Of a DNA stretch of 64,000 bases, positions 1 to 64,000 are shown piece after piece; within the stretch, counting starts at the first letter, position 1, and each line of letters opens with the position of its first letter. The notes under the pieces were generated by a model. It ran no database searches, was not told the DNA's origin, and saw nothing but the letters and a program-made list of their open reading frames with translations. The translations under genes were made by a program, and so were the position numbers. The stretch is from Taxawa tesnikishii (nom. ined.) (Eukaryota; Ascomycota; Dothideomycetes; Dothideales), in contig JAPDRO010000015.1 of assembly GCA_030247885.1 (NCBI GenBank), forward strand, positions 372,001 to 436,000, given 5' to 3'.

Positions 1-793
1 CCCATCCAGCAGCCCACCCAGCCCACTCCTCCAGACCAACCTCTGTTTCCTCCACAAAGCCTCCAAACATTGCACATCGCTCCACGAGCACGCACGCCAG
101 CAGGTGCTTGCACACCGGCATCTGCGTGCCCAGTGATAGACCACCGAATCGCCACCCCATGACCTCAACATCTTTCCTGTCCCCTGCATCATCCTCCCCA
201 GCGTACCCGAGCTGACCCGGTTCTGCCAAATGTGCATCCCCATCCTCCTGCCGCTTGGAAGGCGAAGATGGAGGCGAATGAAGTGAAGCAGGGAAGGCGG
301 AGAACACGAATGCGGGACAGGAGCAGGACCACGCCTGAGGCCGGACTTCGTAGTACCGGGTCGCGTCGTAGTTTACGCTTCTATATCGCGAGCGGTCTGA
401 CGTAGTCGTGCTCGATTGGGCGGAGCGAACTTGGTAGACTGTACGTCTCAGGTCAGTCCTTTGACCTGCTGTGTCCGGTTTCGGCGGCGGCGGTGATGAG
501 GCGTCATTGCCCGCTTCGTCTCGTGGTGGCGAACTGGACGGCGGATGCACTTCGTCTGTCCTATCCGCCGCAAAAGAGTCAGAGAGTTCGGTAATCCGTA
601 GTCGCGTCACTAGTCCTCGATCGAGTAAATCCAGTGCTGGGAGCAGTTCGTTTGGGAACAGTACGTGCAGTGTCAACAGGACGTTTCTATGCGGCGGAGA
701 GAGGTCTTTGAGTGGATTCTGAGACGCTGATTCGGATGGAAGAGAAGATATTAGAGAAGTTACAAAGGTCCTGTTTGATGGGAGGGCAGACAT
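1..793 (-). CDS. SWIM-type zinc finger protein (Shu2/Sws1-like), 3' end outside window
   Basis: An open frame runs on the minus strand from an ATG at 791-793 to the window edge without a stop, giving 264 codons. The second half holds a SWIM zinc-binding pattern: a CSC pair at about residue 152, then after a long low-complexity spacer the pair VCKH at about residue 220 (CxC...CxH). The N-terminal part is helical and Leu-rich (NVLLTLHVLFPNELLPALDL), the middle is Ser/Pro-rich. This arrangement fits the Shu2/Sws1 family, which works with Rad51 paralogues in homologous recombination repair in the nucleus. The family assignment rests on the SWIM motif and the size, so a different SWIM protein is possible. 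No intron is needed in the visible part. Confidence 0.68.
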   Translation of the reverse strand, partial: MSALPSNRTFVTSLISSLPSESASQNPLKDLSPPHRNVLLTLHVLFPNELLPALDLLDRGLVTRLRITELSDSFAADRTDEVHPPSSSPPRDEAGNDASSPPPPKPDTAGQRTDLRRTVYQVRSAQSSTTTSDRSRYRSVNYDATRYYEVRPQAWSCSCPAFVFSAFPASLHSPPSSPSKRQEDGDAHLAEPGQLGYAGEDDAGDRKDVEVMGWRFGGLSLGTQMPVCKHLLACVLVERCAMFGGFVEETEVGLEEWAGWAAGW

Positions 794-1757
794 TGCCGGG
801 GACGAGTAAATAGAAGGAAGGGTCGACGAGAAGCTGCGGTTCAGCTTGAAGAGAGAATGGAGCTATGATTGGAGTTTTGTGGGCTCGTGTTTTGATGGCA
901 TGGAGCGTGTGTTACTAGATAGGAATATGAAATTTCTTGAACATGTTGATTGGATGCATGAAAATGAATAAAGATCGGGTCGCTATGTCAAGAGGCTTCC
1001 GGACTTGATAGGTGACCGAGGGAAACATGTGGCGAGGCTGGATGTTACCACAGAGGTGTTTGGTCTTACACCTAAAAGACATGCCCCTTTCAAGAGTAGC
1101 TAGCAGCTGGTGCTTCGATGGAGCGGCTCAGATACTACGTAAATTTGAGCGGCCAGTTTCACCATCCGCAACATTGGAGGGTTACACAACAGCAAAGACA
1201 AGAACAAGACGCGGGTACGGTGATGTATATTTCTCTCCCTAAGGTGCGCCGCAATAGGCGGTAGGAGCTAGCTCGTGCTGTAGTACTTCTGCAGCGACGA
1301 TAGTTATCGCAAAGCCTGTTCTTCCACTAATCATTGCTGACTACAGAAGCCGTGCGAGTCTGACCGTACCGCTCACCGCTTGCCATACAGGCCGAATTTA
1401 AGCAGCGGCAGAGTGCCCACTATTTCCATATCGGCCTCTCGTTTGCTATGTACCTGCGAACCGCTATGAGAAAGCAGTCCGGCAATGGACAGCAGGAATT
1501 GTCCATCAGTCATCCGGCTAGCGTCGTCTTTGCGGCGATCCTTGGAAACAATTCTTCTCCTCGTGGGGGACTTCAAGAAGTAGTGCAAGGAGATGCGCGG
1601 CGGACCGAGGGCCAGGCGGAAGAGAGGAAGCGTTCGCACGATACAATTCCCACATCAGAAACCCGAAGAATACGTCGACCGTGAGATAACGGGTGGCGAC
1701 CGTGAGGAGCCGGTGGAAAGCAGATCCAAAAGTGCGAGTTCCCATGTACGCTTTCCT
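794..1757. other. Spacer of about 960 bases, no confident gene
   Basis: The spacer lies between the SWIM gene and the MFS transporter gene, both on the minus strand. It should hold the promoter of the first and the terminator region of the second. The only thing of note is a short minus-strand frame at 1518-1745 that contains SLPPGPR after a hydrophobic stretch, reminiscent of a cytochrome P450 N-terminus; it cannot be extended into a gene. Confidence 0.5.
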
Positions 1758-3571
1758 TCACCGCACAGGACCACTGTTCGCGAAATTACTCTTCTCCCTG
1801 ATACTCTTCCCGAACTTCCAAAACCCGAGAGCGACAAAGCAGAACCCCGTCGCAATGGCCGCGAGCGCGCTTCCGGCGATGTTGTTTCCGAGGTTACGGA
1901 ACATCTGGGCGCCGAAGAGCGGAAAAACACCGCTGAGAACAGCCCTCATGAAGGCTGGTGGTGCGTTTGCTGAAGATGCATAGGTGGAATAAGTGTCGGT
2001 GAGGTAGCCGCTCAAAACGTAATCGAACTCGTTGGTAACAAAACCTACAAGTGTGAGGGCCGCAATGGAGACGAAAGGAGAAATCGTGGATGCGGAGATC
2101 CGTGGCGGAATCGTCCAAGCATACCACCACGTAGCGAGTGCCAGTACTGGAGCGGCAACATAAAACCCAATGAGTTTGTCCTCCGGGGTCAATGGCTTGC
2201 TGGCGCTCCGTCGGCGGTTGGATATACGCTGATCGATTACACGGGCAGGTAAAGAGAGGATGGGACCGATGCCGATCGCCAGGTTAACCAAGCTGCTTTG
2301 TCTTTCGTTAAAACCGAAATCGGTATAGACGAGACTGATGGCCTCAGGGAGGAGGTAGATCGTTGCGTAAGAGACTGAAATCATCAACGTGACCGCAAAG
2401 ACGATTGGCTCAGTAAAAAGAGGACGACGGGCCGCCCGAGATACTCTGAGAGGAAAGTGAGGGCGGGAGGAGCCTGAACTGTGGTCTCGCTACGTAACTC
2501 CGGGCACGAACAAAGGGAGCTGGCATGCTGTCAGTTGTTGCTGGTGCATGTTTCGGTCTGGGACTTACCATCCACCGTGAGACTTCAGGGCCTTAGAGAT
2601 ATTGAGTGTAATGACCCGAGAAGTCCTGCTCTCATGCATGCCGAGAGAAATCAAGGTGATCGTCGCAAACACTATTGCTGCTATGTAAAAGACCCAAGGC
2701 CTGTTCTCGTCAGAAAACGATTTCGACTTACAAGTTACGACGTACCAGCCAAGGTCAGAGGAGCTCAAGTATGCTCCCACAACCGGTCCCAGTCCCAGTG
2801 CAATGACTGCCATAGCAACCCATATCCAGAGAACCCAAATCCTACGATGCTCGTCCCAGAGGTCTTCTAAACTACCAGCCGCAACACAGCTAGGCATTGC
2901 CGAGACGAAACCAGATATGAAGCGGCCGACCACAACGCCCGCAATAGCGTTTGATGCTGCTACCACGATGCAACAGATGACATAGATGAAGGATGCCACA
3001 ATGTATGAGGGTCTGCGGCCGAACTTCTCCGTCAAGGGCGAGAGCAAGATGCTTCCGAATGCTTGACCAAGCAGGTATGTCGTAGTGAAAGCTGCGATGG
3101 CTGGCACTTCGGCTGTGTGGAATTGCTCTCGCGCGTGATTGGCGACAGATGTCTATCGAGACAGTCAGGAGTTAGCAGGTCGCGTAAGCCCGTTCATGGT
3201 TAGCTTACTCCGACATTGCTAAACAGCGTCCTGGAAGTGGTCAGTCACAACGTCCTTTCCGCCGTTTGCGGAGAGACGTACATGAGGAATTCGAGCATGA
3301 TGATGACAGCAGTGTCGTAGATCTTCCTCCCCGAAGACCAGTTCCTGGGATGACGAGGGCTGCCTTTCTGCAACTTGACCAGACCCGAGCCGTCGACATC
3401 CAGTCCATGCCGGGCAAGACTCTTCCGAATTCCTACGGGTATCTTGAGATCCTCTATGCTTTCTTGCAACGACAACCCATCCACATCCAAAGCAGAGCTT
3501 GGAGGATTGGTTTCGTAAGTGTCAGACGCTAAAACGCCTCTTCCTATAGCAAATAGCCGTCGGACGGACAT
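1758..3571 (-). CDS. MFS transporter, DHA1 drug/polyamine type
   Basis: Five exons fit in phase: 3571-3282, 3230-3209, 3152-2746, 2700-2569 and 2478-1758, giving 523 residues. The second exon is only 22 bases. The start codon is followed by a soluble N-terminus with HPRNW, as is usual just before the first membrane helix in the fungal DHA1 polyamine/fluconazole branch. The loop between helices 2 and 3 has the MFS motif A form (SPLTEKFGRRPSY). The C-terminal half has the remaining helices (for example FVSIAALTLVGFV and FRNLGNNIAGSA). It should be a proton-coupled exporter or importer of small molecules in the plasma membrane; substrate cannot be read from the sequence. All introns have GT-AG ends, and no frame problem is seen. 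Confidence 0.85.
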
Positions 3572-3724
3572 TTGTAGTCAACCTCGTTTTGATAGCGTTG
3601 TAGGGTTCATGAAGAAAAGATGACAATCGTATCCCTAAATCAGAAAAAGATGCATCACCAGCCCATGATGAACACAAGGAGGCGAGATCAAAGATGAGTT
3701 GTACTATCCCACAGGGTGCTGGGG

Positions 3725-3740
3725 ACACACACACACACAC
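3725..3740. repeat. (AC)8 microsatellite
   Basis: Eight uninterrupted AC units lie between the start of the MFS gene and the end of the minus-strand coding piece at 3755-3955. Confidence 0.9.
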
Positions 3741-3754
3741 GAATGCGAGAACAT

Positions 3755-3955
3755 CTAGAGTATGACGCCGCTACGACGGCCGCCGTTGAAACCTGTGGAG
3801 CCATTGATGCCGCCGGGGATGGCAAAATTCAGAAGTCTGATCGTTTCGGAGAAACAGCGCGTAGATCGTTTTCCTTTTACGTCAGGCTTAGGATCGGTTG
3901 CTAGTGAGAGATCTCGGGCGGTCGAGGACGATGCAGCCTCGATGCGATCCGCCAG
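3755..3955 (-). CDS. Unrecognised protein, 3'-terminal exon only
   Basis: A 67-codon frame starts directly after a good acceptor (TTAG at 3959-3956) and ends in TAG. It reads LADRIEAASSS... and ends with a Gly-rich tail, NFAIPGGINGSTGFNGG. Composition and codon use look coding and no in-frame ATG lies inside it, so at least one upstream exon is needed; I could not find that exon with confidence between 3960 and 4250. It sits head-to-tail with the MFS gene. Function is unknown. Confidence 0.35.
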   Translation of the reverse strand: MADRIEAASSSTARDLSLATDPKPDVKGKRSTRCFSETIRLLNFAIPGGINGSTGFNGGRRSGVIL

Positions 3956-4616
3956 CTAACTACCGCCCACGACGCTAATCGCTTTGATACGAATCTGATG
4001 GGTGTGAATGTACGATATGGCGCAACGACTGTTTCTGAGACTGATCACGAAACCGAATTCTCTGTTTTGTCACTAAGATTAAAAACGATCAGAAATCTCC
4101 ATCGCCTCTCGTCATGGAACTGACTATTCGTGTTGGAGTGCGGTATGGAAGACAAGTGTGGTGGAGACAAGCTGACGTTTCAACAACGTTGCAAGGGACT
4201 TTGCAGATCCGTCTCCACACGCACCCAAGGATCCGGGAGATCTGAACAGGGATTAGAGAATGCCGTTACCAAGAATTAGAGATCAGCCAATTGGGAACTT
4301 AGTTTGTGAGACCGAAAGAAAACTTTACAGACAGCTGGAAATCTACTGTAGGACTTATGCGCGTAATACAAATACAGCAGCGTTAGCTCGGTAGAAGAGG
4401 GTATCAAGCCACACACTGATCGTACATGCATGTGTAACAGACGAGCCAGACCACGCGCGCTTGCAGGCAGGAGTACACAAATCAGAACAATAGAATGAAC
4501 ATGAGGAACTCCCGTGAGTAAAGACAAACGTCACGAAACGGGGAATCATCTTCTGAGTACAGGGAAAAGGAGAAAAAGTGCAAAGTGAAACATCCCTCTG
4601 AATCCCAAGGAATTGA
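3956..4616. other. Spacer of about 660 bases
   Basis: This stretch should hold the missing 5' exon(s) of the coding piece at 3755-3955 and the 3' flank of the GH43 gene. Nothing else can be supported. Confidence 0.4.
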
Positions 4617-5657
4617 TCAGACGGTCACAGTGTTCCCGTTGACGGTGATTGTAGCTGTGTACATGGCTCTCCTTCCGTCGTCGCCAATTTGTCCGTGAAA
4701 CGCCACGTGCTTGCCATCAGTGGCAATTGTAGCGCCACCGGGGCCGCTCAAGCCATTGTTGTTCTTCGTCAACAAGGCCGGCTGCTTAACGTATCCGGAA
4801 GTAACAGATTGACTCGTGGCATATGAGACATCGTAGTCAGGCGAGGTATAGCAGTTGGACGAGAAGAACAGCACGTAAGTGCCTGCACTATCCTTCATGA
4901 GGCTTGGGGCTTCGACCAGCGGACCGTCGGATGGGCCGCGGTCGAGAATCTGGGTCGGACCATTGACCTTTGTTACACCGTCGCCCTGGACTTGCTGGAT
5001 CATGATTGGGGTCGAGTGGATGGGTTCGACGGTGTTGCCACAACTGCCTCCGTTGCCCTTAGCGTTACCGTCGACTTTGTAGACGACATAGCGCGTTCCG
5101 TCCGAGTCGCGGAAGCCGGAAGCGTCGATTGCGCCGCCTTGATCAGTTGGACATGCGAACACGTCCTCGTCCGGAGTGTATGGCCCCATGACGGACGAGC
5201 TGGTGGCGGTGCCCACGCAGTGGTATGCACCATTGCCGGCAGTGTTTGTTGTAGCACTGAAGTACAAGACGAACTTGCCGTCATCCTAGAACCTATGAGT
5301 AGGTGCAACATACTGACGTGAGATTGATGGACTCACCCTCTGCACAACATCAGGAGCCCACACTTGGGGGTCTGAGGCATTCACCCATCCTGGCAAACTT
5401 GTCAGAGCGTCTTGCCCTTGGAGCAAGGACCAAGAAGCAAAATCGCTCGATTTGGCAAGCTGCACATTCACGCCCTTGTTGTCAAAAACGGAGGATGTGC
5501 CGAACGCGTACCAGGTGTTGTCGACGTTGATGATTGCTGGATCCGGAAAGTCGGAGTTTATAACGGGACCGGCGATGGCGCGTTTGGTAGGAGCAGCAAA
5601 TGTAGGGCTCAAGGCTGCTAGAGCCCCAGAGATTGTCAAGAGGGTTCGAGAAGGCAT
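4617..5657 (-). CDS. Secreted glycoside hydrolase family 43 (arabinanase/beta-xylosidase type)
   Basis: Two exons, 5657-5337 and 5285-4617, join in phase 0 and give 329 residues. The first 22 or so residues form a signal peptide (SRTLLTISGALAALSPTFAA) followed by a KR pair that could be a Kex2 site. The five-bladed GH43 fold is indicated by DFPDPA near residue 36 (the catalytic base Asp), by DASGFRDSDG about 150-160 (the Asp that tunes the acid) and by VEAPSL about 215 (the acid Glu). It should cleave arabinan, xylan or arabinoxylan side chains outside the cell. The subfamily cannot be named by eye. No neighbour suggests a carbohydrate cluster. Confidence 0.88.
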
Positions 5658-5883
5658 CGGTCAAAGGTAACGTTCGAGGATTCTTCAATAGGATGGCTGG
5701 TCTGGTATGAGGTGTCGACGTTGCTTGAAGATGGACAAGATGGACACTGATTGGGAATATGTATGGATTGGTTTTAAAGGTGTTCTGAGACGCAGAGAAA
5801 TATCTGTAATATTCGTGGAAGGATGTATATTACTTGCATCCCGAAGGAAGCTCGGTATGAGGGCTGTACTTATAGTTCAAAGC

Positions 5884-6335
5884 TCAGGCCGTGTTGTTGT
5901 TAAAGCTGCGGATAGTCATGGCACACCTCTTCTCGCCCATGACGTCCGTCAAGACCAGAGCAGAGTCTCTGTAGCAACTGTAGGTGTGCATGAGACCGTT
6001 GACAACCTCACCGTCGCTGAAGGAGGACGTCATTTGTGCAACGCGCTGGGCGAGTGACTGAGGAATGTATACGATACATAGCTGGATCAGATGCAGCTAC
6101 GTGTCCCGCGCCGAGCAGATCGGTCTGATCAGCTTACGGTAGCGGCGCCGACATGCAACATGGAGATCCCTATAGAGTCAGATGGGCCGCAGACGCCGAC
6201 GGCGGTAAAGAGGTAGCTGAGCCGGTCTTCTGATAGGTTTGCGTGTTTCGGTATGTTGACAAGCCGTTGTAGACTGCAGTGATTGGGTGCCTTGGAGAAT
6301 GCTACCCTGCCAGCGGATAGGCTTAGCTTAGCCAC
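5884..6335 (-). CDS. Small unrecognised protein, two exons
   Basis: The exon at 6057-5884 reads as coding (SLAQRVAQMTSSF... ending TIRSFNNNTA, then TGA). It follows a clear CAG acceptor and joins in phase 0 to a frame ending at 6138, where a GTAAGC donor follows. With the ATG at 6335 the product has 123 residues, but a start at the ATG within HVGAAT's exon (MLHVGAAT) would give only about 66. There is one Cys in the first exon near the junction and two in the second. No family is recognised. The 3' exon is the well-supported part. Confidence 0.35.
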
Positions 6336-7447
6336 CCGGCAACGGTTTACTGGCTGCGAACAGCCAGCCTAACAGATAGTTTGAGCGTACCTACGCGCAT
6401 CCATCCCGTCAGGGTTCGGTATATGCAAGACATAGGGGCACCGTCGTCATCGCTCACGAGCCGCTAGGAAGATCTGCGTTTGCGCCGGCGCCATCATCAG
6501 CCATGTGCCCTGAGACTATAGCTTAACGACGTGCCAGAAAGCTTCGTGCTTCCGACCCGTAAGCCTGCTCTACCCTGAAGTGGTAGAAGATAGTCAAGGG
6601 GATCATGCGCCTCGAAAAGGTGGAAAAAATAAAAGGAGGTGCGCGGTCAAGGTAGGCATGCGGGGCTGTAGTGAGCTCGGCCTTCGGCTCATCAACCCCC
6701 AATCATCATGGAAATATTTTTGTCAAACACCGCCACTTTTCCCTCTGAGCGGAGACTGCTCTGAGACGTCGTGGCTCATCCCTGTGGATACGAGAAAGGT
6801 CGGATATGACAGAGGAAGACAGAATCCTGCTGCGGGATCCTAGAGGACAGCCAACACAGCCACTTCTTGGCGCTTAACACGAGTAGAACGATGGAATAGC
6901 AACAACAAGGCCGAGAAGGAGTGCCCGGGGTAAATTCCGTCGTTTTAAGAAACGATTGCTGAGCCGTGGGCAGGGAGGAGTATGGCTCGCTAATGTGATG
7001 TCTTCCATCTGCAAGGGGAGGGGACTAAACGAGACGTCGCACAAATCCCTCAGACTTGGTCCCATCTCTTGTCAGAAAGGTGACGAAGTCTAGATGCTAA
7101 TGGACGCTCGCGTACCTTCCATACTGCGCCCGATTTTGGATGAGTCGTACGTGCTGGTTAGTGAAACCTATTCCCGCGGTTTTCGTGCACAGCGAAGCTC
7201 CGAAGGGAGACTATGAGGTCCGTGTGAAAACTGTCTGTATCGTGTGGGTCGTCAAGCATCGAATATACATGTACGGTCATACACGAATTCTGTTGAAGAG
7301 TGGTGAGACACGACAGGTGAGAAGAAGCGCGCGTACAAACTATATGCCCAACTTCCCAGTTCAAGGGTATATAATACATTGCAGACGACTCCAACGCTAT
7401 GAGCCGCGAGTAAAAGCTACAGAAACAAGAACTCTTTTCGAATCAAT
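6336..7447. other. Spacer of about 1.1 kb
   Basis: It lies between the small gene at 5884-6335 and the 3' end of PDX1. Open frames here are short and look random. I see no gene, repeat or RNA. Confidence 0.45.
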
Positions 7448-8871
7448 CTACAACACCAACCGGCCTGGCTCAGCCTCAAGAACCTGCTTCATCCTTTCCA
7501 GGTATGCCTGCGCCCTTCTCTCATCACCTGCCGGCGCAGTAACGCTGAAAATGTTTTGTGGCGCAACTGCACCAGCAGCGCCGACGATCCTCGGCGCCAT
7601 ACGAGGAGCAGCTGGCCTGGAGGTTAGAAGGTCGATGATATCGGGCTTCTTGGCAGGTGCCCTGGCGGCTCCAAGAAGTGGTGCTGGAGGCAGGCCGGTG
7701 ATTTGCGGAATAAAGTGGCCACGCGAGGTCGTTGGGTTGACCTTGTCAAGGCCAAGTAGGGAGTTGAAGAGCTCGTTTGCTGTTGGGGTGCGCTTCTTGG
7801 AAAGGGGCAGGTCTTCGTTGGCGAGTTCAGAGGCACGGGCGATGAAGGTGGAGACAGGAAGAGAGATGCCGAGTGTGTCCTGAACGCGCTTCTGGGTCGC
7901 AAGGACAGCGGTGAGAGAGATTGGGAGAGCGACTTCGGTAGCTGGAGGTGGTGCAGGCTTGACTGCCTCTGGCTTTGGTGGGGTCTCCTTCTGCTTTGGT
8001 TCGGCCAGCTGGATGTTTGAGAGGTCGAGATGGCCCATCTTCTCAATACGCTTAGATTGTTCCGCGGAGTAGTTTTTCTCTATCCTGCCCAAGAATGCAA
8101 GAACATCACCCTTCAGTAAGCGTCCATTGGGTCCAGATGCCGGGATCTTGTCAGCGTCCTCCTTCGAAAGCCCCTTCTCGTGCAGGAGATGCTGCACGGA
8201 TGGGTACAGAGGGTATGTCTGCTTGCGTGCCTTTCCAGCGCTCTTGCTCGTGCCCTTCTTCTCCTTGTCCTGAACTGCTTTCGTGGTGTCAGCTGCACCT
8301 CCAGCAGCTGCGTCTGCGTTGGGCTTGGAGGATGGTGGTGCTTCGGAAGCGCTTGGGGATGATTCAGTCTTGTCAATGCCGCCAGCAGTCTCCTCCTGTG
8401 GTGTTGGCCTGTCCTTACGCGCTGGCTCACCAGCTTGCGCTCCCTGGTCTTCTTCCGGAATCTCGAGGCTTGATGGATCATCGCCGGGTTCCGCTGTGAC
8501 TGCTATCCTTGATCCGACCTTCACGGACTTGGAGCCGTCACCCTGTGTAATCTTCACCAGAACACCGTCGTCCTGAGCCTCTACGTCCATTTGCGCCTTA
8601 TCGGTCTCGATCTCGAGGAGCACATCGCCGGCGGAGAAGGAATCACCTGAAGGGAGAGACGTCAGAACAGCCTTCAGTTGTTCTTGTCTAGAGAGATACC
8701 TTCTTTGACTTTCCAGCTGGCGATGTTTCCCTCGGTCATGGTAGGAGAAAGAGCCGGCATGGTGAAGTTCTGCGCGGCATTGTTGATTGCTGCTGCGCGA
8801 AACCCGCGGCTCTGCACGCCGTGAATACGGGTGCTTGCCAGCCGGGCAGTGAGCCTGCAGAGAGAAGCCAT
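7448..8871 (-). CDS. PDX1: Pyruvate dehydrogenase complex protein X (E3-binding protein)
   Basis: Exons 8871-8700 and 8646-7448 join in phase (GGT split codon) and give 456 residues. The N-terminus is an Arg-rich mitochondrial targeting sequence. A lipoyl domain follows, with the lipoylated Lys in ETDKAQMDV at about residue 75. After a Pro/Ser/Lys linker comes an E3-binding domain (YPSVQHLLHEKGLSKEDADK...GPNGRLLKGDV). The C-terminal region has no E2 acyltransferase HxxxD active site, which separates protein X from E2. It anchors dihydrolipoamide dehydrogenase in the mitochondrial pyruvate dehydrogenase core. I took the second ATG at 8871 because the targeting sequence starts there; an upstream ATG in the same frame would add 16 residues. 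Confidence 0.9.
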
Positions 8872-9200
8872 TGTGTTCTGTGCAGGATTACCACGGCGCA
8901 GGCACGAACAATCGCTCACAAAGAGAAAGGCTGGTCTGCGATAATGATACGGGTTTTTGGCTGCGACTCTGTCGGTGATTCAAGCTCGAGCTCAACGCCG
9001 GACTTCCGAAAAGCTTGGCCTTTTCCTTAATTAGAATCAATCACCCGCCGCAGATTTTCAATGAACGAACGGCAGAGGATAACCAGATGGGAACAGTTGG
9101 GATGTAGAACTGGACACACAGCAGAGCACTGGAATGTTTACATGGTAGTACAACTTGCGTTCGTCAATGGCAGTTGGGTTTATTTTGTGTGCGGAGAAGC

Positions 9201-9949
9201 CTAATAACCTGACCGAACGCGTTCTCCTCTCTTCACGCCTACTACTAAGCAGGCGAGATGGTGTTTGCCGACTTGACGAGACCGATCGTAGATATAAGCC
9301 CATCTGAGCGCGTCTTCATCCTCGAGAGCGCAGAGCAGCACTGAGTGGGTGCATTCTCGTACACTACACGGTAGTTGTGTCAAAAACATGTCTCGACAGG
9401 TCTTACTCGGCCCCTACCATTCGAGGCTTTGCGAGGCTGCGTTCGCATCCAAGTGAACCTCAAGTGCCAACACCGGCTGGCGAAACTCTCCCTTTGGGAA
9501 ATCTTTGTGACATGTTGCGTTGCTATGCGTAAAAAGCGGTATCCTACAAGCTCCAGTGTGACTGCACAACTTGGTTTAGGACGTGATGCATGCAACAATG
9601 GATTGATCCAAGGGTGCCAAAGCTGGTTTGCGGTTGGACGAGGCCGTTGAGCCAGTGTCCAGCATCGGTTTCTGGCTTGAGGAAGAGATGACGCTGTACG
9701 ATCAAGGAAGAACCAGTAGCGTTCATCCAAGCTTTGCAAACCTGTCGACAGCCAAATAGATCGATCACCTAGGCTGTGAGTGCTGCATCTGCTTGCTGAG
9801 GATGGGTGCCGTCGAGCTATCGGATCCAAAATGTCTCCTAGAGGTTTGTATGTAGTGTTCGCAAGTGCATCGGTACGTACGCTTATAATAGACAGCAGTA
9901 TCTGCTCAAGGTACTCAGGTAGAGCAAGGACACGCTCGCAAGCCGACAT
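9201..9949 (-). pseudogene. F-box domain gene, apparently decayed
   Basis: An exon at 9949-9881 encodes LPEYLEQILLSIIS. It splices through a GTACGT...CTAG intron to 9768, giving VIDLFGCRQVCKAW, a good F-box core followed by a short LFLKPE segment. That frame stops at 9544. Just before the stop, the neighbouring frame continues with pieces that resemble the rest of this large fungal F-box family (WINPLLHAS; QRESFAS...WMRTQP), and a third frame further down may hold another piece (ALRWAYIYDR). I read this as a host F-box gene broken in two or more places. A 97-residue short F-box protein is the alternative. F-box proteins recruit substrates to SCF ubiquitin ligases. Confidence 0.45.
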
Positions 9950-10751
9950 GGTTCTCTTTCAGCCCAGATCTCATAGACGTGTCATGGTCATGGTCATGGT
10001 CACGGTCGCGGCCGCGGTCACGGTCATGGTTAGTCAGTTGTCTGGGTCAGGTGGGCGGCCTTCGTCTTTGCTTCCTTGTGTTGATATCAGGCGCCGAAAC
10101 GCTATGACGCAGTCTCGGCAAGGATTGAGGGGAGATGCTTTCGGAAGCTGGAGCAACAAGGAAGGCGGAGCGGATGCAGGGCAGAACAAGCTCAGCTCCG
10201 GCAACGACCCCTCCACGCGCGCTGCCTGCATGTACTCATACATACACCTACTCAACAGCTCCCTCTCCTGTACATACAACAACAATCTGTACTAGAACAC
10301 CAACACACACAAACAACCCTCTCCGATCGCACCGCATACCGACAACCGCTCCGAACACTTCAGCTGCTAGCTTGCCTGCCACCGCCTGCCTGCCTGCCTG
10401 CCGCTGCCATACAGCGATCGTCGCGAGCCCCGCTACGCGTCTACGTCTTGGCGGCTACTGTTGTCCCCAGTCACTGACACACACCGACAGTTTTCCTGGA
10501 TAAGGCAGTGCCGTGTTTGCTCAATCTCCTTCGCGTTGTCGTAGCAAGCCTGTTGCTGCTGGACACATCAAACACTGAGCGCAGCGTCACAACAAGTGAC
10601 GTCTTGCCCCAGTGTGAGACAACAGATCATAGGGTACATAGACCGCATACCTATCTTGCTGCAGCAACCTGTTATTTGTCGGCATCTTCACGTCTACGGA
10701 GTTGACACGTCGTGCCTACAGTGCCCCACTCTCTCCTCAGAACTGCTTTGA
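9950..10751. other. Spacer and 5' region of the BCAS3 gene
   Basis: About 800 bases hold the promoter and leader of the gene at 10752. There is a GGTCAT-type repeat at 9981-10029 and a short CTGC run near 10388-10402. The last 400 bases are rich in pyrimidines and CA, as in fungal promoters. No further gene is seen. Confidence 0.5.
9981..10029. repeat. Imperfect hexanucleotide repeat (GGTCAT/GGTCAC)
   Basis: About eight copies of a six-base unit GGTCAT, with two GGTCGC/GGCCGC variants in the middle, lie about 720 bases upstream of the BCAS3 gene. Confidence 0.8.
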
Positions 10752-13700
10752 ATGCCATCCTACACCGCCGACGAAGCGCTCATCCAGGAGGACTCCCCAA
10801 GCAGCTCCCCGCCCAAGGAAAGTCAGAGGAAAACAGCCAAGAAGAAGAAGAGTAGCAAGGCGAACAAGCAGAAGAATGAAAGCGATGTCAGAGACCATAC
10901 GCAGGAACCTAGCCCAGTTCAGGAGGCCGAGGTGTCAGTATCTCAGGCAGTCGTAGCGGGACGTATGCTGCCACCCGGTGAGCTGACTCTGTTGAACAGG
11001 ATACCTCCATCGCCGCCAGTAGGCAACAACGATCTTTCTCCTCCACCGTCTCCCGACCTAAGTCCTGCAATTCCTCCCACATCCGTCCTCGAAACCATAC
11101 CCGTCCCGTCTCCCTTACCGCACTCAAATGGCTTAGCCATCCACTCACCTACCACGTGTACCACTTCCCTCCCTGCACCCGGCGCAGCAACACCAGAGAG
11201 CTATGGCTCAAACTTAGCGATAAATTACTCATCCCCTCGTGGTAACGGGTCCAACCATGTCTCCTTGTCAGCGTCTCCACGCCAGGGGGTATGCAACGCT
11301 TGGGAAGTCCTGCCGGTCAATACGGAAACATCACGGCCAATATTCAGCAGCAACAAAGAGACATCATACATGGCCGTGACAGGAAGAACTCTATGCCTTC
11401 TCAAGCCAGTCGCACACCGCGCTTTTACGAGCCTCCGCCACCACATATGCCGCAGCGTCACTTCTCAAGGGTGCCCGATCTCGATTTAGGACTTGGCAAG
11501 GCTCCGGAGAACGGCGCCGTTCCTGGATCTAAGGGCTTCTTTTGTGGTTTTGGTAGCCTGGAAAATACTAATAGCGGGGCTACGACAACGGTTAACAACC
11601 TGGTACTTGTGGGTAGCGCAGGTGGTCTCGATGCCTATAGGGTGCTGCGACAGCGTATGGATGTTGTAGGCCGCTTGGAAGGACTCCGCGGCGGTGTCAT
11701 TGGCGCTAAGATTCTGCCCTGGACTGATCGTTTCGATCCTTTCCAAGAACTGCGCCCACTGATTGCTCTGACCATCCACGGAGCCACTATCGGTAGACAA
11801 CACAGCACCAGTCATGATAATCGTGATGAGGTCAGCCAAAGCGATACGGGTGGACTGGACGAAAAGAGACACTTCCAAACTACAGTCGAGGTGTACTCGC
11901 TAAGGACGGCCCAACACGTCAGCACTCTGTTCGAAGGTCCACTGGTGACAGCAGAACATCCGTTGGATCATCCATTGTTCTTACCTCCTGCTCCTGTTGG
12001 TGAGATTTGTGTTTCCGCTGAGGGCACGTTTGTCACCGTAGCCTCTGGCAAGAGCGGAGAAATCTACATCTTCACTCCCTACAAACACCCAGCGATCGGC
12101 AATCAACGAGCGTTCCGCTGCATTGGTAAAGTCTGGACAACTACAAAAGAGCGATCTGCTCGACCTTCATCAACTACCGAGTCCAAAGTAGAAAAGCAAG
12201 AGGAGCCTCAACCGGGTCCAAGAATGGCGGTATACTCGCTGAGCAGCAGATGGTTGGCCATTGTACCTCCATCAGTCTCATCACAGCAATTCACTATTGA
12301 TGGCAGTCCGGTGTGCTCGGAATACAATCCAAATCCTCCGGGTCTTTCCTCCGTCATTTCCCCAGCTGCTCCACTTGTGAACTGCGAGACGGACGCACCA
12401 AAAGATGACGGAATGTTGAACCGGGTGACAAGGCAAGCTGCTCAGGAGGTCCGGAAGGGCGCACAATGGGTGGGTGAGCAGGGTGCACAGGCTTGGAAGA
12501 ACTACTGGAATAAGCCAGCCTCTTCTCAACAGAACGGCAGCACAATCGCTCACAAATCCTCCGCAAGCGAGCCACAGTCAGCCTTCCCACCAACGCATGG
12601 TCACAGCAACACTTCGGCTCAGTTTATCAACGAGCCTGCATGTGTCTCAATCATAGATTTGCAGAGACTCCTAAGTTTCGAAGAGGGCAAGATAAAGAAT
12701 GCTCTTTCGCCTCTGGCAACATTTGAAATAGGCGATGGATGCAGCTTTGTATCGTTCGCACCCAACGGCCTCACGCTTTTGACTACCAACAACAACGGAG
12801 ACACCTCGACCGCATGGAACTTGATGGAAATGACAAGCGGATCGGCGACAGGGGTTCCACAAAACGGAAACAACAGTATGATCCAGCAAAGCGTGGGTTT
12901 GATCAAGAGGATAGCCCGCTTCCCACGACTGTCCCCAAGCATCGTAGTCGATGTGATCTGGACCGTACAGGGTGACCGATTCGCTATTCTCACGGACAAA
13001 GGAACCGTCCACCTACATGAGTTATCCAAACCTGAGTTCAAGTTGAGCTCTCACCAGAGCCCAATGTCGCCGCCCGCCTCGCGCTCCGGATTGCCTTCTC
13101 CGAGCACGTCTCCTCAAGCTGATCTGCCCGCTAATGGATGGATGAGCAACATGCGCGCCGGATGGCAGGGACTGCAGTCCGCTGCTGCGCGAACACGCAG
13201 CGGATCAAATGGATTTGCGCTACCAACGCTGAGCACTCTTGGGAATGCTACTGCAACAGCTCGATATGCTGGCAGCAGAGCCGTCCGCAATGGTCTTCAT
13301 CGAGGGTTCGACATGGCAGCGGAGGGTGCACACCACATTCGCCACGCTGAAGACAACAAAATCCGTCTCCATCCAGTCCACCACGGCATCGGACCAGGAA
13401 ACGTCAAGTGGCTTAGCGGCAGAGAGAGGGGCCTCGTCGCGACCATTACCGATGGAAGAGTTTACCTTTACTCAATTAAGGACATATCTCATGTTCAAGG
13501 CAAGAAGACGGTCACATCATTAGCTGCAAGCAAGAAGCATGTGGCGGACTTCAACCTTCAGCGCATCTGTGGCGACGCCATAGTCCCAGCGATTCAGGGA
13601 ATACTGGATCCTGCAGGGCCTCATGCTTCTTGCTCTGATCAAGGCCCGCATGGATTCTGGACTTTGGCTCGGTCGAGTAACGTGAGACGGCCATCAACAG

Positions 13701-14074
13701 TAGGGGTCAGAAACTCTTCTTCCGGCGCCGTCACGCAAGACAAGGAAACGAACCCGCCATACATGCCCTTCCACAGAGAACCGCAGGTCAGCCTGTTCGT
13801 TTTCAACGAGAAAGACTCAAAGGACCTTGCGGCGAACCTTGGCGTCGACAATACGGAGCCCTGGATTTTCGGCTTGCCCTTGCCATCAGCCTCAAAAATC
13901 AACTGTCAGCAGTTTGACTCCGACGATGATTACGGCCAGGGCATCGCAGACGGTGAATTGGAAGGCTTGATGGGGAAAATGGAAGACCTGTCCGCCAAGC
14001 CGACAATCAAATCAAAGGGTCGCAAGTCCCGGCACGCGGTTGAGGTTGATGATGATGACCTTGTGGAGCTGTAG
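10752..14074 (+). CDS. BCAS3/WD40 domain protein (Atg18-like beta-propeller)
   Basis: Two exons, 10752-11288 and 11348-14074, join in phase around a 59-base GTATGC...TTCAG intron, giving 1087 residues. The first 240 residues are Ser/Pro-rich and probably disordered, with a Lys-rich patch (AKKKKSSKANKQK). Next come propeller blades, beginning FFCGFGSLE and NNLVLVGSAGGLDAYRVL, with the conserved segment RLEGLRGGVIGAKILPW. Further blades include FVTVASGKSGEIYIF, MAVYSLSSRWLAIVPP and GDRFAILTDKGTVHLHEL. The end is acidic (EVDDDDLVEL). Human BCAS3 acts with PHAF1 at the phagophore by binding phosphoinositides, so a membrane-trafficking or autophagy role is likely here. The fungal function is not established from sequence alone. 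Confidence 0.8.
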
Positions 14075-15075
14075 TTCGGATACGGCAGGCCATTCTCGGG
14101 TCGACTTGTTCATACAATGGCAACGTAGTTTCGATTTTGGGTGGGTGGGTGGGGGATTTTCCACCTTCTGCGTACAATGGGCGGCGGGTGATGTTCGTTG
14201 AAGTGGCGTTGTGGTGGCTCCTGCATGGTGGAATCATGGTAGATTTGGAGTTTGGTTTATTGCTTGGATTCCATTGCCACTGCGATCGATGGACGGAGGG
14301 TTGTCGTTCAGCTAGATACCACTGAATGTTGAAGAATTGGATAGTCTGTTGCTACCGGCCAAAGTTGATTAGAGGCCCTACTATCATAGCGGCAAACGGC
14401 TGTCGGGCTATCCGAGACGGCTCTATGTACACGTAGACTTGTGGTTTCGCGCCGCCAAAGTGAAGTTCGCGTTAAGTGAAGCAGTTATTGGGCAACCTAA
14501 ACGGAGTTGGTGATTGGACGGAGAAGCGCGAGAAGAGATTCGGATAGAGCATGAATGCCGACACTTTCCATATCATAGGGTGATTAGCCTCCATCCCCTA
14601 TTTCTCGAAGAGTTCTAGCGCTTTCTGGGGTGCGAGAGGAACACAACTGCCCTTGCCCGAGCACGAGCGGTTCTCGTCAGCCCTTATTGAACGTTAACTT
14701 ACACACCCAACGCCGCTGCCGCGCTCTCTCTGTTGTTATCTCTGCGAAACCGTTGCCGCAAAGAGTCGCATAGAGCCTCGCTTTCCAACGGTCTCCCGCC
14801 ACGCGCAGAACGGATCCAGCATCTTGTCGTCACCGAACGCACCGCGCAGCTAGCCCTTGTTTCCGTCCCGACTTCCCCTCCATCCTTTGTTTCGTCCACG
14901 CGACACGGACGTCTTTGACACAGAACAACGCCAAGAGCGAACCATGACATGCAAATAAGAACCTCGGCATACAAAGCGCACTCACTGTTGCCCATAGCGG
15001 AGAGAGACTCGAGGGAGTGGAGGTTGTCCTAGCTGCAGGAGGATCGGACAGGAAAGAGCACGCGCAGGAACAATC
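14075..15075. other. Spacer of 1 kb, 5' region of the formin
   Basis: The stretch holds the 3' flank of the BCAS3 gene and the promoter and leader of the formin. Open frames in it are short, on both strands, and none looks coding. Confidence 0.5.
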
Positions 15076-18000
15076 ATGTTTTCCAGTGGAGGCAGCTCGA
15101 ATGACAAGACGAGGCAGTCTTCGGGAGGAAAGTCCTTCTTCGGTCGCAGGCATAGAGACAAAGGGAACAATGAAGGCCATCTGGCGCCGGAAACGCCCAC
15201 GATGCCTCCCAGTGCGGCGAACTCGCACTCGTCGCGTCATTCACACCGGAGCTCTATCTCTTCTCTCGACAGGTCGTCGACGCACAACCAGGATGGACCC
15301 GGGTTGGCTATGCAAGCTGGAGTAATCACATCCATACCTTACGACAGCGTCTCCCGCGACACCAGGACACCAATACACGTGGACCACCTACCCAAAGATG
15401 ACCGGCCTTCGTCAAGGAGAGAACCTTTGCCTCACCACTTAAATAAGGGCGGTACCGACTACCACCAATACCCTGCAGTTTCAGGGCCACCCCTCCACCG
15501 CACGGTTCTTCTTACCCGGCCAGTCAAAGAGGGGATTCCTACGATCATTCTGCGCCGTCTTTCAGCTCAGCCAGTGGATTCAACGGAGGCTCCAGCAACT
15601 CCTTTGCAACAGATTCCTCGCCTAACACTCGAGCTTCTTCCGATCAAGGCAGTATACGCTCGAATCATTCACACGGCAGGGCTTCTAGTATGTTTTCACC
15701 TGCGAGTCAATCTACCGCATCGTTCCCTCAGATAAACCTCGATTCTTCAACTTTACTACCACAACTAGCCCCATCGACTACACGGCAATCACAGAAGGAC
15801 CGGAATCTTTTAGGTGCCCATTCGCCGTCAGCATTTAGCTCCACCACCTCTTTCTCTCCGGACGGATTCGTATTACAGCGACCGGCTGATGACAGGATCA
15901 TCGAGAAGGAGTTTTTGGAGTTGATGCACAAACGCGGATGGAAGAGTCTACCAGAGCAAGCACGAAGACAGATGGAAGCGTATCCTATATCAAAAAAGTG
16001 GACCTTGGTACATCAGGATCGACTAGCGGAGTGGCAGGGGGAACAGAAGAGGAGGATGCACGCACGCCAGACAATCGGAAGCGGGGATGGGCTGGGGATC
16101 TTGGGTAGAGCGGATGAAGAGGGGAGTCCAGAGTGGTACGTTAGGAGGGTACTAGACAACTCGATTACCGCGAAGCAACTGCAAAGCTTGAGCGTCAGCT
16201 TGCGCACGCAACCGATCGGCTGGGTGAAAGCCTTCGTGGAAGCACAAGGTCAGGTGGCACTCACAAACGTGTTGGCAAAGATCAACAGAAAGCAGGGGAA
16301 CGGGCCTGCGCCAGCTCAAGGTTCCACAAGCGAACGGGACCTGGACCGCGAATATGACATTGTCAAATGTCTGAAGGCGCTCATGAACAACAAATACGGT
16401 GCAGACAACGCGCTCGCTCATTCGCAAATCATCATCGCGCTAGCTGCGTCTTTGACATCCCCGCGATTGAACACAAGGAAGCTAGTCAGCGAAGTCCTGA
16501 CATTCCTGTGCCATTGGGCTGAGGGACAGGGTCATCTGAAGGTACTCCAAGCGCTGGATCATCTGAAGACAGCCCAGGGTGAAAATGGCCGTTTCGATGC
16601 TTGGATGCGGATCGTTGAAGTCACCATTGATGGTCGCGGTAAAATGGGCAGTTTGGTTGGCGCAAGCGATGAAGTGCGCAGCGGAGGCATCGGCATGGAG
16701 AACTTGCTCATGGAATACGCGGTTACATCCCTCTTTTTGGTCAACATGATCGTGGATGCTCCAGAGAAGGACCTGCAGTTGCGATGCCATATCCGCGCAC
16801 AGTTTACGGCATGCGGTATCAAGCGCATCTTGACGAAGATGGAGCACTTCCAGTACGACCTCATCGACAAGCAGGTCGAAAGATACCGGGAAAACGAAGC
16901 CATCGACTACGAGGACCTTCTTGAACGGGAGAACAGCAGCATGGTTGATAGCATTGAGGCCGAAGCAAAAGATCTTAATGATCCCGCACAGATTGTCGAT
17001 GCCATTATGTCCAAGGTGCAAGGGAGCAGAGCAGCGGACTACTTCGTTTCGGCCATGCAACATATGCTGCTTATCCGGGAGAACGAAAGCGAAGACAGAC
17101 TGCGCATGTTCCAGCTGGTGGATGCCATGCTCAGCTATGTGGCCATGGACCGAAGGCTACCTGACATGGATCTCAAACAGAGTTTGAACTTCACGGTGCA
17201 GAGCTTGATGGACAAGCTCTACACCGACTCCGAAGCTCGTCAGGCTCGCGATGAGGCAATCGAGGCCCGCCAGATCGCCGACTCAGCTATGGCTGAGCGC
17301 GATGAGATGAAGGAGCAGGTTGCCCTAGGCGCTGACGGCTTGGTTGCAAAGCTGCAGAAGCAGCTCGCTGAACAGGCCGCGATCATTGACCTCCAAAATC
17401 GACAGAACGAAGCGTTCAAAGCTGAAATCGCTGAGCTTCAGCGCATACGTGCCCAGGAGCTCCAACGCAACGAACTTGAGACTAGAGAATTGTATCTCAT
17501 GCTTCGCGATGCTCAGGACATAGCATCTTCGGCCGCGAAGAAGGGTGGCAAGGACGTTGCGTCTGACCCAATGGCTATGCAAGGTATTCTCGACCGAGAC
17601 AAACTTATGGATCGCCTGGAGATGCAGCTGGAAAGAGCGAAGACACAGGCTAAGCTCGAGGGCAAGGTCTGGCAGCAGGTCAACCCATCAGACAAGCTTA
17701 GAGAGCTACGCGAGAAGATGGAAGGAGACTGGGGCAAGCAACAGGACTTCTCCTCGGATCGCTTCACGAATGGTTACCTTGGGACTGCTGCTCCCAGAGC
17801 CCGAAGTGCTATATCTCGCAAGCCCGTTGGTGGTCAGCTCAGAGATTACGATGGTGCTGATGGCGACATGCTTGAAGAAGACGACGAAGACGCTGTTTTC
17901 GAGAAGCCAAGGCTCGTGGAAATGAAGCGGCCCAAGATCAGCTCCGCACAGGCCAACGGTCTAATGAACGAGATTGTCTCGAAGACCAAGAGGTACGAAG

Positions 18001-20479
18001 GTAGCGATGACGAAGGTGACGGTATGACTACTGGACCGTCCCACCCAAGTGTGGACTCGGAATCGCCGAAGACACCCTCAGACGAAGAGTCTAAGTTTGG
18101 TGGTGCTCCTCCACCGCCCCCGCCACCCATGCCAGGATTTGCTGGAGGGCCTCCACCGCCTCCACCACCAATGCCCGGTGCCTTAGTGCCTGGTTTCTCA
18201 AACAACGCGCCCCCGCCACCTCCTCCGCCAATGCCTGGATTCAAAGCTGGTGGTGCACCTCCCCCACCTCCACCTCCAATGCCAGGGTTTTCTGGCGGTC
18301 CACCTCCGCCACCACCACCGCCTCCTGGATTCAAGGCTGGAGGACCGCCTCCTCCTCCACCCCCTCCAGGAGCTCCTCCATTGCCTGGTGCAAGGCGTGG
18401 GCCCGGATTTTTGCCTACTCCAGTCGCGCCTACGGCTCCTATTGGCTTTGCAGTCGCACGGCCTAAGAAGAAGCTCAAGGCTATTCACTGGGAGAAGATC
18501 GATTCTCCCGAGGTCACTCTGTGGGCTTCGCATGCGACGACACATGAAGAGAAAGAAGAGAAGTATGCCGAGCTCAGCAAGAAGGGTATTCTTGACGAGA
18601 TCGAGAAGCTCTTCATGGCGAAGGAGATCAAACAGATCGGCAAGAGCGGCGCCAAAAAGAGCGACAAGAAGCAGATCATGGCAAGCAATCTCATGCAGAC
18701 TTTCCAGATTTCGTTGGCCGTGTTCTCGCAAGTGCCCGTCGAAGACGTTGTGCGAATGATCATCCACTGCGACAAGGAAGTCATTGACAACAACGTTGTT
18801 ATGGAGTTTCTGCAAAGAGAAGATCTTTGTACCATTCCCGACAATACAGCCAAGCTCATGGCGCCTTATAGCAAGGACTGGACAGGGCCGAACGCGCTCA
18901 ATACAGCGAGAGAACAGGATCCCTCCGAGCTCACTCGTGAAGATCAAATCTTCCTCTTCACCGCCTTTGAGCTGCATCACTACTGGAAGGCCAGGATGCG
19001 CGCCCTGCAGCTTACTAGGACATATGAGGTTGAGTACGACGAGATCTCCACCAAGCTGAAGCAGGTCGTAGACGTGTCAGACTCGCTGCGCGATTCAGTC
19101 AAGCTGATGCCCGTCTTCGGTCTGATCCTCGACATCGGTAACTACATGAACGATTCGAACAAGCAAGCCATTGGTTTCAAGCTGAGCTCGCTCGCCCGTC
19201 TCGGTATGGTCAAGGACGACAAGAACGAGTCTACACTGATGGACTACGTCGAACGGGTTGTCCGGAAGCAGTATCCGCAGTACGAAGGCTTCATTGAGGA
19301 CATTGCTGGTGTTATGACCGCGCAGAAATTCAACATTGACCAGATCCAAGTTGATGCGAAGAAGTACATCGACAACATCAATAACGTACAGTCTTCGCTT
19401 GATTCCGGTAATCTGAGCGATCCAAGCAAGTTTCATCCTGAGGACAGGGTCAGCCAGGTTGTGCAGAGGTACATGAAGGAAGCCCGACGCAAAGCGGAGC
19501 AGATGCAACTGTATTTGGATAACATGAAGCGGACGTACGACGACATCCTCACTTTCTTCGGTGATGACAACCAGGACGAAAACGCGAGAAGAGAGTTCTT
19601 CTCTAAGCTTGCAAACTTCGTCTCTGAGTACAAGGCAAGCACCTTCTTTCCTCCCTCTCCTTATCACCTTACTAACACTAACTCCAGAAATCTCGCGAAA
19701 ACAACCTCACCAGGGAAGAAACCCAGCGCCGCAATGCAGCCTCAATGGCCCGCAAACAAGCTCCCGCCGGTCTCGCCAACGGCACATCCACCCCCTCTGA
19801 CGTAGGCCCACCGTCGCCTGCTTCTCAAGGCGCCATGGACACGCTCCTCGAGAAACTCCGCGCCGCAGCGCCCCAGACTCGCGACACACGCGACCGCCGC
19901 CGGCGCGCCCGCCTCAACGACCGCTACCAGAAACGCGTCGCCTCCGGCCAGAAGATGCCCGAAATCCCCGGCGTCGCAGACCCAACAGATGGCGGCAGCG
20001 GGAGCAGCCGGCTCACCCCACCGCCCGATTCTGCCGGCCTGTCAGTGGAAGGTCCCAACGACGATGGCAAGAAAGAAGGGGAAGGTGCGACGAGCGAGGG
20101 AGAGGATATTGCGGACCGTGCGGCGTCACTGCTGCAGGGCTTGCGAGGGGACGAGGGCGAGCCCGTCGTTCGGGACGAGAGCTTGCGCGTGCGACGGCGG
20201 AGGGAGAGCGCTGACGATGAGCGTGCAAGGAGGAGGAGACGCAGAGCTGCGCAAGGATCAAGTCGTGATGAGAACGCGCCGCAGAGCCCAATGCAGAGTC
20301 CCATTCCTGAGGAAGGACCCGAGGGTGGTGTGTTTAGCAAGAAAGAAGGCGACAGGAAACGCGAAGCTGCCGAGGATGAAGAGTTGACGTCGGGTTTGCC
20401 GAGTCCGCCTGTTACGGTGATTGTGCCGCCGAGTCCGACGACGAGTGAGAGGGGTGGGTTTTCGACGCCGCCGGAGTAG
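15076..20479 (+). CDS. sepA: Formin (SepA/Bni1 type) with GBD/FH3, FH1, FH2 and DAD
   Basis: The product is about 1783 residues. The N-terminus (KSFFGRRHRDK; AGVITSIPYDSV; EPLPHHLNKGG) matches Aspergillus SepA-type formins. A Rho-binding/FH3 region covers roughly residues 270-650, then a coiled coil, then an FH1 segment at 18100-18400 with about six PPPPPP(M)PGF-type units that bind profilin. The FH2 actin-nucleating domain follows (IHWEKID; ILDIGNYMND; GFKLSSL). A C-terminal DAD has MDTLLEKLR then an Arg-rich patch. It nucleates actin cables and rings for polarity and septation. Two features affect the model. The frame changes by one base near 15485-15495 in a CCCC run of the low-complexity N-terminus. 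Near the end, an intron at 19635-19687 has GC-AG ends; removing it joins SEYK to KSRENN in frame. Confidence 0.93.
18100..18400 (+). repeat. FH1 polyproline-encoding repeat inside the formin
   Basis: About six imperfect units of roughly 45 bases encode runs of six to nine Pro ending in MPGF or PPGF, separated by short Gly/Ala/Asn spacers. This is the profilin-binding FH1 domain. Copy number in such arrays varies easily between strains, and assembly can collapse it. Confidence 0.85.
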
Positions 20480-21539
20480 AAAAGGCCGTGTCTGGCTTCT
20501 GCAGCGCTTCGTTTTTGTATGGCCACACCGAGGGATGGTCATGGGTGGTGTGGGTTCTGTTTGGATACCTTTGCTGTACCTGATCGTACTGTTTTGGGCT
20601 TGAACCGGGTCTTTTGAGATCAAGGCTTCTTCTGGGGATTGCTTTTTCTTGTGGTCTTCTCCTCGACCCCTTACTCTGTTTACTGCATAGCGAGCGTCGG
20701 AGCGTTTGGGCGTCTCTTCTTCCGTGCGCTTCTGATCCTTTTTAAGGGCTACAATGCCGCGGGGTGCGATTTGCGATATCTGTCCCATTTTACTGAAGCA
20801 TTTCACCTGCATTCCGCCGTTTCGCGTTGTCTTGAATAACCCATAAGTCTAGAACGGTCCTCGGATACTGCTCAGAAGCACCCCTTCCGTCTTCGCAATA
20901 GGCAAATCCGGTTAGACTTTTTGTGTGATGTTCCGTTTCTTGAGCCACCTAACTTCCTTAATACTCGTCTGGTCTTTTACTTCTTTCTACTTTCCTCGTC
21001 TACTCTATCTCGCTCACTCCTTTCCCAATTGGACACGGGAGTGATCACAAACTGCCCCGACTGCCCCGACTAACCGGACTACTCCTTGGTTTACGTACCG
21101 GTGTTTTTCGGAAAGAAACTGGACAATGTCGTTTTGTCTTACCTCAATATTGCGATGAGACATGACATTTGGTGCAGTGAAGCTGAGTTGCCGTTTTCGG
21201 ACGGTAGGATGCCTAAGCTTCCTCGGGCTGAGATTCTGTTGGACGAACTGCTTTCCGCAGATGTCAACTCAACCTACAAAGGATACCGGATGGCTGTGCG
21301 CGGCTGCGCGGTTGCGCCACTGTTCGTTCGGGCGGTTTCAATCCGATCTTTGTCAGGCCTACCATCACAGTCAGCACACTATGGATAGCAGCTCTTACGG
21401 ATGAATCTGTATATATGGGACAGCAGTTCTGCTTGCTTAGATTTTCTTTTTGGAACAAGAATCGATCTCGACTACACAACCTCAGCAACATATCTCGTTC
21501 GTTGATCAACACGTTCCCACTACTCATCCACTAGCCACC
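20480..21539. other. Spacer of about 1 kb after the formin
   Basis: It holds the formin 3' flank and the 5' region of a possible small gene at 21540. No repeat, RNA gene or convincing frame is seen. Confidence 0.45.
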
Positions 21540-21876
21540 ATGTCCTTCGAGTGGCTTCGCGCAAAGACATCGTCATCGTTCACCAAAGCTGGACGATTTC
21601 TTGTTCTGTTAATAAGCGGACTTTGCGGAGCCATGTGAGAGATCTATCCAGAGCCTGAACGGTGAGATTCGTCCGGCTGACTGCCGACAACAGGGTGCAC
21701 TGATGTGCTGGTGGACAGAGCGACAGTGGATATCCGCATGGTTAGTCTTCACGCAATGGTGTGATACTTGAGAAGAACGTCTGATCACGTATGGACAACT
21801 CCACCAACGTAGCGAATCAGCACAAGTGAGGATCAGCAGCTACTCAATAATGGAGACTACCGTAGATAAGGTGTGA
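21540..21876 (+). CDS. Possible small membrane protein, three exons
   Basis: An ATG in good context (GCCACC before it) opens MSFEWLRAK... followed by a hydrophobic helix, RFLVLLISGLCGA. Exons 21540-21634, 21694-21740 and 21813-21876 have GT-AG borders. They give about 68 residues (second exon GALMCWWTERQW; third ESAQVRISSYSIMETTVDKV) only if one base is missing at the GG run at the start of exon 2. That is the same kind of break seen in better-supported genes of this window. No family is recognised, and the model could be chance. Confidence 0.28.
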
Positions 21877-22144
21877 GCTCCGCTAACCGTGTTGGTAGAT
21901 AACAAAGTCATACACGAAGAGGAAAGGTTCAACAAGGACACGGAAAAACGATGTGTGTTGGTCAGTTTCTAGGGGGTCAGTGTCCTAAGGAAGGAGCGCC
22001 TTCCCATGATAGCAAGCAAATGACCCCGAAAAGCGAGGACAAAAAGGACAAATCGTCAACGATAAATGAATCCCAGCCACTAGACCGTTTCGCATGTCGT
22101 TATCCCAAGCTCTTTTGCTTGACTTAAAACGTCGCTATACGCTT

Positions 22145-22387
22145 TTAAAAGTACGTTTTGCGCTGGCTTTCCCACCAGTTCCAGGCCTTTTGGCTTCGCG
22201 ATCTCCGTATGTCGACGGGTCGAGTTGAAGGCCTCCTTGCGGCGTCAAAGTCGGGCTGCAGTGTGCTATTCATTGCCCATGTCAGAACAGATGCCGGTTG
22301 TTCGAAGAAGTGCATAATCTCGCTGTACATGTCGCTTGAGTCGCGCAGTTGTCGCTGTTGGTTACAATAACGAACTCAGGATTTGGG
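22145..22387 (-). CDS. Unrecognised protein, 3'-terminal exon
   Basis: The exon follows an ATAG acceptor at 22389-22388 and reads PNPEFVIVTNSDN, then after a one-base frame change near 22348 LRDSSDMYSEIMHFFEQP and on to a basic tail ending in WWESQRKTYF and TAA. Composition looks coding throughout. Upstream exons must lie between 22388 and 22610 and were not resolved. The opening segment vaguely recalls the start of fungal transcription-factor-like proteins without a zinc cluster, but this is too weak to assign. Confidence 0.4.
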
Positions 22388-22609
22388 CTATGAACACAGG
22401 TTAGTCTTGTGGAAGACCGTTGCAATACTGCTACGTACCAACCACTAACGCCGTGACATGCTCAGGTATTAAACACGCACAGTGTCTAGGTGAGTGTCGC
22501 ATGGAGACTTCACTAGGCTCGTGAGTCGAGCTCTGTGCTTCCAGTGTGTCACAAAGAGGAGCAGATCCGAGGGCCGTATGTCTGGCGTAAATGGATGCGA
22601 ATTCTCACT

Positions 22610-23221
22610 CTACAACTGCGTGCTTGCAGGAACGTAGGGATCAGCCTCCATCCTTGGCTGGAATGTCTGCAGGGGAGCAACCCGTATCGTCTTTGGAGAG
22701 ATTGCTATCGTCCGGCTCTGGTTCCTCCAAATCATCATCGACATCCTCATCTTCCTCTTCGTCAACTTCCCTTCCTTGCCCTCGGCCAGCTTCCGATACT
22801 TCCTGCGGGACTTCTTTGATTTGCTAGCCTTCTTTTTGCTCTTGATAGCAACCTTGAGTGCTGTCCTGCTTTCGCTGCCCTTCTCCAACTCCTCCAGTCT
22901 TTCTGACAGTATGCGTCTTGCAATCTTTCTGTTCTGTGTCCTGCTTCTCGTCTCTTGACATTTCACAACTACGCCAGTTGGTAGATGCTTCAATTGAACG
23001 GCAGAAGAAGTTTTGTTTATCTTTTGCCCACCTGGTCCAGTTCCTTTGAGAAAGGCTTCGGTGATGTCGTTCTCGTTAATTGTAGGCCGTGGAGGAAGCG
23101 GATGTTTGGATGATACCGGTATTGTGGTTGACAATGATCGGTATGAGACTCTGACTGACAACACCCGGTACGCGCTCGCAGTAGATGCACAGCGCATAAG
23201 CGATAACGCCCGGTCCGCCAT
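22610..23221 (-). CDS. Mitochondrial RF1-domain protein (Rso55/MTRFR-like) with GGQ motif
   Basis: From the ATG at 23221 the product opens with a basic, Ser-rich mitochondrial presequence. The class I release-factor catalytic domain follows, with GTGPGGQKINKTSSAVQL carrying the GGQ motif that hydrolyses peptidyl-tRNA. A Lys/Arg-rich C-terminus (KSKKKASKSKKSRRKYRKL) binds the ribosome, as in the codon-independent rescue factors Rso55 (yeast) and MTRFR. It lacks codon-recognition domains, so it should rescue stalled mitoribosomes. After residue about 160 the printed frame gives an odd Met-rich tail ending at 22610. A one-base shift at GGG (22769-22771) instead gives an acidic tail (EVDEEEDEDVDDD) ending at about 22645-22655, which looks more natural. 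Confidence 0.82.
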   Translation of the reverse strand: MADRALSLMRCASTASAYRVLSVRVSYRSLSTTIPVSSKHPLPPRPTINENDITEAFLKGTGPGGQKINKTSSAVQLKHLPTGVVVKCQETRSRTQNRKIARRILSERLEELEKGSESRTALKVAIKSKKKASKSKKSRRKYRKLAEGKEGKLTKRKMRMSMMIWRNQSRTIAISPKTIRVAPLQTFQPRMEADPYVPASTQL

Positions 23222-23462
23222 TCCTGTGGTATTGCCTCTACGTTGTCCGAAAGAAGCTCTGGTGAGATGTGTACCCTGATATATGATCATGATCGGGTCC
23301 GGCCCGAGTAACCGAAAGTGAATCCCTGCCAAGCCCGACCCTACCCAGTATGGTAATCAAACATTCATGTCCCCATCACATGCGACTGAACGCCTTTTCC
23401 GAACGCGAACACGGCCTACCTCATTCCATAAAAGAAACTACACACCGGAAAGCGCGCTTCTC

Positions 23463-23956
23463 ATGTTTGAAACCCTCTCGAACCCAACATACACCCTCGT
23501 CGGCGGCCTCCTTCTCCTTTTCCTCGGAGCCCTTATGTTTTACCCAGCGAGCCTTCTGCGGTGGGCGCAGCGCAAGAAGTACCAATATGAGGTTACCTTT
23601 TCTCTCTATATGTTAACGCCGACTGAGCGATTCGTTTTCAGTATGTCTACTACCGAAGTAAATATCGTCGTGTAGGGAAACTAACTTAACACGAAGACTC
23701 CATACTCTTCCTCTTCCTCTCAATGGTCGTCATAGCAGCCTCTTTATACCTCCCGGAACACATCGCTATAGTTGCGCGCCGAGCCTACTACTACGCCGCT
23801 GGAGATGCGGAGAGCCCCTCCCAAAGAGTTTCCCGTACAATGACAGAGACGGCTGCGAAAACCGCGGGTGCGGTTGTGGAATCGATATCCAGTTTGCCCA
23901 CAACAGCTCAGGAGGCTTTGAAAAGCGCGACGGAAAGAGTCGTTGGGGAACTATAA
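23463..23956 (+). CDS. Small membrane protein of unknown function, three exons
   Basis: Exons 23463-23591, 23642-23657 and 23697-23956 give 134 residues in a continuous frame; the middle exon is only 16 bases. The first exon encodes a membrane helix (TLVGGLLLLFLGALMFYP) followed by a basic stretch (RWAQRKKYQYE). The third begins with a second hydrophobic segment (ILFLFLSMVVIAASLYLP) followed by an amphipathic Ala/Ser/Thr-rich tail. Both introns have GT-AG ends, and the second has a CTAAC branch site. It should sit in an internal membrane with two spans. I do not recognise the family. Confidence 0.6.
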
Positions 23957-24239
23957 TTCCGGGCACATGCAAATGTACGCGGAGACGTTTTGAGACCAAT
24001 GCTGGGTCAGTTCAAGACGGAGGGGCAATACCTTGAGCGTGGTGTTACTGGCGCCCCGGAAATGGCGTTCTACGATGTACAGGGCATGCTACGCCGATCG
24101 GTTTTGAGAATCGTTTAGACAACATAACTATACAACTAATATCTACACAGAGAGTTTTCACATCTTTTCATTGCAGTTACTTCATTCCCAACCCTCAAGT
24201 ACTACCACTGTCCTGCAAGCGCCACTCGCAGACAGTTCT

Positions 24240-26128
24240 TCAAATCAGGACATCCCGTAGACCTAGAGAGTCTGTTTCAGTCCTTCCAAGCTCGTAGCTC
24301 AAAATTGAGTGATCTTGATACATGAGTAGCAGTCTCCACCGCTTCTGCTCGTCTGGCAAAGCTTCTGTGCCCTGCACGGGAGCAACAGCGATTCCATGAA
24401 GAGGTCTCATTGGTCTGTGGCCTGCCAACTCCTGGTTGCGGCGTGGGAGGATATGATCCAGTCTGAAGGCATAAACGTTCTTCGCATCCTTTGATTCGGT
24501 AGGTTGGCGCCACTGTGAACGAGTCTGTGCCAAAGTCAAAATCAACACGCGACCCTTCTGACTAGCGGCAATGACCACGCCTAAGGAGGGTATCTGTGCG
24601 AGCATGTTGTAGCGTTCAAGGTGGTCCAGAGGTTGGTAATTGTAAGGCAGTTGCTGAGCCAGAGCGTCTGCGAGGAGTATCACGGGCTTTTGCTCATCCA
24701 ATCTGTCCCCGACTGACGGTTGCCAGAGAAAGATCTTGGTTTTGGCGGCGTACAGGATTGGACATGGGAGATTCCCGCATATTGCGTTAGCTGCGTGTAC
24801 CTTGATGCGGACCGACAAATCGAGTCTCCGTCGGAGGCCCTCTTCAACTGGGTCGTAAGCTTCCTCTTCCAAGTCGTCAGAATCATCCTCTGCCTCGGCA
24901 GTTTCGCCCAGTCCGAAACCATCATCTACCTCCCCAGCAACGTCCCCTTCGTCGTCCTCCTCCTGTGGCGCCTGAGGTGAAACAGTTGGTGCACCCCTTC
25001 ATGGAGCTGCATAAGAGCAGGGGCGTGAGAGAACATCGAAGGCAGCGGCAGCGGCGATGGATTATCAAAGTTGCCATCCATAACATTCGTTGGCCCACCA
25101 TCAGCAGTCCGTCTGTGGATTGGGCCATTTTCAGGCAAGTCGTCTGTTGCAGAACTGATGTCCCAGATGCCTTCATTTGTACCGTAGGATTTAGGATCGA
25201 CACCGGTCGCTTCATGTGCATTTACTACTTTCCGGAAGGAACGTATGTCAAGAAACATAACGGCCCATCCTGAGTTGAAGTGATCATAGCCATAAGTATC
25301 CATAGTGCTTTGGCTGGAGCGGGTCTGGATTATCTGGTTGATGCGAAGATTGTGGACATCCCAAGCTGTTGTAGTGCCAGATATATCTGCTGCTAGAAGC
25401 CAGCGCCCCTCAGGATCATCTCCGGTGTTGCAGAATGCGATATGTGGGATGTTGCTCTCTCCGTTGTTCAGTATACGTACTTCGTCGTCGACTCTTCTAA
25501 TGAATTTTGATCCTTCGTCAACGCGTACTTCACCTCTGGCTATGCTCGCCAATTCAGCTTCTTCGACAGAGTCAGAATGGCAAACCTTCCAATCTCCAAA
25601 CATGCTGTCGGCTGACTCGTCTACAACAGTGTCCCGATCGTCCTTAAATTCTTGATCAAGGCCAAAAGCAAACACGAACACATTGTGGCTGTTAGCACTC
25701 ACTGCGATCATGCGAGCTTCTGTGTGTATTGCCAAGCCCCATGCACTAGAGCGTACATTCTGGTGAAAGAACGGCTTGAGCTCAACAGCCTCGGCGCCGA
25801 GCGTACTGCCGGGTTCGTTGCGCCTCTTGATGGCCTCATAGACATGCTGTATCCGATAGGCCTCAACATCGCCGTCGTCCCGGACGACGGCCACTACCTC
25901 GTCCGTGCCAAGGAACTGTACGAGAAGACTGTTGATGGCTCGCGGTTCCCGAGGATCGATGTAACCGCCACGCTCGGGATGGAGTGCATATGATTGAATG
26001 ATGAGTACGGGCCGTGGTGCAAGCTCCTGGGTAGGGAACTGCGGTTCCGAGACAAAGATTTTGTCCGCATACGCTACAAAGTAGAAATTGTGAGTGTACG
26101 ACAGCCCTGTCTTGAGATCATTGGTCAT
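24240..26128 (-). CDS. CRT10: CRT10-family regulator of ribonucleotide reductase genes
   Basis: The N-terminal part matches the CRT10 family: NFYFVAYADKIFVSEPQFP, GYIDPREPRAIN, LGTDEVVAVVRDDGDVEAY and SAWGLAIHTEARMIAVSANSHNVFVF, with beta-propeller character. The C-terminal part (KVHAANAICGN; ERYNMLAQIPSLGVVIAASQKGRVLILTL; HGIAVAPVQG; YQDHSILSYELG) belongs to the same family but lies in another frame. The two join naturally if one G is removed from the GGGG run read at 24997-24994, which gives an acidic linker. Yeast Crt10 represses RNR2/RNR3 transcription and is tied to the Rtt101-Mms22 ubiquitin ligase. The 5' end is uncertain: family alignment suggests a little coding sequence upstream of the ATG at 26128. 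Confidence 0.78.
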
Positions 26129-26228
26129 GGTTCAGCCCGGCCTGTTGTGTGCCTGCACGCACCAGGTTACATCGCCACATGCACTGCGAGACATCAGTTA
26201 CAGAACCGGCTGCTGCGGCACTGTGGTC

Positions 26229-26573
26229 TTAACGATCAACTGAAGGAGCGGACTGGCTGTCATCGTAAGAAAGCAACAACCCCGCCGTGGTCATGCAAAG
26301 CAGAGTGTCGTGCTCGTCCTGCCACTCGCCGATAGCTCAAGACATGGCATGTGGACCTCCAACTCCTTGCATGGCTTGCGTCATCGGCATGTAGAACAAA
26401 CTGGCCAGCTAGTTTCGAATGGCTTGAACAGTACCGTGGCGTAGGAAGAACAGCGTGCTTACAATCTTGGGGACATCCTCGTCGTACTGTCTCTGTGGCG
26501 GAAACCTCTCCCGCCCAAGCTGAACGCCCGTCACGCGCACAGAGATGTCGCAGAATGGTCTGTTGGAGGGCAT
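26229..26573 (-). CDS. Unrecognised coding stretch upstream of CRT10
   Basis: A frame opens with ATG at 26573 (MPSNRPFCDISVRVTGVQLG...) and reaches a GTAAGC donor at 26462. After a 54-base intron ending CTAG it continues ASLFYMPMTQAMQGVGG, and after one in-frame TGA AIGEWQDEHDTLLCMTTAG to a TAA at 26229. Composition is coding-like on both sides of the TGA. It may be a separate small gene or the 5' part of the CRT10 gene, whose first conserved block starts 100 bases further on. No family is recognised. Confidence 0.33.
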
Positions 26574-26773
26574 CTCTCACGCGAACTCGAGTTGGTTGTA
26601 GTCCTGTCTAGGTTGACGTCGCTAGCGCAGACTGTAAGCCGTTTGTCCGCTGCCTGTATTCTGAGCTTACTAGCAGAACAACTTGCGCAGGCATCTGTGA
26701 GAGAGTTGTCTCGTGAGTGTGTCGTCGTCGAACGGTTCATACACTTGAACGGGTAGATGCACAAGCGCTAAGC

Positions 26774-26865
26774 GCGAAGCCGAAGCCGAAGCCGAAGCCG
26801 AAGCCGAAGCCGAAGCCGAAGCGAAAGCCGAAGGACAGAGTTGAGTTGAGTTGAGTTGAGTTGAG
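26774..26865. repeat. Adjacent hexanucleotide (GCCGAA) and pentanucleotide (GAGTT) arrays
   Basis: About nine GAAGCC units at 26774-26834 are followed directly by five to six GAGTT units at 26838-26865. A short CAGC run lies near 26902-26917. Confidence 0.9.
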
Positions 26866-27919
26866 ACGACCGACCTGTCATCTGCGGCAGCAAGCGCGCG
26901 CCAGCCAGCCAGCCAGCCCCGCCAAGTTCCAACCGCACCGTGAACCTTATCACGAAGCCAAGCCGTGCCGAGCCCTTTGACACTCAAATCCATCGTATCA
27001 GCCTCCACACTTTATCCTTGGTGTACTTCGCATCTTGGGTCAGGACCAGGTTGCATTTGCCACTAAGCAAGCGGTGACAGCAGCCGGTCCTCCAGCTGAC
27101 GGGCAGGATTGAGGGTACGCGGGAATAAGTACCTGGCGGTCCTCTGGAGTTCTCCGGATCACGCGTGCGACTTGGCTTGACTGATCGGGCAAGGTGCCTC
27201 ATGTGTGCCGTCGCAAAAGGATCCTGTCTACACACTGTCGCATCACGCTCATCTCAAGCCAAGTCCTCTCGCTTGAGAAGGCGAACGGATGACTCGTCCC
27301 TGCCCATCGGGAATGCATACATTCGTCAGCTGAGACAACAAGCCAACGAACGCGGAAATGCCTCCACTCCTCTTATCGCAGCAGACCCTGCACCTTGGCG
27401 AAGCAGGCGAGGCCTGCATCACTCACCCTGCATGCCACGACGCCACCGCCTTGCGGCCCAACAGCAGGCCTTGTTCCACCGCCAATATGTTGCACAGCAT
27501 CTGGACGCAACAACCGTTCCGGACACTACTGGCAAACCCTTGTAATCGCACCGTCTCTCCCCTACACAATCTCTTGGACAGATCTGTCTTGAGAGTTGAC
27601 CGGTACAGAGCGCGCTCTGTCGTTCTCTTGATTCAAAACGTCATATGGCGTTCAAAGTTAGCCAGCTAGGATCGCGAGCCGATGCGCTCGGGCGCGGCTC
27701 CCCGACGTTGGCATTCCTGCATTCTTACTCGCATGAACGGATCTCCTTCACCTCACATGCTTGGTTACTCGGTAATGCCTCGAGGGGAAGGGAGACTTCC
27801 CACTGGCTCAGTGTCTTCGCCAACTACTTCCCGCCTCCTCTCACTAGCGATCCAGCCACCTTACATAAGATGTTCACTGCAGTCATCCTGCTCCACTGGC
27901 TTCCAATAGCGTTCAAGTC
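26866..27919. other. Spacer of about 1 kb
   Basis: Several frames of 60-130 codons are open here on the plus strand, but they overlap one another and none has a clear coding signature. It should contain the promoter of the small gene at 27920. Confidence 0.4.
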
Positions 27920-28326
27920 ATGCGCTATGCAGTCGTTTTCCCAAGAGGCACCTTCGCTGACGACTTTGACTAGTGTATCGCAGTGGGATCTGCTACTACG
28001 TGTAAGTAGACTTCAGCCGGTTTGCCACTTAACAGCACGTTTCATGCAACAATTCTTATTGTACAACCAACCACAGGCCGCAAAAAACCAGAGCGCCTCT
28101 GCTACCCCCATCCTTTCCCTTCACACCATTTCTCGGCACTTTTGCACATTTTTCGTTTCGATGTCGTAGTCTGGCAGGTGCTCTGTTGTTCAAAGACGTG
28201 GTTGGAGCTCTGCAAACCACCGAGTCATTGCCAGCATACAAAATAATCGTCAGCACCACCATCCTTGCGGAAAGCTCGACCACGTTGTCGGGCTATTCTC
28301 CGCCAGTGTTCTGGATTCTGAGCTAA
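27920..28326 (+). CDS. Unrecognised protein of about 110 residues
   Basis: The exon 27920-28001 reads MRYAVVFPRGTFADDFD and, after a one-base shift at 27968-27970, LVYRSGICYYV. A GTAAGT donor follows, and a CCACAG acceptor leads to 28077-28326, which reads PQKTRAPLLPPSFPF... SLAGALLFKDVVGALQTTES... to TAA. With one missing base restored, the phases close exactly (111 codons with the stop). Without it the frame is broken. Composition is natural along the whole length. I do not recognise the family. Confidence 0.38.
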
Positions 28327-28370
28327 ACTATAAAACGAGGTCCTGTTAAGGTTCCGTAGCTCTGAAGATC

Positions 28371-29197
28371 ATGGCCCATTTTGGATATATAGCGAGGAAG
28401 ACTGTTCCGGAGCGACTCTTGCTGCAGCTGTGTGCCGCCTTCTCCCGTCTACAGTCTCCTGTTCTCGCGTTCGTCAACTCGCGCTCTTGTTTACCCGGGG
28501 ATTCTACCGCCAAGTAAAAGCAGGCCTTCAGACGCCCTTTACGAAGTCAAGAAGTTCGCAGTATTCGCCATTGCCCTTCCTTTGCCTGGAGGAATTTTGT
28601 ACATACACGGTTACCTGCAAGAGCTCTGTTCATCTCACATGGCAAGTATCAAGCCATCGCCTTCTTCCACGGGCTCAGATCCCTCTACACGCCTTTTACG
28701 GTCAGACTCATGGAGTATGAAGACCTTACGTGGTCTATCAACGGAAGCTCTGCTCGTCCTGTTCACACCCCTGTACCCCCAACGTCTGGATCATCTAGAG
28801 CTACGGATCCGTTGGAGAGTTTTGGACAAGCCCTGAGCCAATATCACAAACGCATTCGGCACGTGCCTTTCGTTCCCAAAGTCGGCTTGACCGACACTCA
28901 CCTGGCCTGGATACGTCGAGCGAACGCTATCGTCATAATTAACTGCGAGGCACTCTCCGATTCAAAAGACACCAATACCGATGATAGCCTAGCCAATCAA
29001 GTGGGCTTCACCAGCGCCGTGTCAGAAGCTATCAACAGCATGCGCGCGGACGCCGACGACGTCCCTTTCTCATGTGTTTACTGTGGAACCAAAGTACCCC
29101 TCCGCTCACCAATTACGACAATCTCCTTCATTGTCCGACGTACTCTAATGCCGATCTGGAACACGCCGCCAGACTGTTACTCGGCGATGACGGCTGA
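28371..29197 (+). CDS. Unrecognised protein of about 259 residues
   Basis: The ATG at 28371 opens MAHFGYIARKTVPERLLLQL. Exon 1 ends at 28513 and a 48-base GT-AG intron follows. Exon 2 from 28562 encodes ALFISHGKYQAIAFFHGL, LYTPFTVRLMEYEDLTW, a Ser/Pro linker and IRRANAIVIINCEAL. A missing base in the CCC run at 29063-29065 would continue it as FLMCLLWNQSTPPL... to LLLGDDG and TGA at 29195. If the frame is not shifted, it runs on to 29702 with unnatural composition. It lies 45 bases after the gene at 27920, in the same direction, and the two could be parts of one gene. No family is recognised. Confidence 0.4.
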
Positions 29198-29737
29198 ACT
29201 ACAACCGCAACATGTCTCGGATCCGGAATCTGAGATCTTCGCAACGACTATTTGCATTTGCCATGGTCAGACGTCGAGCTGGGTCTCGATAAGCTTTGCT
29301 TCCGAATCAGCGGGCCTGCATGTAGCGTACGTGGCCATGTGCTTCCCGTTTCGTCTTGGCAGAGGCAGACCTGACGACGTTTTGAGCGCTCAATCCTCTT
29401 CTGGGTGCCTGGATGGAGTTGCTTCTCGTCACGTTACCTCACGTTCCTGCATACACACAGACTGCACAAATAATGGTGAATACACGTCACGTCGTACAAT
29501 AGCCACCATCCATTCTCTAAGGGCCTCTGCGGACAAGCGAACAACCACATCAACAAGTTTCTATCAGATTCCGTATGGCGCCATTCACCGGAAATTCTCC
29601 TTTTCCATTCCTATTCTGGGGTTGCGGCCATGTCCGTCGGCATTGTACGCCAACCGATGCAAATGCTCGTGCTGCAAGTGCTCACGATGCAAGTGCTCAT
29701 GATGCAATTCTGATAAACCATACTGTTCCCCATCACC
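29198..29737. other. Spacer with a 15-base tandem repeat
   Basis: About 540 bases lie between convergent genes. A three-copy imperfect tandem of a unit like GCAAGTGCTCACGAT lies at about 29658-29706. Nothing else is supported. Confidence 0.5.
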
Positions 29738-30503
29738 TCATTTATCTCCCCAGTGCAGCTTCATCCTGCCCTCGGAGTTCCTGTAGTTCTTTAACCGATC
29801 GACGGCCTCCTCGGCCGTCTTGGCCTCGACCAGGATGCTCGAATTGCTCTCAGAGATGAAGCCGCTCTCCGTAGCCTTGTTGACCCACTGCAGCAGTCCG
29901 TCCCAGTATCCGTCCACATTGAAAACCACGATTCCTCTTCCGTGAATACCCAGCTGGTTCCACGTAGTCACCTCGGCCAGTTCTTCGAGTGTTCCGTAAC
30001 CTCCACTCAAAGCGATGAATCCGCCACCTTGTCCTCCCTCGATGACCTCGCGCGCCATCATCTGCTTTCGCGTGTGCATGTCCTTCACTACTGTAGTTCG
30101 CCCGAAGGTCGACTCGTCGATTGTGGCGGATGCGGGCTTGTCCTCGTCATAGTCGCGTTCGAAGCGCATCAGAGCGGTTGGGATAATGCCGTGGACGGCT
30201 TCGGGACCGGAGAGCGAGACGAGCGTTCTGGCGACTTCACCCATGATGCCTACGGTGCCTCCGCCGTAGACGAGCTTGATGCCATGTTCGTGGAAGACGC
30301 GGGCGAGTTGCCGGGCGGCCTCGAGGTGGGCGGGTGAGTTCCCTCCGGATGCGCCGCAGCTAAAGGTGTTGTCAGTACGTGGGAAGAGGACTGAACGGTG
30401 TGGAGGACGCTTACAAGACGCAGACGACGGGCGCATCGGTCGCGGTGGTTGTGGGTGTTGAGTTGCCGGATTGCTTGGGCTCGTTCTTCACGTCGACGGT
30501 CAT
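29738..30503 (-). CDS. LOG: LOG-type cytokinin riboside 5'-monophosphate phosphoribohydrolase
   Basis: Exons 30503-30415 and 30359-29738 join in phase (VVCVF|CGASGG) and give 236 residues. The Rossmann-type fold is marked by CGASGG, LVYGGGTVGIMGEVA, the metal-independent active-site region DMHTRKQMMA and SGGYGTLEEL, the last being the LOG signature usually written PGGxGTxxE, here with Ser in the first position. These enzymes release ribose 5-phosphate from cytokinin nucleotides or AMP; older annotation calls them lysine decarboxylases. The first 29 residues are a variable Thr-rich leader. In plant-associated fungi such enzymes can make active cytokinin, but a housekeeping nucleotide role is equally likely. 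Confidence 0.9.
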
Positions 30504-31158
30504 TGTGGAGGGCTGCTGCCGTATGTCTGGAGCGGAGAGGGTGTTGATGTATGGAAGCAAACGGATGAGACGTCGTGAGTATGTAACCGTTCAGGTGTCC
30601 GTATGACTGGACTAGTCGTTGAGTACGTCAGAGCCACCACGGCTTGGCAGGGCGGACGATGAATAGTGGAGCGTTGCGGTGGTGTTTAGATACGCTGTCA
30701 AGAGGAGGAGAAGAGGGAGTTGGCTCCATGATGACAATCGATATCGATATGCCGTTGCTTCTGCTGCGTGGGTGCTACGAGCGGTCTTTGTTTACGGTCG
30801 GCGATGTACGCTGGCATCGCATCGAATGGCCAAGCGGCTCTTGACATGTGCTCGACGGTCTGCAGAATGACGCCATTGCCGAACTCCGTCTCCAGAGGAC
30901 CAAAAGTCCTGGCAGGAACGGGCGGAGGTCAGAGCTTGGAGGTTGGAGGTTGGAGCTTCTCCGTTCATTAGATCAAACGTCCATATTGCACGCGTCCTCC
31001 ATCCGTATCTGTGTGTCTAGTACATACGTCTGGCATGCGAAGACGTGATTACATGCTACTGTCCTCGCCGCTTCTATACAAGCTGTCACGGAACTGTAAG
31101 GAACAGCTACCTAAACCACGCCTACACACACACATCCACAACACTCAATCTAGCCGCC
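30504..31158. promoter_or_regulatory. Divergent promoter between LOG and the Rab gene
   Basis: This 655-base spacer separates two genes that are transcribed away from each other, so both promoters must lie in it. No motif is clear enough to name. Confidence 0.5.
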
Positions 31159-32005
31159 ATGGCGCAACCATGGGACTTCATCGCCAAAATCGTGTCACTG
31201 GGTGACTCGGGCAGTGGGAAGTCTAGCGTAGGCTAGGTAACCCTCCATCCACCTCCAGCACCGTGCTGATGATCGCCCCCAGCTGACCATCCGCCTCTGC
31301 GAAGGCCGCTTCTCACCCCACCACGACGTAACCATCGGCGTCGAGTTTGGTTCCCGTATCGTTCCGGTAGGACCTCCTGCCTCCCTCGGTCTGAACATCA
31401 ACAACCCGAATGCCAGCAGTGCTTCGAAGCCTCCGACGTCCCCCGGGAAGACGCAGCAGCAGAAGCACATGAAGCTATCGTTGTGGGATACAGCCGGTCA
31501 GGAAACGTACAAGTCCATCACGCGATCCTACTTTCGCGGCGCCAGTGGTGCGCTGTTGGTGTTCGACATCACGAGGCGGAATACATTCAACTCGGTAACG
31601 GCGTGGCTGAACGACCTGCGACAGATAGCGGAAGAGGGTATTGTGGTGATCTTGGTGGGTAACAAGAGCGATCTGGCGCCTGCGTCCACAGCATCCAGCG
31701 ACGGTATCGAAGCGGAGAACAGGCGTCAAGTAACCAAGCAAGAGGCAGAGGAGTGGTGTCGGCAGAACAACGTGATGCAGTACGTCGAGACTTCGGCGAA
31801 GAGTGGAGAGAATGTCGAGCGGGCATTCCTGGAGGTTGCAGAGCGGATATACCAGAACATTGAGGCCGGGAAGTACGATTTGAACGACAGGAGATCGGGT
31901 GTGAAAGGACCCGGTGCTGGTGGAGGCAACACGGCAAGAACCGTCAACCTGGGGATGAACGATGCTGCTGGCACGAGGAAAGGAGCTCAAGGCGGATGTT
32001 GTTGA
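31159..32005 (+). CDS. Rab GTPase of the Rab2/4/14 group with an enlarged switch I-II interval
   Basis: Exons 31159-31227 and 31283-32005 join in phase 0 (GKSS|LTIRL) and give 263 residues. G1 is GDSGSGKSS. Switch I ends in DVTIGVEFGSRIV, G3 is WDTAGQE, G4 is GNKSDL and G5 is ETSAKSGENV. The Rab signature YFRGASGALLVFDIT is present. The C-terminus ends GGCC for double geranylgeranylation. Two insertions are unusual: about 33 residues rich in Pro, Asn and Ser between the switch I strand and the WDTAGQE strand, and about 12 residues after GNKSDL. The best fit is Rab4/Rab14 (fission yeast Ypt4), which works in endosomal recycling. Confidence 0.88.
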
Positions 32006-32660
32006 GATTACCTTTTTTTCTGGAATGCTGGGCGCTTTTGGCGTTGAGGGGGTGATGGTATGGTGCCCCCGGCTCAGGGCAACTTGCAATCAGGCGTGTT
32101 CTACTCTGGTCTTACCTTCCATGCTACACTGCTGCTCTAGTACCCAAGACCGAGTTAGCATGACTTTGGCTGGGGTTGGAAGCAACAAGGCACCAAGGAT
32201 GGAGCGGAGTGTTGACGGAATCACGAGCGGATCGGGTCAAACTCTTGTCGAGCTGATGTGGTTGGTTGGATGGATGTGGTTAGTCGGATAAGTATACATG
32301 CAGATACAAGATGCGAGACACGGCCACACAGTCGTTACGGGTTCCAGCCTCTCGCGAAAGTCGCTGGACGGAAGCGCCAGCCACCATGACATGACACGGA
32401 CATTGACCTGACATGAAATGACATGCATGCTCTCACTTCACGCTGGGCAGGCATCCGCGGGTGCTGGGGCGACCGGGGCGACTGGGGCGACTGGCAGCGC
32501 TAAGGGAGATTTAGCCGAGGCGCTTGTGCAGCGCCAAGGCCAGCCATCCTGATTTCCTGGTGAGAGCCGAGAGCCGAGAGCCCCTCGCTCGTCGTTAGCC
32601 ACCTGTGCCTCGTCGTTAGCCACCTGCGCCTGCGCCTGCGCGTGCGCGACGCCATCTTGT

Positions 32661-32706
32661 CTGTTCTTGTTCTTGTTCTTGTTCGTGTTCGTGTTCGTGT
32701 TCGTCC
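32661..32706. repeat. Hexanucleotide array (TTGTTC to GTGTTC)
   Basis: About eight six-base units, four TTCTTG-type then four TTCGTG-type, lie in tandem. Confidence 0.85.
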
Positions 32707-32827
32707 TTGTCTCCTCCGTCTGTTGCGCAACGAACGTCAACTTGCTGTACCATTCGCTTTCTGAGCTTCCTTTCTGAGCTTTTTTCTTGCACAACCCCTT
32801 CATGCACCGTATTGATTCTGTACGAAC

Positions 32828-32852
32828 ACGCACACGCACACGCACACGCACA
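32828..32852. repeat. Hexanucleotide array (CACACG)
   Basis: Four uninterrupted copies of a six-base unit lie upstream of the Chs7-like gene. Confidence 0.85.
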
Positions 32853-33220
32853 GTCGAGGCGTTTTTTCTGCGCGTTCGCGTCACGCACCGTCGTGCACAC
32901 ACTTAATCTTGAAACCTTTGGCGCTAGTGCCAACCTCGCGTCAGGCCGTCGTGCCCCTAGCAAGCCGTTCCTGTGAATCTGGCAATCTGCCTTGCTCTCC
33001 ACTAATCTGCCTTGCACAGACAGCCCTTCGCACCACAACCGCCGTTGCACCTGTTTGTTCTGCACCTCTGCCTACGTTCGCTACCAGCGTCATTGCAACT
33101 ACTTCTCTTGCTCAACAAACTCGACTTGCGACGTACATCCTGTCGCTATAACTTCTGTCTGAGCTCCGCGCGACTCGACTCGCGAAGCGCTTCCAACAAT
33201 AGCCAGCTTCGCCGATCGAC

Positions 33221-34486
33221 ATGCCTGCGACCGCCTACGGCAATTTTCACGTACGCGCACAACTACACACCACGCGCCAGTGTGGTGCGACGATGGAGAC
33301 GGTACTGATCCCATCATAGGACTTTTGTCGTGACAGCGGAGACCGTCACTCAACCCTGCCCATCTGCAATGTACGTATCGTGCCCAGCGACAGCCACCAC
33401 GCCCACCACGAGTCTCGACCCGGATTCACTAATAATTCGCTTAACAGCTCTTCAACGAATCGCCTTCAAGACTCGGAAATGCAGCTGGTTTCGGAGGATG
33501 CGACCTGACTGGAATACCGCTAAGTGGGGGAAGGCGTTTGGCGAACTTGGGTTAGTACAGAAGGAATCGCGCTCGACGATTGAGCTTGACAGGAAACAGG
33601 ATCCATAATCGTTGATGGCATTGCAATTCTGACCATGCTGTACCTGCTGTGGAGGTCGAACAGGAAGCGGGCAGCCGTTGGTAGAAGGTTGGTCTTGCCC
33701 ACCGGACACGATGACAGCTTGAGCTGACAAGACATCCAGGGAGATGCAGATATTCTTGCTCTCGTACATCATCATTTCTATCTGCGAGATCTTCACTATT
33801 GGCGGATTTCCACTCGACGGCGCAGTCAGAAGAGTAAGCGAAATCGTGGGCACAATTCCGAGCCACGTTTCTGATGCTTTTACAGGCTTTCACAGCAGTG
33901 CACATCGCAGCAATCATCGCATCCGCTTGGATTCTCATGATGAACGGCGCAGTCGGCTATCAGCTACTGGACGACGGTACACCCTCTCTCTCGCCTTGGT
34001 CTTCGGTTCTGCGGCCATTCTCTTCATTGGTACCGGCTACATCGCCCTCGACACTGGATTTAGCTGGACTGGATACTGGAATTCGACCCTCGACGCCCCG
34101 AACAAAGCGTACGCCCTGTACACCCTGTACCAACTGGTGCCCATGATCTTCCTGGTCGTCTTCTTTCTTCTGGAAACCGTCCTTGTCTTGCGCGTACTTG
34201 GCGAGCGGAGGCCAATGCGTACGTGGTTTTGTTCTTGTTGCACCTCTTGTTCCCGGACTGACGTTTTCCAGTCTACCTCATCGCTGCTGCACTTCTCTTC
34301 ATCATCGGCCAGATTTTTCAATACGTCATCAGCGTACACTTGTGCACATCGACAAACGGCGCCATCAACGGCGGCCTCTTCGAAACGCTCTTCACCTTCT
34401 TGTCCGTGGTTATGATCTGGGCTTTCTGGTCCAGCATCACGGAGGACGACTGGCCGATGCCGCCAACTACAGACACGTACGATTAG
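33221..34486 (+). CDS. CHS7: Chs7-family chitin synthase export chaperone
   Basis: Seven exons fit: 33221-33250, 33320-33370, 33448-33550, 33600-33687, 33740-33833, 33886-34218 and 34272-34486. They give 304 residues if one C is restored in the CCC run at 33982-33984 (DDGTP|LSLALVFGS). All borders are GT-AG. The N-terminus has the family's conserved Cys pattern (FCRDSG...LPICN) and seven membrane helices follow. Conserved points include MLYLLWRSNRKRAAVGRREM after helix 1, MNGAVGYQLLDDGT in helix 3 and MIWAFWSSITEDDWP near the end. Chs7 is an ER membrane chaperone needed for export of chitin synthase III to the cell surface. The in-frame TAG at 34484 is followed by more coding-like sequence, described separately. 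Confidence 0.85.
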
Positions 34487-34798
34487 AAAGTGTACTTGAA
34501 AATCAAGCTCTCGCCACTTAAGGAGTGTTTGGAAGATAAATATCCGCCGGTCATGGCGTGCTTGAAGAACACATACCCGAAAGTCAAAGAGAACTTGAGG
34601 ATGATGTGTTTACGGGTCATGGGAATCGACAGAACCGATCGCCGCATCGAAGACGTTGAGCCTGGACTCGCTCACCAGAGAGTCGAACGCAACATCGGAA
34701 ACGTCGATTTCGTCATTGATTCGTCCCTATGTTCATTACTGAAATTTTCTATGGTACGGGACGGCAGAGTTTCTTGGGAGGTACATTCTTTTGTCTGA
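34487..34798 (+). other. Coding-like extension in frame after the CHS7 stop
   Basis: Directly after the TAG at 34484-34486 the same frame stays open for about 103 codons. It reads VYLKIKLSPLKECLEDKY, then ACLKNTYPKVKENLRMMC and RRIEDVEPGLAHQRVERN. The composition (alternating Lys/Glu and hydrophobic residues) is that of a soluble helical tail. It could be the true C-terminus of the chaperone cut off by a nonsense change or base error, or a readthrough extension. Chance is also possible. Confidence 0.4.
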
Positions 34799-35171
34799 CC
34801 TCCACCACAAAATACCCAATCCGGCTGGTTGATGAGGATTTTCACAGGCTGCCACGATTGACGATTCTTACGGATGCAGCCCGGTCTTGCACTTTTTTCT
34901 TTTCTGTTTTTACTGCAGTATATCCACCTCTTCGGGAAGTCTTCGGGGAGCACTAGTAATTAGAGCGAAGTGTTGCATTGGGCAACGGGTAATAATACAG
35001 ATCGTCTCGATTCGTGAAAACATGTACAAATATCTCGTTGTACTTTCTCTCTTCGGAGTGGCCAAGAATCTCTCATTCATGGCAACCGCGTACCAAGTAT
35101 TCAGTCATAGTCAAAATCTTCTGGGTTGTCTACATCAATTTACGTACGGCGACTCGTTCACCGTTCATTGC

Positions 35172-37074
35172 TCATTGCCGCCGCAGGCCCGTCTCTTCCG
35201 AAGCGACAGCAACCCTCTTCTCCGGCACCTCTTCATCATAAACCGGCTTCATCTGAGCATCAGGGTAGCCCTCCAGACGCTCGGGAATCACGGTTCCATC
35301 AGCGGCCACGACCTCCCTGAAGCTCATCTCTTCCCGACCCAAGCCCATCTCCTTGATCAGCCGCTGATTCCTCGTGGGCCAGACGAGGCAGATGACATAG
35401 TACACGACAAAACTGACGGCGAAGCTCAGCATCCAACCCAAGTGACCGAGGTCCTGTGCCGGTGCGCTGACGGTGGCGCCCAGCGTGCCCACGAAGCCCG
35501 GGAACGGCAAAGCGATGCCGACTAGGTAGGCGATGACGGCTTGAATGTTCCAGCCGCGGGTGTAGTAGTAGTGCTTGTTGTCGCGGGAACCGTCGTAGAG
35601 GTGCGAGATGAAGACGTTTCCTTTCGTCAAGGGGTAGTAGTCGCAAATCATAATGGCAACGACGCTCGCCATGAACAGTCCGTAACCGGCCAGGAACGTC
35701 GTGAACACGGATGCCGAGGCCAAGATCTTCCACGGGCAGATGGCGAAGCCGAGCAGTTGTACGATGAATTGGCCGCGAGGGATCGTGATGAATTTGGGAA
35801 GCAGCATCGTGCTGTCGGAGCCGAAGGGGATCATGTTGGCGGCGATGTTGGTTCCCAGGATGCTGATGGACCAGCACGCGGCTGCCAGGAACACGGCGAA
35901 TCGCGCGGCTCCGCTCCAGTAGCGGTCCATGATGGCATCGAGGAGGGTCCACTGGTTCCAGGTTGCCACGCCCCAGGCATTGTTGATTGCTGCGGTTGCC
36001 AGAATACCAAGACTAGCGGACAAGGTGACCGCAATCGGGTTGGTGAGTATCTGACTCCACATGGCTCCTGATCTAGTCTTGCTCCATCTTGCGATATCGG
36101 GCTGAACAGGAGGTCAGTCCTCGACGCCTCGTGCCGGCGAGAAGCTCGGGGATCATACCTGATTTGTGATGAGTGTAGCAGTGTTGCCCATGCCACTATT
36201 GATGGCCCAGACGAAGAACCATCCCCAGCCATTCGTAGAAGTGGATGCTGTTTCTTGAAGGTGACCCAACCCAATCTTGCCCTTGGTGTTGACCATACAG
36301 AAGATGAAAAGCCCCCAAACAGCCGGAAGCATGACAATCGTCTTGAAGATGAAGAAACCTCTAAGCTGATATGGCCGGAAGAAGGTGAAGGGAAGGTGGC
36401 AAAGCCAGAAAAGGAAGAACGCAAGCATTCCAGCGCTCGTGATGCCGACGCTCTCTGGGATGTGATTCGGTATGTCAGTGTAGTTGTGTCCGAAGACCGC
36501 ACGAAGCATGTTCGCAAGCAACGAGGCGCCAGAGAACACTGTCATCCACTGGCTTAGCTATGCTCAACTCTCGGGAGTTTTCTGACCACTCACGTTGTAC
36601 TCCATACCAGATGATCGCCAGCAACGCCCTCACCAAGACGAAGTAGTACGCTCCGTACATGCCAAACACGCTCCGTCCGACGACCGGGTATCCGATATGA
36701 TAGACGCTGGCGCAGCGCGAATTGAAAAGCATGGCAATGGAACTGATGAGCTGGGACAGGAAGATGACAATGATCGCCTGCCACCAGTTGAGTCCAATAC
36801 CAATCATTGATGAGCCAAGCGTCCAGTTTCCGAAAGACAATGCCCAGTAAAAGATTACATAGTTCCACCAGCGCCAGGTTCTTTTGCGTGGTGGTGTCGG
36901 GTCGAGATCCTCATTGCTCCATTGGATGCCTCCTTTAGGATGACCGTGCTGATCAAGCGCCGTGTCTTGAACCTCTATCCAGCTCTTGAAAGCTTGCCAG
37001 CTCGTGAAGGCAGTTCGCGCATTGGCCTTCTTCTCCGAGACTTGCGCGCTCAGTTCATGAAGTCGAGCGCGCAT
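35172..37074 (-). CDS. NCS1-family permease (uracil/allantoin/uridine type)
   Basis: Exons 37074-36594, 36538-36159 and 36101-35172 join in phase and give 596 residues. The soluble N-terminus ends in SNEDLDPTPPRKRTWRWWNY, the usual entry to helix 1 in fungal Fur-type NCS1 carriers. The twelve helices include GNWTLGSSMIGIGLNWWQA, YPVVGRSVFGMYG, the split region around WYGVQLFSGASLL, NPIAVTLSASLGILATAA, GTNIAANMIPFGSD and ICDYYPLTKGNVFI. These carriers import nucleobases or their breakdown products across the plasma membrane with protons. Exact substrate cannot be told. The ATG at 37074 is the first in this frame. Confidence 0.9.
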
Positions 37075-37147
37075 GGTGGAATATCGCGATATTGCGCGCC
37101 GAGAGGACAAAGCTGAGACTCAGGCGCGGAAAGTGAGACGGAGGGAG

Positions 37148-37149
<2 letters not shown>

Positions 37150-37178
<29 letters not shown>
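37150..37178. repeat. (GAAA)7 microsatellite
   Basis: About seven GAAA units lie 75 bases upstream of the NCS1 permease start, on the complementary strand a CTTT tract that may belong to the leader. Confidence 0.9.
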
Positions 37179-37996
37179 GAAGTTGGAAGCAAAGGAGAGG
37201 GTGGGAAGAAAAATAGACAGACCTGCATATCTACGTCTATCGGGTGTGCTGCTTATCGCTGGCCCCCAGTGTGTAGTCGCATGGGCCTAGCTGGGGCCAT
37301 ATCGGCCTGGCCAGGCCTGGCCTTAGAGGCCTCGAGAACAAAGGCACGCGACAGGCCGACGAATGGATACCCTTGCGCCTTCCCCACGATGGATGGCGCG
37401 GATGTAAAAGGAAAATGTTGTTGCTTATCAGTTGTCACGCGGAAATAAGCCTCGGAGCGGCCGAGCTAGCATTTCTTAGCGAAGCTTGTGATATTCGGAG
37501 AGCCTCACTTGCATTCTGCAGAATGTATCGCCGGTAGCAGGACGCTCATTGAGCTATGTTAGCATTGCTTCTCCTCACGCAGGTTCCCGTCGGAATTCCT
37601 CTACCGCCACTGACAGTTTGCTCAGGGGCTGGCAAAGGAGAGTGAAGCCAAAGTCCTGTCACACTCGACAGACTGAATGTCAATTACTAATCTCGTGCGA
37701 GTTCCATTGGTACATGTTATCACGACCACGAAGAGAAAGGAAATACGACAAGGGAAGACGGAACCGCGAGCGGACCACAACACTACTGCAACGAGTTGAG
37801 GCACTCGAGGAGCTCATCGTTGTTCATTAAGCTGTCTGAGCAGAAGCCTGTATACATTACCGCTTCTCGTAACGTGCGTCTAGGAACACTGATGCACCCC
37901 ATCTAGCCCCTTCGGTAATTGCTACCCAGGACCTCTCATACAGCGAACGTAACCATCCATATCCGTGAGGTGAGCGAACAGCTAACCCAGTCAACA

Positions 37997-37997
<1 letters not shown>

Positions 37998-38028
<31 letters not shown>
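37998..38028. repeat. (CCCATG)5 microsatellite
   Basis: Five hexanucleotide units lie in the 3' flank of the phosphofructokinase-2 gene. Confidence 0.9.
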
Positions 38029-38200
38029 CCCGAAAACTCCGCGCTAAACCACAGGAACCGAAAAACAACGCCATTCGTCGATGCCAGCCAGCAAAGACCT
38101 CTCCTCGTGTCACACCCAACGCCTCTTCACGTTAATCGTACACGAACACATTTCCTACATCCGCGTTTCTGTCTTCTCGCACGCAGCTGTACGGAGATGT

Positions 38201-40462
38201 TCAGGTCATATCGTCCTCAGCCCTCTTGAGCTGGAAGTTCGGCTGTTCGTAGAACCACTCGCTGTCACGATCCCAGCGGTACGCCTTGAACTCGACACCA
38301 TACGGCTTGGGCTCGAGGCAGTACAGCATGCCAATCGGCACGTCCAGGTCTGCGACCTCTTCTCTCTTCAGTCCACGGAAGTAGGCCAGCAAGACTCTCG
38401 CCACGCTGCGGTGACCGACAAGGAGAACGTGATCAGTCATGCGCTCCAGCTCGACGATGACGGGACGCAGGCGGTTAATGATGTCGAGATAGCCTTCGCC
38501 TCCTGGACCAGGGTAGCGGTAGTGAAGCTTGTCCTTCTTACGCAACTCGTACTCATCTGGGTGAGCTCGTGCAATTGAAGAGTATGTCAGACCCTCCATG
38601 AGTCCAGCATTGAGCTCGTCAAGCATACGCATTTGCTTAGTGTCATATTCTTCTTCGTCGAAGTACTGCGCCGTCTGGATGCTGCGCTTCAACATGCTGG
38701 TCCAGACGCAGAAGTTCTTCTGTGGCAACTCGTTCTGGTCGTTGGGCTGGTAGTGCGGGTTTGGTGGGGTTGTGTCACCCGGCTGCGGTGGGAAGTGCGA
38801 GTGTGCCAGCTTGTGGATCTGCCGAAGGTCCCATTCCTTGCGCTGGTTGTCGATAAAACGTGTAAGAGACTGGGCGTAGCGGAGCCCCTCAGGGCTGAGA
38901 TCCGAGTCGCCGCCAATTTTGCCGGATACATTGTCCATGGACAAACCGTGTCTTGTGATCCAGATTTGACGTGGCGCAAGGTTGAAGTTCAGTAGGTAGT
39001 AGTTTGCTTGCGCGGATAAGAAGCCGCGAATTTGGTGCGAAATTACCTTCCGCCCAACATCGACCATCTGAATGTATGGCATGTCGTTCTGCTCCTCATA
39101 GTCACCAAGAGGAACATAGGCCTTCTCGTAGATCGCAACACGCTTCTTGAAATCCTCCAGCGACTTCACTGGGTCCTGACCTTTGTAGTCCGGGCCTGAT
39201 AGCTTCAGACGCATGTTGGACTCGAGAAGCTGCTCATCCACACATCGGCTCTCCAAGAACAGAACGTTGAGCTCGTTTCCGGCTCGCTCGCGGATGTGCT
39301 TCATGATAATCTTTCTCCTCTCAAGGGTGCTGTTGGTCGCGTCCAGAATACCAACAGATCCGTTTCCCTCCAAGATATAGTCAAGCAGTTCGTCGAGTGT
39401 GTCCATGGCGCATTGCTCACGGATGAGCGCAGCTTTCTTATTTGCAGGGTCGAAGAAACTGGCCGATTGATCCATTCCCTCGTTCTCAGGTGGTGGCATC
39501 TCAGGGGTGGAAACCTTGGTCAGGTCGGGGAACTTTGCCTCCAGGTATCCGTTCTCTTGCTCTCCAGTCTGCCCATGGGTATCGCTGTCGGGCAACCGAA
39601 TGGGCTCGTTGGTAGCTGGTGGGGTTGCAGGAGGTTCGATCTCCTGCTCACCGTTCAGCAAAATATGCGCCGCGGTTCTGGGGGCGCCCAGCTGTTGATT
39701 TATGTCGATGATGCCCTGTGGGGCTGCAACGCTTTGCCTGTGCTGATCGTTGGAAGATTGGCTCTGCTTGCTTTGAGTCTTCTCTAGTGTGTTTGGTCCA
39801 CCCGCTACGACACGTCTTCGCTCTCCGACGTTGAAGATCTTGGTGTCATGCTGCAACCAGTTCAAATATCTTGCCAGCTTCTTCGTGATATAGCTCTTTC
39901 CTCTGGCCGGTAGGCCAACCATGACGATAACCAGCTTAGCACCAACATCGCGTGACGCGATCCTTCCGTCTGGCGAAACCTTCGACTTAGTCAAGCCAGG
40001 GATATCCAGAGTAGTAGGCCGAATACGTGGCGTGCTGGAGCCGGAGTTCTGTCTCATGGGGATTCTGTCCAGGATCAGCTCAGGCTTTGGCGATGAGCCG
40101 CCAGAGGAGACAGACATTCTAGGACTGTTCGGGGCCGTCACAGCAGGAGTGTCGTTTAATGCCTGCGTTGCCATCGCGATTGATCGCGTAGCTGGCAGAG
40201 GCTTGGGTGGCGCTTGACCTTGCTGGTCGACGGCGACGGAGTCAGGATTGTAGGCGCCATTTGGCAGGGCCCTGTCGAGGGTGTTCCTCAAGCTTGCTAC
40301 GGAGACAGGATCCTGTTCCTTGGATGCTCTTCTTTGCTCTGTCGTGTTGGCGTTGCTCATTATCACAATCTTTGCAATGTCGGATTGCTGGCTTTGGCGA
40401 CGGGGTCTGAAGGGATCGTTGAAAGGAATCAGGATCTGGCCAGGTTCACAGATCAAAGGCAT
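38201..40462 (-). CDS. 6-phosphofructo-2-kinase/fructose-2,6-bisphosphatase
   Basis: A single uninterrupted exon encodes 753 residues from the ATG at 40462, or 719 from the ATG at 40360; I cannot decide between them. After a Ser/Pro-rich leader the kinase domain has its P-loop in VGLPARGKSYITKKLARYL (about 182-200). About 100 extra residues, low in complexity and acidic, separate FNVGERRR from SFFDPANKKAALIR. The phosphatase domain keeps ITRHGLSMDN with the His that carries phosphate, the acidic residue in MEGLTYSS and the second His in LVGHRSVARVLLAYF. Both activities are therefore plausible: synthesis and breakdown of fructose 2,6-bisphosphate, the cytosolic signal that sets glycolytic against gluconeogenic flux. 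No frame problem. Confidence 0.93.
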   Translation of the reverse strand: MPLICEPGQILIPFNDPFRPRRQSQQSDIAKIVIMSNANTTEQRRASKEQDPVSVASLRNTLDRALPNGAYNPDSVAVDQQGQAPPKPLPATRSIAMATQALNDTPAVTAPNSPRMSVSSGGSSPKPELILDRIPMRQNSGSSTPRIRPTTLDIPGLTKSKVSPDGRIASRDVGAKLVIVMVGLPARGKSYITKKLARYLNWLQHDTKIFNVGERRRVVAGGPNTLEKTQSKQSQSSNDQHRQSVAAPQGIIDINQQLGAPRTAAHILLNGEQEIEPPATPPATNEPIRLPDSDTHGQTGEQENGYLEAKFPDLTKVSTPEMPPPENEGMDQSASFFDPANKKAALIREQCAMDTLDELLDYILEGNGSVGILDATNSTLERRKIIMKHIRERAGNELNVLFLESRCVDEQLLESNMRLKLSGPDYKGQDPVKSLEDFKKRVAIYEKAYVPLGDYEEQNDMPYIQMVDVGRKVISHQIRGFLSAQANYYLLNFNLAPRQIWITRHGLSMDNVSGKIGGDSDLSPEGLRYAQSLTRFIDNQRKEWDLRQIHKLAHSHFPPQPGDTTPPNPHYQPNDQNELPQKNFCVWTSMLKRSIQTAQYFDEEEYDTKQMRMLDELNAGLMEGLTYSSIARAHPDEYELRKKDKLHYRYPGPGGEGYLDIINRLRPVIVELERMTDHVLLVGHRSVARVLLAYFRGLKREEVADLDVPIGMLYCLEPKPYGVEFKAYRWDRDSEWFYEQPNFQLKRAEDDMT

Positions 40463-40762
40463 TCTTTCTCAAGAAAAGAAGGGGCCTTCTGAAATTGCTG
40501 TCGGATGACGTCCGGGCGCCGAACCCAACGTCTTTCCGGCCTGTGACAGAAGCCGCTAGAAGAGGTTAAGTTATGTCTTGAGTCGGCGTTATTCTCTGCC
40601 AAGGGGATAGCAGGCGTGGGGCGCCGACTGCGACAGAGGTTCTGATTCGCCGCTGCGCGATGCCGGCGACGCGTTTTGCAGATGAGGTATGTATTGCCGG
40701 TATGCAAGCTGCACTGTTATGTCGTTGTATGTGCGTGTATGCAGTAGAGCAGTGGCGCAGTA

Positions 40763-40815
40763 GGGAAGGGTAGAGTAGAGTAGAGTAGAGTAGAGCAGAG
40801 CAGAGCAAAGCAGAG
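40763..40815. repeat. Pentanucleotide array (GTAGA to GCAGA)
   Basis: About ten five-base units, first GTAGA then GCAGA with one substitution. Confidence 0.88.
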
Positions 40816-40937
40816 CAGTCGAAGTAAATGCGCAGTTCTTATGACTCAAATGCTGGGCCCCCTATTGACTTTCTTTGCGACTTCGCTTTTGCGGTGGGTG
40901 TCAAAGTTTCAGGTGCGGCGGACGCTTGGCCGTTTGC

Positions 40938-40967
40938 TCCCGTGCCCGTGCCCGTGCCCGTGCCCGT
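40938..40967. repeat. (CCCGTG)5 microsatellite
   Basis: Five hexanucleotide units in an otherwise featureless spacer. Confidence 0.88.
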
Positions 40968-41849
40968 TGCGTGGTTCCTGAGTGAGTGACGGGCGTCTTG
41001 GGGCTGACCCTGGCCGCTGATCGAAGCAAAGCAAATAACGTGAGGAAGACGACTGACACGACCAGGAAAGACGGGGCGGAGACCGAAGACCGGGGACCGG
41101 GGACCGGAGACAGGGCGGCGGTACAGTGCTGAGAGGACGGACAGCGCGGCCAATACGCAACGCAACGCAGCGCAGCACAACGAGGCTTTATCGTGCTCTG
41201 GCGGGCGGGCAGGCAGTGAGACGAGTCAAAGTCAGCAACTAAGAGCAGATGACCATCCCCTCAGGCAAGCAGGCCCGGTGCATCTAGCTCGTCTTATGAA
41301 TCTGTCTTCGCACATCGCTTGTAACGGCGAGGCTGCTGTCTCGGTCCGGGAATGCAGGCCGTCCAATCACTATTTCACCACCACCCACGCCGTGCTGTAT
41401 CATATCACAAGGCCCCAGTCCCTTCAACATACCGCAAGCTTATCCCCTAAGAATAACAATCAATACATGTCAAGCCTGCGTCACTTCAACACAAACAAAC
41501 CAGCCGGAGCCCTGCGAAGCGCAACGCTCAGCTGTGGAAACGTCGGTGGTTTGCCAATTCCTGGCTGTCAACTCCGCATCGGCACTCCATCTCCGCCCTC
41601 GCAACCCCAAACTCCGTCGTGAAGATCACATAAATAAGCAGTGTGTTTCCAGGGATAGCATCGCGATGCGCCTGACCTGATCCGGCTTCCGTGGAGTCGA
41701 TGAACGCATTCTTACCTCCAACGCGGCTTCGATAGTCCAGCGATGCCGGCTCCTGCAAGTTACCACCCGGCGTGGCTTCGAGCGGTTACTGGCATGCCTA
41801 TTCTGGTAAACGCCTTCGTCTGTCCTGCACGACGCTTCCTTCTGGAGGA

Positions 41850-41875
41850 GGAACAGGAACAGGAACAGGAACAGG
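41850..41875. repeat. (AGGAAC)4 microsatellite
   Basis: About four hexanucleotide units of AGGAAC, preceded by GAGGAG. Confidence 0.85.
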
Positions 41876-42353
41876 CAGGACCAAGATCGGTGCAAGCCTC
41901 AGTCCACATGAGGGACGCCTGCAGCGCACCGCCGAGCCGCGCGATCCGATCTCCCGTTGATCACTGTACCTGTCCCCAGATATCATAGCATCGTGTCCTA
42001 CTGCTACGGAGACTGAGAGTAATCGCAAGCGCCATTTTGCTTAAACCTCAGTGTAACATGCGCAGTTTAACGCAGCATACAGATGACAGGCAGGACGAGT
42101 CTTTCAAAATGAGCGAAGACAAGGTCTGAACGCGGGTCACTGACGATTTGAAATGCGTTCCTGGATCGATGGCTTGCATCAAGTCGCATGCGCTATATAC
42201 GGGCTGCAACATACGGAGATGCATCTCCGACAGCACGACCTAGTCCAACTCCTGAACTCCGGCCTTGATTCTCCCATTCCCATTGCTATCTATACGAATC
42301 CCTGCGCCCCTCGTTAATCACAGCATCATCGACACATGCGCAACCACCAGCCC

Positions 42354-42725
42354 CTACGCGTCCAGCCTCAAGGTAAGCACCAGCAAACAGACATAAGCTG
42401 CAATACTCAGCGCCGTCAACACCACAACCACGTTCCCACTCGTCCTGAACACCTTCCTGTGCAATCCGTCTTCGCCAATCTCGCTGAAGAACTGTCGATT
42501 GCTCTGCATCCGTCTGAACGCGCTCACGCCCAGAACGCCGGCACCGTAGGCTGCGAAGAGTGCACCAATAGAGTAGAACTCGCTCGTGAAGATCTTCAGC
42601 ACGACAAGGGCAAAGGAAAACTGCCCTAGAGCTGTGCGGATATAGGCACCTTCGAAGGTTCTTTGTGCGGCACGGACCTCGACGAGCTCGCTGGGAGAGA
42701 GCATGACGGAGCGCGCGCGGTGCAT
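42354..42725 (-). CDS. DUF202 family membrane protein
   Basis: The frame from the ATG at 42725 gives 123 residues. It shows the DUF202 layout: an N-terminal amphipathic segment (ELVEVRAAQRTFEGAYIRTAL) with the family Arg pair, then three membrane helices (FALVVLKIFT; SIGALFAAYGAGVLGVSAF; NVVVVLTALSIAAYVCLLV). An acidic/basic loop carries RRMQSNRQFF. The DUF202 region is also found in vacuolar VTC proteins, but this protein has only the membrane part. Its role is unknown. An extra 5' exon is possible, but the ATG used gives a full-length domain. Confidence 0.72.
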   Translation of the reverse strand: MHRARSVMLSPSELVEVRAAQRTFEGAYIRTALGQFSFALVVLKIFTSEFYSIGALFAAYGAGVLGVSAFRRMQSNRQFFSEIGEDGLHRKVFRTSGNVVVVLTALSIAAYVCLLVLTLRLDA

Positions 42726-43643
42726 GCGCAGACGATAGCGGTCTGCGGCATGTCGAGTCTGTGCGGCCGTTGAGTAGCAGTATAACAGGGTTTTGGGGCC
42801 GGATGTACCTCGAACATGGTTTCTGTATAGCAGCAGAAAAGTCGATGGTGTGCAAAAGGCAATGCTGTTGGAAGGAGTCTCAGTCTACGAGACCGACCTT
42901 TGTGTCAGAGTGATGGTGAAGGGATGTTGACGGATGGCGTGCTACGTGACCGTGGATACCGACAGCGCAGTTTTTATATACAGGATTCACTAATGTTTTA
43001 CAACTTTCTTCCTTTTCTTTTAGAGTCGGTCCGTCCCGAAAGAATGTAGTGAGAGCAACTAGTGTTAAAGGCGGATAGGTAGAGTGGGTAGCTGACGATT
43101 GCAAAGGAGTTGGAGAATGCGCGCGCGGGATTGCCCAAGCTTGCCTTCTCCAAGAGCCTCTTTCCCCTCTAGCTCTGTCTATGTACACATCCTGCAACAA
43201 CACATTTTCTGACCAACCATCCGTCAAGGAAGAATAGCTTTTCTGTCATTCTGCGCAGAATCTGTTCGCCTCGATGCTACTGTGACTGCACATCGCGGAA
43301 AGCGACAGGGCACCGCTGTCGTGGGGGATCGCAAACTCCGCTCCGATACCTTGAAGACTGCAACCAGACCCGCTGTAGTTTCACCAGACCCTCAACTGGG
43401 TCATCTTCACTCGCGCCTTCACAACCTCTGGACCTTCAGGCAGCGCACCGTCACTCTGTCGCGCGCCGTTGAATGCGAACACACCAGGCGCAGCGTCTGT
43501 CAAGAATCTCCCAGCAAACTCTACAATTAACGACGCGTCTCGCAAGCTTGTCCACAGTACTGCTGCAGTTAAAAGGTCGAAGAGGGGTGCATACTGCTCC
43601 ACGACTACCCATATCGTTCAGCGAGTTTAGTTCATTCGCGGCC
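42726..43643. promoter_or_regulatory. Divergent promoter region between the DUF202 gene and RNase H1
   Basis: The 918-base spacer separates two genes transcribed away from each other. No coding signal, repeat or RNA gene is visible. Confidence 0.45.
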
Positions 43644-44868
43644 ATGGCAGAAGGAGGGGCTACTACTGCTACCCCAGCAAGTACCGGAATCAAGAGGAAG
43701 AGAATGCCGGAATCCAAATTCTATGCAGTCCGCCTGGGACACACACCAGGTATCTACCACTCTTGGCCGGATTGCCTGGACCAAGTGAGAGGTTTCAAGG
43801 GAGCTGTTTGTAAGAGTGGACTGAGTGTATGCTATTGTACGATTGCTAACGCTCTGCCTTGAAGTCAAATCCTTCCCCTCTCTCTGACGCTGAGAAGTAC
43901 ATGAAGGGCGACACCATCTCAAACGGTAAATCGAGAAGCGCGCCACAGAAATACTATGCCGTACAGAGCGGACGAGTTCCAGGAGTGTATACAGACTGGT
44001 CAAGTGCACAGGCACAAATCGACGGTTGGACAAAACCGAGACACAAGGCGTTCACGACGCGGGCGGAGGCAGAGTTGTTCGTCCGCGAGGGTACATGGGA
44101 TTCTACGCCTGCCGATAAGAATGGAGCGACCAAACCACCGGCAAAGAAGCAGAAGAAGAAGGGAGGAAAGGAGGACAGTGTAGCACTAGCGGAAGAAGAT
44201 GTGGAATACGAGCCTGGTGAGGGTCCACTGCCATCGGATGCCGAGGATGGCTTTGACCCGCGTATCTTACTTGACCCTACTACTGGCAAAGCAGTGTGGA
44301 AATCCGAGGAGCACCTCAACGCCACGAAATGGCAGGCGACTGGCTCATCAGACGAGACAGGTGTCCTCCGCATCTACACAGACGGAAGCTCTTTAGGCAA
44401 CGGCGGTATGGGTGCCACGGCAGGCGTAGGTGTCTACTTCGGCCCTAGAGACTCACGAAACCTGTCCGAGCCGCTCACCGGTCCGCGGCAGACGAACCAG
44501 CGTGCGGAATTGACAGCAATCTTGAGGGCACTCGAACTCTCTCCCGCGACAGAAGAATCCTGATATGCACCGACTCAAATTACTCTATCAAGTGTGTGAC
44601 GGAATGGTATCTGAGGTGGCGCGACAATGGCTGGCTCAATGCCTCGAAGAAGCCCGTGGAGAACAAGGATCTGATTGAGAAGATCGTTTTGGAAATAGAG
44701 GAGAGGGATCAGATTGCTGGACTCGAGTCACGAGATCCTAGGGGGCATAACATGGTCAAGTTTCAATGGGTGAAGGGACATAAGGATGACGAAGGAAACA
44801 TCGCTGCGGACCGGCTGGCAGTTCAGGGAGCGCAGGATGCAAGACAACTGTTCAATGCCACTCAATGA
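43644..44868 (+). CDS. Ribonuclease H1 with two hybrid-binding domains
   Basis: Exon 1 is 43644-43809 and exon 2 is 43865-44868. Two hybrid-binding domains open the protein (KFYAVRLGHTPGIYHSW; KYYAVQSGRVPGVYTDWSS). A Lys-rich linker follows (KKQKKKGGK), then the RNase H fold with RIYTDGSSLGNG, RQTNQRAELTAIL and ILICTDSNYSIKC supplying the catalytic Asp-Glu-Asp, and WVKGHKDDEGN near the end. It cleaves the RNA of RNA:DNA hybrids in the nucleus and perhaps mitochondria. Two frame breaks interrupt it: one at 43875-43886 (CCCCTCTCTCT, one base too many or a TC unit too few) and one at CCC 43543+1000 (44543-44545), where one more C restores LSPRDRRILICTD. With both restored it is a complete enzyme of about 390 residues. 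Confidence 0.88.
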
Positions 44869-45570
44869 AGTTGCCTGGATTACAAGGATGGTGGCGCTGC
44901 TGCTTGCTGGATAGCTCTCCGGACGAGCTTGCTGACTTGATGGAATAACGATCACGATGTATTATCACTCTGCCTGGGGCTCTCTTGTAATTGAGCAGCT
45001 GGCGAGAATCCAGGCATCATTTGACGAAGAGCTTTCTGTTACCCAAGGTGTGACCTCGGAGGAAGCTTTCTGATCTAGAGCCCAGCCCAGCTTGACACTC
45101 TTTGATGGTGTCGATGGATCACAGTCAAAAACGGTACGATTGGAGGCAACGCAGTCCGAGTGCACGCTGTACAGTTCGCACGCATACTGCAAGCGGTTGA
45201 GTGCTGAGCGCATTGATTGTTGAAAGTGCCAAACGCCACGTGCCACTACCAGACAGCCTGGTAAGTATGTCAGAGATTGATCTGTCACTACATTTCTGTC
45301 ATGAGTGACTGCCCTAGGACACGTTATGAATGCATTCGCATGCCGCATGATGGATACGCGGTAGTCCTCCAGGTCACATTGTTTACCCGCCGCTCTTGTG
45401 TAACTGCTCCTTAAACCTCTCCCATGGGTCCGAAGATCCGGACACCCAGAAATCAGCATATAACAACCTCGATTCTCTATCAAGTTCACAGGCACCAACC
45501 TCCTGCCAACACTACACAACTCTCACCAACCCTCTCTCACAACACCCAGGATCGTCTTCGACAGCCCGCC
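44869..45570. other. Spacer of 700 bases
   Basis: A minus-strand frame at 44965-45519 stays open for 184 codons but opens only with a non-ATG codon, and another minus frame over part of it looks equally plausible, so I do not call it. Otherwise this is the 3' flank of RNase H1 and the leader of the next gene. Confidence 0.35.
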
Positions 45571-46011
45571 ATGTCCTACGACAGCAACTGGGACACCGGC
45601 TGCGGCTACAACCGCTTCGGCTGTCTCACATCCACCATCCAACAACCCAACCAACCCAGTACTTCCGCTCCAGTGCCCAGCAATCCATCTCCTTCAGCTC
45701 CAGCTCCAGCTCCTGCTTCAGCGCCTGCGGCAGTGCCAGGACCGGCACCGAAGGCTTCATCAGGCGAACACTGTCCCACCTGCACTTGCCCACAACTGAC
45801 TGGTCACGTACGACCGCCTCCAACAACAACTGCATCAACAGAGCAGCACCCGACCCCAGCGGGCATGGTGGGTCGTGAACCGCAGCCACAGCCTCCAGTC
45901 CAACAAATCGGCGGGACCCAACCGCGGAATGAGCGGTCGGCCAGACATGATGCTGATGTCGTTGAGCATAGGGAGAACAAGCACGACTGGCGTGGAAGCA
46001 TGGTTGGCTGA
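45571..46011 (+). CDS. Low-complexity Pro/Ala/Gln-rich hypothetical protein
   Basis: The ATG at 45571 (context CCCGCCATG) opens MSYDSNWDTGCGYNRFGC and gives 146 residues. A Ser/Pro/Ala stretch follows, then HCPTCTCP and a Gln/Pro-rich end. Two Cys pairs (CGYNRFGC; CPTCTC) are the only local features. There is no signal peptide or membrane helix. The frame is open further upstream to 45424, but that part resembles leader sequence. No family recognised. Confidence 0.42.
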   Translation: MSYDSNWDTGCGYNRFGCLTSTIQQPNQPSTSAPVPSNPSPSAPAPAPASAPAAVPGPAPKASSGEHCPTCTCPQLTGHVRPPPTTTASTEQHPTPAGMVGREPQPQPPVQQIGGTQPRNERSARHDADVVEHRENKHDWRGSMVG

Positions 46012-46344
46012 TTGTTCGTCTGCGGCGGCGGATGATTCTCTTGTTCTTTTGGTATCTTGAAGTTTGTGGAGTGTTGATGCAGCCTCGAGGTGGTGAAGGT
46101 ATGGTAGAGGGTCTCCTTCGGGATGTTGAGGCGGGTTGGAGACTTGTGGTATACTGTGGACCGGGTAACGGCGATGTGGATTGCTAGAATTAGGTTCTTA
46201 GTTGTGTAGGTAACAGCTCAATTCGATATTGAGCCCTCATCTTGTCCCTCTCCGTTGTTGGTGTATAGATCGATAAACAGCCGGTCGTTGAGAGCTCCGC
46301 AGACGTGTTCATCATTGACCTGAGTACCACGTGTTTGCTGGCAG

Positions 46345-47151
46345 CCGCAGTACCCGCGTTACAGCACTCCAGCTCCAGTGGTCGGCCAACCTAGTGGTGG
46401 AAATTCTATACGCTTCTCCCTGAACATCGGAGCTACTGTGCAGCAGCCGCAGCAGCAGGTGGTGCAACCCCTGCCCCTCAACTTGCCGAACAAGCTTCCA
46501 ATGTTCTGGAGGTGCAGTCGATGCGGCAGCAAATTGAGCAGATGCACTCGCAACTCCAACAGTCGCAGGCCTCTTTGTCCGCAATGGCTATACAGCAAGC
46601 GCAACAGGCCCAATACCAGCAGGCAGCTCCGTCAGGACCGCGCAGAAGGGGCGGGGTCATGATGATAGTAGAGGAGACCGTCGAAGAAAGCATTGGTCCG
46701 CCTCATTGGAGCCCAGCCACTGTGGAAGCATTCCGTGAATGGCGGCGCCACGGCTATAGAGCAGATGCGCACCTGGAGGAAGGCGATGTTGATGGAGCTC
46801 TCATCGAGACGGAGGTGGCATTGCAAGCACTGCGCGGCATTCAGGGTCCTGATCGGAACCATCCTCGAGTCCAGTTGAGGATTCAGCGCACGGAAAGACG
46901 CATGCAGGGCATTGAACATACTCGCGACGAGGAGCGCCAGGGCTCAGGCGGTGCGCTCAGGCGCGGCGGGGTAGATGATTCTGACGACGAGGAAGACCAC
47001 TACCTCGCTGCGCGGAGAGATTTGGCAAATCTACATCGACGATTTGAACCGTTCTGAGGTCGATTACGATCCGGTAAAGGCCACAGGAAGGGCATTCATC
47101 CACGACCTGCAAAGACGCAGGGAGTTGTGTCGTCGTGCTCCGCTGTTCTAG
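46345..47151 (+). CDS. Gln-rich coiled-coil hypothetical protein, frame broken
   Basis: The reading starts near 46345 (YPRYSTPAPVVGQPSGGN...). It changes frame near 46437 at a single T where TT would keep it open, and continues ATPAPQLAEQASNVLEVQ, QIEQMHSQLQQSQASLSA, a conserved-looking centre (PPHWSPATVEAFREWRRHGY; HLEEGDVDGALIETEVAL) and an acidic segment (DDSDDEEDHY). The main frame ends at 47057. A second shift near 47027 would extend it to 47151 (EIWQIYIDDLNRSEV...). The Gln-rich part predicts a coiled coil. The 5' end is not resolved, and no family is recognised. Confidence 0.42.
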
Positions 47152-47539
47152 TTGCGAGGCATTGGTTGCGAGGTCTCGCTTGGTTTAGTAACTCGGTTTG
47201 ATCTGGCTACGATACTTAGAAACCAGCGGCTCCATTGAACGCAATAGCTTGCGCGAGCTAGTCTTTTAGAGGGGTTGTGTTGTGTAGCGGTAGAGAGCGT
47301 ATCATAGACGATGCCTTGATGAAAGTAAACGTGATCGATGGAATTTGTGAGAAGGATGAACGAAGACGACATGTAACAAACTAATTCGTCGAAGGAGGGT
47401 ATCATGGTTCGATGTCATGTTTCCATAGTGGTTACACCTAGCTGCAATGTGTCCCCAACGCCTCGCTTTTTTACCGTGTTTCCAAGAACTCCAGTAACTA
47501 ACCCAGCAAAGAAGATGAACATGGACACAAACGAAGCAT
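47152..47539. other. Spacer between convergent genes
   Basis: About 390 bases between the hypothetical gene and SPT4, which are transcribed towards each other. Nothing is recognised in it. Confidence 0.45.
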
Positions 47540-48026
47540 CTACATATGCTCGAGTTCGTCCGGGTTGGTGCCGTCTCGGCTGTGTATGATTAGCAAGTCT
47601 TTAGGAATAAATAGGCCTGGAACACACACGGAATGTACTTCACACCGGCATTCTCAACAGACGTGATGATCTCATCCGGTAGCTGCTCGAACATCAGCCA
47701 TCAGCCTCACATCGTCCCCATATCTCCGTCTCCTCTCGATCACTCACCACACCAACTACTTTCACAGCGTAGACGCCGGGCTGGTAGCTGTCCAGCCTCT
47801 GCCACTTCGCAACCCAGCTGTTTGCCGGATCGGTAAGTGTGATCAAGCCCTCGAACACTTGGCTTGTGCAGTCCTGGATGTGGTCTTCGCCACTCCCTGC
47901 CAGCTCGAGGAACTCTTCGCAGTTTGGACAGCCCTGGCTGCGGAATTTGCTGGCGGGTTGCACGATGCTGCAGACCATGCAGGCGCGGAGGTTGCGGTGC
48001 TGTGATGGTGGGACAAAGGCGGACAT
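47540..48026 (-). CDS. SPT4: Transcription elongation factor Spt4
   Basis: Exons 48026-47748, 47682-47630 and 47579-47540 join in phase and give 123 residues, the normal length. The four-Cys zinc finger is formed by [10 protein letters not shown] and GCPNCEEFL. The Spt5-binding part follows ([36 protein letters not shown]). The two small 3' exons complete the fold with [20 protein letters not shown]. With Spt5 it forms DSIF, which travels with RNA polymerase II in the nucleus. Without the last two exons the first frame would run on to a false end at 47694. Confidence 0.93.
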
Positions 48027-48473
48027 TCTGTTGGTTTGACGGTAGTTTTGTTGCGGGCAAATAGCCTGAATGGTGTGTCGGATGTTTGATGGAAGTCCCT
48101 TGACGAGCTGGAAGGTGTTGATTGTGGTGATGTTGACTGTCGAACGAACAGCAACCGTGAAGGTGGGATGAACTTCATTTCATGGGCAGCTCCAACTTCA
48201 ACAATGCGCCGGGTAGGGCTGGAATTACGGATGGTCAAAGAAGCCAGTCCCGCAATACCCTGGCTTGGCACACGCGTTGCGGCGCCGCATTTGTGCTGAT
48301 ACTTGCTGTGACATTTCCTCCATTCACTCTCGTGACTGTGACCACATATTGCACTCTTCTTAGTTTGTTCCGTGTAGAAACCCTTTCTCCTTCACGTTCA
48401 CTTCATTCATAGAAGCCACATCTCGTCGCTACGCCGGGCAAATTTCTCAAGTCTTCGCGGAGAGGCTCTCGCA
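48027..48473. promoter_or_regulatory. Bidirectional promoter of SPT4 and the PP5 gene
   Basis: The 447-base spacer separates two genes transcribed away from each other, so both promoters must lie in it. No single motif is clear enough to name. Confidence 0.55.
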
Positions 48474-50070
48474 ATGGCCGAGGAAGCGGTAGAGTTGAAG
48501 AACAAGGGCAACGAGGCGTTCAAGAAGGGTGACTGGGCTACTGCTGTCGAGTGTTACACGAAGGCTATAGAGAAGAACCCTAATGAACCTTCCTTCTACA
48601 CAAACAGAGCGCAGGTGAGTACTGTTCCCGAGTCTTCCAACCTGCTTATGTACTGACCCAAGGAATTTAGGCGAACATCAAACTCGAGGCATACGGTTTC
48701 GCGGTCGCCGACGCAACAAAAGCAATTGAAGTGGACTCCAACTTTGTAAAGGCCTACTACCGGAGGGCGGTCGCAAACACCGCCATTCTGAAGCACGCCG
48801 ATGCTATCCATGACTGGAAGATTGTCGTCAAGAAGCAGCCGAACGACAAGGTTGCAAAGGCGCAATTTGATGCATGCAACAAGTTGGTCAAGCGGGACGC
48901 CTTCCTCAAGGCTATTGAGGTTGCAGATGCTCCTTCTGCCGCCGAGGGTCTTGATCTGGAAAACATGCCTCTGGAGCAAGGATACGACGGTGTGGAGCTT
49001 GGGGACAAGATGACGCAGCAATTCATTGATGACATGATTGAGAGGTTCAGGGATGGGAAAAAATTGCGAAGAAGTACCTCTTCAAGATCATCCTGGCAGT
49101 GAAGGATATCGTATACCAAGAGCCAACGATGGTGGAGACGCAGGTCGCGAAGGGACACAAGATTACCGTCTGCGGTGACACTCACGGTCAATACTTCGAT
49201 CTTTTGAACATCTTCAAGTTGAACGGTTTCCCGTCGGAAACGCACTCTTACCTCTTCAACGGCGACTTCGTCGACAGAGGAAGCTGGTCTACGGAGATCG
49301 TCACCCTGCTCTACGCCTACAAGTGGTTGTTCCCTAACTCTTTCTTCTTGAACCGCGGAAACCATGAGACGGACGACATGAACAGGATGTACGGTTTCGA
49401 GGGTGAGTGCAAAGCCAAGTACAACGAGCGTGTCTTCAAACTCTTCTCTGAATCTTTCTCGGCGCTTCCGCTGGCTACCCTTATCGGAGAGAAGTACTTC
49501 GTCCTCCACGGCGGTTTGTTCTCGGACGACGATATCACTCTGGACGACGTAAGGAAACTGAACAGGCACAACCAGAGGCAGCCAGGTCAGAGCGGTCTGA
49601 TGATGGAGATGCTCTGGACGGATCCCCAACCCATGCCAGGCAGAGGTCCCAGCAAGCGTGGTGTTGGTCTGCAGTTTGGTCCAGATGTCACGAAGCGTTT
49701 TTGTGAGAGGAACGGACTTGAGGCTATCATCCGTAGTCACGAAGTCAGGATGGAGGGATATGAAGGTGAGCTTCGCGCCCTTGCTGACAATTCAACTGCA
49801 TCAGAGAACCGTACTAATTCTTGTGTTAGTCGAACATGACGGAAAGTGCATTACTGTCTTCAGCGCACCCAAGTATTGCGACAGCACGGAAAACAAGGGT
49901 GCCTATATCAACATCGAGTCCGACCTCAAGTTGCAGTTCCACAAGTTCGACGCTGTGCCTCACCCCCTATCAAGCCCATGGTAAGCCGTGCCCATACATC
50001 ATATCGCCGTCAAGCAACGCTAATACTGTGACAGGCTTACGCCAACAACGGCCTGATGGGTATGATGTAA
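48474..50070 (+). CDS. PPT1: Serine/threonine phosphatase PP5 with TPR domain
   Basis: Exons 48474-48614, 48671-49765, 49830-49980 and 50035-50070. Three TPR motifs (KNKGNEAFKKGDWATAVECY; NIKLEAYGFAVADATKAI; YYRRAVANTAILKHADAI) bind Hsp90. The phosphatase domain shows the metal-site motifs GDTHGQYFDL, NGDFVDRGSWS and RGNHETDDMN, and the later WTDPQP, RSHEV and FSAPKYCDS. The protein ends NNGLMGMM, as in other PP5 enzymes. It acts in cytosol and nucleus on Hsp90 clients. Two one-base gaps break the frame: at the A6 run 49058-49063 (KK|IAKKYLF needs A7) and at the C5 run 49963-49967 (PHPPIKPM needs C6). With both restored the protein is about 478 residues. Confidence 0.93.
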
Positions 50071-50400
50071 AGACGCACTATGATGCCGGTCTTATGAAGG
50101 ATCGTTCGTCTCTTGATGTTTTATGACGGCCACCATGCCTTATTTGATTTATCATATGCGTGAAGAATGGCTTGCATATGGCGAGGAGTCCTGGAGCGAA
50201 TGTGGCAAAGCGGCGTGAGGATGAATGGCCATTGTATTGCATTTGCATGGGCGTCGCGTTCGTCTGTAGATACCAGCGCAAATGTAGGATATTGCGAGTG
50301 AAGTGGACTCTGAATCAAAATTGGCCGAGGAGCATCGTAAGGTCAGCTTTGACCAGCTCGATCAAGGTGTATGTATATCCAGATAACAAATCTATAGGCA
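50071..50400. other. 3' flank of the PP5 gene
   Basis: 330 bases without a clear feature. If the coding-like block that follows is on the plus strand, its 5' exons would lie here. Confidence 0.4.
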
Positions 50401-50404
50401 CACA

Positions 50405-50773
50405 CACCTTTTGCGCCCGGATCCCTTCCCTGCACTACCCACCCACGAGCCTCCAGCCGTTCCGAGGGTTCGTGACGTACCACCCAAAGGAGTCCGCCCT
50501 GGTCTTCGTCTCGGACAGATGCGCCGGCGTGGGTGCCACTACTGCCTTGAACGATCCGATCTCGTTCCCACCTGGGCTGATGACGCGAATGTCCGGTATT
50601 TAGAGCTCAAGGCGAACACGATATCAGGAGCGGCCGTGGGAAACGAGCCTGGCAACAAGATTCGGCGTCTGCTGAACGCGTCGACGGCGAAGGTAAAGGG
50701 AGAGAGACTGGTCAAGATGTTGCGCGCCAGTGTGAGGATACAGGAATCGGGGTGCCTGAGAGCGCAGAAGTAG
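50405..50773 (+). CDS. Coding-like block, strand and product uncertain
   Basis: On the plus strand the frame reads CARIPSLHYPPTSLQPF, FVTYHPKESALVFVSD... ISFPPGLMTRMSG. If one G is added to the GG at 50595-50596, it continues YLELKANTISGAAVGNEPG... ending LRAQK and TAG at 50773. Third codon positions are strongly G/C. The minus strand over 50904-50539 is open too and has similar codon bias, so strand is not certain. No start codon or family can be given. Confidence 0.28.
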   Translation, partial: HLLRPDPFPALPTHEPPAVPRVRDVPPKGVRPGLRLGQMRRRGCHYCLERSDLVPTWADDANVRYLELKANTISGAAVGNEPGNKIRRLLNASTAKVKGERLVKMLRASVRIQESGCLRAQK

Positions 50774-52117
50774 ACTGTGAGGAGTAAAGTACTAGAGCCG
50801 TAGGCAAACCCGTGGAGGAAGCGAGTTGGGAGGAGTAGGTGGGTATCAAGGGCAAAGTGGAGGACAGTCCGGATGCCTAGCCCGGTGATGACTTTCGCTA
50901 ACATAGTTCGTTAACATGGCTCTGAGACTTGTTGTCATGAAACATCTTCGTCCGTTTGGAGTAAAGATGTTGTTTGAGGAATCTCTGGCTGTAGTGACCA
51001 TCTAATGCCCTGGCGAAAGGTGGCTTGATCCGTGGAGTTGTAGTGTGTATATAATCCGGTTCTCGAACGTACAACAAGCAGCTCTCAGCATGTAGCCTAC
51101 CCTGCATACTTCGACCATCAGAACAGGTTTTGTACGGGTACGTACATTTTGCTGACTAGTCCAAGTCTTCTGGAGGGCCTTAATTATCTATACGATCGTA
51201 TGTAGGGCTCCTGGTAGGGTGTTTGCTGAACCGTGTCTCGCTCAGCATACACGATACTCTTGACTACTTGAACGGTCACGTCAGGCTCCAGCAAGGCATC
51301 TCAATCGTCTGAACCGGTCCACATACGCTGGGAGGAAACGTTGGAGTGTGTAATCGCTACTGGAATCACGTTCAGAGGCATGAGAAACATTTTTTTGAAC
51401 CCGTTCCCGATGGTGAGGTAGGTGCATGAGCTGGAACTATACTCCCTTACATGGGACCGCAGGCAGGCTGGACAGCTTTCCCACTCATTTTGATAACGAC
51501 GGTCAAGCTACAGCGAAAGCAGAGTTGTTCTTGCCTTTGCGCCCGGGTAACCTCGGCAACCTTCCGTCACGTGGGTTTTGCTGCCCCAATCCAACCCCTA
51601 GCAAACATCATACGAGACAAAAATCCGCACACAACGTCTGATGCTAACCCTAATTCATTGCCAGCAAACTCGCATCGCTGCCAACAACACAGCATCAGCT
51701 GATCAATACGTTCCAAAGCAGTAAGCTATAAGTTAGACCTGGAACATGGCTGTTGATTGTCTAACAAAGCAGGGAGAAACGCTCACACGCTTCCGCAACT
51801 TCAACTGTCCTTGAGATCTCACGTCAGGCGCCACAGAATCACCTCATGTCACTGAACAAGGCCAACTCGTGACTATCACTACGTCTTTAGTACAAACCTG
51901 TGCATACATCTACAGACCAACCGCCTGTTGAAGATGAGAACGAGCACTCATGTGTACAACACTATGCCCAGCCATTGATGGCTAGAAACCCTTTTTCAGC
52001 ACCGCCGTTCCTCTTCACCATTCCACGGGCCATCCTTTTAGCAAGACCATGGTAGCGTCCTCCGTACCGAACCCCCAAGAACGCCCTCCGTATCTCATCA
52101 AGTCCGTGTTCCTTTTA
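50774..52117. other. Spacer of 1.3 kb
   Basis: It lies downstream of NTO1, which runs towards it. Open frames are short. I see no repeat or RNA gene. Confidence 0.45.
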
Positions 52118-55100
52118 TCATTTCTTCTTGTTCCTCGCGCGCTCCGCCCTGCGCCTCGCATTATACTCATCCTTCTTCCTCCTGTCCCTCTGCGCCGGTG
52201 TCTCCTCCGGCGGCTCCGGCTTAGCCTCGGCCGGGCCAGCATCCGCCATCTCGCTGCTGCTCGCGCTCCTCGTCTTGGCCCTATTGTTAGCAGGAGTGGC
52301 CTTGGCCTTCACAGCGGCAACCCTGCTCTTAGCGACAGTGGTAAGTGGTTGTGACTTTCTGCCCTCTTCCTCGCTCGGCCCGCCGTTAGTCTGAAGGTGC
52401 AGATCAGCGAGGGTCTCCTCGTCCATATCGCTTAACGGCTCCGACATGGCGCGCATTAGTTCTTCGCCTGTCCAGCGCTCGTCGTGTACTGTTGTGCCAG
52501 AGACGTCGTACGCTTCGAGGTACCAGGGGACGCCACCACTGGCCCAAGGGTCGTCGATCGGGGACGCTGTCGGAGCGGTTTAGCTTCGTTTGGGATGCTT
52601 CTCTGTGGAGAATCTTTACTGTCGCCCTGCGCTGGGGGCTCGGACGTTGACTGCGTGGGATTGGCGGTGGTGTGAGCAGCACTGGACGTCGAGATCGGTG
52701 GTGACAAGGGCTCGGTAGGCTTGTCGGTGAAAGACGTGATAGATACGCTGTGCGTCGAGGATGCGTAGCTCGCTGGCTTGTCAGGTGGTTGTGGAGTCGG
52801 ATGAGACGCAACATCCGTATCAGAATGTTTGATGTGGACAGGTGCCTCTTTCAGAGCGGGATCAAGGAGCAGTTTATCGTCCGCTAGTGGTTCCGCATCG
52901 CGCATGGTGATGTCTTCACTTGCAATGCTGTTCTTCGGACTAGGAGTGGCACCACCAACAGCAGATACGGAGAGATCTAGCTTGCAACTCGACTCGCCAT
53001 TGTTGGCTGTGATGGAGGACAGCCGGCGTGACTGTACCGAGTTCTCCAGTCTAAGGTCAAGGTCAGCCCAAGTGGCCTGCTCCTTCTCGTAAGGAATGCC
53101 TTTCAGGTCCGCTTCCGCTTTCCATGCCGGCTGAAGAAGCTCGAGGCAGGCTTTGACAACGCGTTTTGCCACGCTCTTGACCTTCTTTTGCTGTTCATCG
53201 AGAGACAGATGCTCTTGCGTTCCAGCTCCATACTCATTGAGCCGAGCCCATATTTGCATCAGGTCGTAGACATCAGCACGATGGTGGCTGGGGACGGATC
53301 TTGAAAGCACGTCGGAGACGACCGCTGCCAGGTCCTGGGAAAACGCGGTAACTGAAGTATAGAAGCGCCGCGACAGCCTCTCTTCAATGTCATTCAACCC
53401 AGCCGTGAAGTATTTATCCTTATCGTCGCGCCTGCAGTTTGTTAGTCTACGTGTCGCCTTGAATTCCATCACAACATAAGGTCTGACTTACTTCTGCGCA
53501 GTTTGTAATACCGATAACAACATGGGGTGAATAGGGAAGTAGATCGTGTCGACCAATTCTTTCATAATCTCCACATCGTGGAGCTTCAACTGCTCCCTCT
53601 GGCGGATATGAGTAGCAAGAGCTGTCAAGCGTGTGATGTCCTCACTAAGCAGCTCAGCGAACTCGATCCTTCTGAGCAGCCGTGGTCTTCCTGCTGCGCC
53701 CATGCCAGCAAAGTTTCTCCGCGTGATCTCCATGGATGAAAACGACTCCAGTTGCAGCTGAAGACGCTTCAACAACGCAGCGCCACGTCTGGCTTCCCGC
53801 TTCAGCGTCCAGTACTTGCAAGCTTCGGCTACAAACTCTTTTCTTTTCCGTAATGTGAAGCGCATGAGCGAAGCGTCGACCGTGTTGAAAACAGCCGCGG
53901 GCACAACCGGCGCACCTGAGGGCAGTCTCCAGCCGGTCTTCTGGGGCTGCGAACGCTTGCGCTTGGTACCACCTACTACAATGTTACTGCTGTCATCTGC
54001 CGGGCCCAGCTCGTCTGAGGCATCAGCTGCATTAGCTGGTTGAAGATGATTGGCAGTCAGGGCAGCGGCTTGACTATCTGCCCACTTCCGATCCCGCATT
54101 GTGTGCCGGTAATAGCGTTTAGCATCCGCGACGGCATTATCGACATCATGCTCACGCCGCCAATCCGGAGGAACATGCCGATCGCAGAAAGCTTTCAGCA
54201 CGGAGGCGTCGATACTGCTGGTATGAGTTGACTTCATCTTGAGAAAGAGACGCGCACGGCGGGCGCAAGTGACGTGGAAGGCTTGGTAGCAGGCCTTGTT
54301 TCCGCATTGTATGCAAGCACCCATTTTCTGGTTGCAGATGTAGCAGTTCTGTTGTCCATTGTCAGTAACCCTCCACATGCCACACGCACTACTCGAGGTG
54401 AGTACTCACAAGACTCCAACGGCTTCTTGGGACTTTATCAACGTCCTGGATAGGCTCCATGAACGTTGGATTGGCGATCGTTACTTCAGGTATCCAGATG
54501 GCACAGAGAAGATGTGACCAGCGCAGGGTGTTTGTCTGCTTGAAAGCACCATCGACATTGGGGCAGAAGATACAAGTCTAGGCAGATGTGTTAGTGGATG
54601 ACCAAAGAAGCATGCATCAAGCCAGGACCTACCGGTGTTCCTCGGCCAATCTCTTTGCATTTGCGGCAGAACCACTGCCCTTCGGGTATGAAGGGAACAC
54701 CATAGCATTCTTGGTGAACAGCAAGATCACACCCATCACAGAAGATGATGGCATTCGCATTCTCACAATCACCATCGTCGCAGATGGCGCACTTGGAATC
54801 CGGCTCGTCTCCAGGCGCTGTTGGCTCGCCATTCACGGCAGCCGCCGAACTGGATCGTGGCCTGTGCGTTTGAGGGTGCCGTGGATTTGGCTTGGGAATT
54901 CCTAAGCTAGATTAGCCAACTCCAAGCCCCACCTCGATGATCGACACTTACTCTTTTCCAACGCATGATATTCCTTCTCAATCTGTGTCATAGTAATTTC
55001 GAAGATGGCTGGTTTGATTGCTTCAGCTTGTTCCTCTTTGCGATGCGCATTATGCGCTTCGAGCCATTTTTCGTCTTGCTCGTCCATGTCATATTCAACT

Positions 55101-56157
55101 CTGCCCACCGCTGGCGCTGGCTGATTTGGTGGCTTCTGATCCGACTCCAAGACCAAACCCGCTTCGCCCTCATCTTCATATGGTCCTTCCACATGACGTA
55201 TAAGAGTATCTCTTGGAATCTCGAAGCGGTCGCTTTCCTGGTAGCCGACGTTGGCCATGGACTTGTCCACGAAATTTACCTGGACAGCAGGATCGCGCTC
55301 ATAGGAGGAAAAGGTGTCCACGATTCTGAGTGACGGTTTTGGCAAATTGAGGCGCTCCTTGGGGTTGTGAGTTGGCAGTGGCACGATGCGAGGTGCTGGT
55401 GGCGAGCCGAGACCACTCAACATTGATTCCGGACGTCGTGGCGGTCTTCCTGGCTTTCTCTTGGGTGTAGCTGCTGTAACATTTTCTTGCGATAGTCCTG
55501 GTTGAGCTAATCCGGGAACAAGACTGGATACGCTCAGACCCACAGGTTCGCTCTCCTCTATGCTGCTGCCGTTCGTTGTGGCCTGCTTGAGAAGAGGGGC
55601 TTCACCCCATTCTTTCCTCTTCCATCCACTTCGTCGGTGGTGAAGACCATCAGCTCAGAGCCTATATCCAGATCCGGATGAAACTCCTCCCAGCTTCTCT
55701 CTTCTCTTGGTTTATAACCATCGCTTGCCTGACTCGCAGCAGCGGCTGCCGCGGCACTGCTGTACCGGGGCCTCGGTGTTGCCGCTGGTCTTCCAGTACG
55801 TCTTCCTTCCCTCTCCCGATCTCTCCTTGGTCGCGCAGTTCGTACTGTCTTTGGGCTGACTTCTTTGTCATCAGGCAAGACCAGTATAGGGGCTGCGACT
55901 TCCTCATCGTCATCTCCTCTGCTCTTTGGAGCGGGAGTCTCATACATGATCTCGTCCGACTCTTTTGACTCCTTAGACTCCGGCTGTATGTCGTTTCCGT
56001 CCGCATCAACCCATCGACCTCCACCACCGGGCCCACCGGGGACGTACTTGCGACGTTTGGGTGGAGGGCCGGAGTCCGCGTTGGGGTTGGACGGGGTGAT
56101 GCGTGGCCGGGCGGGCGTGCGCGTAGGTCGGCGCGCCGAGCTGGGAGGGGCTGCCAT
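52118..56157 (-). CDS. NTO1: NTO1-type PHD finger protein, NuA3 histone acetyltransferase subunit
   Basis: Five exons: 56157-54952, 54901-54633, 54577-54410, 54348-53492 and 53431-52118; all borders are GT-AG and in phase. A basic, Pro-rich N-terminus leads to the conserved block [24 protein letters not shown] finger follows ([18 protein letters not shown]), then a zinc knuckle ([26 protein letters not shown]) and an extended PHD finger ([14 protein letters not shown]). This is the BRPF/Nto1 layout that reads histone H3 tails in chromatin. The end carries [16 protein letters not shown] and [10 protein letters not shown]. The frame breaks twice, each fixed by one added base: the TTT (A3) run at 55613-55615 and the GGGG (C4) run at 52560-52563. 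Length about 1270 residues. Confidence 0.9.
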
Positions 56158-56891
56158 GTTCAGTGTCGATATCTCCGTCCGGTCAGAAGGCGCAAGATGC
56201 GCGCGGGTAGCATGTAGATGCGTGGGGTCCGGAGAAGGGGGTGACAGAGCAGGTTCAGCGCTGCGGAATGGGTTCGCGGCGGCGCATCGGGTGTGTTGCG
56301 TCCTTTGGCTTCACCAGCGGCGCGAGAAACGCGTGAATGCTTGGTATTGTCGTTCTTCAGTGGTTGTCAGATGCGAGCGTGGTTCGCGCGCGTGTCGGTC
56401 GCTGTAGCTTGGGGTGTGTCGTTAGAGTATGCCAAGAAGCGATGTGCAGTAGTGCATGCAGGGGCCAAGCTTCAATCACGATCCCAGATTCGCCATTCTT
56501 CAGGAGCCGCATCACCTGTACCTGAGTGGATGATTAATTGCCGACCCTTATCCGCCAACCGGCTATCGTTCCAACTGCCTACTAGGAACTGTCATGGCCG
56601 CATGATACCGAGTCGTTCTCTTGGCTCTTTCGTATCGTATGTTGTCGTGCGCTTCGTCGAGGTAGGCTTCACCGATTTCTTTGATAGCATGAACGCACGT
56701 ATTCGCCCTAGCAGAAGCAGCAGTTGGGATATACAGAAAGGATCCGCTCTGGGCTCCCTCAGACCTTACTAAAACTACATTGGTAGCTTCTTGGATACCT
56801 GCCATCACGAAAAGTCGTATCGCATGTGACTCGAGGTAGCCACCAATAGCCCATCGCGACACCTCTCATTTACTGCTTTCACGACACCGCT
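56158..56891. promoter_or_regulatory. Divergent promoter between NTO1 and the cystinosin gene
   Basis: The 734-base spacer separates two genes transcribed in opposite directions. Frames across it are open by chance (GC-rich) and not convincing. Confidence 0.5.
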
Positions 56892-58103
56892 ATGACAGAG
56901 GGTTTGTTCGCTCGAAGCGATGATGTCGTACATCTGGAGAGGCTGTTGTGGCAATCAACATCGCGGTAGGTGATGTTCAGTTGTCCGCTCATGCTCGATG
57001 TTGCAATCTCTGGCTGACCCCGTGGTTCCCACAGCCTCCTTGGTTGGATATAGTAAGTAAGCTATTCAGTTGATCAGTCTACCATGTTGGTATCAGTAGT
57101 CCTGCAAACCGGAACCGGAAACAGTCCCAGGTTTTGTCTCGATCACGAATATTTACCTGCGGTTAGCTTCATCTGCTGGTCGCTTTCATTCTACCCTCAG
57201 CCCATCCTGAACTTCCGCCGACGCTCGACTGCCGGTCTCACTGTCGACTTTCCTATGCTCAATCTTCTTGGCTTCATCTGCTACACCATCTTCACCGCTT
57301 GCTTTCTCTACTCACCATCGATCCGACGGCAATATGCGCTACGTCATCCGTATGCGCCAGAACCGACAGTGCGATTCAACGATTTTGCATTCGCGTTGCA
57401 CGCTGCAATACTATGTGTCGTGTGGTGTTCACAACTCTGGCAACCTCGTCTTTGGGGCTTTGAAGAAGTCAAGGGTCGACGGGCTAGCCGTGTCGCCCTG
57501 GGCATTTTCTGGGGATGCGTACTGGGGACTGTCGTCACAGCGCTTATCGTATGGGTCCGAGACGACGGCAACGAAGACGTCGAAAGCTGGGCAGGTATCG
57601 ATGTGGTAAGCGCTTCCGTGCTATGCAAATATAAGCTTGTTCTGACCATACCCCAGGTATACGCTCTCTCATACGTGAAGCTTGTCATAACGGTTTGCAA
57701 GTACATACCACAAGCATGGTTCAACTATCGTCGGAAATCCACGGATGGCTGGTCCATCACGAACATACTATTGGATTTCACAGGCGGAATCCTGAGCATT
57801 GTGCAGCTTCTGATCGACAGCGCGCTGGAGGCCGACTGGAGTGGAGTGACAGGTAACCCGGTCAAGTTCGGTCTGAGCAACCTCAGCATCTTCTTCGACG
57901 TGATCTTCATGATCCAGCACTTTGTTCTGTATCGGGGAGTGAAGGAAGAAAAGGGCATGACTACGAGGATGAACATGGCCGAGAACGGAGGCCGCTACTC
58001 GAAAACGCATAGACTCAGTATTGGGTTGTATATAGAACACGTGAGGCTGAGACTTGTCGACTTTCGGGCCCACGCTCGGAGACCTCTGGAGGATGTGTTT
58101 TGA
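56892..58103 (+). CDS. Cystinosin-like PQ-loop transporter
   Basis: Four exons, 56892-56965, 57035-57052 (18 bases), 57167-57605 and 57657-58103, join in phase and give 325 residues. The first PQ-loop is [20 protein letters not shown], which is only complete when the two small 5' exons are used; this is why I start at 56892 and not at the later ATG 57084. The second PQ-loop is [20 protein letters not shown], followed by [16 protein letters not shown]. Seven helices are expected. Family members export cystine from lysosomes or vacuoles with protons; yeast Ers1 is the fungal relative. The tail after YRGVKEEK is basic and probably cytosolic. Confidence 0.9.
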
Positions 58104-59206
58104 CTCGTTTGGAGAGTTCGGCAAAGGAAGCGACATGGGGATGCTAGGCCGCGAGCGATAGTTGCTTTTCAGGGAAAGTAGCACAGATCTTGAGGATGAG
58201 ATCTACGGTTAGATCTCCGAGACGGATCAGCGACAGGGATCGCGCATTAGGTGATAGTGAAGATCGAGGCTAACGCTAGCCAATGCCATGCATTTCCAGC
58301 CTCCATTTTTGGGGGCGTAGTCTTCCTGTCTTCGGTGGTTATTACAGACATGCTCTCTCGGTAGACACTGGAAACCCAGCGCGCATCCGTCTAAGCAACG
58401 CCTCATGATCTTCATCACCCTCGGGGTGCAAGTCCAGATGGATGAGATATCTGCAGACGGGGCTCATGACGTCTGTGGTGTCTTACGATGTCGGCAGTCC
58501 AGACAACGGCTGGGAGGCTTGCAGACGGTGCGAGCACTAGTGGGGGCACGGTCAGCAGGACCTAATCTTCTGCAAACCTCTACAGGCGCGGGAAGGCAGA
58601 CGCTCCTCATTCGGCAGGCACGATCCTCGGGGAGCCGACGGAGTCGAGGTTTAAACCTGCAAGGGTAGGATGGATGTTTCAATTCTGTAAGAGAAGCTTG
58701 ATCAGATAAGTTTAGAATCGAACAGAGATGGCCAGCGCGGCAATAATGATGAAAGCACGCGTTCATGATGCCCCTCCATCTCTACACGTACAATACAGAC
58801 TTTCAGCCGTTCGGTTTGTCTTACAGTGAAACGAACGGCTCGACAACGCAGAAACGAGTGTGTACACCACACCATCCACATTGCAGCCAACCTCCCGATC
58901 AACGAGCGGCAACTAGGCTAGACCATCCGTCCAGACCCTGTCATTGTCATGCATTGAAGTGGCCGAAGACATGGCGGCAACTTATTCGTTGGTGCGTCCC
59001 CTTCTTCCCTAGTCTATGTGTAGCATCCACGTCGTCATCTACTCCCGGTCGAGCTCAAATACCATTGATACCTGACGCGCCGGCCTCGCTGGTCGCGTTT
59101 CCTCAGCTCCTGATCTGCGCTACCTATTCATGCACATGAGGATCCTCGTGAAACGACATTACTAACGCGCTCCGAGTACCCCTCTGGTCCGTCAAGTCTG
59201 CGAGAC
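58104..59206. other. Spacer of 1.1 kb
   Basis: 3' flank of the cystinosin gene and promoter of the RGS-LOV gene. No coding signal, repeat or RNA gene is seen. Confidence 0.5.
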
Positions 59207-61598
59207 ATGGACCGTTCCTCGTCCAGACTCAATGACCGGCCAATGCCAACTTCGGTCGACACGTCCGCGAGGATGCCCAGGATCGTCACTGAACAGAGCC
59301 CAGGTTCTGCGGTTGGAGAGCCTCTGGTTCACGACTTCCAGATGCACTACAACCATGTCCCGCCCAATAAGCGCTCTCCGACACCCCAATCACCACACGA
59401 TCTACCGGCAGCAATGTCCTTCAGCACCCCGGAGCTCGATGGCGACCAAGCTCCTCCGCCGCCCGACTTTGCCAAACGACGCGCTCACGCCAATAGAAAG
59501 AGCCTGGAAGTCAGACATCAAGCTGCTCCCCGGATCGCAACACAACAAGCTAACAGCAATCTGCCCCGACATGCCCTCGCAAGGGAGCGGCAGCAAAGCT
59601 CATCAACCGCTTCAGTGAACACTACGCTGGGACCTGGTGAGCGAAGCTCTGAAGAATCGGTCTTCTCGCAAGAGACGACGGCGACATCCATACAAACGCT
59701 TCCGCCTCTCCAGACGAAGGGACCACCAGACGAGACAGATCAGCTCGAGCCGGTTCTGGAGGATGACCCGAAGAACTTTGACCTTGTCACCGCGCCGCCT
59801 GAAGAAACCACCGGACTGTATCAGCTGGAGAAGCGCGCAGAACAGCTTTTGTCCAGTGAGCATCTGCGATTGATATTTTCGGATCCCCAATTGCTGCTGA
59901 ATTTCACTGGATTCCTGAGTGCTTTCCGTTCACAGAGCATCTCGACTTTAATCTACTACCTGGACGCACTGAAGGCGCTTCGAGCCATCGAGTATGCAAA
60001 TGCGATTGCTGAAGCTCTTGAGCCCATACCAGGACTCGACTTTACTTCGCAAAGTCCGAGAATCACACAGAATCCGGCACTGCAGGAGAAGGCCGATCGC
60101 GCGTTTGATATGCTCGTTCGTGAGGACCTTCCTGCATACATCGCGCATGTCTGGATCCAGGTTGTGAGCGTCAGTATTCAGAGGCGGATAACGGGTACTC
60201 TTGCGCCGCACCTGCGAGAAGCTTCCGAGGGTTTGGCTGAGGTCTTCTGCCTGAGTGATCCTTCCAGACCTGACAATCCTATCGTCTTCGCGTCAGAAGG
60301 TGATGAGATCTGAGCACTGTGCTATTTGAGCGTGGGTTGACGTTTGGCAGAGTTCCACCGCACAACTCAGTATGGCATGAACTACGCCATAGGTCGGAAC
60401 TGCCGCTTCTTACAAGGACCACGCACCAACCCCAACTCAGTTCGCCGGCTAGCGGAAGCTGTCAGAGCAGGCAAAGAAACCACTGAGGTTTTCGTGAACT
60501 ACCGACGCGATGGATCGCCCTTCATGAATCTGTTAATGATAGCACCATTGATGGACTCCAGGGGCACCATTCGCTATTTCATCGGCGCGCAAACGGACGT
60601 TTCTGGGCTACTGAAAAATTGCACGGATCTGGAAGCTCTACAGAATCTGGTCGAACGTGCTGAGAACCCAGTACTTGCTGCGGCGGAGGACGAAGAAAAC
60701 CACAAGGACGAACTCCAGGCTCTGACCGAGATGTTCAACGCAACCGAGTTGGATACCGTCCGCAAGTTTGGCGGCAGCATGCATAGGGAGCACGCAGACG
60801 AGAGCGACCGTGAGAGCATCGCTTCGCATCGTCCACGGCTCGTTCTCAAGGATCGTGGCACCGAAGTGGTAGAGCAAGCCCGGTCAAGAGAGGAGTTGAA
60901 TCCGGACGGCAGCGTTCGCTTGAACGGCAGACTGCCAGGTGTCTACCAAAACGTACGTTTCGACCATACAGCCACCATCGTGCAGCATCGAAAAGCTGAC
61001 TTGATAACAGTATCTCCTCGTTCGCCCCGCGCCCTCCCTCCGTATCCTCTTCACATCGCCCTCCCTTCGCGTCCCTGGAATCCTACAATCACCTTTCCTG
61101 TCCCGTATCGGTGGCTCCTCACGCGTCCGTAAGGACCTCGAGCAGGCGCTTGGGGAAGGCCGCGGCGTCACCGCGAAGATCCGGTGGCTCACTAGGCCGG
61201 ACGAAGAAGGAGAAGGAGAAGGCCGGAGCAGATGGATCCATTGCACGCCTTTGCTCGGACACAGCGGCGCAGTAGGCGTGTGGATGGTGGTCCTGGTCGA
61301 CGAGGAAGGCGAACGAGAAACAAAGAGGAGGTTCCGCGCTGCACCGCCCATCGCGAACACAATTGGCGGGAAGGAGTATGTTGGCAGGATTGTTAGAGAC
61401 AAGGCCTACCGCCACATACCAACAGCGAACACGCCCAGTACGGGATCGTACGATGGTGCTGGCGGATACTTCGCTGGGCAAGCACCCGCCCCGAAGAAGT
61501 CTCAGCTTGCGGGTGTGCAGGATGCGACGGCGAGGCCCAGCAGTGTTCTTAGTGGGAAAATCGCCCCACAGAGTGAGCTGTCCTTTGCATTGAAATGA
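59207..61598 (+). CDS. RGS-LOV blue-light receptor (BcLOV4-like)
   Basis: Exons 59207-60299, 60351-60952 and 61011-61598 join in phase and give 760 residues. A disordered Ser/Pro-rich N-terminus (1-190) precedes an RGS-like domain at about 205-340 (QLEKRAEQLLSSEHLRLIF; LLNFTGFLSAFRSQSISTLI). The LOV domain follows at about 350-465: GRNCRFLQGP holds the Cys that bonds flavin, NYRRDGSPFMNLL the flavin-binding residues and YFIGAQTDVSGL the signalling Gln. After a linker the C-terminal block YLLVRPAPSLRILFTSPSLR begins a conserved tail. In Botrytis BcLOV4, blue light frees an amphipathic helix next to the LOV domain and drives binding to anionic plasma-membrane lipids. A link from light to G-protein signalling is likely but not shown here. 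The frame is intact. Confidence 0.9.
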
Positions 61599-62886
61599 GG
61601 CTCAACAAGAAGAGGAGGAATTAGTGCACAACGAACAGACAGATTTTGGACGACCTAAGGCTTTCAGGCGGGCAGAGAAGCTCCTCGGTGGCCTGCGCAT
61701 GGTTTGCTCGGGTGTTTTTGCTGTGTATGAGGAAAGGTTGGGCAATGCCTTGCCCTCTTTGCTCACGTTTGTCAATCGTCGACTCCTAGCGATGGCGTCC
61801 GTTCGAGGCCATGCATGTAAAGTGGCGAAGCTGGAGGATGTGCATAGTATGATATATGAATATACCCTAATGCATGGAAGCGTCTGTATATGACTTTTGC
61901 TTAGTATCAATGCACGGGTTTGCTCTACTTCTGGTGTTGTTACGACAGTAGAGTGGGAGGTTTCTGAATCTGAGGCTTGGCGAGTCAACAAGTCAGGCCT
62001 CTCGGCTCCCTCTCCTCACGTCTCCTCACCTCACCCTTGCTATCTTTGCTGCTCCAACTGTTGTTAGCCGCTGTCACGGCTCCACCGCAATGGCCTGCAC
62101 GGAATCTGGCTTGCAACACACCGGTCAGGGACTGTTTTACCTCGGTTGATCCGCTCGTCAGAAGAGCCGGGCTGCTTGCAACCAACCAGAATAGCCGCCG
62201 AAGATTTCGACGCGCCAGGGCAAGCAAACAAACACACAGGAATAGGCCGAAACAGGCGCGTCGCCCACGATTGTCATCTTCGCTAACCCACATGACGTCC
62301 AACGTGGTAGGCGCCGGCGGCCGGCAGACCACTGAAACGGTCATGGTTGATTTTCGACCTCTGCTCTGACGAAGCGCGCAATGGATGCTGCTTGCACAGT
62401 CTCAGCCTTACGGCAGGTGGCACACAGAAATAGAAAACGACCGAGGTCGCATCGCACTAGCAGACAAAATGGCTGCTTGTTTCATGTGTCGCATCGTGTT
62501 CGACTGGTCGGGCCCGTATTGACAGACCAGCCGTTCCTGCTTCCGTCTGTGGAAAGAGGCCCTGGGAAAGGTCTATAAGACTCTCCAGGCCGCCATCAGG
62601 TGGCCTCGGGCTTTGTTTTCGCTGTCAGGCTCTTTTCACACTATCCCATTCTCAATCCCTTCTTCCTGTTTTCTTGTGTTCTTTCCTTGAGTCCCTCCTT
62701 CCAATCTGGTCATTGGGGTTTCGTCTGTCTTCTTGACGCCCTTAATCGTTAATCTACCTTCTTTTGTCTTCGGCTGAACCCCGATCTTGCATGAGCTATC
62801 CGTCCTATACTAGTCTTCTACATTCAATCCTTGAACTTTCCGTCTGCTGTTAAAGTATACACGACCGTTACGAAATAACGACTGAA
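61599..62886. other. Spacer of 1.3 kb
   Basis: The last 250 bases form a pyrimidine-rich leader before the Myb-like gene. A minus-strand frame at 61985-62344 is open for 119 codons but has no intron signals or recognisable content. Confidence 0.45.
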
Positions 62887-63764
62887 ATGCCAAAAGAACA
62901 GAAGGCCCCTGCTACCATGCACCGTGTGTCACCCATGGCGAGCAATTCTAGGCAAGCGCCTGCCACCGAACACCAGCCATCAACCCAGCGCAACGCTGCA
63001 GTCTGGAACGCCACAGATGATGAGACCCTTCTTTCAGCGAGAGCGTCTGGTCTCAACTGGCAGCCGATAGCGGTAAAGTACTTCCCCACCAAGACGGCGA
63101 ATGCATGCCGAAAACGGCACGAAAGACTTATGGAGCGCCGCAACGTTGAGGATTGGGATGGAGAAAAGCTCGAGCGGCTTGCCAGAGAGTATATGGAGTG
63201 CAGGAAGGAGATGTGGAGCATCCTTGCCGCTAGACTCGGAGAGCGATGGGCAGTCATTGAAGCCAAGGTAATTCCTTCGATAGGACGTCTAGAGTAGCAA
63301 TCGCTAACGCCCGCACAGTGCATGCAAAGGGGTCTCAAAACCTTCAGACCGCCGCACGCGCCGCACAGAAAAGGGCCACCGCGGACGAGGGCCGACCTGA
63401 GCGAGGTAATGAAGACCACAACTCGGACAGCGGCATCGGTTGTTCGGACGCTGAGATGGAGGCAGGCGATGCCAGCGGCCCCTCCTCTGCGGGACCACGA
63501 CTGCGACCACTTCAGCCCCTCATCCATGAGCAACAGCAACCGACTCAGAACGTACCGTCGCCCCTCAACCTGCCTCTGTACCAACCTCCGGTGCAGCAGT
63601 GGATGCGAGCACAGATGGCGCCAGGTCCTCCGCCAGAGCCTCCGTACAACGCTGTGCGTTCTCGGCGCGAACGAGAGCAGCACAGCCACTCGCCCACCCA
63701 TAGCCAGCGTGGATCAATCAGTATCCAATCTATGCTGTCGCCTGCTGAGGTTTCGCACGCTTGA
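62887..63764 (+). CDS. Myb/SANT-like DNA-binding protein
   Basis: Exons 62887-63267 and 63319-63764 are separated by a GTAATT...ACAG intron in phase 0. The first exon carries two Myb-like repeats: WNATDDETLLSARASGLNW... CRKRHERLM, then WDGEKLERLAREYMECRKEM...GERWAVIEAK. After the intron the reading is CMQRGLK, then a one-base gap in the AAAA run at 63337-63340. With A5 it continues NLQTAARAAQKRATADEG and the acidic SDSGIGCSDAEME, which is a common tail in this fungal family. It ends in a Pro/Gln/Ser-rich region (HSPTHSQRGSISIQSM). A nuclear transcription factor role is likely; targets are unknown. Confidence 0.72.
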
Positions 63765-64000
63765 ACATTGACTTCGACGTGCGGCCAGGGTCCGTTTCAT
63801 GGCTGCTGCGCCGCGTGCTACCACCCTTGTCCACCACTCTTGTCCAGTGATGTTCGGAAGTGGACAGGTTTCGACCTGAGCTCACTTGAGCTTCGTCTTT
63901 GCTCTATTCGGGCTCCACTTCGGCCCCGCTTGAACTCTACTCGAGCTCCGCTTCGAGCTATACTCAACTTCGTTCGCTTCCGATTGTTAGTGGAGAAGTT
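63765..64000. repeat. Degenerate CTTCG/CTCGAG-rich repeats at the window end
   Basis: From about 63875 the sequence is a string of imperfect 10-16 base units built on GAGCT and CTTCG (GAGCTCCGCTTCGAGC and variants). Two copies of CCACCA(C)CCTTGTC-type sequence lie just before. No gene is visible. Confidence 0.5.

What the first reader, a model, noticed from the sequence alone, without database searches (positions are those of the whole stretch)
15076..63764. Recurrent one-base frame breaks at homopolymers in conserved genes
Formin (15487 area), Rso55-like (22770), CRT10 (24995), CHS7 (33983), RNase H1 (43878 and 44544), PP5 (49060 and 49965), NTO1 (52561 and 55614) and the Myb-like gene (63338) each have conserved protein sequence that jumps frame at a run of three to six identical bases or, once, a TC run. 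Most breaks look like one missing base. Six further, less certain, breaks follow the same pattern (21694, 22348, 27969, 29064, 46437, 50595). Such a pattern across unrelated essential genes fits assembly error from long reads or pyrosequencing better than gene death. Genes with no break (for example RGS-LOV, PFK-2, NCS1) show the rest of the sequence is sound.
Basis: partly seen in the sequence, partly recalled or inferred. Interest (0 to 1): 0.8.

Follow-up and report, generated by a model that had tools for sequence, protein, structure and literature searches.

The report
Assembly errors mimic broken fungal genes
The broken reading frames in this fungal genome are almost certainly sequencing-assembly mistakes, one letter dropped from short runs of the same letter, and not damaged genes; it is an ordinary quality problem, but anyone using these gene predictions should know of it.

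Summary
The frame breaks are in the printed sequence, but they are best read as an assembly artefact that affects the whole genome. Of 11 sites listed as sure, 5 are firm (CHS7, RNase H1 twice, PP5 twice), 5 are plausible by reading frames, and 1 (Myb-like) found no homology support. The six 'less certain' sites stay unresolved. Elsewhere in the same 29.4 Mb, 34-contig genome, Pfam matches give 13 more breaks with no room for an intron, among them MCM4, RPC2 and CCT5, essential in yeast (recalled) and apparently single-copy here. All 13 step the frame the same way, as if one base were missing, and 15 of 17 placed single-base breaks lie at printed runs of three or more identical bases. The run-length spectrum has a cliff: C/G runs fall from 145 (length 5) to 4 (length 6), while A/T runs fall from 173 to 34. 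This fits a long-read-only consensus that undercalls homopolymers, a known problem in fungal assemblies. Real gene death, a mismatch-repair mutator, tiny introns and programmed -1 frameshifting all fit worse. Interest is low.

The parts
33981..33987 (+). CHS7-like gene: overlap of two Chs7 profile pieces in different frames
   Evidence: profile 113-148 then 147-224, D = -1; frames shown
43866..43900 (+). RNase H1 N-terminal domain: frame change at a TC run after an intron (two-base step)
   Evidence: Cauli_VI match stops at profile 34 of 44; sequence, read by eye
44536..44539 (+). RNase H1 catalytic domain: frame change
   Evidence: RNase_H profile 5-56 then 56-140 in another frame, D = -1
49057..49072 (+). 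PP5: frame change at a homopolymer
   Evidence: PPP5 profile 2-71 then 67-93, D = -1; also called ab initio at 49055; gene named by PDB match
49955..49985 (+). PP5 C-terminus: frame change at a homopolymer before the last intron
   Evidence: sequence, read by eye against the recalled PP5 C-terminus
52550..52570 (-). NTO1-like gene: plausible frame change
   Evidence: frames; ab initio call at 52558; no profile spans it
55600..55625 (-). NTO1-like gene upstream of the EPL1 match: plausible frame change
   Evidence: frames; the EPL1 match begins downstream, at profile position 79
24985..25005 (-). CRT10-like gene: plausible frame change
   Evidence: frames; CRT10 pieces 112-281 and 563-656 lie on either side in two frames, but no profile spans the site
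22760..22780 (-). Rso55-like (RF-1 domain) gene: plausible frame change in the tail
   Evidence: frames; RF-1 profile match 6-106 of 116 ends just upstream
15480..15495 (+). formin N-terminal region: plausible frame change in low-complexity sequence
   Evidence: frames; the three formin domains found lie downstream in one open frame

Best explanation
The window comes from a long-read-only (most likely nanopore-type) fungal assembly whose consensus drops one base from a small share of homopolymers. Runs of five or six identical bases, C and G above all, are printed one base short. Where that happens inside an exon, the conserved protein appears to jump frame. The living gene is intact. Shown here: the frame jumps, their single direction, their homopolymer setting, their presence on many contigs and in genes essential in yeast, and the depleted run-length spectrum. 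Inferred: the sequencing platform, and that the reads hold the longer runs.
For: Direction: one search compared neighbouring Pfam matches (same strand, at most 600 bases apart, profile overlap at most 40) in 239 rows (122,598 nt): 82 pairs. Sixty-eight have D >= 46, intron-sized, with frame steps 0/1/2 in 22/24/22; 14 have D < 46, of which 12 change frame, all with step 2 and D = -1 modulo 3, six of them exactly -1, and 2 are same-frame similarity gaps (recounted). A row dropped from that count gave a 13th break with the same step, in a class I tRNA synthetase. Genes hit: RPC2, MCM4, Arp3, CCT5, a PP1-type phosphatase with two breaks. Copy number: 6 MCM loci, one split; 3 Rpb2-type loci, one split; 9 Cpn60/CCT genes plus one divergent match; the other loci were not named one by one. 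Homopolymers: 15 of 17 placed single-base breaks lie at printed runs >= 3, against 2.9% of coding bases in runs >= 4; binomial P about 1e-21. Spectrum over 255,444 unique bases: C/G runs 836, 145, 4 at lengths 4, 5, 6; A/T runs 873, 173, 34; Fisher P = 1.6e-5 for 5 versus 6. Genome-wide there are 747 exact C/G 6-runs against about 2,900 if the 4-to-5 ratio continued. [quoted passage not shown]
Against: No reads, second assembly or RNA could be consulted. Two of 17 placed breaks sit at runs of only two bases (MCM4 and an actin-like gene on C11), and one further window break is a two-base step at a TC run. In the Drechmeria passages, errors were more often overlong runs, unlike here, so the error profile is not identical. 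The break position within each gene was read by eye from frames, partly against recalled protein motifs. No second fungal genome was available as a yardstick for the run-length cliff, so a natural scarcity of C/G runs of six is not formally excluded; a few longer C/G runs do exist (7 of length 7-15).
Confidence: 0.96

Rival explanations
1. Real mutations: the genes are dead or dying, or the strain is a mismatch-repair mutator that gains homopolymer indels.
For: Homopolymers are the natural sites of slippage in mismatch-repair mutants (recalled).
Against: MCM4, RPC2 and CCT5 are essential in yeast (recalled) and the family searches show no sign of a second copy. All 13 genome-wide breaks go one way. 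Six MutS-family loci show no frame break in the matched part of their ATPase domain, and the two split ones are split by intron-sized gaps (only that domain was examined). Mutation does not explain a sharp C/G run-length cliff.
Confidence: 0.02
2. Programmed -1 ribosomal frameshifting or transcriptional slippage at homopolymers, so that the printed gene is real and is decoded across the break.
For: All 13 breaks outside the window and the 4 placed single-base breaks in it have the -1 sense, and most lie at runs; decoding can slip at such runs in other systems (recalled).
Against: The runs involve all four bases. Only 4 of 16 runs start at the codon position of a canonical slippery heptamer (the heptamer rule is recalled). 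They fall at arbitrary points in unrelated genes. The depletion of C/G 6-runs is also present outside long ORFs (3 where about 14 would be expected, by subtracting one search counts counts; approximate, since this remainder includes short exons).
Confidence: 0.01
3. Unrecognised introns explain the frame changes.
For: The genes do have many introns; 68 of 82 neighbouring pairs have intron-sized gaps. The ab initio frameshift call at 8676 is explained by a GT..AG intron.
Against: At 6 of the 12 pairs the two profile pieces leave -1 base, so there is no room for an intron; the other 6 differ from that by multiples of three and stay below intron size.
Confidence: 0.01

Closest known systems
Homopolymer-length consensus errors of long-read-only assemblies (nanopore-type)
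   Same: Single-base indels at short homopolymers, spread over genes of all kinds, producing false frameshifts; described for ascomycete fungi in PMC7500977 (passages) and PMC9453082 (passages).
   Different: Here all placed breaks are shortfalls; the Drechmeria study reports more overlong runs. The rate here looks milder than that of its initial assemblies, where fewer than one-sixth of test genes were full-length: 13 breaks in about 123 kb of matched sequence, a lower bound.
Programmed -1 ribosomal frameshifting
   Same: Sense of the frame step.
   Different: No shared slippery heptamer phase, no fixed place in the gene, unrelated genes.

Membership tests
long-read homopolymer consensus error | single-base indels located at homopolymers | tested here: met
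   15 of 17 placed single-base breaks at printed runs >= 3
long-read homopolymer consensus error | breaks spread genome-wide, regardless of gene function | tested here: met
   13 breaks on contigs C1, C3, C4, C7, C11, C14 and C31
long-read homopolymer consensus error | deficit of longer homopolymers in the assembly | tested here: met
   C/G runs 145 at length 5, 4 at length 6 in 255,444 bases; 747 6-runs genome-wide; no second fungal genome as yardstick
long-read homopolymer consensus error | contiguity of a long-read assembly | tested here: met
   29,367,862 bases in 34 contigs, largest seen 2.83 Mb
long-read homopolymer consensus error | raw reads or a second technology give the other length | not testable with these tools
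   no reads held
programmed -1 frameshifting | slippery heptamer in fixed phase with the zero frame | tested here: not met
   run starts at codon position 3 in 4 of 16 sites
pseudogenes or mutator strain | breaks tolerated, not in essential sole-copy genes | tested here: not met
   MCM4, RPC2, CCT5; essentiality recalled from yeast, sole copy inferred from the family searches
pseudogenes or mutator strain | loss of a mismatch-repair gene | tested here: inconclusive
   MutS ATPase domain without frame breaks at 6 loci; the rest of these genes and the MutL genes were not examined

The most novel reading that the evidence does not exclude
A fungus in which homopolymers really are one base short in hundreds or thousands of genes, essential ones included, and in which pervasive -1 slippage during transcription or translation restores the proteins.
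Probability: 0.01. Interest if true: 0.95.

Novelty: not a real feature. Interest (0 to 1): 0.08.

Why it matters
It is a caution: gene models, counts of pseudogenes, absence calls and enzyme catalogues from this assembly will be wrong for a sizeable minority of genes. At 13 breaks per 123 kb of matched sequence, a 1.5 kb coding sequence has about a 15% chance of carrying one (inference, lower bound). Completeness scores based on similarity can miss this kind of error, as PMC7500977 reports (passages).

Tried and rejected
An ab initio codon-statistics Viterbi with frameshift states covered only 31% of the window as coding. At its looser setting it made 6 frameshift calls. Two agree with the finding (49055, 52558). 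Two look false on inspection: 8676 is explained by a GT..AG intron, and 61181, the only opposite-direction call, lies where one frame reads on coherently, by eye, in a PAS-domain gene. One (25782) abuts the predicted end of a gene and one (20395) was not resolved (no Pfam match over its cut-off). I did not use this method for counts.

Paper searches to identify the organism by assembly size found nothing usable. I considered that the window might be a locally bad region. The genome-wide breaks argue against that, but I did not compare error density rigorously, because the window genes were chosen for having breaks.

Rows dropped: one search used 239 of the 251 rows of its eight Pfam searches. 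It left out 11 kinase rows on contig C2, none of them within 600 bases of another, and one PF00133 row nested in a longer match; that last row was followed up and added a break of the same sense. Pairs more than 600 bases apart, or with profile overlap above 40, were not scored. The 8 MutS rows came later and hold no break.

Full report
What is there. The window is part of contig C7 of a 29,367,862-base, 34-contig genome. In three window genes, Pfam profile pieces continue one another in a different frame with an overlap that leaves minus one base between them: CHS7, RNase H and PP5 (D worked by hand). A second PP5 site and a TC-run site in RNase H1 are firm by reading the frames (sequence). 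Rso55-like, CRT10, NTO1 (twice) and formin are plausible and step the same way. The Myb-like site has no homology support.

How general it is. I searched eight Pfam families in the whole genome and compared neighbouring matches in a gene: the nucleotide gap minus three times the profile gap (239 of 251 rows). Of 82 pairs, 68 have a surplus of 46 bases or more, as introns do, and their frame steps are spread evenly (22, 24, 22). Fourteen have less. Two of these are same-frame gaps in similarity. The other 12 change frame, all in the same sense, and six have a surplus of exactly -1. A thirteenth, found in a row first left out, has the same sense. The genes include RPC2, MCM4, Arp3, CCT5 and a PP1-type phosphatase with two breaks (the best PDB matches are called only serine/threonine-protein phosphatase, the next ones PP1). 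The searches show no sign of second copies of three of these: six MCM loci, of which one, MCM4, is split; three Rpb2-type loci, of which one, RPC2, is split; nine Cpn60/CCT genes plus one divergent match. The other loci were not named one by one. That MCM4, RPC2 and CCT5 are essential is recalled from yeast.

Where the breaks lie. For 17 single-base breaks (13 outside the window, 4 in it) I located the frame change by eye (PP5 and RNase H). Fifteen lie at a printed run of three or more identical bases. Only 2.9% of coding bases in a sample of long ORFs lie in runs of four or more, so random loss would almost never give this. The two exceptions lie at runs of two. Sixteen of the 17 have one clear run; they involve all four bases (G 6, C 5, A 3, T 2), and only 4 of the 16 have the codon phase of a canonical -1 slippery heptamer. 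Eleven of the 16 start at codon position 1, against 47 of 108 runs of five in the ORF sample, a mild excess that I do not explain.

Run lengths. In 255,444 unique bases held, C/G runs number 836, 145 and 4 at lengths 4, 5 and 6, and A/T runs 873, 173 and 34. Genome-wide there are 747 C/G runs of exactly six, about a quarter of the 2,900 expected if the ratio of fours to fives continued. Seven longer C/G runs do exist in the held sequence (lengths 7-15). A cliff like this is what a consensus that undercalls homopolymers would leave behind, and it shows outside long ORFs too (3 runs of six where about 14 would be expected). I had no second fungal genome as a yardstick.

Reading. The simplest account is a long-read-only assembly with residual homopolymer undercalling. 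[quoted passage not shown] the same passages say that PacBio-only fungal assemblies do not share the problem). A second study inspected homopolymer indels in three genes of ascomycete nanopore assemblies at various depths (PMC9453082, passages seen). The Drechmeria authors saw more overlong runs, whereas here every placed break is a shortfall, so the processing probably differed. The platform itself is inferred.

Rivals. Gene death or a mutator strain does not account for broken essential genes without a second copy; six MutS-family loci show no break in the ATPase domain, the only part examined. Introns do not fit into minus one base. Programmed frameshifting lacks a motif, a phase and a fixed place, and would not deplete long runs outside genes.

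Noticed in passing
G000 contig C2, for example C2:413883, 810272, 878577; 446460 and 965342; 636786 and 1091433; 91522 and 543198: Kinase-family matches recur on this one contig in pairs or a triplet with the same length and profile range, mostly on both strands, which suggests a repeated element or segmental duplication.
   Followed up: no
window 7448-8800, minus strand: Lipoyl and E3-binding domain matches suggest a dihydrolipoamide acyltransferase (E2)-type gene; an apparent frame break near 8676 is explained by an intron.
   Followed up: yes
window 60359-61330, plus strand: Gene with a PAS_9 match at its start; by eye one frame reads on through 61181, where the ab initio model had called an opposite-direction shift.
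   Followed up: partly
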